Assembly (NCBI RefSeq): GCF_016919245.1
Contig: NZ_JAFEJA010000001.1
Span: forward strand, 1,612,001-1,676,000
Reading direction: 5' to 3'
Length of the DNA: 64,000 bases
Source: Streptomyces zhihengii
GTDB taxonomy: Bacteria > Actinomycetota > Actinomycetes > Streptomycetales > Streptomycetaceae
The notes beneath the pieces are model-generated. The model was not told where the DNA came from and did not search any database. It worked only from the letters and a program-made list of their open reading frames with translations. Positions 1-64,000 of the stretch are shown one piece after another; within the stretch, counting starts at the first letter, position 1; the number at the start of each line of letters is the position of its first letter. Both the position numbers and the translations under genes were made by a program.

Positions 1-3000
1 CCAGCTCCCGTGCCAGCCGGCCCCGGCCCGGCCGAGCGGCGGCGGTCCGTGCCGGGCCCGAGACGAGCTGGCGCACCAGGGCGCCGCCGGGGTGCCCCGC
101 GAGCCGCTGCGCGTACGCGTCGCGGTCCATGGCCACCGCGACGAGCCGGCTGCCGGTGCCGCCGGCCAGGACGGTGGCGAGCGTCTCCTCCGCCTCCTCG
201 TCGGTGAGGGGCCGCAGGCCGCGCCGCTCCATGGCCCGCCCGGTGGCCGCCGACGCCGCCATGCCGCCCCGGGCCTTGGGGGCCCAGGGACCCCAGGCGA
301 CGCTGGTGGCGGGTGTGCCGCGGGAGCGCAGCAGCGCCGCGAGTCCGTCCAGATAGCCGTTGGCGGCGGCGTAGTTGGCCTGTCCGGCGGAGCCGAGGAC
401 GGCGGAGGCGGACGAGTAGAGCACCAGGGCGTCCAGATCCTGCCCCTCCAGCGCCGCGGCCAGGTGGGCGGCACCCTCCGCCTTGGCGGCGAAGACGGTG
501 GTGAAGGCGTCCTCGTCGAGCCGGTCGAAGGACCGGTCGTCGCCCGCGCCGGCGAGGTGCAGTACCGTGCGCAGCGGGGCGTGCTCACCGGCCGCCGCGA
601 CGGCCGCGCGGCACGCCTCGGGGTCGGTGACGTCCCCGGCGACGACCGTCACCCGCACGCCGGCCGCGGTGAGTTCGTCGATGACGGTGCGGGCGGTGGC
701 GTCCGGGGCGGACCGGCCCATCAGGGTGAGCGCGGTGGCGCCGGCCCGGGCGAGGAAGGCGGCGCTGCTGAGTCCGAGGGCGCCGAGGCCGCCGGTGATC
801 AGCGCGGCGCCGCCGCGCCCGGACGGGCGGGATCCGCCGTGGCCCCGCGCGGTGTCGGCGTCGTGCGGGACGAGCCGGGCGACCGCGACACCGTCGCCGC
901 CGACGCGCAGCCACGGGTCGGGGAGCCCGGCCGTGACCGCACGGGTCACGGTGGCGGCCAGCGGGGCGGCCTCCCAGCCGGCGCCGAGCGCGACCCGCAG
1001 CAGCGGCCGGTCGGTCTGCTCGGCCTCCAGCGAGGCGAGCATGCCCCAGAGGGTCTCGCGGACGGGGGCGGCGGCGGTGTCCGCGGCGGCGAGCACCGCG
1101 TACGGCACCGTCCGCTCGGACGCCCGCAGCGCGGTGGCGAGTTCGACGGCCGCCGCGCGTGCGGCTCCGGGCCCACCGGTCCGCTCTCCGCCCGTCTCCG
1201 CCGTGAACCGCGCGTCGATCACGAGCTCGGCGGCCCGGGGGGTGTCGGCGCCGCCGGCCGTGCCGGAGGCGGGGCCCGTGCCGGGGGCGGGGCGGGAGCC
1301 GTCGCCCGTGCCGGGGCGGTGATCCGTGCCGGAGGCGGAGCCCGTGCCCGTGGCGGGGCGGGAGCCGTCTCCCGTGCGGGGGGCGGGGCGGGAGCCGTCG
1401 CCCGTGCCGGAGGCGGTGCGGGAGCCGTCTCCCGTGCGGGGGGCGGGGCCCGTGCCAAGGTCGTCGCCCGTGCCGGGGGCGACGGCAGCGGCGGGATCGG
1501 TGTCCGGGACGGCGCCGGGGGCGGCCGGGGTGTCGACCTGGTGGCCCTGGGCGGCGAGGGCCGTGGCCAGGGCCCGGCCGGCCGGGGTCGTGGACCCGAG
1601 GAGGGCGATCCGCAGCGGCCGCGACACGATGTCGTCGCCCGCGGGGGCGTGCTGGGGCGTCCACTTCAGGTCGTAGGTGTGCGGGGCGCCCTCGCGCAGG
1701 GAGCGTTCCAGGACGGCGCGGGGCGCGCGGCGGAAGCGGAAGTCGTCCACCGCGAGGACGGTGGCGCCGCTGCCGTCGAACATGTGCAGATCGGCCGCCT
1801 TGACCTGGAGCAGTCCGTCGTCGGCGCCCTCCTCGACCACCGCCCGCACGTGGCCCCACAGTTCCTGCCCCGGGACGGGCCGGCGCGGGAACGAGAGGCG
1901 GGCCACGGCGAACGGGATCGCCAGGCCGTCGTCCTCGGACACCTCGTCGCCGGTGACGGCGAACGCCACCGCGCTCTGGAGGCAGGAGTCGAGCAGGCCC
2001 GGGTGGATCTCCCAGCCGTCGGGGGACTCGTTCATCTCCGCCGGCTCGGTGAAGCGGATGAGCGCCTCCTGGCCGCGGATCCACGCCTCCCCGATCCAGC
2101 GGAAGGACGGCCCGAGGTGGTAGCCGAGGGCCCGCAGATGGGCGTAGAAGGCGTCGCCCGTCAGATGCCGGTCGGCCGCGGCGGCGAAGGCCGCCGGGTC
2201 CGGCGGCGCCGCGCGGCGGGCCTCGTCCGCCGCCGGGCCGGACGGTTCGCCGATCCGAGCGGCCAGGTGCTGCTGCCAGCGCCCCCGCTCCGGGTCGAGC
2301 AGGCTGTGGACGCCGACGGCGCGTGCGCGGCCCTCCTGGGCCTCCTCCACGATCTGGAGGTCGTAGTGCTCGCCGTCCCGCAGCACCAGGGCGCGCGGGA
2401 AGTGGAGGTCCTCCAGCACGACCGGCGCCCCGCCGGCGCCGAGCGCGGACAGCACCGTCGCGGTCTGGGAGGCGCCGGGCACCGACACGACGCCGAACAG
2501 CCGGTGGTCGGTGAGGTGGGCCGGGTACTCGGTGCTGCGCGCGGTGGTCCACACCCGGCCGCCGAAGGCGGGCGAGCGCAGCGGGCTGCCCCAGGCGGGC
2601 GCCTGCCCGGCGGGCCGCCGTGCGGCGGGTGCCGGGCCGCCGCCGGCGTCGGTCCAGTGCCGGGTGCGGGCGAACGGGTAGCGCGGTGCGGGCGTGCCGG
2701 TGGCCGGCCGCCGCGGGGAGGTGCGCGACCAGTCGACGTCCTGGCCGCCCAGGTACAGCGCCCGGGTCGCCGCCAGCAGCGCCGCGCCGTCGCCGGTGCC
2801 CCGGCGCAGCGACGGGACGGTCACGGGCGCGGGGTCGAGTTCCGCCCCGGCGACCAGGTTGACCAGGGTGCGGTCGGGGCCGATCTCCAGGCAGATGTCG
2901 ATCCCCAGCCCGGCGAGGGCGCGCGCCCCGTCGTGGAACCGCACCGGCAGGCGGGCGTGGCGGCGCCAGTAGGCGGCGTCGTACTCGCCGGGGCCGGCGA

Positions 3001-6000
3001 GCCGGCCGGTCACGTTGGAGATCACGGGCAGCGCGGGGGCGTGGAACGCCAGCGGCGCGAGGACCTCGTCGAAGGCGGCGAGGGCGGGGTCGAGCAGCCG
3101 GGAGTGGAAGGCGTGCGACACCCCGAGCCTGCGGGCCCGTACGCCCTCGTCCTTCAGCCGGGCGGCGAGCGCGTCGACGGCGTCCACGGAGCCGGACAGC
3201 ACCACCGAGGCCGGTCCGTTGACGGCCGCGACGTCCAGTCCCGTCCCGGCCGCCCACTCGGCGGCCCGCTCCTCGTCGGCGACGACGGCGAGCATCGCGC
3301 CGCGCTCGGTGCCCTGCATGAGCCGGGCCCGGTGGGCGATCAGCTCCAGTCCGGTGGGCAGGTCCATCACTCCGGCCGTGACGGCGGCGGAGATCTCGCC
3401 GACGCTGTGGCCCATCACGACGGCGGGCCGCACGCCGCGGGACTCCCACAGCGCGGCGAGGGACAGTTCCAGGGTCACCAGGGCGGGCTGGGTCACCCGG
3501 GTCTCGTTGACCGCGTCCCGGTCGTCGCCGTAGTACAGCAGGTCGGTGAGCGAGGCGCCGAGGGCGGGCGCGAGGACCCGGTCGCAGGCGTCGAACGTCT
3601 CCCGGAACACCGGTTCGCTCTCGTACAGTTCGCGCCCCATGCCGAAGTACTGGCTGCCCTGCCCGGAGAACAGGAAGGCGATGCGCGGGGCGCCGGCGGC
3701 GGCGGGGCCGGCCGGGGTGCTGAGCTGCTCGGCGAGCTGTCCGGCGGTGGTGCCCAGCAGGGCGCGCCGGTACGGGAAGTGGGCGCGGCCCGCCCCGGCC
3801 TGCGCGGCGAGCGCGTCCAGTTCCCCGTCGGCGGCGTCGCCGAGGCGTACCGCCCAGGCGGCGCCCAGGCGGTCCAGGCCGTCCGGGTCGGGGGCGGAGA
3901 GCGGGATCAGCCGGGTGGCCGGGCGGGCGGCGGGGTCCTCGGGCACGGGCGGCGGGGCGGGCGCCTCGTCGGGGGCGTCGGCGACGACCAGGTGCGCGTT
4001 GGTGCCGGTGAAGCCGAAGCCGGACACCCCGGCGAGGCGGGGCCCGTCGCCGCGGCGCCAGGCGGTGGCGGTGTCGACGACCCGCACGTTCATGCCGTCC
4101 CAGTCGACGTGCGGATTGGGGTCGCCGAAGTGGAGGTTGGCGGGGATCACGTCGTGGCGCAGCGCGAGCACCGTCTTGAAGAGCGCGGCCATGCCGGCGG
4201 CGGACTCGCAGTGGCCGATGTTGCTCTTGACCGAGCCCAGGTGCAGCGGGCGGCCGGGGCGGCGCCCGGGGCCGAGGACCCGCCAGGCGGCGGCCACCTC
4301 GACCGGGTCGCCGAGGGCGGTGCCCGTGCCGTGCGCCTCCAGGTAGGAGACGTCGGCGCCGTCGACGCCGGCCTGCTCCAGCGCGGCGCGGAGCATGCTC
4401 TCCTGCGCCCGCCCGCTGGGGACGGTCAGCCCGGAGGAGGCCCCGTCCTGGTTGACGGCGCTGCCCCGGATGACGGCGAGCACCCGGTCGCCGTCGCGGC
4501 GGGCGTCCGCGAGCCGCTTGAGGACCACGACACCGCAGCCCTCGGAGCGGACGAAGCCGTTGGCGTCGGCCGAGAAGGTACGGCACCGGCCGTCGGGCGA
4601 GAGCATGTGCGCCTGGCTGACGGCGGCCCAGGAGGCGGGATCGAGCATGACGTTGACGCCGCCGGCGAGCACGGCGTCGCTCTCGCCGGAGCGCAGCGAG
4701 CCGACCGCGAGGTGCAGGGCGACCAGTGACGAGGAGCAGGCGGTGTCCACGGCGACGGCGGGACCGTTCAGCCCCAGGGTGTAGGCGATCCGGCCGGCCG
4801 CGGCGTTGAGCGCGGTGCCGGTGCTGTAGTAGGCGTCGACCTCGTCGGGGCCGTCGGCGGCGAGCAGCCGGGCGTAGTCGCCGTAGCTGACGCCGACGAA
4901 CACCCCGGTGCGCGAGTCGCGCAGCGACCGCGGGTCGATGCCGCCGTCCTCCAGGGCGTGCCAGGCCGATTCGAGGAGGATGCGCTGCTGCGGGTCGAGG
5001 TTCTCGGCCTCGCGGGCCGGGACGGAGAAGAACCCGGCGTCGAAGCGGTCGATGTCGTCGAGGAATCCGCCCTGGTCGGTGGTGACCGTGCCGGGGGTGA
5101 GGGCGTCGGGGTCCCAGCGGCCGGCGGGCACCCGGGTGACGCCGTCCCGGCCGTCGATCAGCAGCTCCCACAGCTCCTCGGCGCTGCGGGCGCCGGGGAA
5201 GCGGCCGGCCATGCCGACGATCGCGATCGGCTCCGGGGTGCCGGGGGGCGCCGTGGGGACCGGGGCCGCGGGGGTGCGGCCGGGCGCGGGGGGCGGTCCG
5301 GCCGGGCGGGCGGGCGCGGGAGATGCAGCGGCGGGTGCGGCGGCCGGTGCGGCGAGCAGGAAGGCGGCGAGGCGGGTGACCGTGGGGTGGTCGAAGACGT
5401 CCGGCACCTGCACGTCGGTGCCGAACTCCGCGGAGAGCCGGGCGGTCAGGTCGACGGCCATGATCGAGTCCAGGCCGAGGTCGAAGAAGCCGACCTCGTC
5501 GCGGACGGCGGAGGCGTCGGCGTGGCCGAGCTGGTCGGCGAGCAGTTCGCGGACCAGCGTGCGGGCGGCGGCCGGGCGCTCGGCCGGGGTCAGCGCGGCG
5601 AACCGGCCGCCTGCCGCGCCGGTGCCGTCCCGCCCGGCGCCGTCCTGGGGCGCCTCGGGGGCGAACAGTCCGCGCGGGCGGAGCCCCGTCATCACCTGGC
5701 GCAGGCGGGCGACGTCCAGCGGGCAGGCCACGATGCGGCCGTCCGCGCCCGGGGCACGGCCCGTCAGGGCCGCGCGGCCGCGGGCCGCGTCGAGGGTGCC
5801 GATGCCCATCCGGGCGGCGCGGTCGCGCAGTCCGGCGTCGGCCATGCCCTCGCCGCCGAGCGCCCAGGGGCCGTAGGCGATGCTCACCGCGGGCAGCCCG
5901 AGGGAGACCCGGTGCGCGGCCAGCAGGTCGAGGGCGCCGTTGGCGGCCGAGTAGGCGGCGCAGTCCTGGGTGCCCCACACCGAGGAGACCGAGGAGACCA

Positions 6001-9000
6001 GCACGAAGAAGTCCAGCGGCCAGTCCCGGGCGGCCAGATGGAGCCACCAGGCGCCCGCGGCCTTGCCGCCGAGCGCGTCCGCGAACTCCCCGGCGCCGGT
6101 GCGGGCGGCGGGCGCGTAGGAGACGGTGCCCGCCGCGTGCAGCACACCGCGCACGGGCGGCATGCCGTCCAGGGCCTCGCGGGCGGCGTCCACGGCGGCG
6201 GGGGTGTCGCAGCCGCCGCCGCGGTAGACGGCGCGGTCGGTGTCGCGGCGCAGCGCGGCGAGGAACCCGGCCGCCTCGGCGCCGAGTTCGTCCTCGGCGC
6301 GGCGGCCCACGAGCAGCAGGTTGCGCGCTCCGCGGCGGACCAGCTCGCCGACGAGCTCCCGGCCGACGGCGCCGAGGCCGCCGGTGACGAGGTAGGTGGC
6401 GTCGGCCCGGACGGTGAGTTCCGCGGGCTCCCCCGCGGCCTCGGCCAGCCGCGGGACCAGGATCCGTCCGTCGCGCACGGCGGCCACGTCCTCGGCCCCG
6501 GCGGTCGCCGTCTGCGCCAGGACGAAGCCGAGCAGCGCGCCGGTGTCGCCCGGTCCGGGCTCGGCGGGCAGATCGACGACGCCGCCCCAGGCGGCCCCGA
6601 GTTCGAGCCCGAGCACCGGGGCGAGCCCGTGCAGCAGGCCGTGCGCGGTGGCCGCCGCGTGGTCGCCGTCCGCGGTGCGCACGGCCGCGCGGGTGACGGC
6701 GTGCGCCCGGCAGCGGTCGCCCGCGCCGACGGCGGCCGCGGTCACGGCGGCGGCGAGCGCCGCGCCGTCCGCGACGGCGCGGTCGGCGCCGGCTCCGCCG
6801 GGTCCGCGGGCAGCGGCGCGCCGCGCAGCGCCAGGACGAGCGCGGTGGGCGCCTCGCCGTCCCGCTCCGCCCAGAACCGCCGCCAGCCGTCGGCGTCCCC
6901 GGGCAGCCCGCCGACCTCCCACCCCTCCGCCGGCCCCGGGGGTACGGGAGTGAGCAGGGTCCCCCGCACCCCCCGGGCGGCCGCCTCGCGGACCAGCTCC
7001 GCGAGGAGTCCGGAGTCGTCCCCCGCGAGAACGAGCGCGACCTCGCCCGCCTCGGGGGCCTCGGGGGCGCTGCCCCCGGCACCGGGCACGGCATCCGCCA
7101 CGGGCACCCACCGGGTGACATGCGCCCCCGGCAGGCCGCCGGGGTCGGCGGCGGGCGCCTCGGCACCGGCGGGGACGGGGGCCGAACCGGCAGGCGTGGG
7201 CGCCGCGTTGCCGGGCGCGGCGGCCGAGCCGCCGGACGCGGCAGCGGTTCCGGCCGCGACGCCGCCCGCACCGGCGGCGGTGCCGCCGCGACCCGCAGGG
7301 CCGCCGGTCGCGACCGGCGAGCCCGGCACGTTCCCTGCCGGGGAGCCCACCGAACCGGCGGACGCGGCGGACGCGGCTGCCGCGTTGCCCGACCCGGCGG
7401 CCGAGCCGCCGGACACGCCGGCGGTGCCGCCGCGACCCGCAGGGCCGCCGGTCGCGACCGGGAAGCCCGGCGCGCTCCCTGCCGGGGAATCCGCCGAACC
7501 GGCGGACGCGCCCACCGCGTTGCCCGGCCCGGCGGCAAGGCCTGCCGCAGCGGGGGCGGCATGGGCCCCGGCGGCGGTTCCGGCCGCGACGCCGCCCGAA
7601 CCGGCGGACGCGGCTGCCGCGTTGCCCGCCCCGCCGGGCAGGCCCGCCCCGCCGGACCCGGACGCCGCCGCGTCCGGGTTGCCGCCCACCGCGCCGGCGG
7701 CGGTACCCGTCGCGGCGGCGGCGGTGCCCGGCTCCCCGCCACCCGGAAGGTTCTCCGGGGCGAAGCGGAGGCGTTCCCACGGGTAGGACGGGAGGTCGAT
7801 CACGTCGCGGGGCAGGGCGGCGAAGGGCTCCGCTTCGGCCGGGGGCGGGGCGGCGTCGCCGGACGCCACGGCGCGCAGGGCGCGGGCCGCTTCGTCGGGG
7901 CCGGTGGCGGTGATCCGGGCGCGGTGCTCGTGGGCCGTGCGGCCCTCCCCGGCGGAGTAGGCGAAGGCGGGCCAGGAGCCGGGGGCGAGGCCGGTCAGGT
8001 GGTCCGCGTAGCGGGCCGCGAGGGCGCGCAGGGCCTGGGGGGTCTTCGCGGAGATGTCGAACCCGGTCACGGCGGGCGCGCCGTCGGCGGGAGGCAGGGG
8101 GTCGCCGGGCGGGCCGAGGACGACGTGCGCGTTGGTGCCGCTCATGCCGAACGAGCTGACGCCCGCGTAGGGCCCGGCCTCGTCGGGGAGGTCGGTCAGG
8201 GTGTCCGGCACGGTGATGGCGGTGCCCGAGAGGTCGATCCGCGGGTTGAGCGTGCGGAAGTGGACGACCGGGGGCGCCTGGCGGTGGCGTACGCAGAGCA
8301 TCGCCTTCACCAGGCCGGCGACGCCCGCGGTGGCCTCCAGGTGCCCGAAGTTGCTCTTCGCCGCGCCGACGGCGAGCGGCGCGCCGCCGTTGACCCGGCC
8401 GAGGGCGGTGGCCAGCGCCTCCATCTCGATGGGGTCGCCGAGCGAGGTCCCGGTGCCGTGCGCCTCGATGTAGCCGATGTCGGCGGGCCCGAGTCCGGCG
8501 TCCGCGAGGGCGCGTTCGACGAGGTCGACCTGGGAGAGCACGTTGGGTGCGGTGAAGCCGCCCGAGCGGCCGTCCTGGTTGACGGCGGTGCCGTGGATGA
8601 CGCCGTGCACCCGGTCGCCGTCGCGCAGCGCGTGGTCCAGGCGCTTGAGGACGACGACTCCGCAGCCCTCGCCGCGGACGAAGCCGTTGGCGCGGGCGTC
8701 GAACGCCTTGCACAGGCCGTCGGGCGCCAGGGAGCGGGTCTCCTGCACCAGGCGCATGGAGCGCGGGGACAGGATGAGGTTGGTGCCCGCGGCGAACGCC
8801 ACCTCGCAGTCGCCGCGCCGCAGGGCCTGCGCCGCGAGGTGGACGGCGACCAGCGAGGAGGAGCAGGCCGTGTCCACGGCCATCGCGGGGCCGTTGAGGC
8901 CGAGCGCGTGGGCGATGCGGCCCGCGGCGAAGTTGTGCCCGTTGCCGGTGGTCCAGTAGGCGTCGGGCTGTCCGGCGAGCCAGTCGCGGTAGTCCTGCCA

Positions 9001-9453
9001 CATGATGCCGAGGTACATGCCGGTCCGGGTGCCGGACAGGTCCCCGGCGGGCAGGCCGGCGTTCTCCATGGCCTCCCAGGCGACCTCCAGCAGCAGTCGC
9101 TGCTGGGGGTCGAGGTGGCGTGCCTCCCGGGGGCTGATGCCGAAGAAGGCGGCGTCGAAGCCGAGTACGTCGTCGAGGAAGCCGCCGCGCTGGGGCAGGG
9201 TGTCCCACTCGGCGGCGAACGGCTCCTTGCGGTGCGCGGGGACGGGGCGGACCAGGTCCCGTCCGGCCGTCAGCGCGTCCCAGTACCCGTCGAGGCCGTC
9301 GATGCCGCCGGGCAGCCGCAGGCCGACGCCGATGACGGCGACGGGCCCGCTGCTCTCCTGCTCCTCGATGCGCCGGCGCAGGGTGCGGATCGTGGCGAGT
9401 GCCCGGGTGAGCGGTGTCTGCCCGGTTCCGGCGGGTGCAGCGGTCTCTTCCAT
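1..9453 (-). CDS. Modular type I polyketide synthase, KS-(no AT)-KR-ACP-KS-AT-DH-KR..., 3' end outside window, apparent frameshift
   Basis: Cytosolic assembly-line PKS. Start ATG at 9453 (MEETAAPAG, preceded by GAGGAA), 71 bp after the preceding PKS gene. Rough residue order: KS1 35-455 (VDTACSSSL, Cys about 197; [16 protein letters not shown]); a stub of KS-AT linker ending in a post-AT motif (YPWERLRFA) with no AT between; a 200-residue Ala/Gly linker; KR1 about 800-1240 (TGGLGAVG, Trp 8 residues before the catalytic Tyr, so A-type); ACP (LGLDSIMAV); KS2 (VDTACSSSL); AT with GHSVG and HAFH, predicted malonyl-specific; DH with [10 protein letters not shown] and DSCLQ, predicted active; KR2 ([17 protein letters not shown]). 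Codons start at coordinates divisible by 3 down to about 6800, then continue one frame over to base 1. Without that shift the first frame stops at 6742. The C-terminus, probably beginning with an ACP, lies outside the window. Confidence 0.9.
1255..1480. repeat. Degenerate in-frame repeats in the DH-KR linker of the PKS
   Basis: Repeated GC-rich units on the coding strand encode variations of [10 protein letters not shown] ([33 protein letters not shown], and so on). They sit between the DH and the catalytic part of KR2. The period is about 10 residues or multiples of it. They look like replication-slippage expansion of a flexible linker. Confidence 0.7.
6785..6805 (-). other. Apparent -1 frameshift inside the PKS gene
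   Basis: Above this point the coding frame reads normal KR structural-subdomain sequence ([18 protein letters not shown]) and then runs into nonsense and a TGA at 6744-6742. The same KR continues seamlessly in the neighbouring frame ([16 protein letters not shown]...). The G/C third-position bias also switches frame here. The change equals one missing base (or a -1 slip). The local sequence is a run of GGC/GCC/CCG, typical of small assembly errors. There is no classical slippery heptamer, so a sequencing error or a true mutation is likelier than programmed frameshifting. Confidence 0.8.
7080..7760. repeat. Ala/Gly/Ser-rich linker with about 144-bp direct repeats
   Basis: About 200 residues made almost only of Ala, Gly, Ser, Pro and Thr replace the region where an AT should follow KS1. 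A block of about 40 bp encoding [14 protein letters not shown] is repeated exactly, once near 7279-7320 and again 144 bp away near 7421-7461. Its flanks (GNA..SA..) are also similar. The repeat stays in frame (48 residues). Confidence 0.75.
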
Positions 9454-9524
9454 GTGTCGGTATTCCTCGCGGTCGTACGACGGGGCGTCGTGGGTGACGG
9501 GCAGGGGGCCGGGCACGGGAGGGG

Positions 9525-15749
<6,225 letters not shown>

Positions 15750-15821
15750 GTGCCGTCGCCTTCTCGTCTCGCAACCGAATACCGAAGCAATCCGTCCGAA
15801 CGTATAACAGCCCATAATCAG

Positions 15822-15853
15822 GGGAACACCCCTGACATTCCAGGGGTGTTCCC
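15822..15853. terminator. Perfect 13-bp inverted repeat between halogenase and PKS
   Basis: GGGAACACCCCTG and its exact complement CAGGGGTGTTCCC are separated by 6 nt. The hairpin sits about 35 bp after the halogenase stop and about 75 bp before the PKS start. There is no T-run, so it may be a terminator or attenuator between the two genes. An operator for a separate PKS promoter is equally possible. Confidence 0.5.
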
Positions 15854-15886
15854 GGGGGCCCCTAAGGGTCGTGCCGACAGCAGTGG

Positions 15887-17554
15887 TCAGCCGCGGAAGC
15901 GCGTCCTGACCAGGCCCTTGCTGGCGTTGATCATGCGCGGCCCGATCTCCGGCGGCGCCTCCCTGCGCGACCAGACGGCATTCATCGCCATCTTGGCCGG
16001 ACTCATGGCGAAGCAGCGGGTCGACTCCTCGCCGAGGCGGAACGAGGGCGAAATGAAGTCGGCGTTCTCGATGTGCTTGAGAATACGCTTCGCCGCGTCT
16101 CCCGGAGCGATGGTCCCCTCTTCCACGGATTCACAGAGATCCCGCGCGAGAATTCCCATCTCGTTGAATCCGGCACTGACCGGGAGCGGGGAGCCGGGGT
16201 GCTTGCTCTGCTCCAGGTCGAGGAAGACCTTCTCGTCGCCGGTGGTGTCGAACCGGTAGTAGGCGTCCTCCAGCATCACGTTGCCGAGCATCGTGCCGAG
16301 CATCCAGGTGCGGTTGACCGCGTTCCACAGCTCGTAGTCGCGGAAGCCGACGAACGAGCTGTAGACCAGGTTGTCGTGGAAGTCGAACAGCCCCTGCTGG
16401 AGGTTCTCCAGGTAGGAGAAGCGCTCCAGCGACCAGTCGCCGTCGCGGGAGGCGGCGATCAGCCGCCAGCCGAGGGCGTTGACCAGCTCCATGGTGTTGG
16501 TCAGGCCGCGGGAGTAGAGGGCGTCGATGAATCCGGCCGCGTGGGAGGTGAGGCAGAACCGCTCCCCCACGACCTGCTTGGCCGAGTACTGGAGCCGGCC
16601 CGTGGACACCCACGGCCGGACCGCCTTGGCGCCCTGGAACTGCCAGGCGATCTCCGGGTACCGCTTCAGGAAGTCGTCGAACTCCTGCTCGGGGGTGGCG
16701 TCGCCCTTGGGGAAGACCCGCGGGTCGTAGGTGAGACCCACGCTGCACAGCGGGTTCAGCGAGTCCTCGTGGTTGTCGAACGGGATGACCCACAGCCAGC
16801 CGCCGTCGAAGACGTGGTGCAGGGTGCCGTGGTGCCAGGGGTTGGGCTGCTTGTGGTTCCGTCCGTTGGGCGAGCGGTCGTACGGCTTCACGCCGACCAT
16901 GTGCGTGAACATGCTGCGCGAGTGGGTGCGCGCCCGGGTGGGCGTCTCCCGCAGGTCGAACTTCTCGGCCAGCGGCGAGCGGAAGCCGCTGCCGTCGACG
17001 ACGTAGCTCGCCCGGAACTCCTTGCCGCTCTCGGTGCGCAGCACCGCGCCGCTGTCCGGGTCGATCTCGATGTCCGCGATCCGGGTGGCGAGCTGGGGCA
17101 CCGCCCCGTACTTCACGGCCAGGTGGAAGAGGTAGGCGTCGATGTCCTGCCGGAAGAGGTGGGTCTCGGTCCTGATGGCCGAGGGCACGACGAGCTGGTT
17201 CACCTCGGACGGGTTCTGGGAGCGGCCCTCGCGGTGGTAGACGAAGCCGAAGTTCTGCTTCTGCCCGCAGTTGCGGGAGACCTCCTTGCGGATGCCCTTG
17301 AAGCTGGAGAGGGCCTTCAGCTCGGGGACCTTGTAGCGGTCGGCGATCAGCCTCGTCATGCCGGACGTGTACGGGATCGTCGACTCGCCCACCGCGAAGC
17401 GGGGGTGGGTGCCCGCGTCGAGCAGCAGGACCTTGACGCCGTTGCGGGCGAGGACCGCGCCCAGCATGCCGCCGGCCATGCCGCTGCCGAGGATCGCCAC
17501 GTCGTACTGGTTCTCGGGTGTCTTCTTCGTTTCCTTGCGCGGCACGCCGCTCAC
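15887..17554 (-). CDS. Flavin-dependent halogenase (tryptophan-halogenase family)
   Basis: A 555-residue FADH2-dependent halogenase. The N-terminal dinucleotide-binding motif is ILGSGMAGG at about residues 21-29. The diagnostic halogenase motif WxWxIP appears as GGWLWVIPFDN near residue 251. A GESTIPY segment follows the FAD fold, as in the family. Such enzymes oxidize chloride or bromide to HOX using reduced flavin and pass it through a Lys tunnel to an aromatic or activated substrate. A partner flavin reductase is not visible in the window. GTG start at 17554; a second GTG nine bases later is also possible. It follows the LAL regulator gene by 31 bp, in an apparent operon. At about 555 aa it is longer than the second halogenase at 21667-22947, and the two are not close paralogues. 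The substrate is unknown. Confidence 0.9.
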   Translation of the reverse strand: MSGVPRKETKKTPENQYDVAILGSGMAGGMLGAVLARNGVKVLLLDAGTHPRFAVGESTIPYTSGMTRLIADRYKVPELKALSSFKGIRKEVSRNCGQKQNFGFVYHREGRSQNPSEVNQLVVPSAIRTETHLFRQDIDAYLFHLAVKYGAVPQLATRIADIEIDPDSGAVLRTESGKEFRASYVVDGSGFRSPLAEKFDLRETPTRARTHSRSMFTHMVGVKPYDRSPNGRNHKQPNPWHHGTLHHVFDGGWLWVIPFDNHEDSLNPLCSVGLTYDPRVFPKGDATPEQEFDDFLKRYPEIAWQFQGAKAVRPWVSTGRLQYSAKQVVGERFCLTSHAAGFIDALYSRGLTNTMELVNALGWRLIAASRDGDWSLERFSYLENLQQGLFDFHDNLVYSSFVGFRDYELWNAVNRTWMLGTMLGNVMLEDAYYRFDTTGDEKVFLDLEQSKHPGSPLPVSAGFNEMGILARDLCESVEEGTIAPGDAAKRILKHIENADFISPSFRLGEESTRCFAMSPAKMAMNAVWSRREAPPEIGPRMINASKGLVRTRFRG

Positions 17555-17585
17555 CTGTCTCTCGTCGGTAGGAAAAGGTGCCTGC

Positions 17586-20327
17586 TCATCTCGCTGCCGC
17601 TCCCAGGAAGTAGGTCCTCGGCAGTTCCTTCCGCGTGCGGATGCCGAGCTTCCGGAAGGCCTTCGTGAGGTGCTGCTCCACCGTGCTCACGGTGACGGTC
17701 AGGGCCCCCGCGATCTCCCGGTTGGTCCTGCCGTGCGCGGCGAGCGCCACCACCCGGCGCTCGGCCCAGCTCAGCAGGGCGAACGCCGCGCCGTCCGGCT
17801 CGGCGACCCCCGCCGTGCCGTGGACCACCGGGGCGGGCCTGCCGACCCCGCACTCGCGCCGCAGGCGCTCGGACTCCTTGAGGGCGGCGAGCCCCCGGGC
17901 GGCCTGGCCGCACGCGCCGTACTCGTCGGAGAGTTCGCCGAGCGCCCCGGCGAGCTGGAAGCGGTCGCCGCAGGCGCGGAGGATCTCCACGGCCTCCTCC
18001 AGCAGCCGTCCGCGCCGGCCCTCCTCGGCGACCGCCGCGCAGACCCGCAGCGAGATGCCGCGCGCCCGGGAGGGGCGCTCGCCCGCGAGCGCGAGCTGCT
18101 GGTGGGCGAGTTCACGGGCGGAGCGGAGGTCGGACAGGGCCAGGTGGGCGCGCGCGGCGCTGCTGCGCCAGGGCACCAGCGTCGGCTGGTCCAGGCCCCA
18201 CTCGGTCATCAGCTCGCCGCAGCGGCTGAAGTCGTCGAGCGCGGCGTACGGGCGGCCCGTCTCCAGGTGGTAGCAGCCCCTGGCGTGGAGGTAGTAGAGC
18301 CCGAAGCGGCTGGAGTACATGCCCTCGGGCACCGGCTGGGCGACGTACTCCGCGGCGGCGCCGAAGTCCCCGGCGGCGGTGGCCGCCTGGACCAGGTTGG
18401 CCAGCGGGCCGCCGATGCACACGCCCCAGCTGTCGGCCGGGACCTGGGCGAGGGCCGCCTCGGACAGCATCCGGGCGTGCGACAGGTCGCCCTGCCGCAG
18501 CGCGATGCCCGCCCGCAGCGAGGCGAACTCGGCCGCCCACAGCGGCACCTTGCGGGCCCGCGCCTCCTCCAGCCAGTGGTCGCACCAGCGGGCGGCGGCC
18601 TCCGGCCGGTCGGCGAACGACAGGGCGGCCACCGCGCACATCAGCCACTCCTGGGTGTGCTTGCCGAGGCGCATGGCGCGCAGGGCGCTCTCGGCGTCGG
18701 CGACCGCCGCGTCGTCGGGCCCCCGCGCCAGCACCTTCGACAGCGCGGTGACGCCCAGCAGGCGCGGATCGCCGGCCGCGGTGGAGCCGAGCGGCGGCGG
18801 GGGCTGCACGACGGGGTAGGTGACCGACAGCAGCTTCCAGGTGGCGCGCACCTCGGCCGCGTACCCGGGGTCGCTCAGCTCGTCGGTGTCGTCGAGCTGG
18901 GCGACCGCGCCCACCGCCTCGTCGAACCTGCCGTGCCACAGCAGGTACTTGGCGAGCATCAGGGTGTGCCGGGCGGGCAGCCGGCCGTCGCTCAGGGCGA
19001 TGGCCAGCTCGCCCAGGTGGGGTGTGCTGATGGACGGGTTGAGCATCCAGGCGGTCGAGGCCAGCAGGGCCCGCAGGCCGACCCGTTCGCCGTCGTCGCT
19101 GCCGAGGCGCAGGGCGGCTTCCAGGCACGAGTGGGCCTCGGCGACCCGGTTGCCGTTGAGATGGCGCTCGGCCGCGTCGCGCAGCACGGGTACGGCCCAG
19201 GTCAGCGAGCCGTCGTCGTCGCAGTTGCGCAGGTGCCGGGCGGTGCGGGTGGCGGCGACGCCCTCCTCGTAGCACATCAGGGCGGCGTGCCGGTGGAGCG
19301 TGGCGCGCTCCGGGGCGCTCAGTCCTTCGAGCACCGCCTGGGCGGCCACGGGGTGGCGCAGGCGTATCCCGTCGAGGAAGCCGGCGGCGGCCAGTTCCCG
19401 GGTGCCGCGGACCACGGTGCCCGGCTCCAGGCCGGTGAGACGGGCCAGCAGCGCGGGGGCGTGGATGTCGCCGTCGAGGGCCGCGAGGGCGCGGGCGAGC
19501 CGCAGCAGTGCGGGACGGCCCCGGTGCAGACAGCTCAGCAGGGTGTCGCCGTAGGTGTCGCCGACGACGACGGTGCCCGGGTCGGACGCCTGCCGGGAGT
19601 CCTCCAGCAGGGCCCGGACCAGCAGCGGGTTACCGCCGCTGACCCGGTGGCAGCGTTCCGCGAAGACCGGGTCCGGCGGGGCGCCGCGGTGCTGGGCGAG
19701 CAGCGCGGTGGTGTCGGTCAGCGAGAGCGGGCCGAGGCTGACGCTGCGGTAGCGGGGCTGGCGCAGCAGCTCGGCGTGGAGCTGCGGGTGCGCCGGTCGG
19801 GAGAGCGGGCACTCGGTGAGCGCCAGCACCACCCGGGCGCCGCGCAGTTGCCGGATCAGGTGGAACAGCCAGTGCAGGGTCAGGTAGTCGGTGAACTGCA
19901 CGTCGTCGACGCACAGCAGCACGGGCGCGTCCTGGGCGGAGCGGAGCACCTCGGCGCAGAGCCCGTGCAGGACGTCGGTGGTGTCGGGGTCCAGGGTGAG
20001 CGGGGTGTCGCCGGCTCCGGCGGCCACGTCGTCGCAGGTGCCGCGGAGCCGGTCGAGCAGGGCGGCGGCCGGGCCGGGGGCCCCGGCCGAGCGCAGCAGC
20101 TGCTGGAGGACGCTGCCCGGGGACAGCCGCTCGGGCCAGGAGCCCACGGCGTCCAGGACGGTGAAGCCCCCGTCCCGCGCGGCGCCCTTCACCGCCGTCA
20201 GGAGTTCCGTCTTGCCGCATCCCATGGCGCCGCCGATCATCGCGACGCCGCCGCCGTCGCCGCGGGCGCAGGCGTGGAGGAGGTCGGTCAGTTCGGTCAG
20301 TTCGCGGTCCCGGCCTATCAGCCGCAT
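17586..20327 (-). CDS. LuxR-family LAL transcriptional regulator
   Basis: Large ATP-binding LuxR-type regulator of 913 aa. The N-terminal AAA/NACHT-like ATPase has Walker A GGAMGCGKTELL near residue 33 and a Walker B-like VLLCVDDVQF. A helical repeat region fills the middle. The C-terminal LuxR helix-turn-helix covers about 845-905 (ERRVVALAAHGRTNREIAG, then VTVSTVEQHL). LAL proteins are usual pathway-specific activators of PKS clusters. The start was set at ATG 20327 because AGGAG lies 7 nt upstream; an in-frame GTG nine bases earlier overlaps that ribosome site. It starts 15 bp after the antiporter stop and is followed closely by a halogenase, so it is probably autoregulated within its own operon. 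It is a candidate for binding the TGAGCAA box described elsewhere (inference). Confidence 0.93.
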   Translation of the reverse strand: MRLIGRDRELTELTDLLHACARGDGGGVAMIGGAMGCGKTELLTAVKGAARDGGFTVLDAVGSWPERLSPGSVLQQLLRSAGAPGPAAALLDRLRGTCDDVAAGAGDTPLTLDPDTTDVLHGLCAEVLRSAQDAPVLLCVDDVQFTDYLTLHWLFHLIRQLRGARVVLALTECPLSRPAHPQLHAELLRQPRYRSVSLGPLSLTDTTALLAQHRGAPPDPVFAERCHRVSGGNPLLVRALLEDSRQASDPGTVVVGDTYGDTLLSCLHRGRPALLRLARALAALDGDIHAPALLARLTGLEPGTVVRGTRELAAAGFLDGIRLRHPVAAQAVLEGLSAPERATLHRHAALMCYEEGVAATRTARHLRNCDDDGSLTWAVPVLRDAAERHLNGNRVAEAHSCLEAALRLGSDDGERVGLRALLASTAWMLNPSISTPHLGELAIALSDGRLPARHTLMLAKYLLWHGRFDEAVGAVAQLDDTDELSDPGYAAEVRATWKLLSVTYPVVQPPPPLGSTAAGDPRLLGVTALSKVLARGPDDAAVADAESALRAMRLGKHTQEWLMCAVAALSFADRPEAAARWCDHWLEEARARKVPLWAAEFASLRAGIALRQGDLSHARMLSEAALAQVPADSWGVCIGGPLANLVQAATAAGDFGAAAEYVAQPVPEGMYSSRFGLYYLHARGCYHLETGRPYAALDDFSRCGELMTEWGLDQPTLVPWRSSAARAHLALSDLRSARELAHQQLALAGERPSRARGISLRVCAAVAEEGRRGRLLEEAVEILRACGDRFQLAGALGELSDEYGACGQAARGLAALKESERLRRECGVGRPAPVVHGTAGVAEPDGAAFALLSWAERRVVALAAHGRTNREIAGALTVTVSTVEQHLTKAFRKLGIRTRKELPRTYFLGAAAR

Positions 20328-20341
20328 GTGGTCCACTCCTC

Positions 20342-21601
20342 CTATCCGGCCGACGAGGTCACGCGTTCGGGTTCCGCCTTGCCCGCCGGGGCGGGGACCT
20401 CGACCGGTTTGCGGTAGACGCGGGCGAGCAGCGGGCCGGTCATGGCCGTGGTGACCACCGCCATGACGACCATCAGCGAGTACAGGTCGGCGTCGAGCAG
20501 GCCGAGTTGGAGTCCGACGCCGAGGATCACCAGTTCGGTGAGCCCTCGGGTGTTCATCAGGACGCCGAGCGCCGCCGCCGGCCGTGACGGCAGCCCCTGG
20601 GTGCGGGCGCCCGCATAGGTGCCGCCGAACTTGCCGACCACCGCGACGAGCAGGATGAGGCCCAGCTCGGCGAAGTCGGACGCCTTCATGGAGCCGAGGT
20701 CGACCTTGAGCCCGGCCACCACGAAGTAGACGGGCAGCAGCAGGGCGGTGACCTGCCCCATCCGGTCCTCGATCTCGTTGCGCACGAGGAGGGTCTTCTC
20801 CCTCGGCATGATCGTGCCGAAGAGGAAGGCGCCGAAGATGAAGTGCATGCCCATCGCCTCGGTGGCCGCCGCCGAGAGCAGCACGCCGATGAGGACCAGG
20901 GCGACGTGCCAGGGCGCGAAGGGCACCGCCTCGCCGTTCCTGACGAAGACGCGGCGCAGCAGCGGCCGCACCACGAACAGGGTGACGAGGACGTACGGCA
21001 CGGCGAGCGCCACCCGCCAGTGCTCGCCCCCGCTGCCGACCGACGCCTGGACCGCGGCGAGGGCGGTCCAGGCGACGACGTCCACGGAGGCGGCCGTGGC
21101 CAGGGCGATGCCGCCGATCGTCGTCCTGCTGAGCGCCCGTTCGGTGAGGATCCGGGCGAGCACCGGGAAGGCGGTCACCGAGACGGAGAGGCCGATGAAC
21201 ACGACGAACGCGGCCGTGTTCGTGACCTCGTGGGTGCGCATCAGGTAGAAGGCGAGCCCGATGCCGAGCAGGAACGGGATCACCGTGGAGCCGGTGGCCG
21301 CTCCGCCGGTGACCCGGCTCCTGCCCCGCAGCGTGGCACGGTCCAGCTCCATGCCGACCGTGAACATGAACAGTGCCACGCCGACGTCCGCCATGCCCGT
21401 GAGCAGCGGACGGATGTCCGCCGGGAACAGCAGATCGGATATCGCCCCGTTGAACAGGGTCGGTCCCAGCAGGATGCCCGCGACGATCTCGCCCACCACG
21501 GCCGGCTGGTTCACCCGGGCCGCGAGATGCCCGAGGGCTCTCGCGAGGAAGAGGATCAGCCCGAGGTCGATGAAGAGCAACGTGATCTGATGACTGCTCA
21601 T
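20342..21601 (-). CDS. Cation/proton antiporter (CPA2/Kef-type)
   Basis: Integral membrane protein of 419 aa with roughly a dozen hydrophobic helices, ending in a short soluble tail. The N-terminal half (PAVVGEIVAGILLGPTLF) and the conserved helix ELVILGVGLQLGLL are typical of the Na+/H+ exchanger domain of the CPA2 superfamily. Antiporters of this type recur inside actinomycete polyketide clusters, where export or self-protection has been proposed, but no substrate can be read from the sequence. The gene lies between halogenase 2 (65 bp upstream) and the LAL regulator (15 bp downstream) on the same strand. ATG start MSSHQITLLF. Confidence 0.88.
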   Translation of the reverse strand: MSSHQITLLFIDLGLILFLARALGHLAARVNQPAVVGEIVAGILLGPTLFNGAISDLLFPADIRPLLTGMADVGVALFMFTVGMELDRATLRGRSRVTGGAATGSTVIPFLLGIGLAFYLMRTHEVTNTAAFVVFIGLSVSVTAFPVLARILTERALSRTTIGGIALATAASVDVVAWTALAAVQASVGSGGEHWRVALAVPYVLVTLFVVRPLLRRVFVRNGEAVPFAPWHVALVLIGVLLSAAATEAMGMHFIFGAFLFGTIMPREKTLLVRNEIEDRMGQVTALLLPVYFVVAGLKVDLGSMKASDFAELGLILLVAVVGKFGGTYAGARTQGLPSRPAAALGVLMNTRGLTELVILGVGLQLGLLDADLYSLMVVMAVVTTAMTGPLLARVYRKPVEVPAPAGKAEPERVTSSAG

Positions 21602-21666
21602 GACGGCGGCATCCTGCCCGTCCTTGTCTCAGGGGTGTGGGGGTCGCCGGGGCCGAAGGCCCCGGG

Positions 21667-22947
21667 TCAGCTCTCCGCGGCCTCGGCCGTCCCGGCGGGC
21701 TGCCCGATCAGGTCGTCGATCTGGAGCGTGAGCATCGGGTGCTTGCCGCTCAGGCCGGAGATGAGCTGCACGAAGTTCGAGGAGGGCGTGCGCTCGCGGT
21801 CGGGGTCGACCATCTCCGAGGCGAGGCTGTGGTAGAACTCCTTGTACTTCGACCGGTCGTAGAACCGCTCGACGAAGACGCGGATCTCGTCGAAGAACGC
21901 CCGGTAGGCGGTGACGTACCGCTTGAGCGCCTGCTCCTCGATCTCCGGGTGCTGGATGATCTGGTCGACGATCTTCGCCAGGGTGCTGCCGGCCAGGGTG
22001 GCCAGCGCGACACCGGTGGAGAACAGCGGGTCGACGAAGGCGGCGGAGTCGCCGACGCAGACCCAGCCGTTGCCGTTGAAGCTCTGGCTGGTGTACGACC
22101 AGTCGCGGGCCGTGCGCCAGCCGGCCGACTGGTTGGCGCCCGCGAGCATCTTCTTCAGCTTGGTGGACTTCTCCACCTCGCTCTTGAAGAGGTCCTCCAG
22201 CGACTGGCCGTCCTTGCCGGCGTCCGCGGAGCGGGTCACGTAACCGACGCTGACGGTGCCCTTGTCGATCGGGATGGCCCAGAACCAGCCCTCGTCGAGG
22301 CCCTCGATGAGGATGTTGGTGTACTCGTCGCCGCCGAGGCGCTCGCAGTTGTCGAAGTACGTCCAGACGGCGACGTTGCGGAGCTCCTCGTGCCAGGTGA
22401 TGTCGGCGTAGCGGCGGCTGAGGAGACGGGCCTGGCCCGAGGCGTCGATGACCAGCTTGGCGCGGGCCTCGTGGGAGCCGTCGGTGCCGCGCAGTGTGTA
22501 GCGCACGCCGGTGACGCGGCCGTCGGTCTCGATGGGCTCCTTGACGGTGGCCTCTTCGAGGATGAACGCGCCCAGTTCACGGGCGCGGTCGAGGATCAGC
22601 GAGTCCATGTCGGCCCGGCGGGTGTGGTACGCGTACTCGTGGCTGCCGCCCTCGATGAACGAGAAGTTCCACGGGATCTGGGCGTTGCCCCAGACGAGCG
22701 TGCCGCCGTACTTGCGCTCGAAGCCGCGGGCGTCCATGCGCTCGGTGATGCCCAGCTCCTCCATGGGGCGCATGAAGGCCGGGATGAGGGATTCACCGAC
22801 GTGGTAGCGGGGGAACCGCTCGCGGTCGAGGACGAGGACGCGGTGTCCGCGCTTCGCGAGAAGTCCCGCGGTGGTCGAGCCGGCCGGCCCACCACCGATG
22901 ACGATGACGTCGTATTCGTCAGGTACTCCGTGAAGAGTCGACGACAT
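21667..22947 (-). CDS. Flavin-dependent halogenase, second copy (short, PltA/CmlS-like group)
   Basis: A 426-residue FAD-dependent halogenase. FAD motif VIGGGPAGS near residue 17, VGESLIPA near residue 48, and the halogenase-specific WxWxIP as GWFWAIPID near residue 221. The motif GDSAAFVDPLFSTGV contacts flavin. It is shorter than the halogenase at 15887-17554. Its organization resembles halogenases acting on carrier-bound or phenolic/pyrrolic substrates, but the substrate here is not known. ATG at 22947 has an AAGGGAAG ribosome site. It is the first gene after a long non-coding leader and probably heads the operon halogenase-antiporter-LAL-halogenase and perhaps the PKS genes. Confidence 0.9.
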   Translation of the reverse strand: MSSTLHGVPDEYDVIVIGGGPAGSTTAGLLAKRGHRVLVLDRERFPRYHVGESLIPAFMRPMEELGITERMDARGFERKYGGTLVWGNAQIPWNFSFIEGGSHEYAYHTRRADMDSLILDRARELGAFILEEATVKEPIETDGRVTGVRYTLRGTDGSHEARAKLVIDASGQARLLSRRYADITWHEELRNVAVWTYFDNCERLGGDEYTNILIEGLDEGWFWAIPIDKGTVSVGYVTRSADAGKDGQSLEDLFKSEVEKSTKLKKMLAGANQSAGWRTARDWSYTSQSFNGNGWVCVGDSAAFVDPLFSTGVALATLAGSTLAKIVDQIIQHPEIEEQALKRYVTAYRAFFDEIRVFVERFYDRSKYKEFYHSLASEMVDPDRERTPSSNFVQLISGLSGKHPMLTLQIDDLIGQPAGTAEAAES

Positions 22948-23415
22948 GACACTTCCCTTCTTGCTTCGACAGACGTGCCCGCTTTGCGCGGAGCTCGCAC
23001 CGGCATTCCTCAGAGCCTGACGTGTGGCCCATAAAGGTCTTCTGGACGGTCTCTGGATTTCAGTTCCAGGGCCGTTTCACAGGTATGGACCGCGCGCGGG
23101 GCGGCACGGCAGCGGTGCCGCGCCGACCCGTCCGGGCCTGACCTGGAAGGACATGACGGACCCACCCCGTCGCACACGAACGCGGCGACGAGGTGAGGAC
23201 GATGTCCGGAATTCACGCCGCACACGGGCAGCGCAAAGACGGGGTGAATACGGGCTCACGACGAACCGGAGTAGCGGATGAATGGCCCGGCCGCGGTGTG
23301 CGGTGGCGCATTGTCCCCGTCCGGCACGCCATTCCTTTCGCCCGGGATGATTTCCGCCGTCCCTATGATTGTGGACTGGCGTTCGGACGGTGGCATCTCC
23401 CGTGTTGCTCTCCCG
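22948..23415. other. 468-bp non-coding region upstream of halogenase 2, with promoter and possible leader
   Basis: No convincing protein-coding gene. On the minus strand it holds the conserved box at 23411-23391, a possible -10 (CACAAT, 23373-23368), then about 420 nt of leader before the halogenase ATG. A 32-codon frame starts with ATG at 23311, exactly 100 nt after the beginning of the box, the same distance at which the other boxes precede real genes. Its translation (MRHRTPRPGHSS...) resembles nothing I recognise. A weak box-like stretch (CTGAGGAATGCCGG) also lies at about 23013-23000. Confidence 0.6.
23391..23411 (-). promoter_or_regulatory. Conserved cluster box, copy E (halogenase/LAL operon)
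   Basis: Reads AGAGCAACACGGGAG then ATGCCA on the minus strand, matching about 16 of 21 positions of copy A. It lies 5 bp after the RmlB stop. The last six bases could serve as a -35, with CACAAT 17 bp further as the -10. Confidence 0.6.
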
Positions 23416-24390
23416 TCACCGGGCCCGGCGGTCCTCCGCGTCCCACCAGCCGGGGTGGTCCCGGTACCAGGCCACCGTCTCGGCGAGGCCCTGCTCGAAG
23501 GGCACGGCGGGCTCGAAGCCCAGCTCCTCGCGGAGTTTGGTCCCGTCCAGCGAGTAACGCCGGTCGTGGCCCTTGCGGTCGGCGACCGGGCGGACCCGGC
23601 CGGGGCCGGCCCCGCAGAGGGCCAGCAGCCGTTCGGTGACCTGCCGGTTGGTCCGCGGCGTACCGCCGCCGACGTGGTACACCTCGCCGGCGCGGCCCTT
23701 GGCCAGGACGAGCTGGAGCGCCCGGCAGTGGTCGTCGACGTGGATCCACTCCCGCACGTTGGTGCCGTCGCCGTAGAGCGGCACGCTCTCCCCGGCCAGC
23801 AGCCGGGTGGTGAAGAGCGGGATGAGCTTCTCCGGGTGCTGGTGGGGCCCGTAGTTGTTGGAGCACCGGGTCACGGACACGTCCAGGCCGTGGGAGTGCC
23901 AGTAGGCGCTCGCGATCAGATCGCTGCCCGCCTTGGTCGCCGCGTAGGGCGAACTCGGGTCCAGCGGCCACCCCTCGGTCCACGAGCCGTCGTCGATGGA
24001 GCCGTACACCTCGTCCGTGGAGACATGGAGCACCCGGGGCACCTCGGCGTGCAGGCACGCCTCCAGCAGCGTCTGGGTGCCGGCCACGTTGGTCCGCACG
24101 AACGCGGCGGGGGCGGACAGCGACCGGTCGACATGGGACTCGGCGGCGAAGTGCACCACCGCGTCGTGCCCGGGCAGCAGGTCGAGCAGGAGCGGCGCGT
24201 CGCAGACGTCCCCCCGGACGAACGTCATCCGGGGGTGCGCGGCGGGCAGGTTGCCGCGGTTGCCGGCGTAGGTGAGCAGGTCGAGCACGGTGACATGGGC
24301 GTCCTCGTAGCCCGGGTACTCGCCCCTGAGCATGGCGCGGACGTAGGCCGAGCCGATGAACCCGGCACCGCCGGTCACGAGAATTCTCAT
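23416..24390 (-). CDS. rmlB: dTDP-glucose 4,6-dehydratase
   Basis: Short-chain dehydrogenase of 324 aa converting dTDP-glucose to dTDP-4-keto-6-deoxyglucose, the first committed step of deoxysugar synthesis. NAD motif at the N-terminus (VTGGAGFIGSAYV). Catalytic STDEVYGS carries the Thr/Asp/Glu set of this family, and the active-site YxxxK is SPYAATKAG. Length is normal for the family. It is the last gene of the leftward sugar operon, 27 bp after the nucleotidyltransferase gene. The signature is distinctive among sugar-nucleotide dehydratases, so confidence is high. The dTDP rather than other NDP specificity is inferred from the neighbouring thymidylyltransferase. Confidence 0.95.
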   Translation of the reverse strand: MRILVTGGAGFIGSAYVRAMLRGEYPGYEDAHVTVLDLLTYAGNRGNLPAAHPRMTFVRGDVCDAPLLLDLLPGHDAVVHFAAESHVDRSLSAPAAFVRTNVAGTQTLLEACLHAEVPRVLHVSTDEVYGSIDDGSWTEGWPLDPSSPYAATKAGSDLIASAYWHSHGLDVSVTRCSNNYGPHQHPEKLIPLFTTRLLAGESVPLYGDGTNVREWIHVDDHCRALQLVLAKGRAGEVYHVGGGTPRTNRQVTERLLALCGAGPGRVRPVADRKGHDRRYSLDGTKLREELGFEPAVPFEQGLAETVAWYRDHPGWWDAEDRRAR

Positions 24391-24417
24391 CCGGTCAGCC
24401 TCATCAGGTCGTCTGGG

Positions 24418-25485
24418 TCAGGTGGTCTGGAGGCGCACGCTGGCGTGGTCGCCGACCATCAGCCGGTGCCGGCGTTCCGGTCCGGCCGACGTCACCTGGG
24501 CCGCCCGGCCGATCACCGAACCGTGCAGCCCCTCGACGCCGTCGACTGTCGCCGCGTCGAGCACGATGGAGTACGAGACCTCGGAGCCGGTCACCACGCA
24601 GCCGTCGCCGACGGCGGTGTCGGGGCCGATGACGCTGCCCTCGACGACGGTGCCCCGGCCGATGCAGACGGGGCCGGTGATGGTCGAGCCGGCCACCCGG
24701 CTGCCGGCCCCGATCCGGACGGCGCCGGTGATGCGGCTGCTGTCGTCGACCGTGCCCGCCACCTCGGGGACGAGGGTGCGCAGCATCTCGCGGTTGCACT
24801 CCAGCATGTCGTCGACGCTGCCCATGTCCCGCCAGTAGCCGGTGTGCCGGGAGGCGCGGACGTCGTGCCCGCGGTCGATCAGCCACTGGACGGCGTCGGT
24901 GATCTCCAGCTCGCCGCGGGCGCTCGGCCCGATCGCGGCGACGGCCTCGTGGATGCGCGCCGTGAAGACGTACACCCCGATCAGCGCCAGGTCGCTGCGC
25001 GGCCTGGCCGGCTTCTCCACGACGCGCACCACCCGCCGCTCGGCGTCGAGTTCGGCGACACCGAAGGCGCGCGGGTCGGCGACCGGCTGGACGGCGAGCC
25101 GCGCGGGGGTGCGGTGGGCCCGGAAGTCGTCGAGGACGCCGCCGATGCCCTGCGGCAGCATGTTGTCGCCGAGGTACATCACGAAGTCGTCGTCGCCGAG
25201 GAACTCCCGGGCGACGGCCACCCCGTGGGCCAGGCCCCGGGGCGCGTCCTGCGGGAGGTAGGTGATCCGCAGGCCGAGCGCGCGGCCGTCGCCGAGCGCC
25301 TCGGCGATGTCCTCGGCGTAGCCCCCGACCACGATCCCGACCTCGGTGAGGCCCTGCGCCCGCAGGTCCTGGAGGATGTGCACCAGCACGGGCTTGTTGG
25401 CCACCGGGATGAGCTGCTTGGGCATGGTGTGGCTGAACGGCCGCAGCCGGGTGCCGGTGCCGCCCGCGAGGACGAGGGCCTTCAC
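24418..25485 (-). CDS. rmlA: Glucose-1-phosphate thymidylyltransferase (StrD-type, long form)
   Basis: 355 aa. Nucleotidyltransferase domain begins LAGGTGTRLRPFS, followed by MPKQLIPVANKPV and the metal-binding MYLGDNML. The C-terminal 100 residues are hexapeptide left-handed beta-helix repeats (IGAGSRVAGSTITGPV), as in the long antibiotic-cluster type. It activates glucose-1-phosphate with dTTP for the next enzyme, encoded 27 bp downstream. GTG start at 25485 overlaps the stop of the preceding membrane-protein gene (GTGA), which fixes the start and suggests translational coupling. Confidence 0.95.
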   Translation of the reverse strand: MKALVLAGGTGTRLRPFSHTMPKQLIPVANKPVLVHILQDLRAQGLTEVGIVVGGYAEDIAEALGDGRALGLRITYLPQDAPRGLAHGVAVAREFLGDDDFVMYLGDNMLPQGIGGVLDDFRAHRTPARLAVQPVADPRAFGVAELDAERRVVRVVEKPARPRSDLALIGVYVFTARIHEAVAAIGPSARGELEITDAVQWLIDRGHDVRASRHTGYWRDMGSVDDMLECNREMLRTLVPEVAGTVDDSSRITGAVRIGAGSRVAGSTITGPVCIGRGTVVEGSVIGPDTAVGDGCVVTGSEVSYSIVLDAATVDGVEGLHGSVIGRAAQVTSAGPERRHRLMVGDHASVRLQTT

Positions 25486-26759
25486 GAGGCGGCCCCCGTC
25501 CCGGGCGCGGACCGTGACACCGGCTCGCCGGCCGGCGCGGGCGCTGGCGCGGTCCGCCCGCCGCCGTAGACCAGCCGGCGCATCAGCGCGTCCAGCGGGC
25601 CCTGGCGTCCGGCGCGCTCCAGCGCGACGGCGACGGCCACCACCGTCAGCCAGACCCCGACGGCGACGGCCGCGGCGCCGGTGGCGTGGATGTGGTCGCC
25701 CAGTCCGAAGGCGACCCGGGCGAGGACCAGGGCGAGCAGCGCGGACTGGAGCAGATAGCACGTCAGGGAGCGCCGGCCCACGGCCGCGAGGGCGCGGCTC
25801 ACCGGCCCGGGCTCCAGCCCCCGGTCCCGCGTCCGCGCCACGAGCAGCCCGAACACGGCCGCGTAGGCGAGGCCGCCGCAGAAGCCGGTGACCACGTGCA
25901 GGCCGGTGACGAGGCCGGTCGCCAGGTCGCCGGCCCGCCAGGTGCCCGCGCCGACGAGGGCGAGCGGCACGCCGCCGAGCACGGAGACCGTGCCGCCCCA
26001 CACCGCGACCCGCCGCAGCAGCGCCCGGTGCGCGCCGGGGTCGTCGAGGTAGCGCTTGCGCGCGGCCCAGGCGCCGACCAGGATCGCGGCCGGGATCGGC
26101 CAGCCGAGCAGGATGTGCAGCGAGGCGAACGGCACCTGGGCGAGGCGCTCGCCGAGCGCGGAGACGTAGTCGTCGGCCCACACCGTGCCGCGCACGGCCG
26201 CCGCGTCCTCGGTCTGCTCCACCGCCACGGCGACCGACAGCAGGACGGCGGTGACCGCGCCCACGGCCGCGCTGATCACGACGCCCTTGCCCAGCGCCCG
26301 GTCGCCCCGGGTGAGCAGCCAGCCGAACAGCAGCGCGGCGACCCCGTAGGGCGCGAGGATGTCGGCGGGGAAGACGAACACGAAGTGCGCGAAGCCGAAC
26401 AGCACCAGGAAGAGGCCGCGCTTGCGCAGCAGCCGGCCGGACGCCTTCGCGGAGGTGCCCGCGGCGCGCTGCCGCATGACGAGCATCGCCATGCCGTAGC
26501 CGAAGAGCGCGGCGAACATCGGGTAGGCGCGGTTGTCGACGAGGTCCAGCCCGAGGAAGGTGACGGTGCGGTCGAGCGCGTCACCGCCCTGGGGGTGGGT
26601 CACCGGGCCCGGGTCGCTGCCCGTCACGTACATCGGCGCGTGCGCCAGGGCGATGAGCAGCAGCATGAAGCCGCGCGCGATGTCGGGGGCCGGGGAGCGC
26701 TCGGCGGCGGTCACCCCCCGGCGTCTGACCGGCGTGTTCTCAGTCCTGCGGGTCGCCAT
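25482..26759 (-). CDS. DUF418-family integral membrane protein
   Basis: 425 aa with about ten hydrophobic segments. Features seen are PDIARGFMLLLIALAHAP near the N-terminus, NRAYPMFAALFGYGM, and a C-terminal DUF418-type region with RSLTCYLLQS. Proteins of this family are common in actinomycetes and sometimes occur in biosynthetic clusters. A transport or acyl-transfer role is only speculation, because catalytic residues are not defined. It sits inside the sugar operon, between epimerase and thymidylyltransferase, overlapping the latter by 4 bp, so it is co-expressed with sugar formation although it has no known step in that pathway. Start ATG 26759 (MATRRTENTPV). Confidence 0.85.
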   Translation of the reverse strand: MATRRTENTPVRRRGVTAAERSPAPDIARGFMLLLIALAHAPMYVTGSDPGPVTHPQGGDALDRTVTFLGLDLVDNRAYPMFAALFGYGMAMLVMRQRAAGTSAKASGRLLRKRGLFLVLFGFAHFVFVFPADILAPYGVAALLFGWLLTRGDRALGKGVVISAAVGAVTAVLLSVAVAVEQTEDAAAVRGTVWADDYVSALGERLAQVPFASLHILLGWPIPAAILVGAWAARKRYLDDPGAHRALLRRVAVWGGTVSVLGGVPLALVGAGTWRAGDLATGLVTGLHVVTGFCGGLAYAAVFGLLVARTRDRGLEPGPVSRALAAVGRRSLTCYLLQSALLALVLARVAFGLGDHIHATGAAAVAVGVWLTVVAVAVALERAGRQGPLDALMRRLVYGGGRTAPAPAPAGEPVSRSAPGTGAAS

Positions 26760-26833
26760 GGAGTCCTCCGAGGGGTGGTGTCCGGCCCGGGCCGGCCGGG
26801 CCGGGCCCTCACGGTCGGGCATGGGGTGTCTGC

Positions 26834-27424
26834 TCACCGGGAAAGGGCCCGGCAGGCCGCGTAGTCGGGCAGCAGGCCCGCCGCGCGGGCCTCGGCGAGG
26901 GTCGGCGCGGCGAGGTCGCGCGCGGACATGACGGGCTCGGTCCCCTCCGGGAGGGGCAGCCCCAGCTCCGGGTCGTGGAAGGAGAGCGCCAGTTCGTCGG
27001 CGGCCACGTAGCTGCTGGTCAGCATGTAGGACATGACGGTGTCGTCCTCCAGCGCCACGAAGGCGTGGCCGACGCCGACGGGGAAGTACATCGCCCGGAA
27101 GTCGACCTGGTCCATCAGCACCGCGTCCCACTTCCCGTAGGTCGGGGAGCCGACGCGGATGTCGACGACGATGTCGAGCGCGGAGCCGCGCGCGCAGTAC
27201 ACGTACTTGGTGGTGCCCGGCGGTGTCGCGGTGTAGTGGATGCCGCGGACGACTCCCCGCGCGGAGCGGCTGTGGTTGGTCTGCGCCGCCCGGAAGTGCC
27301 GGTGTCCCACCGCCTTCTCGAACGCCGCCGACTGGAACGGCGAGACGAACAGGCCGCGTTCGTCGGGGAAGACGGTCGGGGTGAACTCCACGGCTCCCTC
27401 GACGGCGAGTTCGCGTACTTCCAT
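26834..27424 (-). CDS. dTDP-4-keto-6-deoxyhexose 3,5- (or 5-) epimerase
   Basis: Cupin-fold RmlC-like epimerase of 196 aa. Shown by FPDERGLFVSPFQ at the N-terminus, RGIHYTATPPGTTKYV with the catalytic His, and DIVVDIRVGSPTYGKW. It inverts C5 (and possibly C3) of the 4-keto sugar, converting a D- to an L-sugar. In pathways where C3 carries an amino group, the enzyme usually acts as a 5-epimerase. It lies in the sugar operon 105 bp downstream of the aminotransferase gene. Its presence is the reason to predict an L-configured aminosugar. Sequence alone does not decide between 5- and 3,5-epimerization. Confidence 0.9.
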   Translation of the reverse strand: MEVRELAVEGAVEFTPTVFPDERGLFVSPFQSAAFEKAVGHRHFRAAQTNHSRSARGVVRGIHYTATPPGTTKYVYCARGSALDIVVDIRVGSPTYGKWDAVLMDQVDFRAMYFPVGVGHAFVALEDDTVMSYMLTSSYVAADELALSFHDPELGLPLPEGTEPVMSARDLAAPTLAEARAAGLLPDYAACRALSR

Positions 27425-27529
27425 GGCTCCTCCAGGGCACGGGCCCGTCGCGGTCGCCGACGGGAGGGGGCGGGGCGGTGGCGGCGGGCCGGCGGCGGCC
27501 CGGATCCGCCCAGGTCCGGGCGAAGGCCC

Positions 27530-28639
27530 CTACAGCGCGGCCAGCACCTCGCGCAGGACGCCGATCACGCGGTCCTGCACGGCGGGGGCGAGCGAGGGGT
27601 ACATCGGCAGCGAGAAGATCTGTCCGGCCAGCGACTCGGTGACGGGCAGCGAGCCGGCCGGCACACCGAGGCCGGCGAAGCCGGACATGGTGTGCACGGG
27701 CCAGGGATAGCTGATGTTGAGGTCGATGTCGTGCTCCCGCAGCGCCTGGAGGATCCGGTCCCGCTCGGGGTGGCGCACCACGTACACGTAGTAGACGTGG
27801 TCGTTGCCGGGGGCGAGGGCGGGCAGCACCAGGCCGGTGCCGGCCAGGCCCTCGGCGTAGCGCTCGGCGACGGCGCGGCGGGCGGCGACGTAGGCGTCGA
27901 GGCGGGGCAGTTTGCGGCGCAGTATCTCGGCCTGCACCTCGTCGAGCCGGGCGTTGTGGCCCGGGGTCTCGACGACGTAGTAGCGCTCCTCCATGCCGTA
28001 GTACCGCAGCCGGCGCAGCCGTGCGGCGGTGTCGTCGCCGCGCACCAGCACCGCGCCGCCGTCGCCGTAGGCCCCGAGGACCTTCGTCGGGTAGAAGGAG
28101 AAGGCCGCCGCGTCGCCGGTGGTGCCCGCGAGGACGCCGTCGTGCCGGGCCCCGTGGGCCTGGGCGCAGTCCTCCAGCAGGGCGAGTCCGTGCTCGGCCG
28201 CGACCGTCCGCAGCGGTGCCAGGTCGACGCACTGCCCGTAGAGGTGGACGGGCAGCAGACAGCGGGTGCGCGCGGTGACGGCGGAGGCCACCTGGGCGGT
28301 GTCCATCAGGTAGGTGTCGGGGTCGATGTCCACGAACACCGGCTTCGCGCCGACCGAGTCGATGGCGACCACCGTCGGCGCCGCCGTGTTGGAGACGGTG
28401 ACCACCTCGTCGCCCGGCCGGACGCCGAGCGCCTGGAGGGCCAGTTTGATGGCGTTGGTGCCGTTGTCGACGCCGACGCAGTGCGGCATGCCGTGGTAGG
28501 CGGCGAACTCCCTCTCGAAGCCGTGGGTGCTGGCGCCGAGGACGAGCCGGCCGGAGGAGAAGACGGTCTCGACGGCGTCGAGGATGTCCTTCCGCTCGGC
28601 GGCGTACTCCTCCAGGTAGTCCCACACTCTGGTCGTCAC
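27530..28639 (-). CDS. NDP-hexose 3-aminotransferase (DegT/DnrJ/EryC1 family)
   Basis: 369-aa fold-type I PLP enzyme. The internal aldimine lysine is in [18 protein letters not shown]; other family landmarks are [13 protein letters not shown] and LPVHLYGQ. Within a deoxysugar operon this family transaminates a 3-keto (or 4-keto) NDP-sugar using glutamate. The accompanying 2,3-dehydratase produces a 3,4-diketo-2,6-dideoxy sugar, so attack at C3 is inferred. GTG start at 28639 overlaps the methyltransferase stop (GTGA). A homologous group makes 3-amino-5-hydroxybenzoate in ansamycin clusters, but no other AHBA genes are seen here. Confidence 0.93.
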
Positions 28640-29361
28640 GGGCGGTCCGCTCCTTCCTTCACGCCGAGGAACACGCCACGGCCGGACTGGGATCCTTCGA
28701 TGAACTCGGGCGTGAGCCCCGCGTCGCGCAGGGTCCGCTCGTACAGCGCGCGCGGGAAGAGCTGGTGGACGTAGGACTCGGTGAAGTGCCGCGCCCCGGT
28801 CTTGGGGTCGGCGACCACGTAGTGCACGTCCATCCGGGAGGCGTCGCCCTCGCGGGTGGTGTGGGAGAGCCGGGTGACGGTGCGGTGGTCGGGCCGCAGC
28901 ACGTCGGCGGCCACGTACCCGTCGGTGAACGTCTCGGGGAACCACCACGGTTCGACGACGACCACGCCGCCGGGCCGCAGGTGCCGGGCGAAGCAGCGCA
29001 TGGTGCCGCCGAGTTCGGCCGGGTCCTGGTGGGCGACGGCGGCGAAGAGGCACACCACGGCGTCGTAGGCGCGGCCGAGGTCGAAGTCGCGCATGTCGCC
29101 GTGGTGGAGGCGGGCCTCGGGCAGCCGGTCCCGGGCGACGGCGAGCATCGCGTCGGACAGTTCGACGCCCTCGGCCCGGTCGAACATGCCGAGGAAGTGG
29201 CGCAGATGGCCGCCGGTGCCGCAGGCGACGTCGAGGATCGAGGACGCCCCGGGCACCCGCTCGCGGATCAGGCCGGCGACGTAGGCGCTCTCCGCCGGGT
29301 AGTCCTTGCCGCGCAGGGTGTACACGAGGTCGTAGATCTCGGCGAACTCCGGTCCGTACAC
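28636..29361 (-). CDS. SAM-dependent aminosugar N-methyltransferase (DesVI/TylM1-like)
   Basis: 241 aa, the length of the sugar N-methyltransferase family. The SAM-binding motif I is [15 protein letters not shown] at about residue 40. The characteristic start [14 protein letters not shown] and the C-terminal [10 protein letters not shown] also fit. DesVI-type enzymes dimethylate the C3 amino group of NDP-aminosugars before transfer. GTG start at 29361 has AGGGGAC upstream; 17 bp separate it from the ketoreductase stop. It overlaps the aminotransferase start by 4 bp, which supports a shared substrate. Whether it adds one or two methyls cannot be told. Confidence 0.9.
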
Positions 29362-29378
29362 GCTTGTCCCCTGTCCCC

Positions 29379-30407
29379 TCAGTCGGATGTCGTGGTGCCG
29401 GCCAGGGCGGCCACGGTCCGCTCCAGGGCGTCCCGCAGCCCGATCTCCGGCCGCCAGCCGGTCACGGCCCGGTAGGCGGCGGAGTCGATGGTCACGCTGT
29501 CGAAGTCCGTCGCGGGCGCGGTGGGCGGCGGCTCGACGGAGACGACCGGCACCGGGTCGCGGCCGAGCCGCAGCGCGACCAGCTCCGCGACGGTGCGGCA
29601 CACCTCGCCGAGCGCGTCGCCCCGGCCCGCGCCGAGCGGCCAGTGGCGTCCGGCCAGTTCACCGCCGTGGCCGAGTGCGGCGGTGAACGCCCGGGCGATG
29701 TCGTCGACGTGGACGAGGTCGCGCTTGACGCTGCCGTCGTGCCAGAGGGTGAGCGGTTCGCCGGCGAGGGCGCGCCGCACCATGAAGGAGACCACCCCGC
29801 GGTCCGCCCCGTGGGGGGCGCCGGTGTGTCCGAAGACCGTCGGCAGGCGCAGGCTGACGCCGCGTACGACGCCGTCCGCGGTGGCGTCCAGCAGGATCCG
29901 CTCGGCCGCGAGCTTGTGCGCGTCGTAGGCGGTGTGCGGGCGGTCCCGCTCGCCGCCGTCGACCGGCCGGCCACCCGTCAGGCCGACCTGGGAGGCGGCG
30001 CCCGCGTAGAGGACCAGCGGCGGCGTGCCGCCCGGCCGCCGCTCGCGCAGGATCCCGCAGAGGTTCTCCATGACGCCGACGTTGGCGGCGCGGGCGGCGG
30101 GGTCGCTCTCGGCGGCCCGCCAGCCGCCGCCGTGCATCACGAGGTGGACGATCACGTCCGCGCCCTCGACCGCGGCCGCGAGCTCACCGGCGTCGGTGAG
30201 GTCGGCGCGGCGCACCTCCGCGGTGCTCCCCGGGGAGAGGACCGGGCCGCTGTCGCGGCGGGCGACGGCGCGCAGCCGTACGGGCCGTCCGGCGAACGCG
30301 GCCGTCACGGCGGAGCCGACGAAGCCGGAGGCACCGAGGACGACGACGCCGGGCGGGCGGTGCGGGCCGTGCTCCGGCGCGCCGGAGCGCTGTGCCGCGG
30401 TGGTCAT
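29379..30407 (-). CDS. NDP-hexose 4-ketoreductase (extended SDR)
   Basis: 342-aa extended short-chain dehydrogenase. The N-terminal cofactor motif is [13 protein letters not shown] and the active-site YxxxK is [11 protein letters not shown]. It also has the family-typical substrate region [11 protein letters not shown]. Such proteins reduce the C4 keto group of NDP-deoxysugars at the end of the pathway. ATG at 30407 overlaps the 2,3-dehydratase stop (ATGA), fixing the start and indicating translational coupling. The stereochemical outcome at C4 cannot be predicted, so the final sugar (rhodosamine-, megosamine- or acosamine-like) is open. Confidence 0.88.
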
Positions 30408-31759
30408 GACGGCTCCCCCCGCCCGGCTTCCGCCGTGCCGTACGCCGGGTGCTCCAGGGCGTGCAGACAGGCCAGCAGGCTGCGCGCCTGCATGGTGACG
30501 TAGTGGCTGTGGCGCAGCAGCGCGGAGAGCTGGGCGGGGGTGGTCCAGCGGTAGCCGGGCGGTTCCGGCAGGTGTCCGGTCTCGACGATCAGGTGGCGGC
30601 TGCGGGTGTGGAAGAGCCGGCCGCCCTCGTCGGAGAGGACGGTGTCGAAGAGGATCCGGTCCGGCCCCGCGCCCAGGACCTCGTCGAGGAAGCGCGGCCG
30701 CCCGGTGCCTGAGTCCGATTCGTGGTCGCGCGGGGTGCACTGCACGGTGGGGCCGAGTTCGAGGACGTCGACGAAGCCCGGTTCGACGCGCTGCCGGACG
30801 AGCACGTGCAGCACGCCCTCGACCCGGGTCACGAGGAAGGCGACCAGGCCGGTGCCGTGGGCCGCGATCATCGGCTGGCCCCATGCGGCGACCTCGCGGC
30901 CGGCGGCCTTCACCCGGACGCCGATGACGTCGAAGAAGCGGCCGCTCTCGTGGGAGATGGCGAGCGGGTCGCGCCGCCAGCGCTCCAGCCGGGGCAGCGG
31001 CACGCGTTCGGTGGTGACCTCGATCCGGCTGCGGGCCTCGGTGATCCAGCTCAGGAGCGGTGCCGTGCCGGAACGGCCGCCCGGCGGGGAGGCCGGGGCG
31101 TCGGGCGGGAAGGGCAGACAGGCCAGCACGCTGCGGGCGTCCATGCCGACCAGGTCGTCGAAGCGGAGCAGGCCGAGCAGTTCGCCGAGCGGCAGCCAGC
31201 GGAAGCCCTCGGCGGCCGGCACCTCCTCGGCCGTCTCCACGATCATGTTGCGGTTCCGCTTGCGCAGGAACCACGTGCCCTGCTCGGACTGCCGGGAATC
31301 GGCGAGGATGCGGTGCGCACCGGCCTCACGGAAATACCGGAGATAGGGAACCGATTTCCCGCGGTGCACTCCGGTGAAATTGCTCCGGGTGGCCTGGACG
31401 GTGGGAGAGAGCTGGAGTCCGTTGATGTTCCCCGGCTCCGCCTTCGCCTGCATCAGGCAGTGGAGTTCGCCGTCGATCCGGCGTACGAGAATTCCGAGGA
31501 TTCCCGTCTCCGGCTGGTTGATGACGGGCTGGTCCCAGTGTTCGACGGGGCCGCCCGCGTGATGCGTCCGGATGCCCTCTATGGAGAAGAAGCGGCCGGT
31601 GTGATGCGTCAGGGCCGGGGCGTCGGGGTCGCAGTGCCAGCCGGTCACGGAGGCCAGCGGGACCCGCTCGACGTGGGTGTAGATGCTCTTCCGGGCGTCC
31701 TCGAACCAGTGCCGGAAAGCTGACGGCACGGATGGTGAATCACCCATTGATGCATTCAT
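30404..31759 (-). CDS. NDP-hexose 2,3-dehydratase (TylCVI/EvaA-like)
   Basis: 451 aa built from two homologous halves, the hallmark of the family. Compare TGRFFSIEGIR near residue 55 with SGRFFDVIGVR near residue 265, each followed by a W.QP and a G.QLSPTVQ/ELGPTVQ segment. It removes the C2 hydroxyl of NDP-4-keto-6-deoxyhexose, giving the 3,4-diketo-2,6-dideoxy intermediate. No 3-ketoreductase is seen nearby, so the intermediate is likely channelled directly to the aminotransferase. Start chosen at ATG 31759 (MNASMGDS) with GAGAG upstream. It is the first gene of the sugar operon, with the conserved box 99 nt upstream. Confidence 0.93.
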   Translation of the reverse strand: MNASMGDSPSVPSAFRHWFEDARKSIYTHVERVPLASVTGWHCDPDAPALTHHTGRFFSIEGIRTHHAGGPVEHWDQPVINQPETGILGILVRRIDGELHCLMQAKAEPGNINGLQLSPTVQATRSNFTGVHRGKSVPYLRYFREAGAHRILADSRQSEQGTWFLRKRNRNMIVETAEEVPAAEGFRWLPLGELLGLLRFDDLVGMDARSVLACLPFPPDAPASPPGGRSGTAPLLSWITEARSRIEVTTERVPLPRLERWRRDPLAISHESGRFFDVIGVRVKAAGREVAAWGQPMIAAHGTGLVAFLVTRVEGVLHVLVRQRVEPGFVDVLELGPTVQCTPRDHESDSGTGRPRFLDEVLGAGPDRILFDTVLSDEGGRLFHTRSRHLIVETGHLPEPPGYRWTTPAQLSALLRHSHYVTMQARSLLACLHALEHPAYGTAEAGRGEPS

Positions 31760-31837
31760 CAGCAACTCTCGGGGACTAGGTCGGGACTGCGGCATCACAT
31801 TTCGTGGTGCCTGATTTTCTCGCAGTCCGTCGCCTTG

Positions 31838-31858
31838 TGGCGTCTCCCAGATTGCTCA
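31838..31858 (-). promoter_or_regulatory. Conserved cluster box, copy A (sugar operon promoter)
   Basis: Minus strand reads TGAGCAATCTGGGAG then ACGCCA. It begins 99 nt before the 2,3-dehydratase ATG. A -10-like GAAAAT lies 18 bp beyond the box (31819-31814). The box end would overlap the -35. Confidence 0.7.
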
Positions 31859-31922
31859 CACCGGGCGTCGGGCCTTTACTTCCCGGCATGGGGCGGCCGG
31901 CCGGGGCCGGCCGCCGGTGCGA

Positions 31923-32555
31923 TCATTCCTGAGCGCCGGTCAGATGGTGGCAATGGCCCTCGTACACCCACTGCTCCCATTCCTCGGGCGTCCAGCCGCG
32001 TTCGGTCACCAGCAGATGGAACAGCTCCGGTCCGAGCAGGACGTAGGAGATGTCGACGGCCCGCTCGACGGAAAGGTCCTCGCGCAGCGCCTTCTTGGCG
32101 ACCAGCGACTCGGTGAAGCGCCGCTGGACGACCTGCCGCTGGCGTTTGTTGGCCTCCCACAGCTCCGCGCCGTCGCCGCTGGTCGTCGCCGCGTTCCGCA
32201 GCACCTCCAGCAGCGGGCCGACGCGTTCGTAGACCTCGCGCGTCAGCCGCACCTGGAGACGGATCTGCTGCCGGGGGTCCTCGGCCTCCAGGGCCTCGAC
32301 CACGTGGGGGCGCTCCAGCGTCGGGACCGGGTCCTCGTCGCCCGCGATGTGGACGTCGATGAGCTCCTTGAGGATCTGCTGCTTGCTCCCGAAGGAGAAG
32401 TAGATCGTCTGCACGGCGACCTTCGCCTCGCGGGCGATGGAGTCGATCGTCGTGGCGCCGTAGCCGTGCTCGACGAACAGACTCATCGCGGCCTCCAGCA
32501 TCCGGTTGCGGGTCTGCTGCGCCTTGAGCCGGCGGCCGGGGGACTTGCTCACCAT
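31923..32555 (-). CDS. TetR-family transcriptional regulator
   Basis: 210 aa. N-terminal TetR helix-turn-helix (TTIDSIAREAKVAVQTIYF at about residues 40-58), preceded by RNRMLEAAMSLFVEHGYG. A helical ligand-binding C-terminal domain follows without recognisable ligand signature. It lies between the sugar operon and the flavin epoxidase, all leftward, separated by 160 and 180 bp. It therefore has its own promoter and is a candidate repressor of the sugar operon or of an exporter. Target unknown. Confidence 0.92.
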   Translation of the reverse strand: MVSKSPGRRLKAQQTRNRMLEAAMSLFVEHGYGATTIDSIAREAKVAVQTIYFSFGSKQQILKELIDVHIAGDEDPVPTLERPHVVEALEAEDPRQQIRLQVRLTREVYERVGPLLEVLRNAATTSGDGAELWEANKRQRQVVQRRFTESLVAKKALREDLSVERAVDISYVLLGPELFHLLVTERGWTPEEWEQWVYEGHCHHLTGAQE

Positions 32556-32733
32556 CGTCGATCACTTCCTCGTCACTGCTACGGCGTCCGGCGCCACGGG
32601 GTGGAGAGCGGAGGACCGCCGGGCCGGTCGCCGCCGCACCGGCAGACCAGGCAAGTATGACTGCCGGCCGGCGGCCCCGGCGGACGGCCCCGCCCGGGGG
32701 CGGGAAGCGGTGGAGCCCCGGCAGGGCGGGCGG

Positions 32734-34083
32734 TCAGTCAAGGGCGCCGGCCGCGGGTGAGCGGCGCGCCGCGATCAGCGACCTGACGACCCGGTCCGGG
32801 CGGAGGACCGCGGCGGGCTTCGCGAGCAGGTGCTGCACGTCCAGCATGACGCGGTGCGCGGGCACCGAGACATGGCTGGCGAGCATGACCTGGCGGACGT
32901 AGCGGTTGAGCAGGTCCGTCCCCACGCCCTTGGCGCCGACCGTCTCCGGGTACATGAAGTCGCTGCTGGTGGACATCTGCCACGGCGTGTCGATCACCCG
33001 GGCCGCCGCGCGGTAGAAGCGGCGGGCCATCGCGGGGGTCGCGGCGCCGTGGCGGTCGAGGGAGCGGGCGAGCTCGACGGCCTCCAGGGTGGCCGTCGTC
33101 ATGCCCTGCCCGTACAGGGGGTTGAAGCTGCAGATGGCGTCGCCGAGCGCGACGAAGCCCTCCGGCACCTTCTTCAGGCGCTCGAACCAGCGCCGCCGGG
33201 CGGCCGGGTAGGTGAAGCGCTCCGCGTTCTGGTCGTCGACCGGCTTGGTGCGGGCCAGCAGGTCCGAGACGATGGAGGTGGGCAGCCCGTCGGCGAAGGC
33301 GGTGAAGCCCTCCGGGTCGACCGGGGCGTGCGAGCGGTGCCAGCCGCCGAGGGTGACGATCCAGCGGTCGCCCTCGACCGCGAAGACCGCGGCGGCCCGC
33401 TTGTCCCCGGGCGGCACCGCGGACATCAGGAACAGCAGGGCGTCGTCGGCCAGTTCACCGCCCTGGCGGTGCATCACCCGGGTCGTGTAGCCGACGTCGA
33501 TCTTGACCGTGGTGGTCTTCGGCGCGGGGCAGTCGAGCTCCTCCAGCCAGCGGTCGGTCCGTCCGGCGCTGCGCCCGGTGGCGTCGACGACGAGTTCGGC
33601 GCCGATCCGCGATCCGTCGTCGAGTTCGACGCCCAGCACCCGGCCGGACACGCCGAAGAGCCCGCTCACCGCCGTGCGGTCGCGGATCTCCACGTTGGGC
33701 AGGGCGGCCACCCGGCGGCGGATGGTGTGCTCCAGGTAGGCGCGGGTGAGGCTGATGCCGAGCTGACCGCTCTCGAAGCGGGTGCGCAGCGCGCCCATCT
33801 GGTGGAAGAGCAGGTCGTGTCCGGGGTCGAAGGGCACCGCGCCGCCGGCGATCAGCTCGTCGGTGAGGGCCGGGAAGAGCCGGTCCAGTGTGCGGCGCCC
33901 GCTGATGAGCAGCGCGTGGGCGTGCGGGCTCTGCGGCACGCCCTTCCGGTCCGCTGCCGTGTCGGGGAGCGTGTCCCGGTCGAGGACCGTGACCGATGTG
34001 AACCTGCTGGACAGCGTGCGGGCGGCGACCAGGCCGCCGATCGACCCTCCGATGATCACCGCGTGTCCGCCGATGACGCCCAC
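32734..34083 (-). CDS. FAD-dependent monooxygenase, MonCI/LasC-like epoxidase group
   Basis: 449 aa. The N-terminal FAD fold is VIIGGSIGGLVAARTL. The segment DRKGVPQSPHAHALLISG and the C-terminal GDAICSFNPLYGQGMTTA match the group that includes polyether epoxidases (MonCI, LasC). Members epoxidize polyene chains; others are halogenase-like or hydroxylases. No WxWxIP is present, so halogenation is unlikely. GTG start at 34083 has GGGGAGGG immediately upstream. It is preceded by a conserved cluster box at 97 nt, which puts it under the same control as the sugar operon. No epoxide hydrolase is seen in the window. The assignment to epoxidase rather than hydroxylase is tentative. Confidence 0.8.
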   Translation of the reverse strand: MGVIGGHAVIIGGSIGGLVAARTLSSRFTSVTVLDRDTLPDTAADRKGVPQSPHAHALLISGRRTLDRLFPALTDELIAGGAVPFDPGHDLLFHQMGALRTRFESGQLGISLTRAYLEHTIRRRVAALPNVEIRDRTAVSGLFGVSGRVLGVELDDGSRIGAELVVDATGRSAGRTDRWLEELDCPAPKTTTVKIDVGYTTRVMHRQGGELADDALLFLMSAVPPGDKRAAAVFAVEGDRWIVTLGGWHRSHAPVDPEGFTAFADGLPTSIVSDLLARTKPVDDQNAERFTYPAARRRWFERLKKVPEGFVALGDAICSFNPLYGQGMTTATLEAVELARSLDRHGAATPAMARRFYRAAARVIDTPWQMSTSSDFMYPETVGAKGVGTDLLNRYVRQVMLASHVSVPAHRVMLDVQHLLAKPAAVLRPDRVVRSLIAARRSPAAGALD

Positions 34084-34159
34084 GAGCCCTCCCCTGCAAG
34101 ATGGCGAAATGCGGTGCGAGCGCACCGCCCGGCACATTCTCGGCAGGCCGCCCGGGAAT

Positions 34160-34180
34160 TGTCTTCTCCAGGGTTGCTCA
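34160..34180 (-). promoter_or_regulatory. Conserved cluster box, copy B (epoxidase promoter)
   Basis: Minus strand TGAGCAACCCTGGAG then AAGACA, 97 nt before the GTG of the flavin oxygenase and just after the AraC stop. A half-copy (TGACGCAATCCCGGG) lies directly upstream, making a direct repeat. The -10-like GAATGT is about 20 bp beyond. Confidence 0.7.
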
Positions 34181-34196
34181 GCGGCCCGGGATTGCG

Positions 34197-34934
34197 TCAG
34201 CAGGCGAAGAGTTCCGGGAGGGCGGCGCCTATCGTGGCGCGTTCCGCGTCGAAAAGCCTTACCCGGGAGGGGGGTTGCAGGACGAGATCGACCGTCACCG
34301 TGGAACCGGGCGAGATGTAGAACGGACCGGCCGTGCCCACCGCGATGGGCTGCTTCCCGCCGCCCACTCTGCGGGACACGGCCTGAATGTGCCAGGGGCC
34401 CTCGGGGACGTATTCGATGCACCACGTTCCTTTTCCCTGTTCCATTCGGCAGCAGCGGGCGGGGCGTTCCTGGCGGGTGAGCGGGGGAATGGCGGCGACG
34501 AACACCGGCTCGTCCTCCTGGCCGTCGGCACGGAAAATCCGGCCGCGGAACGATCCGTAGGCGAATGGCGCGTCGTCCCTGCGGCCGGCGGTGAAATCGA
34601 CGGCGGCGGGGCCGAGCTGGGCGAGCCGCCGGAAGCGGCCGGGCGAGACGCCGACGCTCCGGGTGAAGCGGGTCGTGAAGGTGCCGAGGCTCGAGTAGCC
34701 GACCTGTACGGAGATGTCGGCGACGCGGTCGGAGGTGCACAGCAGCTTGCGCTTGGCGACCTCCTGGCGGACCGCCGTGAGGAAGCGGGCGGGCGGGAGC
34801 CCGGTCTCCTGCCGGAAGAGCCGGGCCATGTGGAAGGAGCTCAGCCGGGCCGTGTCCGCCAGGACACAGAGCGACAGCTCCTCGTCGTACCGGTGACGTA
34901 TCGCTTCGACGACGCTTTCGATCTCGGGCCGCAT
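34197..34934 (-). CDS. AraC-family regulator with N-terminal HTH and C-terminal beta domain
   Basis: 245 aa. The two AraC helix-turn-helix motifs lie at the N-terminus (about 20-105: FHMARLFRQETGLPPARFL, then VADISVQVGYSSLGTFTTRF), opposite to the classical arrangement. The remaining 140 residues form a different domain ending in a repeated-strand pattern (VPEGPWHIQAV, VGTAGPFYISPGSTV), similar to the AraC protein at 36007-36798. ATG at 34934 has GGGGAG upstream. It is transcribed divergently from the ABM gene, with 200 bp between them containing a strong palindrome. It probably controls that intergenic region; ligand unknown. Confidence 0.88.
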   Translation of the reverse strand: MRPEIESVVEAIRHRYDEELSLCVLADTARLSSFHMARLFRQETGLPPARFLTAVRQEVAKRKLLCTSDRVADISVQVGYSSLGTFTTRFTRSVGVSPGRFRRLAQLGPAAVDFTAGRRDDAPFAYGSFRGRIFRADGQEDEPVFVAAIPPLTRQERPARCCRMEQGKGTWCIEYVPEGPWHIQAVSRRVGGGKQPIAVGTAGPFYISPGSTVTVDLVLQPPSRVRLFDAERATIGAALPELFAC

Positions 34935-35067
34935 GCAGGACTCCCCGTGAGGTGTACGCGCACCTGCACACCCCTGCCGGACCGGGACCGCATGGCTGGC
35001 GGGCTCCGGGGGCGAAGTGTGCCGACATCTGTGGAGCCGCTGGTCACCGCGGGGGTTCCCGAACGGC

Positions 35068-35122
35068 TTGCCTGTAAGCGTAGTGTACCTCTAGAGTCCG
35101 ACATGAGACAGTGACTCTAGAG
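35068..35122 (+). promoter_or_regulatory. Promoter of the ABM gene with overlapping palindromic operator
   Basis: Candidate -35 TTGCCT at 35068-35073 and -10 TAGAGT at 35092-35097 (18-bp spacer). The 10-bp inverted repeat CTCTAGAGTC (35089-35098) / GACTCTAGAG (35113-35122), with a 14-bp gap, covers the -10 and start region. This is expected of a repressor site; each arm also contains the palindrome CTCTAGAG. Confidence 0.6.
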
Positions 35123-35134
35123 AGGGACTTGGCC

Positions 35135-35425
35135 ATGACCGTCGTCCGGATCACGCGCTTCAGGACCGACCCCGCCAACGACGCGGAGATGATCGACAAG
35201 CGGGCCACCCTCATCGCCGCGGTCCGCGAGTCCTACCCGGGGCTCACCGAGGCCCGCCTCGGCCGCCTCGAGGACGGCACCTGGGTGGACCACTGGTACT
35301 GGGAGTCCACCGAGCACATGCAGAAGGCACTGGCCGCGGCGCCCACCATCCCCGAGGCGGGTGCGGCGTTCGCGCTCACCACGGACACCACCGCCGAGTC
35401 CGCGGAGATCGTGGCCGTCGTCTGA
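35135..35425 (+). CDS. Small antibiotic-biosynthesis-monooxygenase (ABM)-like protein
   Basis: 96-aa single ferredoxin-like domain. It begins TVVRITRFRTDP and has the ABM-type central stretch WVDHWYWESTEHMQKAL. Stand-alone ABM proteins act as cofactor-free oxygenases, as heme-degrading enzymes, or have no known reaction. Nothing here decides which. ATG 35135 is chosen over an upstream GTG because AGAGGGA lies 9 nt upstream and the GTG falls within the operator. It lies between two paralogous AraC genes and is followed by a strong terminator, so it is a monocistronic, separately regulated gene. Confidence 0.8.
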   Translation: MTVVRITRFRTDPANDAEMIDKRATLIAAVRESYPGLTEARLGRLEDGTWVDHWYWESTEHMQKALAAAPTIPEAGAAFALTTDTTAESAEIVAVV

Positions 35426-35462
35426 GGCACCGCCGGCCGCGGCCGGCACATCGCGCACCACG

Positions 35463-35505
35463 GCTTCTGCCCGCACGGTTCACCGTGCGGGCAGAAGCTT
35501 TTTTT
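35463..35505 (+). terminator. Rho-independent terminator after the ABM gene
   Basis: A perfect 17-bp stem (35463-35479 with 35482-35498) is followed by a run of seven T. It starts 38 bp after the stop codon. It is the clearest intrinsic terminator in the window. Confidence 0.92.
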
Positions 35506-36006
35506 GCATTTCCTTGGTGAACCCCCTGCGATTTCCCCGGTCGCTTACCCGGCCACCACGCCCGGACATTCCCGAAGGCGCCCAGAAGGGCATGCGGCAG
35601 AGATATCCGACATCCGCGCCATACCGCTGCCGTAGGGGCCACCCCTAAGGGGGGAACCGCAAGAATGAAGAAGACACCGGCATCCGGGGTCTGCGAGGCT
35701 CTCCGGGTAAGGGCAGTCCACCGTCGCCGATGCGGAACTCACCCCGGACACACAGCCGGTGAGCCGATCTCGAATATCACGCGCACTATGTGAGAACCAA
35801 CGCGTCGCACCGTCTTCGCGCAGTCGACCGCACATCCCGGAGACAGCCGCCCCGGACATTCCGCCACGTATTTCCGGGACTTGGCACATCATGCCCGCCG
35901 AGCTGTCTCCCGTCCGGGTCCACGCGCGACACATCGCGCTGCACGGGCACTTCCGTACCACGGAGTTCCACCGGAGTTCCACGGACTTCCACGAAGAAGA
36001 ATCCAC
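35506..36006. other. 500-bp intergenic region upstream of the second AraC gene
   Basis: No convincing gene. It contains AGGGGCCACCCCTAAGGGGG near 35635, also partly present in the halogenase-PKS gap near 15855. It also contains a 42-codon frame (ATG 35665, stop 35791-35793, MKKTPASGVCEAL...) behind GGGGGGA, and three tandem 11-bp units GGAGTTCCACC / GGAGTTCCACG / GACTTCCACGA at about 35962-35994, just before the AraC ribosome site. The repeats are plausible operator elements. Confidence 0.55.
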
Positions 36007-36798
36007 ATGGGGGCCATCATGGAGTACGCAATTCAATGCGCAGTGAAGACGATCCGAGAACGGTACTTCGAACCGCTGACACTGGATGAGTTAGCCCACG
36101 CCGCCATGGTGAGCAAGTTCCACTTCCTGCGGTCGTTCCGGCGCATCACCGGAGTCACCCCCGGCCGTTTTCTCAGCGCGATACGGCTCCATGAGGCGAA
36201 GATCCTGCTGCTCACCACCTCGCTGAACGTGAGCGACATCGGCGCCCAGGTCGGCTACAGCAGCACCGGCAGCTTCACCCGGCGCTTCAGCGAGTCCGTG
36301 GGCTGCTCCCCCACCCAGTACCGGCACTCCGGCCACAGCCAGAACCCGCCCGTCGACCCGGGCATCGCCCTCGCCGCCGAACGTCCCGCCGAGCGGGAGC
36401 GGGACCTGCTCCCGGAGGCGGGACCGCGCCAGGAGCAGGAGCAGGGCTGTGTCACCGGAGTGGTGAAGGCCCCCGGCAGGACCGCGTCCGGCATCTACAT
36501 CGGTGTCTTCGAGAGCCCCATCCTGGAGCGCACGCCGGCGGCCCGCGCGGTGGTCGCGCACTCGGGCCAGTTCCGCATCGGCGGGGTGCCCGAGGGGACC
36601 TGGTACGTCCACGCGGTGGCACAGGGGACGCATCCCTGCGGCACCGGGGACACCACGGCCCGTCAGCTCCTGGTGGGCACCGCGGGACCGGTCCAGGTGG
36701 GGCCCGGCACCGACCCGATCGTGCAGATGACGCTCCATCCGCTGGGCTGGTCCAACCCGCCGATCCTCTTCGCCTTCCCCGGCGAGGGGGCCGCCTGA
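36007..36798 (+). CDS. AraC-family regulator with N-terminal HTH and C-terminal beta domain (second paralogue)
   Basis: 263 aa (259 if the ATG at 36019 is used). The AraC DNA-binding domain is N-terminal (FHFLRSFRRITGVTPGRFL, then VSDIGAQVGYSSTGSFTRRF). A variable linker rich in Glu/Arg follows, and then a C-terminal beta-strand domain with VPEGTWYVHAV and VGTAGPVQVGPGTDP, clearly homologous to the end of the AraC protein at 34197-34934. The shared C-terminal domain resembles a small transthyretin/carboxypeptidase-regulatory fold (inference), an unusual partner for an AraC HTH. It ends in a bidirectional terminator shared with DoxX. Confidence 0.88.
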   Translation: MGAIMEYAIQCAVKTIRERYFEPLTLDELAHAAMVSKFHFLRSFRRITGVTPGRFLSAIRLHEAKILLLTTSLNVSDIGAQVGYSSTGSFTRRFSESVGCSPTQYRHSGHSQNPPVDPGIALAAERPAERERDLLPEAGPRQEQEQGCVTGVVKAPGRTASGIYIGVFESPILERTPAARAVVAHSGQFRIGGVPEGTWYVHAVAQGTHPCGTGDTTARQLLVGTAGPVQVGPGTDPIVQMTLHPLGWSNPPILFAFPGEGAA

Positions 36799-36841
36799 CC
36801 TGCGGGGCCGTCTCGCGGGCCGAAGCCCCCGAGACGCGTCG

Positions 36842-36886
36842 CGAGGGCCGGTCCGGATGTGCGCCGCACATCCGGACCGGCCCTCG
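36842..36886. terminator. Bidirectional hairpin between AraC and DoxX genes
   Basis: A perfect 21-bp stem (36842-36862 with 36866-36886) with a 3-nt loop lies between the convergent stops. No T-run, but the stem is very stable. Confidence 0.75.
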
Positions 36887-36918
36887 TCGTCATGCGGCCG
36901 GGCGTCCGGCCGGGGAGA

Positions 36919-37293
36919 TCAGAAGCTGTACTCGCCGAAGCGGCCCCAGGCGACGAACGCGGCCAGCGCCAGCAGGACGAGGTTGACCACCACGGCGGGC
37001 GCCTCCTTGCGCCGGATGTGGACGACCGCGGCGAGGGCCATGGTGATCGCGAGTCCGGTCGCCGCGACGGGCACCAGCACGGGGGCGATGTCGAGGACCG
37101 CGGGCAGCACCAGGCCGATGGCCCCGAGCACCTCGACGACCCCGATTCCCTTGACCGCTCCGTCGGAGAAGTCGGCGGCCCACGGCATGTTGCCGGCCAC
37201 CAGCTTCGACTTCGGGGTGACGACCTTCATCAGGCCGACGGCGGCGAACAGGAAGGCAAGGATTCCGGCGACGATCCATAAGGTGGTGTTCAT
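36919..37293 (-). CDS. DoxX-family small membrane protein
   Basis: 124 aa with four predicted transmembrane helices (TTLWIVAGILAFLFAAVGLM at the N-terminus; GIGVVEVLGAIGLVLP in the second). The short polar segment TPKSKLVAGNMPWAADF between helices 1 and 2 is typical of the DoxX-like family. Members are associated with redox and thiol homeostasis or remain uncharacterized. It is on the minus strand, between the VHPO gene and the AraC terminator. Role in the cluster is unknown. Confidence 0.85.
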   Translation of the reverse strand: MNTTLWIVAGILAFLFAAVGLMKVVTPKSKLVAGNMPWAADFSDGAVKGIGVVEVLGAIGLVLPAVLDIAPVLVPVAATGLAITMALAAVVHIRRKEAPAVVVNLVLLALAAFVAWGRFGEYSF

Positions 37294-37426
37294 GTCTGTC
37301 TTTCCTCTGCTTTCTCATCGGTGAGCTGAGTCAAAGGCTCCCCCCGAACGCCTCTGCGCTGTCTGTGTCGTCTGCGTTCTCTGCGTATCTCCGGTCCGGC
37401 CGGAACCACCGCACGGACGTGCCGGA

Positions 37427-37456
37427 GCCCCGGCACGGGACATCCCGTGCCGGGGC
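37427..37456 (-). terminator. Hairpin downstream of the haloperoxidase-like gene
   Basis: A perfect 14-bp stem (GCCCCGGCACGGGA and its complement) with a 2-nt gap begins 27 bp after the haloperoxidase stop. Confidence 0.7.
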
Positions 37457-37483
37457 CGCGTCACACGGTGCGGACGACGGCCG

Positions 37484-38992
37484 TCACACCTCCCCCTCGA
37501 TGTGCGACCGGACGAACTCGTATGCCCGGTCGCCGATCTTGCGCCCCATGGACCAGGACGCCTCGATCGCCGGCATGAAGTGGACCCCGCCCCAGAACCG
37601 GCTGAGTCCGCAGTCCCTGGTCCAGTCGGTCCAGGAGGTCCAGTGGAGCTCCAGCGGCTGACGGGGCGTCACATCCGGTTCGACGGCCGAGGAGTGCGCG
37701 GCGCGGGAGACCCTGATGTCCACCGCGTCCGTCCCGAGGAAGCGCCGGACCGACTGCGCCTCGGCGGAGCAGAGCGAGGTGGATCCGGACGGGTACTCGG
37801 GGTGGTCGGGGGTGCCGAGGTAGCTCCGCCACTGGTCGGCGGGGATCGACACGGTCCCCTTGCCGGGCCCGCCCCAGGCGCGCACGGGCTTGCGTCCGTA
37901 CACGTGGCGGATCGCGGTGTGCGGGCGGACGGTGTCGTAGACGACCTTGTTGTACCAGGCGAAGATGCTGGCGTCGAAGGTCGCCGTGTCCGCCACCGTG
38001 TGCAGGTGGATCCAGCCGTCGAGGTCGAGCCGGGCCGCATCCGACGCGGAGCCCACGGCGGCGCCGAGGCTCAGGAACTTGTCGTCGAACATCTCGCACT
38101 TCATCTTCTGCTCGTCCGTCAGGCTCGCGGACATGGCGAGGATGTCGTCCACCTGGCGCCGGTACTCGGCGCGGTTGTGGTGGTTGCTGGCCCTCGGCAC
38201 GGGCGCCCGGAACTCGCTCGGGTCGCTGTACGAGTAGGGCCGCACCCGGGCGAGCTGCGGTGTCACGAACTGCTGGACCTGGAAGATCCCGTTGCCCTTG
38301 GTGACGACGAGCGGCTGCCACCGCGACGGGTTGCGCAGCCGGTAGGCGGTGTTCTCCGGCTGGTAGCCGGTGTAGTCGGCGTAGGCCAGGCGGTTGTACT
38401 CGCGGCCGCCGTGGTCGCCGAGCTGGTTCATGCCGTCGTGCAGCCGGCTCTCCAGGACGTGGCGGGCGGCGAGGTTGCCGATGCCGGCGGGTGTGCCGGT
38501 GTCCTCCCGCGCGTCGTCGGGGTCCATCCCCACGGAGACCATGGTGTCCCGCCAGAGCTGCTGGTAGCCGGGCAGCAGGAAGTTGTACATGCGGTACGTG
38601 GCGTAGAGCAGCGCGATGTTCTTGTTGCGGTTGGTGGCCGCCTCCGAGGCGGGCCGGCGCCCGAGGTCCGAGTGGATCCCGACCGCGGTGGGGTGGTACG
38701 GCGCGATCGCGTCGAACCAGGCGTGCGCCACCAGGTTGGCGAAGCGGATGATCAGCGAGGCGTCGCTCGGCGCCACGGCCGCCCGCGCGGGCCCGCCGGA
38801 GACCGGCCCGAACACGTCGAGCGCGGCGTTGCCCTTGTCGAAGTCGAAGTGGTGGCGCGGTGTCGCCGCGGCCGCCGGGCGGGCGGCCAGGCCGAAGCCG
38901 TCGGTGGCGACCGCGCCCGTGCCCGCGGCGATGCCGAGCAGAACCGACCTGCGCGGCGTGCCGGGTCTTCCGTTGACCGTCCATGCGCTCAT
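37484..38992 (-). CDS. Vanadium-dependent haloperoxidase-like protein (PAP2 superfamily), exported
   Basis: 502 aa. Start ATG 38992 (MSAWTVNGRPG) has AAGGGGGAT upstream. The N-terminus carries a twin-arginine-like signal (TPRRSVLLGIAAG and an Ala-rich stretch ending in AAAA), so it is probably secreted. The vanadate/phosphate-binding set is visible: KVVYDTVRP (K-x6-RP) near residue 352, PSGS near 402, and SRFWGGVH (S-R-x5-H) near 467. The usual PSGH catalytic His is replaced by Ser. The protein may therefore be a haloperoxidase with altered chemistry, a non-halogenating oxidase/cyclase, or an acid phosphatase relative. A conserved cluster box lies 96 nt upstream, putting it under common control with sugar and epoxidase genes. 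Confidence 0.82.
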   Translation of the reverse strand: MSAWTVNGRPGTPRRSVLLGIAAGTGAVATDGFGLAARPAAAATPRHHFDFDKGNAALDVFGPVSGGPARAAVAPSDASLIIRFANLVAHAWFDAIAPYHPTAVGIHSDLGRRPASEAATNRNKNIALLYATYRMYNFLLPGYQQLWRDTMVSVGMDPDDAREDTGTPAGIGNLAARHVLESRLHDGMNQLGDHGGREYNRLAYADYTGYQPENTAYRLRNPSRWQPLVVTKGNGIFQVQQFVTPQLARVRPYSYSDPSEFRAPVPRASNHHNRAEYRRQVDDILAMSASLTDEQKMKCEMFDDKFLSLGAAVGSASDAARLDLDGWIHLHTVADTATFDASIFAWYNKVVYDTVRPHTAIRHVYGRKPVRAWGGPGKGTVSIPADQWRSYLGTPDHPEYPSGSTSLCSAEAQSVRRFLGTDAVDIRVSRAAHSSAVEPDVTPRQPLELHWTSWTDWTRDCGLSRFWGGVHFMPAIEASWSMGRKIGDRAYEFVRSHIEGEV

Positions 38993-39067
38993 CTGCGGAT
39001 CCCCCTTGTCCGGAAAACGACGGCGGATGTGCCGCCGGGGCACGACCTTCACAGGGGTCACGAGAGG

Positions 39068-39088
39068 TGTCGCCTCCTGGATTGCTCA
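39068..39088 (-). promoter_or_regulatory. Conserved cluster box, copy C (haloperoxidase promoter)
   Basis: Minus strand TGAGCAATCCAGGAG then GCGACA. It starts 96 nt before the haloperoxidase ATG. A -10-like GAAGGT is 17 bp beyond. It follows the SagB oxidase gene, which is on the same strand and ends at 39257. Confidence 0.7.
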
Positions 39089-39256
39089 GGCGCCCGGCGC
39101 GCGCCACGGACCCTCCCGCCCGTTTCACAAGAGGGAGACACTAGAGCCCTCATATAGTAACGTCTTCCGGCAGCCGGGGTCACACGGAAACAGGACGGAC
39201 CCGAAGGCCCGTCCCGTCCGGTGCGCCGCCCTCCGGGGCGGCCGTCCGTGCGGCCG

Positions 39257-40933
39257 TCAGTGCGGCGAAGGGGGCTCCACCGCACCGACCAGGTGGACGT
39301 AGACGACGGAGGAGTCGACGCCGTCGAGCCCCAGAGCCGCGTTGACCGTGTCGTCGTAGAAACCGCCTATCCCCACCGACGACTTGCCCAGCCACGTCGC
39401 GACGAGCGCCAGGTTCTGCGCGAGGTGGCCGCTCTCCTGAAGGACGAGACGATAGGAGCGCAGGCCGTAGTGGAGTCTCTGGAAGGTCAGGTCCGCGACC
39501 GTGAACACCCACAGCGGACAGTCGTCGACGTGCAGGTTCCCGCCCGCCTTGGGCGGGAAGACCACGCTCGGGTCGGTGGCGGGCGCCATCCGCATCAGCT
39601 CGGCGCGGATGTCCTCGTCGCCGATCAGCTCCAGCGCGTGGCCCTCGGGGTCGTAGAGGTACGTCCCGCGCCCGAGCCCCTCGACGTCGTGGCAGTGGAG
39701 CAGGACCCGCAGCGGGTAGCGGGTGCCGCCGCTCGGGTACGGGCGCACCGGGTACGAGGCGTCCGCCCCCGGCATGGTCTTGCGCGCCGTGACCCCGGCC
39801 GAGAAGTACAGCAGCGTGCCCAGGTCGCCGAGGGTGAACGGCCCGCGGTAGGTGCCGTACGCGCTGCGCCGGGCGAGCAGCACCTCCTCGAAGGCGGGGG
39901 CGCCGGCCGGCACGGCGGGGCGCTCCAGCGCGATGCGCGCGAGCGGCGTCGGGAGTTCCTGGCGCCCCTCGGCGGTCGCGCCGGGCATGTCGGGGCGCTG
40001 GTCCATGAGCCGGGCGTCGAAGAACTTGCCGTGCTCGTGCAGCAGCCGGTCCGGGGCGAGCTGGGTGTCGGCGAAGTAGGGCACCCGGGGCCCGCCGGAC
40101 ACCAGGTCCATCGACACCAGCCAGGCCGCGTACGCCTCGTCCTGCGCGGTGAGCCCCAGGTGGTTCGCCAGCAGCCGGGCGACGGTCCGCAGCACCTCGC
40201 CGGGAGCGGCGGTGAGCAGTCCGGCCTCGTGCGCCGGCACCAAGGCGGCCAGCAGCGCGCACTGGTCGCGGTACCAGTCGCCCACCGTGGTCCCGGGCAG
40301 GGCCAGTTCGGCGCGGGTGGCGGTGTGCCGCTGCCGCCATTCGGCCTCGTTGCGGAAGTGGTCCTGCTCCGCCGCGCTGCGGGCCGCGTGCCGGTCGGCG
40401 GCCAGGGTGGAGGTGTGGGTGCGCAGCCAGGACGCCGCGTGCCGCGGCTCCGGGCGGGCCGCCGTGGCGGAGGCGAGCAGCAGCGCGGCGGCGGCCCGCA
40501 GGCGCTTCTCGCGCGAGGGCGTGGCGCGCAGCACGGCGAGAGCGGTCCGCGCGGTGGAGGCGAGGTGCGGCAGGCAGCGGGCGAACCCCTCGTCGCCGCC
40601 GAACGGGGCCGTGTCGGGGCCGGGTCCGGCCACCGGGCCGGCGTCGACGGCCGCCGGGTCGGGGACCGCGGCACGGAGCGCGTCGCCGAGCGCCGCGAGG
40701 GCGCCGTCGTCCGGGCCGTGGAGGTGGACGGTGAGCCGCCCGCCGTCCTCGTCGGTGCGCTCGGCGAACCAGCCGCGCACGTCGCCGGCCGCCTCGCGCG
40801 CGGCCGCCCAGGGGGCGACGGCCGCCAGGAGCAGGCGCTCCGCCAGTGCCCCGTCCTTGTCGAGCGCCACGCCCAGGGAGTGCCGGCGTCCCGCCGTACC
40901 CTCCGTGCCGTGCGCCCGCGCCATTGTCGTCAT
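39257..40933 (-). CDS. SpaB_C-SagB fusion: FMN-dependent thiazoline/oxazoline dehydrogenase
   Basis: 558 aa. The C-terminal half (about 315-558) is a SagB/McbC nitroreductase-fold FMN dehydrogenase: RRSAYGTYRGPFTLGDLG, YPVRPYPSGGTRYPLRVLL, ESGHLAQNLALVA. This family oxidizes peptide thiazolines and oxazolines to azoles. The N-terminal 300 residues resemble the SpaB_C domain of lantibiotic/thiopeptide dehydratases (GWFAERTDEDGGRLTVHL; FGGDEGFARCLPHLA). That fusion is typical of thiopeptide clusters, but no precursor peptide or cyclodehydratase is visible here. The likely substrates are thiazolines made by the three NRPS Cy modules at 48-62 kb (inference). ATG 40933 is preferred; an upstream ATG at 40975 with GAGG is possible. 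Confidence 0.87.
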   Translation of the reverse strand: MTTMARAHGTEGTAGRRHSLGVALDKDGALAERLLLAAVAPWAAAREAAGDVRGWFAERTDEDGGRLTVHLHGPDDGALAALGDALRAAVPDPAAVDAGPVAGPGPDTAPFGGDEGFARCLPHLASTARTALAVLRATPSREKRLRAAAALLLASATAARPEPRHAASWLRTHTSTLAADRHAARSAAEQDHFRNEAEWRQRHTATRAELALPGTTVGDWYRDQCALLAALVPAHEAGLLTAAPGEVLRTVARLLANHLGLTAQDEAYAAWLVSMDLVSGGPRVPYFADTQLAPDRLLHEHGKFFDARLMDQRPDMPGATAEGRQELPTPLARIALERPAVPAGAPAFEEVLLARRSAYGTYRGPFTLGDLGTLLYFSAGVTARKTMPGADASYPVRPYPSGGTRYPLRVLLHCHDVEGLGRGTYLYDPEGHALELIGDEDIRAELMRMAPATDPSVVFPPKAGGNLHVDDCPLWVFTVADLTFQRLHYGLRSYRLVLQESGHLAQNLALVATWLGKSSVGIGGFYDDTVNAALGLDGVDSSVVYVHLVGAVEPPSPH

Positions 40934-41307
40934 TCCGTCACCCGTCCTCGTTCCGCGGATAGTCAGGTAATTCATCCGCACCGCCTCGGAATTGGTGACG
41001 ATAGCCGCGCCGCGGCAAGCGCGACAAGACCCGAAGAGGCCCGCCCGAGAAAGCAATTTGGGATATTCTCGCACCGCCCGCCACATGCGAAAATGCCCCT
41101 TAATACACAAGGGAGCCACCCCTCTCCCGGGAAAGTGCGACACAGCACCAGGTAATCGCGGAATAGCCGCCCCCCTACCTCCCGGACGGACGTCCGGGCT
41201 CGATTCGCCGCCCTGCGCACAGCGCGGGCGGTGGTGTTGAACGTGGCAGAAGACAGCTCGTCCCCGCCCGTGACCGGGCCGGGGGCATCAGCTCGGGAGA
41301 CTCGGAA
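40934..41307. other. 374-bp divergent intergenic region with a candidate operator
   Basis: Separates the SagB gene (left) from the FAD monooxygenase (right). It contains CGAGAA (41046-41051) and TTCTCG (41066-41071), an inverted repeat with a 14-bp spacer holding AGCAATTTGGGA, which partly resembles the cluster box. It is A+T-richer than the surroundings (around 41050-41100), as expected of a promoter region. No small gene is supported. Confidence 0.5.
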
Positions 41308-42486
41308 ATGAAGTCGATCAAAGTACTCGTCGCCGGCGGGGGGATAGGCGGGCTCGCCCTCGCCGTAGCCCTGCGCGAACGCGGCATCGCCGTGGAGGTC
41401 TTCGAACGCGCCCGGGGGTTCGGGAATACCGGTTCAGGCATCGAACTGACGCCCAACGGCGTGAAATCGGTGGACCGGATCAGCGCCGGACTGGGCGAGG
41501 CCGTGCGCCGGGCCGGCTGGTCCAGCGAGAGCCACGCCTGCGACATGCCCATCATGTCCTCGGAGGGCAAGCTCCTGAAGAGCCGCGAGGTCGGCAACTT
41601 CCCGGCCAAGTGGGGCGCCCCGATGATCGGCATCCTGCGGGCCGACCTCCACCGGATCCTCGCCGACGCGGTGAGCCGCCCGGGCGCCGCGCCCGTGACG
41701 GTGCACCACCAGGCGGCCGTGGTGGGGGCGGCCACCGACGGGCGGACCGGGAGCCTGACCCTGGCCGACGGCCGCACCGTCACCGGCGACGTGGTCGTCG
41801 GCGCGGACGGGGTGCGCTCCACCCTGCGCGGGATCGTCGCCGGGGAGGTGCCGCCGCGGTACCTCGGGTTCACCTCCGTCCGCGGCATCTCCAAGCGGCC
41901 GCCGCAGCACGGCGACGGCTTCGTCTTCGTCGGCCCGGGCGGCCACTTCTTCGCCGAGGCGTTCGACGACACCCGGCTGTTCTGGACGGCGACGGTGAAC
42001 TCCCCCGAGCACGTCTGGCCGGCCAAGCCGGTGGAGCAGGCCAAGGCGGACCTGCTGGAGCTGTGGGGCGGCTGGTCGTCCCCGCTCCCGGAGACCGTGG
42101 CGTCCTGCGCGCTGGAGGACATGGTCGTCACCGACGTCCACGACTGCCCGCCGCTGAAGCGGTACCACACCGGGCGGCTCGTGCTGCTCGGGGACGCCGC
42201 GCATCCGATCGGCCCGGTGCTCGGCCAGGGCGCCAACATGGCGCTGGAGGACGTCGCGACGCTGGCCTGCCTGCTGGCCGAGCAGGACGTCCCGGCCGCG
42301 CTGCGCCAGTACGGGCGGGTCCGGTCCCGCCGCGCCAACAAGATCGTCCAGCACTCCCGGCTGCTCGCCCGGCTGGGGCACACCACGAACCCCCTGGTGG
42401 GCCGGATCCGTGACGCGCTGATCAGCTCCATGAAGCGCCGCGAGGAGACCTACCGGGACAAGGAGCTGTTCAGCTACAGCCCTTGA
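41308..42486 (+). CDS. FAD-dependent monooxygenase (PHBH fold)
   Basis: 392 aa. FAD motif VLVAGGGIGGLALAVAL at the N-terminus. The DG motif GDVVVGADGVRST is near residue 165. The GD motif LVLLGDAAHPIGPVLGQGAN is near residue 292. It is an aromatic-ring or tailoring hydroxylase of the UbiH/PHBH class, requiring NAD(P)H. It starts a rightward three-gene unit with a methyltransferase (76 bp downstream) and a glycosyltransferase. It is not closely similar to the epoxidase-like protein at 32734-34083. Substrate unknown; oxidation of the polyketide-peptide or of a competing aromatic is possible. Confidence 0.9.
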   Translation: MKSIKVLVAGGGIGGLALAVALRERGIAVEVFERARGFGNTGSGIELTPNGVKSVDRISAGLGEAVRRAGWSSESHACDMPIMSSEGKLLKSREVGNFPAKWGAPMIGILRADLHRILADAVSRPGAAPVTVHHQAAVVGAATDGRTGSLTLADGRTVTGDVVVGADGVRSTLRGIVAGEVPPRYLGFTSVRGISKRPPQHGDGFVFVGPGGHFFAEAFDDTRLFWTATVNSPEHVWPAKPVEQAKADLLELWGGWSSPLPETVASCALEDMVVTDVHDCPPLKRYHTGRLVLLGDAAHPIGPVLGQGANMALEDVATLACLLAEQDVPAALRQYGRVRSRRANKIVQHSRLLARLGHTTNPLVGRIRDALISSMKRREETYRDKELFSYSP

Positions 42487-42562
42487 GTCCCGCAGCACCA
42501 CCGCATCAGCTCCCGATCCGCCCCGCACCGCGACGCCGGTACCTACCGAGACAGAGGACAAG

Positions 42563-43345
42563 ATGACCAACCTCGCCGACTACGTGTTCCACAACGTCCC
42601 CGCGCAGCTCAGCCCGCTGGAGGAGTTCCTCGACCCCTTCACCCGCGCCGAACTCGCCGAGATCGCGCCCGCGCCGGGCGGCCGCTTCCTCGACCTGGGC
42701 GCCGGCGGCGGCTCGGTGACCCGGATGCTGTCCGAGATCGCCGGCGCGTCGGGCACCGTCGCCGCGGTCGACCAGGACACCCACATGGTGGCGCCCGCCC
42801 CCAACGTCTCCATACACACCCAGGACCTGAGCACCGGCGAGCCGCTGCCCGCCGAGGGCCCGTTCGACCTGGTGCACGCCCGGCTGCTGACCCACCACCT
42901 GGAGAACCGGGTGGAGTTCGTGCACCAGCTCGCCGGTTCGCTGAAGCCGGGCGGCTGGCTGCTGCTGGGCGAGTTCGTCCGTTCGGCGCCCAAGGTCGTC
43001 TCCGCTCCCAGCGAGAAGCACGCCGAGGCGTTCGTCCGGGTCCTGGACGGCCTCTACGACGTGATGACGGCCCGTCACACCCACGGCGCCTGGGGCCACG
43101 AGGTGCACGCCACCATGCTCGACGCCGGGCTGACGGACGTGCGCACCCAGTGGCACTACCAGAGCTGGACCGGCGGGGGCCACGGCTGCCGCCTCTTCGA
43201 GAACAACGTCAGCCAGAAGCGCGACGCCATGATCGAGGCGGGCTTCGACGCCGCGGACATCGACCTGTTCCTCGCCTCGATGCACGACCCGGCGATGGTC
43301 GTCCGCAGCCACGAGTTCGTGTCCATCCGCGGCCGGCGTGGCTGA
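42563..43345 (+). CDS. SAM-dependent methyltransferase (UbiE/class I)
   Basis: 260 aa. SAM-binding motif I FLDLGAGGGSVTRML is near residue 40, followed by VAAVDQDTHM and LVHARLLTHHL. The class I fold covers the whole protein. The substrate (O- or C-methylation of the scaffold or of a sugar) cannot be inferred from motifs. It overlaps no neighbour but is only 13 bp upstream of the glycosyltransferase start, so the three genes 41308-44543 are probably one transcript. It is different from the aminosugar N-methyltransferase at 28636-29361. Confidence 0.88.
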   Translation: MTNLADYVFHNVPAQLSPLEEFLDPFTRAELAEIAPAPGGRFLDLGAGGGSVTRMLSEIAGASGTVAAVDQDTHMVAPAPNVSIHTQDLSTGEPLPAEGPFDLVHARLLTHHLENRVEFVHQLAGSLKPGGWLLLGEFVRSAPKVVSAPSEKHAEAFVRVLDGLYDVMTARHTHGAWGHEVHATMLDAGLTDVRTQWHYQSWTGGGHGCRLFENNVSQKRDAMIEAGFDAADIDLFLASMHDPAMVVRSHEFVSIRGRRG

Positions 43346-43358
43346 GGGAGGCACCGCC

Positions 43359-44543
43359 GTGAGCAGCCGCAGCCGGCACATCGCCTTCTTCAACGTCCCC
43401 GCCCCGGGGCATCTGATGCCCACGCTCGCGGTCGCCGAGGAACTGGTGCGGCAGGGCCATCGCGTGAGCTATCCGGCGACCGCGGCCCACGCCGAGGACG
43501 TGGCGTCCACGGGCGCCGACGTCGTCCCGTACGAGTCCACCATCGACGTGCAGCGCGACTTCCCGGCCGGCACCGAGAACTGGCTGGCCAAGGTCCTGCT
43601 CAGCGGTGTGCGCGAGGGCATCCACACCACGTCGCTGTTCGACGCGCACTTCGCCGGCGACCGCCCGGACGCCGTCGTCTACGACGGCTACGTGCGGTGG
43701 ATCGGTGAGCTGTTCGCCGAGAAGTGGCGGGTGCCGGCCGTCCGGCTGTTCCCGGTGGGCTGTGTCAGCCAGCACGTCACACCGGCCGCCATCGGCGACG
43801 CCGCCTACGCCGAACTGACCGGGGAGATGGGCCGGTTCGCCGCGATGAACGGCATCGACCCGGAGTTCGGCTTCCACGGGCTGAAGGGCGACCCCGACGC
43901 GCTGAAGATCGTCTTCTATCCGAAGCGCTTCGGCTACGTCGACGCCGAGACCGACGACAGGTTCCGCTTCGTCGGGCCGTGCCTGCGGGCCAAGTCGCTG
44001 GAGGGCGACTGGCAGCCGCCGGCGAGCGGCAGGCCGGTGGCGCTGCTGTCCCTGGGCACCAGCTTCAACCAGCAGCCCGAGCTCTTCCGGATGTGCATCG
44101 AGGCGTTCGAGGACCTGCCGTGGCACCTGGTGGTCGCGGTGGGGCCCGGTGTCGACCCGGCCTCGCTGGGGCCGCTGCCGCCGGACGTGGAGGTGCATCC
44201 GTGGGTGCCCTTCCAGGCCGTCCTGGAGCACGCGCGGCTGATGGTGTGCTCCGGCGGCACGGGCACCGTGATGCACGCGCTGCACACGGGCACCCCGCTG
44301 GTGGTACTGCCCCAGCTCGCCGCGGCTGACGGGCTGGCGCGCCAGCTGGAGGAGTTCAACGTGGGCCGGATGATCGGCCGGGAGGAGGCGTCGGCGAAGG
44401 CCGTGCGGGCGGCGGTGCTCGATCTCGCGTCCGACGGGTCGGCGGCACAGGCCACCCGGGAGATGCAGCGCCATGTCCTCGACTCGGGCGGCGCCGTGCG
44501 CGCCGCGGCCGAGATCCTGGCGCACATCGACGGCGCCGCGTAG
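43359..44543 (+). CDS. Glycosyltransferase, macrolide MGT-type (GT-B, GT1 family)
   Basis: 394 aa. The N-terminal acceptor domain begins HIAFFNVPAPGHLMPTLAV. The C-terminal nucleotide-sugar domain has the family block VPFQAVLEHARLMVCSGGTG. It resembles OleD/MgtA-type glycosyltransferases that glycosylate macrolides, either as a tailoring step or as self-resistance. This is the only glycosyltransferase in the window, so it is the candidate to attach the aminosugar made at 23-32 kb. Aminosugar transferases of the DesVII/EryCIII type normally need a helper protein (DesVIII-like), which is not visible. Start chosen at GTG 43359 because GAGGGAGG lies 7 nt upstream; an earlier GTG at 43338 would overlap the methyltransferase. 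Confidence 0.88.
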   Translation: MSSRSRHIAFFNVPAPGHLMPTLAVAEELVRQGHRVSYPATAAHAEDVASTGADVVPYESTIDVQRDFPAGTENWLAKVLLSGVREGIHTTSLFDAHFAGDRPDAVVYDGYVRWIGELFAEKWRVPAVRLFPVGCVSQHVTPAAIGDAAYAELTGEMGRFAAMNGIDPEFGFHGLKGDPDALKIVFYPKRFGYVDAETDDRFRFVGPCLRAKSLEGDWQPPASGRPVALLSLGTSFNQQPELFRMCIEAFEDLPWHLVVAVGPGVDPASLGPLPPDVEVHPWVPFQAVLEHARLMVCSGGTGTVMHALHTGTPLVVLPQLAAADGLARQLEEFNVGRMIGREEASAKAVRAAVLDLASDGSAAQATREMQRHVLDSGGAVRAAAEILAHIDGAA

Positions 44544-44545
44544 GC

Positions 44546-44717
44546 CGCGCCGGAGAACGGTGGCACCACGGGCCGGCGCGCCGGAGAACGGTGGCGTCAA
44601 AGGCCGGCGGCGTCGGAGAACGGTGGCGTCAAAGGCCGGCGGCGTCGGAGAACGGCGGCACCACGGGCCGGCGCGCCGGAGAACGGTGGCGTCAAACGCC
44701 GGCGGCGCCGGAGACCG
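44546..44717. repeat. Tandem repeat, about 5.5 copies of a 29-33 bp unit
   Basis: Between the convergent stops of the glycosyltransferase and TetR genes. Each unit contains CGGAGAACGGTGGC followed by either ACCACGGG or GTCAAAGG and a CCGGCG-rich joint. Units alternate between the two endings and carry a few single-base changes. It is not part of a clear coding frame. It could act as a transcription barrier or simply be a minisatellite. Confidence 0.85.
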
Positions 44718-44771
44718 CCCGCGCCGCGGGCCGCCGCGGGCACGGCCACGGCGGCTGCTGGACCGTGAGGT

Positions 44772-45479
44772 TCAGGAGCCGTCGTAGTCGGTGCCGGAGA
44801 GCTGCTGCGCGAAGTTGATGAGCTCGGTCTCGAAGAGGGCGCCGCTGTCGGTCACCGCCCAGTCCATGTGGCCGAAGATCTCCATGGCGATGATGCCGTA
44901 GAGCCGTGCCCAGGCGGCCAGGAAGGCGAAGATCACCGGGAGGGGCAGCCCCTCCTGGCCCTCCAGATAGTCCCGCAGGCCCGGGGCGAGACGGTCCTCG
45001 ATGAGCTCGACCGGCGGGGTGCGGAGCTGACCGCGCCGGTCCAGCTCGGCGATCTCGCCGAGGAAGGTCACGCCCACGCAGGCCGGCGCGTAGTCCGGCT
45101 CGGGCGAGTCGCCGCGTTCCGCGCCCGGCGGCGGCGGTCCGAGCATCAGCCCGAACTCGGCGCGGTGCTCCAGCCCCCAGTCCCGGAAGGCGCGTGCCAT
45201 CGCCAGCAGGCGGGGCAGCGGATCGCCCCCGGCGACGCCGTCGCGCGCGAGGGTGGTGACGGCGCCCAGCTCCTGGAAGAGGTCGCTGCGCACGTCCGCG
45301 AGCAGCGCCTCCAGGCTCGGGTAGTAGCGGTACAGCGCGGAGGGCGTCATGCCCATCTCGCGTGAGATGGCCCGCAGCGACACCGCGCCCGGACCGCCCT
45401 TGACCAGCAGCTCCTTGGCCACGTCCTTGATCTCGGCCACGGCGGACGCGCGCCGCTTCTCACGCCAGTTCGTTGCCAT
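44772..45479 (-). CDS. TetR-family regulator of the ABC exporter
   Basis: 235 aa. N-terminal HTH (VSLRAISREMGMTPSALYRY at about residues 30-50). The C-terminal domain begins FQELGAVTTLARDG and contains the helical region typical of the WHG/TetR_C group. ATG 45479 is preferred over upstream codons because it begins just before the HTH (MATNWREKRRASAV) and has GGAAG upstream. Divergent to the ABC ATPase gene, with 146 bp between them holding a palindrome; likely represses the exporter and itself until a ligand binds. Convergent with the glycosyltransferase across the tandem repeat. Confidence 0.93.
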   Translation of the reverse strand: MATNWREKRRASAVAEIKDVAKELLVKGGPGAVSLRAISREMGMTPSALYRYYPSLEALLADVRSDLFQELGAVTTLARDGVAGGDPLPRLLAMARAFRDWGLEHRAEFGLMLGPPPPGAERGDSPEPDYAPACVGVTFLGEIAELDRRGQLRTPPVELIEDRLAPGLRDYLEGQEGLPLPVIFAFLAAWARLYGIIAMEIFGHMDWAVTDSGALFETELINFAQQLSGTDYDGS

Positions 45480-45534
45480 CCGCGCTTCCAGTCCTTCGGT
45501 CGACCTGTCCCCAGCATTCCATGGACGGCTCTCT

Positions 45535-45591
45535 ACGAGAACACGCTTGACAGTAGAGTACAGCGACCTGCAAAGTGAACGGTGTTCTCGT
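45535..45591. promoter_or_regulatory. TetR/ABC divergent promoter with 10-bp inverted repeat
   Basis: ACGAGAACAC (45535-45544) and GTGTTCTCGT (45582-45591) are exact complements flanking a candidate -35 TTGACA (45547-45552) and a weak -10 (CAAAGT, 45571-45576) for the ABC genes. The 37-bp separation is wide, so the two arms may be separate half-sites rather than one palindrome. Confidence 0.6.
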
Positions 45592-45625
45592 TTCGGCGCA
45601 GTGTTAACGCGATGAAGGTGCGAAT

Positions 45626-46618
45626 GTGAGTACCCAGACCCAGGCACCGGCGGGCCCCGACCGGCCGGGAGACGTCACCGCAACCCCCGCGATCGAGATC
45701 AGCGGGCTGACCAAGACGTACGGCTCGTCCGACACGCCGTCCGTCGACAACGTGTCCCTGTCGGTCCCGGCCGGCACGGTCTTCGGCTTCCTGGGCCCCA
45801 ACGGCGCCGGGAAGACCACGACGATCAAGATCCTGGCGGGGCTGCTGTCCCCCACGTCCGGCAGGACCCGGCTGAACGGCTACGACGTCGCCAAGCAGCG
45901 CTCGGCCGCGATGCAGCAGTTCGGCGCGGTCCTGGAGGGCTCGCGCAACGTCTACTGGACGCTCTCCGCCTGGCAGAACCTCCAGTACTTCGGCCGCCTC
46001 AAGGGCATGCGCGGCGCCGATGTGCAGGTGCGCGCGGAGGAACTGCTCAAGGGCCTCGACCTGTGGGACCGCCGGGACGAGAAGGTCGGCGGCTACTCAC
46101 GCGGTATGCAGCAGAAGGTCGCGGTGGCCACCGCGCTCATCGCCGACCCGCCCATCGTGCTGCTCGACGAGCCGACCCTGGGCCTGGACGTCGAGGCGAC
46201 CCGCACCGTCATGGAGTGGATCCGCACCCTGTCCCGCGAACGCGGCAAGACCGTGCTGCTCACCACCCACCAGATGAACGTGGTGGAGGAGCTGTGCGAC
46301 CGGGTCGCGGTCATCCGCAAGGGCCAGGTCATCGCGGACATGTCGACCGACCGGCTGCTGTCGCAGTTCCGCGAGCGCGACGCCTACGAGGTCCGCATCG
46401 AGGGCGACCTGCCGGAGCTGTCGCTGCCGGCCGGCTTCACCGCCACGAGCGCCGAAGGAGCCACGATCGTCACGGGCCGGGTGGCCGAGCCGCAGGAGAT
46501 CTACGCCCTGGTGGACCGGCTGCGCGAGCAGCACGCCGTGGTGCAGTCGCTCTCCCAGGTGGCGCCCGACCTGGAGGACGTGTTCATGGGTCTCATCAAG
46601 GCGCCCGCCCATGACTAG
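45626..46618 (+). CDS. ABC transporter ATP-binding subunit (DrrA-type)
   Basis: 330 aa. Walker A GPNGAGKTTTIKIL near residue 59, signature YSRGMQQKVAVATAL, and Walker B IVLLDEPTLGLD. The C-terminal extension (VTGRVAEPQEIYALVDRL) is typical of the DrrA/exporter class. GTG start 45626 with GAAGG upstream. It is the first gene of a three-gene ABC-2 exporter operon and overlaps the first permease by 8 bp. Likely exports the product or protects the producer; substrate not deducible. Confidence 0.95.
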   Translation: MSTQTQAPAGPDRPGDVTATPAIEISGLTKTYGSSDTPSVDNVSLSVPAGTVFGFLGPNGAGKTTTIKILAGLLSPTSGRTRLNGYDVAKQRSAAMQQFGAVLEGSRNVYWTLSAWQNLQYFGRLKGMRGADVQVRAEELLKGLDLWDRRDEKVGGYSRGMQQKVAVATALIADPPIVLLDEPTLGLDVEATRTVMEWIRTLSRERGKTVLLTTHQMNVVEELCDRVAVIRKGQVIADMSTDRLLSQFRERDAYEVRIEGDLPELSLPAGFTATSAEGATIVTGRVAEPQEIYALVDRLREQHAVVQSLSQVAPDLEDVFMGLIKAPAHD

Positions 46619-47465
46619 CCTCGCCCCCCTCCCCGCACAGCGCGCGGCCCGCCCGGCCGCCGGCTGGAAGCTCACCCCGCGCACCGGAATGAGCGTGCTG
46701 GGCGCCGAGATCCGCAAGGGTCTGCTGTCCCAGCTCGCCCACCCGGTCGGCCACATCATCATGCTGACCATCAGCACGGTGCTGTACCTCGGCATGCAGT
46801 ACGTGATGGGCCAGGGCGAGCTGCGCCGCGACCTGATCCCGGAGACCCTGGTCGCCATCAGCGGCTACTGGTTCCTGCACTACGGCAGCCTCGTCATGGT
46901 GGCCGACCTGGTCGAGGAGAAGCGCGGCGGGACGTACGCCCAGAGCCACATGTCGCCCGCTCCCCCGTGGGTGTTCATGATGGGGCGGCTGTTCACGGCC
47001 TCCCTGATGGGCCTGATGGTCGCCGTGGTCGCCACCGTGGTGCCGATGCTGGTGACCGGGGTGACGATCCCGCTGAAGTTCGCGGCGCTGCTGCCCTACG
47101 CGCTCGTCGTGGTCAACGTGCTGGCGTTCACCTTCGTGCTCGCCGCCATCGCGATCAACTCCCCTATGGTCGGCGCCCTCCACTCGCTGTTCACCTCGCT
47201 CGTCATCCTGCTGAACGGCTCGATGATGCCGCTCGGTCTGTACCCGGACTGGCTGGCGGTGGTCGCGCGCTTCCTGCCGACCACGCTCGGGATCGAGGCG
47301 ACGACGAAGGTCCTCTTCGACGGGGCGTCGCTCGGGGACATCTGGTCGGACGGGACGCTGCCCTGGCTGCTGGCGTACACGTTCGCCCTCGTCCTCTTCG
47401 GCGGGTGGATCTTCGCCCGCAACCAACGCCGTGCCGTCCGCGACGGCCGGCTCGGCCAGTACTGA
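46611..47465 (+). CDS. ABC-2 transporter permease, subunit 1
   Basis: 284 aa with about six transmembrane segments. It shows the ABC-2 type organization: a cytosolic N-terminus (SVLGAEIRKGLLSQLAHPVG), then helices beginning IIMLTISTVLYLGMQYV, and a C-terminal region with GWIFARNQRRAVRDGRLGQY. It overlaps the ATPase gene. It partners with the second permease encoded 19 bp downstream, giving a heteromeric exporter. Confidence 0.93.
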   Translation: MTSLAPLPAQRAARPAAGWKLTPRTGMSVLGAEIRKGLLSQLAHPVGHIIMLTISTVLYLGMQYVMGQGELRRDLIPETLVAISGYWFLHYGSLVMVADLVEEKRGGTYAQSHMSPAPPWVFMMGRLFTASLMGLMVAVVATVVPMLVTGVTIPLKFAALLPYALVVVNVLAFTFVLAAIAINSPMVGALHSLFTSLVILLNGSMMPLGLYPDWLAVVARFLPTTLGIEATTKVLFDGASLGDIWSDGTLPWLLAYTFALVLFGGWIFARNQRRAVRDGRLGQY

Positions 47466-47483
47466 CATGAGCGGGGACCTGTC

Positions 47484-48347
47484 ATGACGACGCTCACTCC
47501 CATCGCCGACCGCGTCGGCCCGGCCCCTGCCGCCGGCCGGCCGGGCGCCGCCACGTACTACAACGGCTTCAGGAACGAGGTGCACAAGGGGCTGCTGAAC
47601 TTCGCCGCCGGCTGGCGCGAGGTCGTGATCCAGATGATCACCTTCCCCGTCTTCTTCCTGCTGCTCGTCCTGTTCATGGGCAAGGGGCAGCTCAAGGACG
47701 AGCTGCTGCTGCCCGGCCTGCTCGGCATGGTGTCGCTGACGTTCATCCACGAGCAGGTGAACCGGGCCTTCTGGAGCTACCTCGGCGACATGCAGTCGGG
47801 TGTGCTCGAACAGACCTATCTGACGCCGCTGCCGTCCTGGACGCTGATCCTCGGCCGCCAGGTCGCCGCGGTGGTGTCGGCCCTGCCGAGCGCGCTGTCG
47901 GTGCTCGTCGTCGGTGTGATCACCATCGAGGCACGCGGCGGGGACACGCCGTTCGACGTGCAGATCCTGCTGCCGCTGGCCTCCATCGTGCTCGGGACCT
48001 GCGGTCTGGCGCTGATCCTGTGCGGCCTGACCCTGGTGTTCAAGCGGATCGAGATCATCACCCAGTTCTCGATGGCCATCTGGTTCATCGCCGGCGGCAC
48101 CTTCGTGCCGCTGGACAACGTGCCCGACGTGACGGCCTTCCTCAGCCGGCTGCTGGTGCCGATCGCACCCGGCATCGAGGCCATCCGGGACGTCCTGGTC
48201 GGCGGCCACTCGCTGCTGGACCTCCAGACCGGCTGGGGCCTGTGGTGGGTGATCGTCCAGCCGCTGCTGCTGGTCGGCATCGGCGTGGTGCTCTTCGGCC
48301 GGCTGGAGCACGTGGCCAGGCGCCGGGGCACCCTGGGCCGGTACTGA
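47484..48347 (+). CDS. ABC-2 transporter permease, subunit 2
   Basis: 287 aa, a paralogue of subunit 1 (both begin with an N-terminal soluble segment ending KGLLNFAAGW/KGLLSQLAHP and share a C-terminal RRRGTLGRY/DGRLGQY). Six hydrophobic segments include LLVLFMGKGQL and IWFIAGGTFVPLDNVP. ATG 47484 with GGGGACC upstream. It ends 40 bp before the convergent NRPS stop. Confidence 0.93.
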   Translation: MTTLTPIADRVGPAPAAGRPGAATYYNGFRNEVHKGLLNFAAGWREVVIQMITFPVFFLLLVLFMGKGQLKDELLLPGLLGMVSLTFIHEQVNRAFWSYLGDMQSGVLEQTYLTPLPSWTLILGRQVAAVVSALPSALSVLVVGVITIEARGGDTPFDVQILLPLASIVLGTCGLALILCGLTLVFKRIEIITQFSMAIWFIAGGTFVPLDNVPDVTAFLSRLLVPIAPGIEAIRDVLVGGHSLLDLQTGWGLWWVIVQPLLLVGIGVVLFGRLEHVARRRGTLGRY

Positions 48348-48387
48348 CACCGGCCCCATGACCCTCCGGGCCGTCGGCGACAGAGCG

Positions 48388-51300
48388 TCAACCCCCGTCC
48401 GAGAAGCCGTGCCGGGCATCCCCCGTACCGGCCGGCCAACGGATGACGCTCCCGCCGACGGCCCGGAGTCCTCCGTCCGCCACAACCGAGTAGTGGTCAC
48501 CGTCCAGGAACTCGACCTCGGTCCGCGGACACACCGCACGCCACCCGGCCCCCGGCGCGTGCGGGTCCCCCTCCCGCTCCCGCGCCACGAACAGCAGGGC
48601 GGGGACGTCGCAGGGGGCGGGCCGGTAGTCGGCCAGCACCGACAGATGGTGGGCGTGGGCGGCCGCCAGCCGTGCGAAGGCCTCCCGGTCGGCCTCCTCG
48701 GGGAACAGCCCGTGGGCGACGGCGGCGGCCCTGGCCGCACCGAGGACGTCGCCCCCGGCCGCGTCGCGCACCGCGGCGAGGAGGCCGGCCGGCGGACGGC
48801 CGCCCGCCAGATCGCCCAGGAACTCGGCCAGACGGGCCGCCTCGCCCACCGGCCGGCGGCCCTCGGCCACCAGGCTGTCGATCATCACCACCCGGCAGTC
48901 GTGCCCCTCTGCGGTGAGCTGCCGGGCCGCCTCGTAGGCGAGGACTCCGCCCATCGACCAGCCGCCCAGCAGATACGGGCCCTCGGGCACCAGCTCGCGC
49001 AGCTCCCGCAGATAGCCCGCCGTCATCGTCTCCAGGTCCCGGTCGCCCGCGGTGCCGGGGCCCCCGGCGAGCATCCGGCTCTGGAAGGCGTGCACGGGCC
49101 CCGGCCACACCTGCGCCAGGTCCCGGTAGCAGGCCACCGAACCGCCGACCGGGTGGAACAGGACCAGCGGCCGCCCGCCCGGGTCCGTGCCGTCGGAGAG
49201 CGTGACCGCGCAGGCCGCGGGGCCCGTGCCGGCGTGCACGGCCGCGGCGAAGGCGCGCAGGGTGGGCGCTTCGAAGATCCGGCCGAAGGGGACCGCCGTG
49301 CCGAGTTCGGTGCGCACCCGGTTGACCAGCCGCAGCGCGAGCAGCGAGTTGCCGCCGAGGGCGAAGAAGTCGGCGTCCGGGCCCGCCTGACGCACGTCCA
49401 GGAGTTCCTCCCACAGCTCGGCGAGCCGGCGCAGCACCTTGTCGTCCGGCGCCGGCCCGTCCGCGGCGCCGTCCGGCGAGGGCGCCGACAGCAGCTCGGC
49501 GATCCGGCCCGTGTCGACCTTGCCGTTGGCCGTCAGCGGCAGCCGGTCCACGATCCCGAGCTGCCCGGGCACCATGTAGGCGGGCAGCCGCTCCCGCAGA
49601 TGCGCCAGGATCCGCGGCGCGTCGGCGCCCGTCCCCTCCTCGGGCACCACCAGGGACACCAGCCGCAGCGCGCCGCCCGGCGACGGGGCCGCGCAGACCA
49701 CGCACTCGGCGACCTCCGGGTGGCTGCGGACGGCCGCCTCGACCTCGCCCGGCTCCACGCGGAAGCCCTGGATCTGGACCTGGCGGTCCTCCCTGCCGAG
49801 GAACTCGATGGTGCCGTCGGGCCAGTAGCGGCCCAGATCGCCGGTCCAGTAGAGCCGTTCGCCGGTGTGCGGATCGCGCACGAAGCGTTCGGCGGTGCGC
49901 TCCGGGTCCCCCGCGTACCCGTCGGCGAGCCCCGCTCCGCCGATGTGGATGCGGCCGGTGGCCCAGGGCGCCCGGACCCTCATGCCGTGGTCGAGCACCC
50001 GCATCGTCTGCCCGTCGAGCGGGGTGCCGTAGGGGATGCTGCGCCAGGTCGGGTCCACCCGGTCCACCTCGTACCAGTTGGACCAGATGGCCGCCTCGGT
50101 CGCCCCGCCGAGGGCCAGTACCCGCACCCCGTCCCACAGGGCGCGCATCCGGTCCGGGAGGGTGACGGGGATCCAGTCGCCGCTGAGCAGGAAGGCGCGC
50201 AGCGGGGGCAGGTCCCCCGCCGGCGGCTGCGCGAGGACCTCGACCAGCATCTCGGCCAGCGCGGGGACGGAGTTCCACACCGTCACGCCGTGGGCGGCGG
50301 CGGACCGTGCCCAGCCCTCCGGGTCGGGGCGCCCGGTGGCGTCGGGGACCACCAGCGCGGCGCCGGCGGCGAGGGTGCCGAACACGTCCCACACCGACAG
50401 GTCGAAGCTGAGCGAGGAGATGCCGAAGACCCGGTCGCCGGAGACCAGGCGCAGCCGGCGGTTGATGTCGGCGACGGTGTTGAGCGCCGCGCCGTGGGAG
50501 ATCATCACGCCCTTGGGCTCGCCGGTCGACCCCGAGGTGTGGATGACATAGGCCAGGTCGCCCGGTGTTCCGCCGCGCGCCGCGAGCGGCGGCCCGCCGG
50601 CGCCGGTCCGGTCGACGTGCAGGGCGGGCCGGCCGCCGAGGGTGTCCGCCGCGGGGGCGGTGCGGGACTGGACGAGCACGGCGCGGGCGGCGCAGGCGTC
50701 CAGCAGGCGCCCGATGCGGGCCGGCGGCAGATCGGCGGCGACGGGGCAGTAGGCGGCGCCCGTCCGCAGCACGCCGAGCACGGCGGCGACCTGTTCCCAG
50801 CCCTTGGCCATGACCACGGGCACGGTGTCGCCGGGGCCGATGCCCCGCCCGGCCAGCCAGTGGGCCACCGCCCGTGAGACGCCTTCGAGTTCGCCGTAGG
50901 TCAGGGTGCGGTCCGCGGTGACCACGGCCGGGCGGCCGGGCTCCTCGGCCGCCCGCCGCAGGAAGCCGTCCTCCAGCCGGCCGGCCGGCGGCTCGGCCCC
51001 TGCCGGGTTGAGCCGTGCGACCAGCGCGCGGTGGGCCGCGCCCGGCGCCTCGGGCGGGGTGTCGGCGCCGCCGGGGGCGGCGAGGTGGGCGACCATCCGG
51101 CGGTAGGCGTCGAACATGGCCTCCGCCGTCCCGTCGGGGAACGCCTCGTCGACGGTGTCCCAGACGCACTCGACGCCCCCGCCGGGGGCGTCCTTGAGCT
51201 GCTGGTCGATCAGGACCTGCGGGGTGCGCAGCGCCGAGGCCACGGTGCGGCAGAAGCCGCGCCCGGCGGCGGGGCGTCCGGCCGGCCCGAGCATGCTGTT

Positions 51301-52401
51301 GAAGACGTACGGCAGCGCGGCACGCGAGGTCCAGCCGCGCCGGGCGGCCAGTTCGCGGGTGACCCGGATCGCGCTCACGTCGCAGTGGCGCATGTCGTCC
51401 CACAGGCGCTTCTGGAGGGCGGCGGCCCGGACGAAGAAGTCCGGGGACCCCGTCAGGTCCACCTCCAGCGGCAGGGTGGCGCTGAACTGGCCGACCACGC
51501 CCGCCGCCTCGGGCCGGCGGGTCACCCAGTTCTGGTGCAGCACGTTCACGCAGAAGCCGGGCTCCGCCGCCCAGGCGCCGAGGATCTCGGCGTACACGTG
51601 CAGCAGTCCCGTCGTCGGCATGACGCGGTGGGCGCGGAAGGCGGCGCCGAGCCGCTTCCACTCGTCGGGGCCGAGCACGAAGGAGCGGCGGGTGAGGCGG
51701 GCCGGTGCGCCACCGCTGCCGGGGGCGGCGAGCGGCAGCCGCGGGGCGCCCGGCAGGGTGTCGAGGCGCTCCTCCCAGTAGCGCCAGTGCTCCTGGTGCG
51801 CGGGGGACGACTCCTCGGCCGCACGGGCGAGGACGCTCTCGCGGAACGTGCCGGTCACCGGGGGCAGTTCGGCATCGGGGTCGCGGTATAGCGCCCACCA
51901 CTCGGCCTGGAGGCGGCGGGTGCTCGCCGAGTCCAGCAGCAGCAGGCTCATCGCGAAGTGCACCCGGGTGCGGTGGCGCCGCACCCGGTTGGCGGTGATC
52001 TCGAACAGCGGCCACCCGGTGGGCGCCGGGCCCTCGTCGCGCATCCGCTCCCGGGTGCGCCGCAGTGCGGCCTCGCGCTCCCCGGGGGTCAGGCCGGTCA
52101 GATCGGCGGTGTCCAGCCGGAACGGTGTCACCTCGCCGGGGCCGAGGACCCGCTGGCCCTCCTCGGACATCACGGTGCGCAGGTGCTCGTGCCGGGCGAT
52201 CAGCAGGTCGATGGCGCGGCTCGCGGCCACCGGGTCGAAGCCGACGACGTCCGCCTCGGTGTAGAGGGTGGGCCGGAATCCGCCGAGCTCCATGAGCGGG
52301 CTCGATCCGACCAGATAGGCCGCCTGGAGATCGGTCAGCGGAAAGAGGTCCTCGGGCCCGGCGGGCGCGGCGGCCGTCCGGTGGGGTTCCGTGGGGGTCA
52401 C
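48388..52401 (-). CDS. Nonribosomal peptide synthetase module, Cy-A-PCP-TE (cysteine-type)
   Basis: 1337 aa. Cy-type condensation domain at about residues 10-440. Its catalytic motif is SLLLLDSAS, so the first Asp of DxxxxDxxS is Ser. The A domain (about 460-960) has FDLSVWDVF, TVWNSVPAL, LLSGDWIPV and GGATEAAIW; the specificity pattern D-L-W-N-L-S-L-I-W is close to the known Cys code (DLYNLSLIWK), differing at the third position. PCP with FFALGGNSLLA. C-terminal thioesterase with GGWSMGGVLAYE and a final His in GDHYSVV. No N-terminal docking domain. GTG start 52401 overlaps the type II thioesterase stop (GTGA) and has GGGAGG upstream. Probably the last module of its line, releasing the peptide. 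Confidence 0.92.
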   Translation of the reverse strand: MTPTEPHRTAAAPAGPEDLFPLTDLQAAYLVGSSPLMELGGFRPTLYTEADVVGFDPVAASRAIDLLIARHEHLRTVMSEEGQRVLGPGEVTPFRLDTADLTGLTPGEREAALRRTRERMRDEGPAPTGWPLFEITANRVRRHRTRVHFAMSLLLLDSASTRRLQAEWWALYRDPDAELPPVTGTFRESVLARAAEESSPAHQEHWRYWEERLDTLPGAPRLPLAAPGSGGAPARLTRRSFVLGPDEWKRLGAAFRAHRVMPTTGLLHVYAEILGAWAAEPGFCVNVLHQNWVTRRPEAAGVVGQFSATLPLEVDLTGSPDFFVRAAALQKRLWDDMRHCDVSAIRVTRELAARRGWTSRAALPYVFNSMLGPAGRPAAGRGFCRTVASALRTPQVLIDQQLKDAPGGGVECVWDTVDEAFPDGTAEAMFDAYRRMVAHLAAPGGADTPPEAPGAAHRALVARLNPAGAEPPAGRLEDGFLRRAAEEPGRPAVVTADRTLTYGELEGVSRAVAHWLAGRGIGPGDTVPVVMAKGWEQVAAVLGVLRTGAAYCPVAADLPPARIGRLLDACAARAVLVQSRTAPAADTLGGRPALHVDRTGAGGPPLAARGGTPGDLAYVIHTSGSTGEPKGVMISHGAALNTVADINRRLRLVSGDRVFGISSLSFDLSVWDVFGTLAAGAALVVPDATGRPDPEGWARSAAAHGVTVWNSVPALAEMLVEVLAQPPAGDLPPLRAFLLSGDWIPVTLPDRMRALWDGVRVLALGGATEAAIWSNWYEVDRVDPTWRSIPYGTPLDGQTMRVLDHGMRVRAPWATGRIHIGGAGLADGYAGDPERTAERFVRDPHTGERLYWTGDLGRYWPDGTIEFLGREDRQVQIQGFRVEPGEVEAAVRSHPEVAECVVCAAPSPGGALRLVSLVVPEEGTGADAPRILAHLRERLPAYMVPGQLGIVDRLPLTANGKVDTGRIAELLSAPSPDGAADGPAPDDKVLRRLAELWEELLDVRQAGPDADFFALGGNSLLALRLVNRVRTELGTAVPFGRIFEAPTLRAFAAAVHAGTGPAACAVTLSDGTDPGGRPLVLFHPVGGSVACYRDLAQVWPGPVHAFQSRMLAGGPGTAGDRDLETMTAGYLRELRELVPEGPYLLGGWSMGGVLAYEAARQLTAEGHDCRVVMIDSLVAEGRRPVGEAARLAEFLGDLAGGRPPAGLLAAVRDAAGGDVLGAARAAAVAHGLFPEEADREAFARLAAAHAHHLSVLADYRPAPCDVPALLFVAREREGDPHAPGAGWRAVCPRTEVEFLDGDHYSVVADGGLRAVGGSVIRWPAGTGDARHGFSDGG

Positions 52402-53204
52402 TGCTGCCTCCCGGTGAGTGCGCCGCTCGGCGCGGGCAGGTGTGCGGCGAGCGCGGACAGGACCTGGTCCCGGGCGCCCTCGTGCAGGAAGAAGTGGCCG
52501 CCGTCGAACAGCCGGACCTCGGCGTCCGCGGCGGTGTGCCGCTGCCAGCCGGCGAGTTCGCCGGGTGTGGCCAGCGGGTCGTTGCGGCCGCCGTAGACGG
52601 CGACGGGGCAGTCGAGCGGGGGTCCGGGCCGCCACCGGTAGGTCTCGGAGACGGCGAAGTCGGCCCGCACCATGGGCAGCAGCGCGGACAGCGCGGCGGC
52701 GCTGTCGAGCACCTCGGCCGGGGTGCCGTTCAGCTCCCGCAGGTGGTCGACGAGTTCGCGCCGGGGCGCGGCGTGCACGGCGGGCTGCCGGGACGGCAGG
52801 TGCGGGGCGCGCCGGCCGGAGGCGATGAGCAGCCCGGGGGGCCGGACGCCGCGTGCGCGCAGGGTCCGGCACATCTCGTAGCCGATCAGCGCGCCCATGC
52901 TGTGGCCGAACCAGGCGTACGGGCGGTCCAGCAGCGGTTCGACGGCGTCGGCGAGCGCGCCGGTGAGGTCGTCGAGGCGGCGGTAGGGCGTCTCGGTGAA
53001 CCGTTTCTCGCGGCCGGGCAGCCGGACGGCGAGCACATCGGCCCCCGGGGCGAGGTGTCCGGCCCAGTCGCGGTAGAGCGCGGCGCCGCCGCCGGTGTGC
53101 GGCAGGCAGAACAGCCGTACGGGGGCGTCGGCGGAGTCGGCCCAGCGCACGCACCAGTCGCCGGCGGACGCGGTGCGCCGGGGGCGGGAGGTCAGCGGCT
53201 CCAC
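52398..53204 (-). CDS. Type II thioesterase (editing)
   Basis: 268 aa, stand-alone alpha/beta hydrolase of the TEII class. Nucleophile motif FGHSMGALIGYEM, the C-terminal His in GGHFFLHE, and the start RLFCLPHTGGGAALY are characteristic. It removes mis-primed or stalled acyl groups from carrier proteins. GTG start 53204 has AGAGGG upstream and overlaps the GMC oxidoreductase stop by 13 bp; it also overlaps the NRPS start by 4 bp, so the three are translationally coupled. Distinct from the two cis thioesterase domains. Confidence 0.93.
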   Translation of the reverse strand: MEPLTSRPRRTASAGDWCVRWADSADAPVRLFCLPHTGGGAALYRDWAGHLAPGADVLAVRLPGREKRFTETPYRRLDDLTGALADAVEPLLDRPYAWFGHSMGALIGYEMCRTLRARGVRPPGLLIASGRRAPHLPSRQPAVHAAPRRELVDHLRELNGTPAEVLDSAAALSALLPMVRADFAVSETYRWRPGPPLDCPVAVYGGRNDPLATPGELAGWQRHTAADAEVRLFDGGHFFLHEGARDQVLSALAAHLPAPSGALTGRQQ

Positions 53205-54715
53205 GACGCCGCCCTCTCGCCGAGCATGATGGCGCTGAGGTTGACGGGTGCGGCGGGGACGACGGGCATCACGGAGGCGTCCACGACGCGCAGGCCGCCC
53301 AGCCCGTGCACCCGGAGCCGTTCGTCCACGACCGCCTCCGGCCGGCCGGCCGGTCCCATCGCGGCCGTGCCCGCCGGGTGCCAGGACGGGCAGACGAAGC
53401 GGGTGACCGCGCGCCGCAGCAGGTCGTCGTCCCGCACGGTCCGCTCCGTCCACAGGAAGAGACGTTCCGTCAGCGGGGCCAGATGCGCACCGGCGACGGC
53501 GGACCACAGCATCCGCACGCCGGCCATCAGCCGCTCCACGTCCCGGGGGTCGGAGGCGAGGCCGAGTTCGATCACGGGCGGGCCGTCGGGCGCGGCGAGG
53601 CGGACCCGGCCGCGCGAGCGGGGCGTCAGCAGCGAGGCGTGCAGCGAGAAGGCGGTGCGGCCGCGCAGCACACCGGCCATGCCGGGCACGTCGAGCCCGC
53701 CGACGGCGTTGACCAGGGTGAGGTTGAGCTCCGGGACGCCGTCGGGGCCCGCCACCCGCGCGAGCACCTGGTGCATGGCCTCCCCGGGCCGGACGGCCTC
53801 CGGTGCGGGCAGCCCCCACAGGGCGACGAGCGGATGCTCCGACAGGTTGGCCCCGACGCCCGGCAGGTCGGCCACCGGGCGGATGCCCAGCCGGCCGAGG
53901 TCGCCGGCGGGGCCGACACCGGAGCGCAGCAGGATCGCGGGGGTGCCGACGGCTCCGGCGCTGAGCGTGACGCGGTCCGCGCCGATGCGCAGCGGCCGGC
54001 CGTCCCGTACGGCCTCCACCCCGACCGCGGTGGAGCCGTCGAAGAGGACGCGGTGCACCCGGCAGTCCGCCGCGACGGTGAGCGAGGCCCGGCCCCGCGC
54101 GGGCGCGAGATACGCCTCGGCGGTGGAGACCCGCCGCCCGTCCGCCTCGTTGCGGGGTATCGGGCCGGCCCCGGCCGTGCAGCCGGGGTCGTTCAGGTCG
54201 GCGGCGGCCGGCAGCCCGAGGTCGCGGCAGGCGGCGAGGAAGCCGTGGGACAGCGGCCCGAAGGCGTCCTCGGACAGCCGCCGTACCGGTACCGGGCCGT
54301 CGGCGCCGTGGGCGGGGCCCTTGACGTCGGCGTCGGCCTCCAGCCGCACGAAGTACGGCAGCACCCTGTCCCAGGACCAGTCGGGGTTGCCGGACGCCGC
54401 CCAGGCGTCGAAGTCGGAGGCCAGGCCCCGCAGCGCCAGGGCGCCGTTGACGGCCGAGGAGCCTCCGACGGCCCGGCCGACGGCGTACGGGTAGCGGCGT
54501 CCGGCGTCGCCCTCCCGGCCGATGTGCGCCGAGTGGTCCCAGTTGGCGCCCGACAGCACCGGGTTGTCCGGGGATCCGGGGACCCGCCCGTCGGGGCCGG
54601 CCTCCAGCAGGAGCACCCGGCGGGCGGGGTCCTCGGAGAGCCTGCCCGCGAGGGCCGCGCCGGCCGAACCGGCGCCGACGATCACCTCGTCCCAGTGGCC
54701 CTCGACGGTGTCCAC
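53192..54715 (-). CDS. GMC-family FAD-dependent oxidoreductase
   Basis: 507 aa. The N-terminal FAD motif is VIVGAGSAGAALAGRLSED. The GMC signature regions are YAVGRAVGGSSAVNG near residue 75 and the C-terminal CPSWHPAGTAAMG with the catalytic His. The family oxidizes alcohols (choline, glucose and others) or acts on carrier-bound intermediates. It lies between two NRPS genes (NRPS-2 and NRPS-3), overlapping the type II thioesterase gene, so a tailoring role on the peptide is likely. An alcohol or thiazoline oxidation is possible, but the substrate is not known. Confidence 0.9.
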   Translation of the reverse strand: MDTVEGHWDEVIVGAGSAGAALAGRLSEDPARRVLLLEAGPDGRVPGSPDNPVLSGANWDHSAHIGREGDAGRRYPYAVGRAVGGSSAVNGALALRGLASDFDAWAASGNPDWSWDRVLPYFVRLEADADVKGPAHGADGPVPVRRLSEDAFGPLSHGFLAACRDLGLPAAADLNDPGCTAGAGPIPRNEADGRRVSTAEAYLAPARGRASLTVAADCRVHRVLFDGSTAVGVEAVRDGRPLRIGADRVTLSAGAVGTPAILLRSGVGPAGDLGRLGIRPVADLPGVGANLSEHPLVALWGLPAPEAVRPGEAMHQVLARVAGPDGVPELNLTLVNAVGGLDVPGMAGVLRGRTAFSLHASLLTPRSRGRVRLAAPDGPPVIELGLASDPRDVERLMAGVRMLWSAVAGAHLAPLTERLFLWTERTVRDDDLLRRAVTRFVCPSWHPAGTAAMGPAGRPEAVVDERLRVHGLGGLRVVDASVMPVVPAAPVNLSAIMLGERAASWSR

Positions 54716-54869
54716 GGCGTTCGTCCTCCCTCGTGTCGGGCCGGCCGTGTCGTCCGCGCCGGCCGCGTCATCCGCCTGTCGTGTGCGTCATCCGCCTGGC
54801 GTGTGCGTGCAGGCGTGTCGTGGCGTCCTTGTGCCGTGCCGCCCGTGTGCCGCGCGGTCCGGCACGGTG

Positions 54870-57800
54870 TCAGCGCCCGGCGGCGAGCCGGGCGGCGAGT
54901 TCGGCGATGGTGGGGCACTCGAAGAGCAGTCCCAGGTCGTCCTCGGTGCCGTCGGACAGCCCGATCTCCTCGCGGATCCTGGTGAGGATGAGGACGGCGT
55001 GCAGGGAGTCGCCCCCGAGTTCGAAGAAGTTGTCGTCGACGCCGAAGCCCTCCTGTTCGAGCACCTCGGTCCACATCCGCATCAGCCGTGACTCCAGCTC
55101 GTCGCGGGGCGCCGTCCGCTCCTCCGGCGCCAGCGAGGCCCAGGGCACCGGCAGGGCGGCGCGGTCCACCTTGCCGTTGGCACTGAGCGGCACCTCGTCG
55201 ACGAAGAGGAGGTGCTGCGGGACCATGTAGTCCGGCAGCAGCTTCTCGGCGGCGGCGCGGACGGCGGCGACGGCGTCCGGCCCGCCGGGCGCCCCCGCGG
55301 CGCGCACCAGGTGGGCGACGAGCTGGCGCCGCCCGGTGGCGGGGTTGCGCTCCACCCCGGCGAGCGCCTCCGCGACGTCCGGCGCCGCGCGCAGCACGGC
55401 CTCGATCTCGCCCAGTTCGATGCGGTAGCCGTTGAGCTTGACCTGGAAGTCGGCGCGGCCGAGGAAGTCGATGTCCCCGCCGGGCAGGTAGCGCCCCAGG
55501 TCGCCCGTCCGGTAGAGCCGTTCGCCGGTCACCGGGTGGACGACGAAGCGCTCGGCGGTGAGGTCGGGCGCGGCCCAGTAGCCGCGGGCCACGCCGGTGC
55601 CGCCGATCCAGATCTCCCCCGTCGTCCACACCGGGCAGGGCTCCATGTGCGCGTCGAGGACGTGGAGGGTCTGGTTGGCCAGCGGCTTGCCGTAGGGGAT
55701 GCGGGTCCACTCCGGGGGCACCTCGCCGATGCGGTGGTGCACGGACCAGATCGACGCCTCGGTGGCGCCGCCGAGGCTGACGACCCGCGCCCCGGGGTGC
55801 TGTTCGCGGACCGCGTCCGGGAGGGTGACCGGTATCCAGTCGCCGCTCAGCAGCACCAGGCGCAGCGGGGAGTCGGCCGGGGCGGTGCCGGGCGCCGCGG
55901 CACGGGCCTCGGTCATCGCCTGCATCAGGGCCGGCACGGAGTTCCAGACGCTCACGCCGTGGCGGTGCACCAGGTCGTCCCAGTGCAGCGGGTCGTGGGC
56001 CTGGCCCGGGGACGGGAAGACCACGGCGGCGCCGGCGGCGAGGGCGCCGAAGACGTCGTACACGGAGAGGTCGAAGCTCAGCGCGGACAGGGCGAGGACC
56101 CGGTCGGCGGGGCCGACGGCGAAGCGCCGGTTGATGTCCTGCACGGTGTTGGCGGCGGCGCCGTGGTCGATCATCACGCCCTTCGGCTCGCCGGTGGAGC
56201 CGGAGGTGAAGATGACGTACGCCAGGTCGCCGGGCGCGACCCCGGTGTCGGGCGGGGTCGGGTCGGCGGCCAGCACCTCGGGGTCGTCGGCGGTGACGAC
56301 GACGACGCCCTCGGGCCAGTCGAGCCCGTCCCGGCCGGCGCGGTCGGTGACGACGACGCGTGCCTCGCCGCGCTCCATGAGCCGGTGGCGCCGGGCGGCC
56401 GGCCAGTCGGGGCTGATCGGCAGGTAGGCGCCGCCGGAGAGGGCGACCGCGAGCACGGCGGTGACCTGGCCCGCGCCGCGTCCCATGACGACGGCGGTCA
56501 GGGTGTCGCGGCGGGCGCCGAGGTCGACGAGCCGGCGGGCCAGCCGCGAGGCGCCGGCCAGGATGTCGGCGTAGCTGTGGGAGCCGTGCTCGTCGACGAC
56601 CGCGACCGCGTCGGGGCAGGCCAGGGCGCGCGAGACGACGAGGTCGCCCAGGGTGCGGGCGGGGATCGGCTCGGCGGTGTCGTTGGCGGCGTCCCGCTCG
56701 GCGCGCTGCCGGCCGGGCAGCAGGCCGCCCGTGCCGGTCCCGGTCCAGGAATCCGGGTCGGCGGCCAGCCGGTCCAGCAGCGCGCGGTAGGCGGCGAACA
56801 TGTCGTCCAGCAGACCGGCCGGGAAGAGCGCCTCGACGGCGTCCCAGTTGTAGAGCAGCGCGCCGCGTTCCTCGGTGACCTGGTGGTCGAGCCACACCTG
56901 GGGGGTCTGGGTGATGCCGTACACCTCGTCGCCGAAGAAGCGGATGCCGTCCGACGGGTCCGCTCCCCCGCTGCCGAGCACCAGGGCGCTGGTGAAGACC
57001 ACCGGCATCGACGCGCCGGGGCCGCCGCCGCCGCGCCGGGTCCGCTCGCGCAGCACCCGCACCCCGCTGAACTCCGGGTGCTCCAGGTCGCGCATGAGCT
57101 GCTGCTGGAGCCTGCGCACCCGGTCGCCGAAGGACTCGCCGGCCCGCGCGGTGACCGCGAGCAGGGACACGGAGGTGAAGTCGCCGATCAGTTCGCCCAT
57201 CCGCGGGTGGGACTGGGGGCGGTTGAAGAGGGTCAGGTCCAGGGTGAGGTCCGGCTCGCTGGACCAGGTGCGCAGCACATCGGCGTAGGCGGTCATCAGC
57301 ACGGCGGACGGGGTCGCGCCCGCCTGCCGGGCGCGTTCCTTGAGCGCCGTCCAGAGTTCCGGCTCCAGCCGGCCGCCCCGGTGCGAGAACTCCGGGCGGC
57401 CGATCGTGGCGGGCTGCACGGCCAGCGGCAGCGCGGGGGCGGCGGGCAGGCTGTCGAGGCGGTCCAGCCAGTACGCCTCGGCGGCCCGGTAGCGCTCCGA
57501 GTCCTGGGCCGCCGTCTCCGCCAGCACATGGTCGCGGTAGCTCAGGTCCAGGGGCTCGGGGGACCAGGACGGGTCCTCGTAGAAGCGCCGCCAGTCCTGG
57601 AAGAGCAGGTACATGCTGTAGCCGTCGAGGATCAGGGTGTCCAGGCTGATGTGCAGCCGCAGCCGGCCGGCGTCGAGCCGGGTGGCGCGGATGTCGAACA
57701 GCGGCCAGCGGTCCGCCGGCAGCACCTGGTGGTCCATCTCCTCCCGGGTGCGCAGGATCTCCTCCTCCTGCTTCTCCCCGGCGAGCCCGCTGAGGTCGGC

Positions 57801-58253
57801 GACGGGCAGCCGGTAGGCGGGCACGTCGGCGAGCACCCGCTGACGGCCGTCCGGCGCGATGACGGCCCGCAGCATGTCGTGCCGGGCGACGACCGCGCGC
57901 AGGCTGTGCTCCAGGCGGTCGGTGTCGAGTCCGGTGCGTTCGAGTTCGAAGTAGATGTGGGTGGAGACGCCGCCGAGTTCGACGGCGGAGCCGCGGCCCA
58001 CCCAGTAGGCGTGCTGGATGTCGGTCAGCGGGAAGGGTTCGTGGCGCTCCCCGGGGCGCGGCACCAGTGCGGGTGCCGCGGCGGGGGCCGCGGACATCCG
58101 GAGCATGGCCACCAGGTCGTCGCGGTGGGCGCGCAGTTCGTCGCGCAGCCGCGGGGTCAGGGCGCCGGCCGGGGCCACCACGTCCAGTGCCCCGTCGTTG
58201 AGTCGGAGCCTGATGCCGTGCCGGCGCAGTTCGCCGAGCAGGTCCTGAATCAC
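54870..58253 (-). CDS. Nonribosomal peptide synthetase module, docking-Cy-A-PCP (cysteine-type)
   Basis: 1127 aa. N-terminal TubC-like docking domain (residues 1-55, MIQDLLGELRRHGIRLRLN). Canonical heterocyclization domain at about 65-490 with intact DTLILDGYS (DxxxxDxxS). A domain with FDLSVYDVF, SVWNSVPAL, LLSGDWIPV and GGATEASIW; its specificity pattern D-L-Y-N-L-S-L-I-W agrees with the Cys code DLYNLSLIWK. PCP with FFELGGDSLHA, and the protein ends about 30 residues later without TE. GTG start 58253 with GGAGGAG upstream. It lies between NRPS-1 (31 bp upstream) and GMC; it is the only one of the three with an intact Cy motif and no release domain, suggesting an internal elongation module. 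Confidence 0.94.
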   Translation of the reverse strand: MIQDLLGELRRHGIRLRLNDGALDVVAPAGALTPRLRDELRAHRDDLVAMLRMSAAPAAAPALVPRPGERHEPFPLTDIQHAYWVGRGSAVELGGVSTHIYFELERTGLDTDRLEHSLRAVVARHDMLRAVIAPDGRQRVLADVPAYRLPVADLSGLAGEKQEEEILRTREEMDHQVLPADRWPLFDIRATRLDAGRLRLHISLDTLILDGYSMYLLFQDWRRFYEDPSWSPEPLDLSYRDHVLAETAAQDSERYRAAEAYWLDRLDSLPAAPALPLAVQPATIGRPEFSHRGGRLEPELWTALKERARQAGATPSAVLMTAYADVLRTWSSEPDLTLDLTLFNRPQSHPRMGELIGDFTSVSLLAVTARAGESFGDRVRRLQQQLMRDLEHPEFSGVRVLRERTRRGGGGPGASMPVVFTSALVLGSGGADPSDGIRFFGDEVYGITQTPQVWLDHQVTEERGALLYNWDAVEALFPAGLLDDMFAAYRALLDRLAADPDSWTGTGTGGLLPGRQRAERDAANDTAEPIPARTLGDLVVSRALACPDAVAVVDEHGSHSYADILAGASRLARRLVDLGARRDTLTAVVMGRGAGQVTAVLAVALSGGAYLPISPDWPAARRHRLMERGEARVVVTDRAGRDGLDWPEGVVVVTADDPEVLAADPTPPDTGVAPGDLAYVIFTSGSTGEPKGVMIDHGAAANTVQDINRRFAVGPADRVLALSALSFDLSVYDVFGALAAGAAVVFPSPGQAHDPLHWDDLVHRHGVSVWNSVPALMQAMTEARAAAPGTAPADSPLRLVLLSGDWIPVTLPDAVREQHPGARVVSLGGATEASIWSVHHRIGEVPPEWTRIPYGKPLANQTLHVLDAHMEPCPVWTTGEIWIGGTGVARGYWAAPDLTAERFVVHPVTGERLYRTGDLGRYLPGGDIDFLGRADFQVKLNGYRIELGEIEAVLRAAPDVAEALAGVERNPATGRRQLVAHLVRAAGAPGGPDAVAAVRAAAEKLLPDYMVPQHLLFVDEVPLSANGKVDRAALPVPWASLAPEERTAPRDELESRLMRMWTEVLEQEGFGVDDNFFELGGDSLHAVLILTRIREEIGLSDGTEDDLGLLFECPTIAELAARLAAGR

Positions 58254-58284
58254 CGTGGATCTCCTCCGTCTCCGGCTGGCGTGG

Positions 58285-61200
58285 TCACCGGGGCCCCGCG
58301 GCCCGGGTGGGGGTGCCGTCCAGCGCGTCGGCGACGATGTCCGCCGACGGGCCGGAGAGCAGGGTGTGGTGGGTGCCGGGCACCCGGCGGGTGTCGACGG
58401 CGCCGGTCGTCAGGTCGGACCAGCCCCAGTCGGGGTCGTCCGCGCGGGGATGGCCCGCGAACTCGCTGACCTGGCCGTCGGTGGCGCGCAGCACCGTGAT
58501 GTCGGCGGCGACCGGGGAGGCCGTCCACCGGTTGCAGGCGTCCACCACCGCGCGGAACACGGCGAAGGTGTCGGCCAGTTCGCGCCGGTCGGTGCCGGGG
58601 GTCGCGAGGCCCCGGGCGCGCAGCGCGTCGAGCGCGGTCCCGAGCCGTTCCCCGGCGGGCGGCCCGGCGGGGCCCGGCAGGCCCTCGGCGCCCGGGGTCC
58701 GCGCGTCGAAGCCGATGTCGAGGTCCTCCAGGAACCAGAGCAGCATCCGGGTCTCGTCCACGGGCCCCGCGGCGGTGTCCACCGCGCCGGGCAGCGGGGC
58801 CGGCGAGTCGACGACCACCAGCCGTTCGACCGTCTCCCCGCGCTCCTCCAGCAGCCGGACCACCTCGGCGGCGATCACCGCGCCGGACGACCAGCCGCCG
58901 ATCCGGTACGGCCCGTGGGGCCGTTCCCCGGCGATCGCGTCGGCGTACAGGGCGGCGAGGGCGGGCACGCTGTCCAGCGGTTCCCGGCCGGTGGCCGGGC
59001 CGGGCGCCTGGAGGGCGAGGAAGGGGCGGTCGCGGGACTCGGCGAGGCCGCGGTAGCACAGCACGTTGCCGCCCGCGGGGTGGACGAAGAACCACGGGAC
59101 CCCGTCGCCGCCGGACGGGCGCAGCCGCACCAGCGGGCTCCACTCCCCGGGCCGGCCGTCCAGCCACGCCGCCAGCTCGGCGACGGTGCGGTGCTCCAGC
59201 AGGGTGCCGAGCGGGACCCGGTGCCCGAGGGCGCGGGCGATCTGCCCGATCACCCGCAGGGCGGTGAAGGACTGGCCGCCGAGGTCGAAGAAGTCCTCGT
59301 GGACGCCGACGTGTTCGCGTCCGAGTACCGCCCGCCAGATCTCCGCCAGCGCCCGTTCGGTGGGGGTGCCCGGACCCTCCGGGGTGTCGTCCCCGCCGGT
59401 GGCGGCCGGGCGCATCGCCTCCAGTGCCTTGCGGTCGACCTTGCCGTTGGAGGTGAGGGGCAGCGCGTCCAGGACGGTGACCTGGGTGGGCACCATGTAG
59501 CCGGCGAGGCGGCGGGCGAGCGCCTTCTGCACCTCGGCGGGCACCGGGGCGGGCCGTCCCGGCTCCGCCGTCAGACAGGCCGCGAGCTGCTTGCCCGAGT
59601 CGGTCGAGCGGGCCACCACGGCGGCCGCGGCGACGCCGGGGATCTCCAGCAGCGCGTGCTCGATCTCGCCGGGCTCGACGCGGAAGCCCTGGATCTTGAC
59701 CTGGAAGTCCGTCCTGCCGAGGAACTCGATGTCCCCGTCCGGCAGCCGGCGGCCCAGGTCCCCCGTCCGGTACAGGCGTTCACCGGTGCCGGGGCGGCGG
59801 ACGAAGGCGGCGGCGGTCCGCTCCTCGTCCCCCAGGTAGCCGAGGGCGACGCCGGCTCCGCCGATGTACAGCTCGCCCGGCACCCAGTCGGGCGTCTGCC
59901 GGCCGAGGCCGTCCAGGACGTACCAGCTCTGGTTGGCGAGCGGCCTGCCGTACGGGATGCTCGTCCAGGCGGGGTCGGTCCGGTCGACGGGGTGGCAGAT
60001 CGACCAGATGGACGCCTCGGTGGCGCCGCCGAGGGCGACGACCCGCGCGCCGGGGGCGACGGCCCGGATGCGGTCGGGCAGTCCGACCGGGATCCAGTCG
60101 CCGCTGAGCAGCACCGTCCGCAGCCGGGGGAAGGTGAGACCTGCCCCCTCGGCCTCCTCGACCAGGAGCTGCATCAGGGCGGGCACCGAGTTCCACACCG
60201 TGACGCCGTGCTCGCCGAGGGCCCGTGCCCAGGCGGCGGGGTCGGGCGGGCCGGGGTCGGCGAGCACCAGCCGGGCGCCGGCCCGCAGGGTGCCGAAGAT
60301 GTCGTGGACCGACAGGTCGAACCAGAGCGACGACACCCCGAACAGCACGTCGTCGGCGGTGATGCCGAACCGGGTGTTGATGTCGACGACGGTGTTGAGC
60401 GGCCCCCGGTGGTCGAGCACCGCGCCCTTGGGGCGTCCCGTGGAGCCGGAGGTATAGATGACGTAGGCCGGGTCGCCGGGGTCGCGCGCCGGACCGGGGC
60501 GGGCCGTCTCCCGGCCGCCGCCGTCCGGCGGCCCGCCGGCGGCCAGCACCGGCGCGCCGGTCAGCGCGGCGAGCGCCTCCCGCCGGTCCGGGGTGGTCAG
60601 CACGGCGGCGGCAGCGGTGTCCGCGAGGACCCAACGCACCCGGTCGGCGGGCCAGTCGGGGTCGACGGGCACATAGACGGCGTCCGCGCTCAGCGCGCCG
60701 AGGACCGACGCGACCTGCTCCGCTCCGCGCGGCGCGGCCACGGCGACCATGTCACCGGGCCGCACCCCGGCGGCCCGCAGCGCGCCCGCGGTGTCCCGGG
60801 CGCGTGCCGCGAGGTCGCCGTATCCGACGACGGCGCCGCCGGCGACGAGGGCGGGACGCTCCGGCGCCTCGGCCGCGCGGCGTGCCAGCGCGTCGTGCAG
60901 CAGGCCGGCGGGCGGCTCGCCCGCGGGGGCGTTGAGCGCGGCGACGCGCTCGGCCTGGTCGTCCGGCAGCGGGGCGAACGCCCGCTCCCGCCATGCCTCG
61001 TCGCCCGCGGCGAGCCGCAGCACGATCGAGCGATACGCCTCCTGCATCGCGTCGATCAGCCCCGCGGGGAACATGTCCTCGATGACGTCCCAGATGACCC
61101 AGAGGCTGCCGTCCTTCAGGTCCCAGAACTCGCAGTCGATCAGCGTCTGCGGGGTCTCCAGCAGGCTGTCCACGGGCCGTTCGGCCCCGCCGACGAAGAG

Positions 61201-62502
61201 GGCGCTGCCGACGGCGAACGGACACACCGCCTTTCCGGGGGTGCGCCGGTGCTGGTTGAGCGCCTGGAGCACCTTCACACCGCTCCAGTACACGTGCTCG
61301 ACGTCGTCGAGCACCTGCTTCTGGAGGCGCAGCGCCCGGTCCTCGAACGCCTCGTCGTGGCGCCAGTCGACCTCCAGCGGGTACAGCGAGGCGAAGTTGC
61401 CGAAGACCTCGCCCATCTGCGGGTGGAGCGGCAGCCGGTGGGTGATCATGTTGTTGAGCAGGAAGTGCCGCGACCCGCTCCAGTAGGCGAGCACCTCGGC
61501 GTGGACGGCGCACAGGACGTTGGTGGTGGTCAGCCCGCGGGCGGCGGCCTTCTCCTTGACGGAGGCCCAGACCTCGGGCGGGAAGAGCAGCTCCCGGCGC
61601 TCCAGCCGGGAGCGCCGCCTCGGGTCGGCGCCCTGCGCGAGCGGTATCTCGGGGGCGCCGGGCCAGCCCGCGATCCGGTCGGTCCAGTACGTCCGGGACG
61701 CCTGGCCGAGCGGGGACTCCTCCAGCTCGGCGAGGGCCAGCACACAGTCCCGGTAGCTGATCTCCAGTTCGGGCGGCGCGTAGCCGGGGTCGTCGTAGCG
61801 GCGCAGCACGGTGTCGATGAAGCGCAGGGTGGCGGGGGCGTCGCTGAAGAGGTTGTTGTTGTTGTAGTGCAGCTTGGCGGAGCCGTCCGGCAGCAGGCTG
61901 AGCCGCATGTCCACCCACGGCCACCGGTCGTGGACGGGCTCGCGGCGCTTCATCTCGTCGCGGACCCGGCCGATGTGGGCCCGTAGGCCCTCGGTGTCCT
62001 CGCCGCGGACGTCGTAGACCTCGATCCTGGCGGGCGCCGGGTCGCGGACGGTCTGGAGCCGCAGGTCGTCCCGCACCACGACGAGGTTCCTGCGCTGGTG
62101 CTCCAGTTCCCGGTTGAGGGCCTTCTCCAGCCGTCCCGGGTCCGCTTCGGCGAGGTCGTACTCCATGTACTGGTGGGGGCGCACCCAGTACTCGAAGCCC
62201 TCCCGGCCGCCCATGATGAAGGAGGTCTGGAGGTCGGAGGGCGCGAACGGCTCGTACAGGTTCGCCTCGTCCGCGCGGACGACCGGCAGCTCCCGGGCGG
62301 GTTCGCGCCGTTCGCGGCTGCTGCCGAGCCAGCCGACGAGTTCCGGCTTGTGCCGGGTCAGCCGCTCCCTGAGCGCGGGGGTGAGCGCCCCCTTGGGGGC
62401 GATCACCTCGATCCTGCCGTCCGCGGCGAGCCGCAGTCGGACGCCCGCCCTGGCGAGGTCGTCGAGCAGGGCGGGAACCTCGGCCGTGCTGTTGTCGGTC
62501 AC
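58285..62502 (-). CDS. Nonribosomal peptide synthetase module, docking-Cy-A-PCP-TE
   Basis: 1405 aa. Start GTG 62502 with AAGGAGA upstream. TubC-like docking domain at about 8-60. Cy-type condensation domain at about 80-500 whose motif reads NNNLFSDAPA, so the first Asp and the Ser of DxxxxDxxS are Asn and Ala. A domain with FDLSVHDIF, TVWNSVPAL, LLSGDWIPV and GGATEASIW; specificity pattern D-L-H-N-L-S-L-I-W, near the Cys code but with His at the third position. PCP with FFDLGGQSFTA. C-terminal thioesterase with GGWSSGAVIAAE and His in GTHHTLL. It directly follows the PKS gene (75 bp), with an acidic PKS C-terminus opposite its docking domain, so it probably accepts the polyketide chain. Confidence 0.92.
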   Translation of the reverse strand: MTDNSTAEVPALLDDLARAGVRLRLAADGRIEVIAPKGALTPALRERLTRHKPELVGWLGSSRERREPARELPVVRADEANLYEPFAPSDLQTSFIMGGREGFEYWVRPHQYMEYDLAEADPGRLEKALNRELEHQRRNLVVVRDDLRLQTVRDPAPARIEVYDVRGEDTEGLRAHIGRVRDEMKRREPVHDRWPWVDMRLSLLPDGSAKLHYNNNNLFSDAPATLRFIDTVLRRYDDPGYAPPELEISYRDCVLALAELEESPLGQASRTYWTDRIAGWPGAPEIPLAQGADPRRRSRLERRELLFPPEVWASVKEKAAARGLTTTNVLCAVHAEVLAYWSGSRHFLLNNMITHRLPLHPQMGEVFGNFASLYPLEVDWRHDEAFEDRALRLQKQVLDDVEHVYWSGVKVLQALNQHRRTPGKAVCPFAVGSALFVGGAERPVDSLLETPQTLIDCEFWDLKDGSLWVIWDVIEDMFPAGLIDAMQEAYRSIVLRLAAGDEAWRERAFAPLPDDQAERVAALNAPAGEPPAGLLHDALARRAAEAPERPALVAGGAVVGYGDLAARARDTAGALRAAGVRPGDMVAVAAPRGAEQVASVLGALSADAVYVPVDPDWPADRVRWVLADTAAAAVLTTPDRREALAALTGAPVLAAGGPPDGGGRETARPGPARDPGDPAYVIYTSGSTGRPKGAVLDHRGPLNTVVDINTRFGITADDVLFGVSSLWFDLSVHDIFGTLRAGARLVLADPGPPDPAAWARALGEHGVTVWNSVPALMQLLVEEAEGAGLTFPRLRTVLLSGDWIPVGLPDRIRAVAPGARVVALGGATEASIWSICHPVDRTDPAWTSIPYGRPLANQSWYVLDGLGRQTPDWVPGELYIGGAGVALGYLGDEERTAAAFVRRPGTGERLYRTGDLGRRLPDGDIEFLGRTDFQVKIQGFRVEPGEIEHALLEIPGVAAAAVVARSTDSGKQLAACLTAEPGRPAPVPAEVQKALARRLAGYMVPTQVTVLDALPLTSNGKVDRKALEAMRPAATGGDDTPEGPGTPTERALAEIWRAVLGREHVGVHEDFFDLGGQSFTALRVIGQIARALGHRVPLGTLLEHRTVAELAAWLDGRPGEWSPLVRLRPSGGDGVPWFFVHPAGGNVLCYRGLAESRDRPFLALQAPGPATGREPLDSVPALAALYADAIAGERPHGPYRIGGWSSGAVIAAEVVRLLEERGETVERLVVVDSPAPLPGAVDTAAGPVDETRMLLWFLEDLDIGFDARTPGAEGLPGPAGPPAGERLGTALDALRARGLATPGTDRRELADTFAVFRAVVDACNRWTASPVAADITVLRATDGQVSEFAGHPRADDPDWGWSDLTTGAVDTRRVPGTHHTLLSGPSADIVADALDGTPTRAAGPR

Positions 62503-62576
62503 CGCGGGGTCTCCTTGTCCGCCGGTTGACGAGTCGTGGGGGCCGGGAAGCGGCCGGTGCGGGAGCGGCGGGGCGG

Positions 62577-64000
62577 TCACAGCGTGAGCACCTCGGTCCC
62601 GGCGTCGTCGAGCTCCTCGTCGTCGGCGGCCAGCACGCTCATGGCGGCGAGCTGACGGCAGATCAGTTCGGCGATCCGGCGAGCGGTGCCGCCGCCGAAG
62701 AGGAAGTCGGCGGGGACGTCCGCGAGGAAGTCGGCCCGCAGCCGGTTGCGCAGCCGGATGGTGGTGAGGGAGTCGAAGCCGAGCTCGTTCAGGCGCCGGT
62801 GGCCGAAGGCGGGGCGCATCGCCTCGCGTTCGGCGTCGGAGAGGCCGAGGACGGAGGCGACCGTGTCGAGCAGGCGTCCGAGCACGGCCTCGGGTGCCTC
62901 GTCGGGCCGTTCGACGGCCAGTCGCGCCAGCTCCTGGGCGGTGTCGCCGCCGCCGGGGGTTCCGGCAGCCGGACCGGTGACGGCCGGCAGCAGCCCGGCG
63001 ACGAGGGTGTCCGGCCGGGCGCGGTCCGCCGCGGCGGCGAGGCGCGCCCAGTCGACCGCGCCCACCGCGACGTGCCCCGTGCCGTCCGCCGGCACCCGGT
63101 CGAGGGCGTCCAGCGCCTCGTCCGGCGTCATCCCGTGGAACCCGAGGGCGGCGAAGCCGTCGAGCAGCCCGCGGTCCGCCGCCATGCCGACTCCGGACCA
63201 GGCGCCCCAGCCGACGCTCAGCGCCGGCAGGCCCTCGCGCCGGCGGTGGACCGCCAGCGCGTCCAGGAAGCTGTTCGCCATCAGATAGCCGGGCTGGCCG
63301 GCGAGTCCGGTCAGCGCGCCGAGCGCCGAACAGAGCACGAAGAAGCCGAGGTCGAGCCCGCGGGTGCGCTCGTGCAGCAGCCAGGCGCCCCGGACCTTGG
63401 GGTCCATCGCGCGGCGCAGACCGTCCCGGTCCGCCTCCTCGACGGCCGCCCCGTCGGTGACACCGGCGGCGTGCACGATCCCGTGCAGCGGCGGCAGTTC
63501 GGTCTCCGCACGGCTGAGGAGCCGGTCGAGGGCGGCCTCGTCCGCGACGTCGGCGGCGACCGTCTCGACGCGCACACCGCGCTCCCGCAGGGCGGCGATC
63601 CCCGGCGGCGTCGCGGCGGGCAGGGTCCGGCCGACGAGCAGCAGGGTGTCCGCGCCCCGGTCGGCGAGCCGGCCGGCCACGGCGAGGCCGATGCCGCCCA
63701 GACCGCCGGTGATCAGGTACGTCGCTCCGGCGCGCACCGGGAGCGGGCCGGGCGCGGCCGCCGGGGCGGCGGTCTCCGCGAGCCGGGCCTCGTACCAGCG
63801 GCCGGCGCGTACGGCGAGATGGCCGGACCCGCCCAGCGCCGCGACCCGGCCGAGCACCTCGTCGGGTGCGGGCGCGGGGTCGCCGGAGTCGCCGGAGCCG
63901 ACGTCGACCTGCACACAGGTGAGTTCGGGGTGTTCGGCGACGACCGCGCGGGTGAGCCCGGTGAGCACCGACCGGCCCGGGGCGAGGTGCCCGCCGTCCG
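62577..64000 (-). CDS. Type I polyketide synthase, C-terminal KR-ACP part (5' end outside window)
   Basis: Frame is open to the right edge. The visible 470 residues contain a KR structural subdomain, the catalytic KR (YLITGGLGGIG, CSALGALTG, GQPGYLMANSF) and an ACP (LNELGFDSLTTIRL). It ends with an acidic tail (AADDEELDDAGTEVLTL). The tail, followed closely by an NRPS with an N-terminal TubC-like docking domain, is likely a PKS-to-NRPS docking element. Active KR residues (Ser, Tyr, Asn) are present. Upstream domains are not visible. Confidence 0.92.
   Translation of the reverse strand, partial: DGGHLAPGRSVLTGLTRAVVAEHPELTCVQVDVGSGDSGDPAPAPDEVLGRVAALGGSGHLAVRAGRWYEARLAETAAPAAAPGPLPVRAGATYLITGGLGGIGLAVAGRLADRGADTLLLVGRTLPAATPPGIAALRERGVRVETVAADVADEAALDRLLSRAETELPPLHGIVHAAGVTDGAAVEEADRDGLRRAMDPKVRGAWLLHERTRGLDLGFFVLCSALGALTGLAGQPGYLMANSFLDALAVHRRREGLPALSVGWGAWSGVGMAADRGLLDGFAALGFHGMTPDEALDALDRVPADGTGHVAVGAVDWARLAAAADRARPDTLVAGLLPAVTGPAAGTPGGGDTAQELARLAVERPDEAPEAVLGRLLDTVASVLGLSDAEREAMRPAFGHRRLNELGFDSLTTIRLRNRLRADFLADVPADFLFGGGTARRIAELICRQLAAMSVLAADDEELDDAGTEVLTL

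Follow-up and report, generated by a model that had tools for sequence, protein, structure and literature searches.

The closest described counterparts of the promoters discussed here are the class II promoters of enteric bacteria that are activated by MarA, SoxS, Rob, and RamA, and the SARP-activated promoters of the AfsR and ActII-ORF4 type. For class II activators the centre of the binding site is given as −41.5 in the account of PMC10936776, and the class II sites of MarA are described as overlapping the −35 hexamer in the relevant part of PMC12052159. The repeats bound by SARPs, as outlined in PMC10936776, are direct and spaced by 11 or 22 bp, with the last one 8 bp before the −10 element; the same paper puts the centre of the afs box at −29.5.

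The DNA compared with these systems is a 64,000-nucleotide stretch of Streptomyces zhihengii (the window, in its whole length), which belongs to a biosynthetic cluster whose product is a halogenated natural compound. A 21-base box precedes about 11 transcription units of this one large Streptomyces cluster, and its copies are probably, as judged from the sequence, the activator sites of cluster-wide class II promoters, with AraC1 and/or AraC2 as the activator. As in the MarA/SoxS/Rob/RamA systems, the regulator carries an N-terminal AraC-type DNA-binding domain and an asymmetric site of ~20 bp lies over the −35 hexamer, followed by a normal −10, while the likeness to SARP-activated promoters consists of an 11-bp direct GAG periodicity, a SARP gene in the cluster, and the presumed cluster-wide activation. 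A limited literature search found no description of the motif or of the AraC subfamily, which is weak evidence.

Boxes and Genes of the Cluster

The original prediction reported four minus-strand copies (boxes A to D in Table 1), all of which are found in the sequence exactly where they had been placed, including the fourth one after the RmlB gene. Counted by hand, boxes A, B, and C agree at 15 of 21 positions, and their spacings of 99, 97, and 96 nt from the genes behind them fit start codons at 31759 (which shares the frame of the dehydratase ORF), 34083, and 38992. A half-repeat upstream of box B, which had also been pointed out, is present, although its conservation is not evident by eye. 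The set of four is thus real but incomplete, the regulon comprising about 11 copies over approximately 100 kb: the prediction had overlooked two weaker ones on the plus strand of the window and five more beyond its borders. Further boxes precede the SARP gene, a ketosynthase gene, and a second epoxidase gene and, more weakly, the AraC2 gene, and the genes behind box F have a strong copy at the same place in G301. Box D stands far from its gene, and two of the seven orthologous loci scored, L084 and L096, showed no counterpart of it. A short ORF behind this box was also weighed; by eye, the leader shows no conservation of a reading frame.

Table 1. Boxes and associated genes, in window coordinates; the fifth column gives the orthologous loci with a counterpart.
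Feature	Position	Strand	−10 hexamer	Loci	Remarks
Box A	31838..31858	−	GAAAAT, 31814-31819	7/7	before NDP-hexose 2,3-dehydratase gene
Box B	34160..34180	−	GAGAAT, 34136-34141	7/7	before flavin oxygenase (epoxidase) gene
Box C	39068..39088	−	GAAGGT, 39045-39050	7/7, weak in L085	before vanadium chloroperoxidase-type gene
Box D	23391..23411	−	CACAAT, 23368-23373	5/7	directly after RmlB gene, 464 nt before halogenase gene (ATG 22947)
Box E (weak)	35656..35676	+	GAGGCT, 35695-35700	7/7	363 nt before AraC2 start
Box F (weak)	41050..41070	+	GAAAAT, 41089-41094	7/7	258 nt before FAD enzyme, methyltransferase, and glycosyltransferase genes
NDP-hexose 2,3-dehydratase	30404..31759	−			first gene behind box A; Pfam PF03559
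Flavin-dependent oxygenase	32734..34083	−			behind box B; epoxidase of the original prediction; weak NCBIfam flavin-oxygenase matches only
Vanadium chloroperoxidase-type protein	37484..38992	−			behind box C; Pfam VCPO_2nd and DUF6851
FADH2-dependent halogenase-like protein	21667..22947	−			first gene annotated downstream of box D; top NCBIfam hit, below cut-off: halogenase CmlS
LAL regulator	17586..20327	−			downstream of box D; AAA_16 and LuxR-type domain (Pfam)
AraC1	34197..34934	−			AraC-type, N-terminal DNA-binding domain; candidate activator; Pfam HTH_18; NCBIfam RamA/FtrA-type matches below cut-off
AraC2	36019..36798	+			AraC1 paralogue, 36% identical; start placed according to aligned relatives; strongest candidate for the activator

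Genomic Distribution

With the loose core TGAGCAAYCNNGGAG at up to three mismatches the window is not enriched (17 found, 29.9 expected), and NGAGCAAYMNNGGAG at up to one mismatch occurs 49 times in the whole genome, as compared to 52 for the reversed-pattern control, so that only the strong copies are meaningful by themselves. Equally good copies spread over the genome, which had been named as an observation that would speak against a cluster regulon, are not seen: seven of the eight exact NGAGCAAYMNNGGAG matches in the genome fall within 96 kb (C1:1598620-1694782), all on the minus strand, and the score combining the box with the promoter core finds 11 copies in the cluster, six of them in the window, and none in the rest of a 220-kb stretch. 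With a first matrix, trained on the window genome's own copies, leave-one-out scoring of seven copies (each by the other six) ranks them 2 to 8 in 220 kb, and the best score in 20 simulated sequences is 17.9, as against 22.4-31.5 for eight copies. A second matrix and the −10 profile were trained on 60 copies, among them the eight strong copies of the window genome and those of ten AraC2 neighbourhoods; the strong copies are therefore not independent tests in the combined scoring of the cluster and the orthologous loci. Among 53 small SARP loci (230 kb) the combined score is passed by L077 and by L043, the latter being the cluster's own SARP locus, and a score above 11 is also reached by L019, one of the 22 loci with a single mismatch. 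Matches within SARP repeat-coding DNA (L075-L078) are taken as coding coincidences.

Promoter Architecture

The original prediction had suggested that the 3′ end of the box acts as a −35 element. Consistent with that, 59 of 60 non-redundant copies, located without using −10 positions, have a −10 hexamer of the form xANNNT, its first position usually not T, which follows a −35-like RTGACA at either of two neighbouring spacings; the same kind of hexamer is found in 1 to 9 of the 60 copies when other windows are taken as control. The −10-like hexamers that had been noted are real, with a spacing of 17 or 18 bp behind the −35-like hexamer. The centres of 86 of 87 boxes are non-coding, in regions that are 83% coding, and 52 of the 87 lie within 250 nt before a start on the same strand, as against 7.9% of random places.

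By eye, the consensus of the 60 copies is not palindromic. The site is asymmetric, overlaps the −35, and, as reckoned from the −10 position in 59 of the 60 copies, is centred near −41 relative to the presumed transcript start; the promoters, if they depend on an activator, would therefore be of class II.

Co-occurrence with AraC-Type Regulators

The box is most likely the switch of a small group of AraC-type regulators, since it follows AraC-type genes from cluster to cluster. Boxes are found in 14 of 18 loci encoding a related epoxidase, and, within a partial set of the regulators of other clusters, an AraC2-type gene accompanies the box in all 15 box-bearing epoxidase clusters, among them G303 and G301, where no LAL relative was found, G306, which is without AraC1, and G309, a 60-kb contig without a SARP. 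Boxes also occur at AraC2 relatives within clusters of another kind. In a held-out test the box was present in 14 of 20 neighbourhoods of AraC2 relatives and in none of 17 control pieces (Fisher p 6e-6), with no box match in the other six, and with ten and eight of the 20 positive at stricter thresholds. The 20 neighbourhoods come from 18 genomes and are what remained after those with nearby pattern matches had been taken earlier, AraC2 places in G077, G166, G257, G258, G353, and G362 and second copies in G116, G155, and G245 lying outside the sample; the control pieces are 12 SARP neighbourhoods and five flanks of this cluster, with no other AraC subfamilies among them. It has to be noted that co-occurrence fits AraC1 and AraC2 alike and leaves room for other regulators.

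Both proteins contain an AraC-type DNA-binding domain (Pfam HTH_18, E 9.5e-21 and 1.2e-21), whose fold is close to those of SoxS, RamA, Rob, and MarA in fold matches, and they differ from each other at several recognition-helix positions. In the structural model of AraC2, the C-terminal part matches transthyretin-like domains at middling Z, and this domain is accordingly predicted to be transthyretin-like.

In the proposed model, each promoter would consist of an activator half (approximately WGAGCAAYMNNGGMG), running into the −35-like RTGACA and followed, after 17 or 18 bp, by the −10 xANNNT. An AraC DNA-binding domain of the SoxS/RamA/Rob kind, probably as a monomer, would sit over the −35 region and recruit the housekeeping RNA polymerase. 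The activator would in this way turn on the sugar, halogenation, oxidation, and PKS genes, the SARP gene that lies beyond the window and, to a weak degree, its own gene in the case of araC2. The proposal that sugar, oxidation, and halogenation genes are linked in one activator-type regulon gains support from sequence evidence.

Alternative Explanations

The large SARP of the cluster (C1:1689554-1691485, minus strand, outside the window) could instead bind the GAG repeats in the box and activate its own gene together with the cluster. This explanation was favoured at first, because the box contains a GAG repeat of 11-bp spacing and because the SARP gene is preceded by a copy, not only in the window genome but also in each of the seven orthologous clusters (scores of 15.3 to 27.1 bits, positions −214 to −223) and in several more distant ones. 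A SARP of the same clade was found for 14 of the 15 box-bearing clusters, and the box-bearing SARPs fall into a single clade holding 28 of 51 sequences. It was dropped because 13 of these 28 SARPs are without a box (for six of them nothing above 14.4 bits occurs in the surrounding 40 kb, the scan of the other seven covering only ~4.9 kb), because boxes occur in AraC2 clusters with no clade SARP in the stretch examined, and because 17 or 18 bp separate the end of the box from the −10, which is not the SARP geometry. A SARP as the binder is accordingly considered unlikely, and the SARP is probably a target of the box switch. The sequence CAGGAGGYGACA, found ~47 nt before the starts of several box-free SARPs, resembled a half-box; its simpler reading is the RBS of an earlier start codon.

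Less probable still is an activator role of the LAL, which the original prediction had named alongside an AraC protein, or control by another regulator of the cluster, such as the TetR-type proteins noted among its regulators, which would act as repressors. The LAL gene lies within the operon behind box D and has relatives in several box-bearing clusters, but none turned up in 120 kb of G303, in the 99-kb contig of G301 (both box-rich), or in the meroterpenoid-type stretches, and the box is not palindromic, as opposed to the inverted-repeat site of LuxR/LAL regulators. Co-occurrence thus favours the AraC half of that earlier pairing, and the LAL half is left unsupported. That the box is a long element recognised by an alternative sigma factor would account for the conserved part running into the −35 and for the fixed −10 distance, yet it is very improbable, as twenty conserved positions exceed the length of a sigma site and xANNNT with a spacing of 17-18 bp is of the housekeeping type. 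Chance similarity or recent DNA duplication with no function, for which the common ancestry of the orthologous loci (whose copies are therefore not independent) could be invoked, can practically be dismissed in view of the simulated scores, of flanks and spacers that vary between copies while box and −10 stay constant, and of rearranged clusters that have kept the boxes before their operons.

Implications and Comparison with Known Systems

If the AraC-based model is right, it provides a family of large halogenated-product clusters with a promoter code open to direct testing: some 11 promoters that could be assayed, two genes as candidates for the activator, and a signature of very low background (box plus −10). 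It would also place a class II AraC switch over a whole actinobacterial cluster, upstream of the SARP, and would reveal, in chemically different pathways, a common regulator whose putative sensor domain is unusual. In a wider and more tentative reading, an AraC subfamily with a transthyretin-like sensor may read one promoter code in unrelated clusters, many of them halogenating, the domain perhaps sensing a pathway metabolite and the module being mobile. The clusters concerned are of the PKS-NRPS glycoside kind (Streptomyces, Actinacidiphila, Actinoallomurus, and Micromonospora) and of the prenylated type III PKS kind. Because the code would be shared, halogenase, antiporter, and regulator could be passed from cluster to cluster as one functional unit, and silent clusters could be found and switched on by means of the box.

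The G105 cluster resembles the window cluster in several components: it has three relatives of the vanadium chloroperoxidase, an AraC2 relative, the antiporter, and a halogenase whose gene is preceded by a box, whereas it encodes a type III PKS and aromatic prenyltransferases in place of the modular PKS, NRPS, and deoxysugar genes found here. It is presumably of the napyradiomycin meroterpenoid type. From SARP-activated promoters the present ones differ in that the box is shifted upstream by one helical turn and does not track the SARP between clusters. As compared to the MarA/SoxS/Rob/RamA systems, the site sequence is a different one, the host is actinobacterial, and one regulator-site pair is spread over a biosynthetic cluster, and the predicted transthyretin-like C-terminal domain would set the regulator apart from Rob, which carries a different effector domain.

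Box copies and the genes behind them

The genome (9.73 Mb, 7 contigs), in which the window occupies C1:1612001-1676000, contains eight exact matches to NGAGCAAYMNNGGAG, seven of which lie at 1598620-1694782, every one on the minus strand, and comprise the four copies (A to D) of the original prediction, whose coordinates were all exactly correct, together with three more; the eighth, at 4929793, is without a -10 at the proper place. Many equally good copies scattered genome-wide, which would have spoken against a cluster regulon, were not found, exact matches being concentrated in this interval. With up to one mismatch, the pattern gives 49 matches in the whole genome and its reversal 52, so that weak copies are by themselves uninformative.

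A first matrix of 21 positions, built on the seven exact cluster copies and run over 220 kb, placed nine minus-strand copies at the top, eight of them at 22.4 to 31.5 (among them the copy at 1691707, though an inexact match to NGAGCAAYMNNGGAG) and the ninth, at 1592356, at 17.7, a score that simulated sequences also attain (best of 20, 17.9). By a second score, combining a 60-copy matrix with a -10 profile (threshold above 11 in total and at least 7 in the box), eleven places in 220 kb pass and no others; eight of these trained the second matrix, the weak three (1592356, E and F) being outside the training set. Both E and F recur, each followed by a -10, in 7/7 orthologous loci. We consider it virtually certain that the regulon is real.

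Box places in and around the window (genome coordinate of the 5' base)
Box	Position	Strand	Located before	Remark
	1592356	minus	178-aa protein	weak copy
	1598634	minus	119-aa protein without Pfam match	
D	1635411	minus	halogenase, then antiporter, LAL, second halogenase, PKS genes	
A	1643858	minus	NDP-hexose 2,3-dehydratase	
B	1646180	minus	flavin oxygenase	
C	1651088	minus	vanadium chloroperoxidase-type protein	
	1689417	minus	ketosynthase	
	1691707	minus	large SARP gene	
	1694783	minus	second flavin oxygenase-like gene	106 nt before it
E	1647656	plus	AraC2	weak copy
F	1653050	plus	FAD enzyme, methyltransferase, glycosyltransferase	weak copy

Box D is separated from the halogenase start by about 440 nt (window positions 22947-23390), and the stretch directly 5' of the halogenase, well conserved by eye in L080, L081, L083, L085 and L096, is possibly a second control element. 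Two further genes are of note. Window positions 39257-40870 encode a 537-aa protein with a Lant_dehydr_C and a nitroreductase domain, an unusual fusion for a PKS-NRPS cluster, and C1:1600335-1603034 (L034:335-3034, outside the window) encodes an 899-aa protein whose second half carries a class III aminotransferase domain and whose first half matches nothing in Pfam; the adjoining 820-aa protein has no Pfam match either.

Promoter core

Removal of copies at least 62% alike over 110 nt reduced 87 copies to 60, among which more divergent orthologues stay, so that the copies are independent only in part. Positions 0 to 20 alone entered the matrix by which they were found; the A...T of a -10 is nevertheless present in 59/60, its A at position 38-41 and nearly always at 39 or 40, as against 1 to 9 of 60 in equally wide windows elsewhere. 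Box positions 15-20 are RTGACA-like, and the -35 to -10 spacing is 17 bp in 28/59 copies and 18 bp in 31/59. With the -10 A set at -11 the box centre falls at -40 or -41, and the -10 begins with T in 4/59. Such a core fits activator-dependent promoters, and from this anatomy a class II mechanism, with the activator site overlapping the -35, would follow.

Conservation across clusters

A search with the epoxidase behind box B returned 18 loci, 14 of which carry a copy above 15 bits (L080-L089, L091, L092, L095, L096); none above 15 bits was found in L090, L093, L094 or L097, the last being 3.4 kb long. In seven orthologous clusters, L080-L085 and L096, the same genes have boxes, and in the remaining box-bearing loci, from Streptomyces, Actinacidiphila, Actinoallomurus and Micromonospora, the cluster is rearranged. 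The 99-kb contig from Actinoallomurus has about eleven copies that exceed 17 bits, on either strand. Within 1.24 Mb fetched as 31 regions, 83% of it predicted to be coding, 87 copies exceed 18 bits, and the centre is non-coding in 86 of them. A same-strand predicted start lies within 250 nt downstream of 52/87, the figure for random places being 7.9%. Starts were called by a simple composition script and not a trained gene finder, and the other 35 copies are in part near piece ends and in part farther from a script-chosen start.

A contiguous 19-base pattern is found in at least 146 of 392 genomes among the matches listed, where five or more matches occur only in the window's genome (7), G388 (6) and G126 (5), the last being counted as one with G298, from which L083 comes and with which it has contig numbers and places in common. 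In G388, which is without an AraC2 relative among those listed, five of the six are identical GAGCAACCTCGGCGAAGAC copies on C37 and C47, perhaps coding repeats.

Candidate activators

The window encodes two paralogous AraC-type regulators, AraC1 and AraC2 (36% identical). Across the window and 14 box-bearing epoxidase loci, an AraC2-type gene is present in 15/15 (for L086 and L088 seen only in longer stretches), which keeps the AraC half of the original prediction, perhaps an LAL or an AraC protein, likely. An AraC1-type gene is present in 13/15, none having been found in the 120 kb covered in G306 or the 60-kb G309 contig. A SARP of the clade described below is present in 14/15, again with none found on this G309 contig (43% for the best match in the genome). 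No AraC2-type gene was found in L090, L093 or L094.

AraC2 relatives (E 1e-25 or better, with a query missing about 24 N-terminal residues) occur in 38/392 Streptomyces genomes, the window's own counted. Leaving aside G000 and G126, there are eight closer relatives of 47-53% identity; a strong copy lies no more than 20 kb from seven of them (G087, G062, G282, G050, G021, G105, G068; that of G050 a pattern match only, where the fetched stretch ended), and the eighth, in G017, has a weaker one. The stretches around them (2.8 to 40 kb long) showed no SARP belonging to the clade. A copy precedes a halogenase gene in G087, G021, G105 and G068, and the G105 cluster is of a different chemical kind (type III PKS, two Orf2-type prenyltransferases, polyprenyl synthase). 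G068 has the AraC2 gene and box twice (C1:186180, C1:11938614), near both contig ends and as mirror images, an arrangement resembling terminal inverted repeats.

In a held-out set of 20 further AraC2-relative neighbourhoods (37-53% identity, 18 genomes, 373 kb), a box-plus-minus-10 score above 16 was reached in 14/20 versus 0/17 control pieces of 20 kb (340 kb total; Fisher p 6e-6), and at 18 and 20 in 10/20 and 8/20 versus 0/17, the simulated background being 1 match per 2 Mb. The pattern itself is not enriched in 30 AraC2-bearing genomes (62 matches listed versus about 92 for the reversed control); 13 of the 62 lie within 50 kb of an AraC2 gene, which far exceeds an even spread (p about 3e-12, from rounded totals). 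An AraC1/AraC2-type protein is thus probably the direct activator of the regulon.

A rival candidate is the large SARP (gene at 1689554-1691485; BTAD E 2.7e-45). The genome yields 18 BTAD matches, a pair of which apparently belong to a single gene. A box precedes its gene here and in 7/7 orthologous clusters (15.3 to 27.1 bits), as well as in several distant clusters, and was not found before the SARP of G306 or one of the two SARPs of L092. Box-bearing SARPs fall in one clade (28/51 sequences, support 98/97), which also includes 13 SARPs without boxes. Nothing exceeds 14.4 bits in 40 kb around six of these, or 15 bits in the roughly 4.9 kb scanned around each of the other seven; their genomes give 274 matches with up to one mismatch versus 227 for the reversed control, with one exact match among those listed and the largest excess (30 versus 8) in G062, which has an AraC2 relative and box elsewhere. 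According to PMC10936776, 8 bp separate SARP repeats from the -10 and the afs box has its centre at -29.5, as opposed to -41.5 for typical class II sites; the geometry here does not fit a SARP, which, given also the 13 box-free members, is an unlikely activator. The LAL, encoded downstream of box D and the other half of the original prediction, is not supported, no relative having been found on the 99-kb contig of G301 or across 120 kb of G303, both box-rich.

As for the favoured AraC1/AraC2-type protein, in AraC2 (window positions 36019-36798) the AraC DNA-binding domain is followed by a C-terminal domain predicted to be transthyretin-like, and the C-terminal part of AraC1 (34197-34934) has the same sequence pattern there; we know of no other case of this combination. 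Class II sites and AraC switches encoded within the cluster they control have precedents; the new elements would be the box, the regulator architecture and its spread over different clusters.
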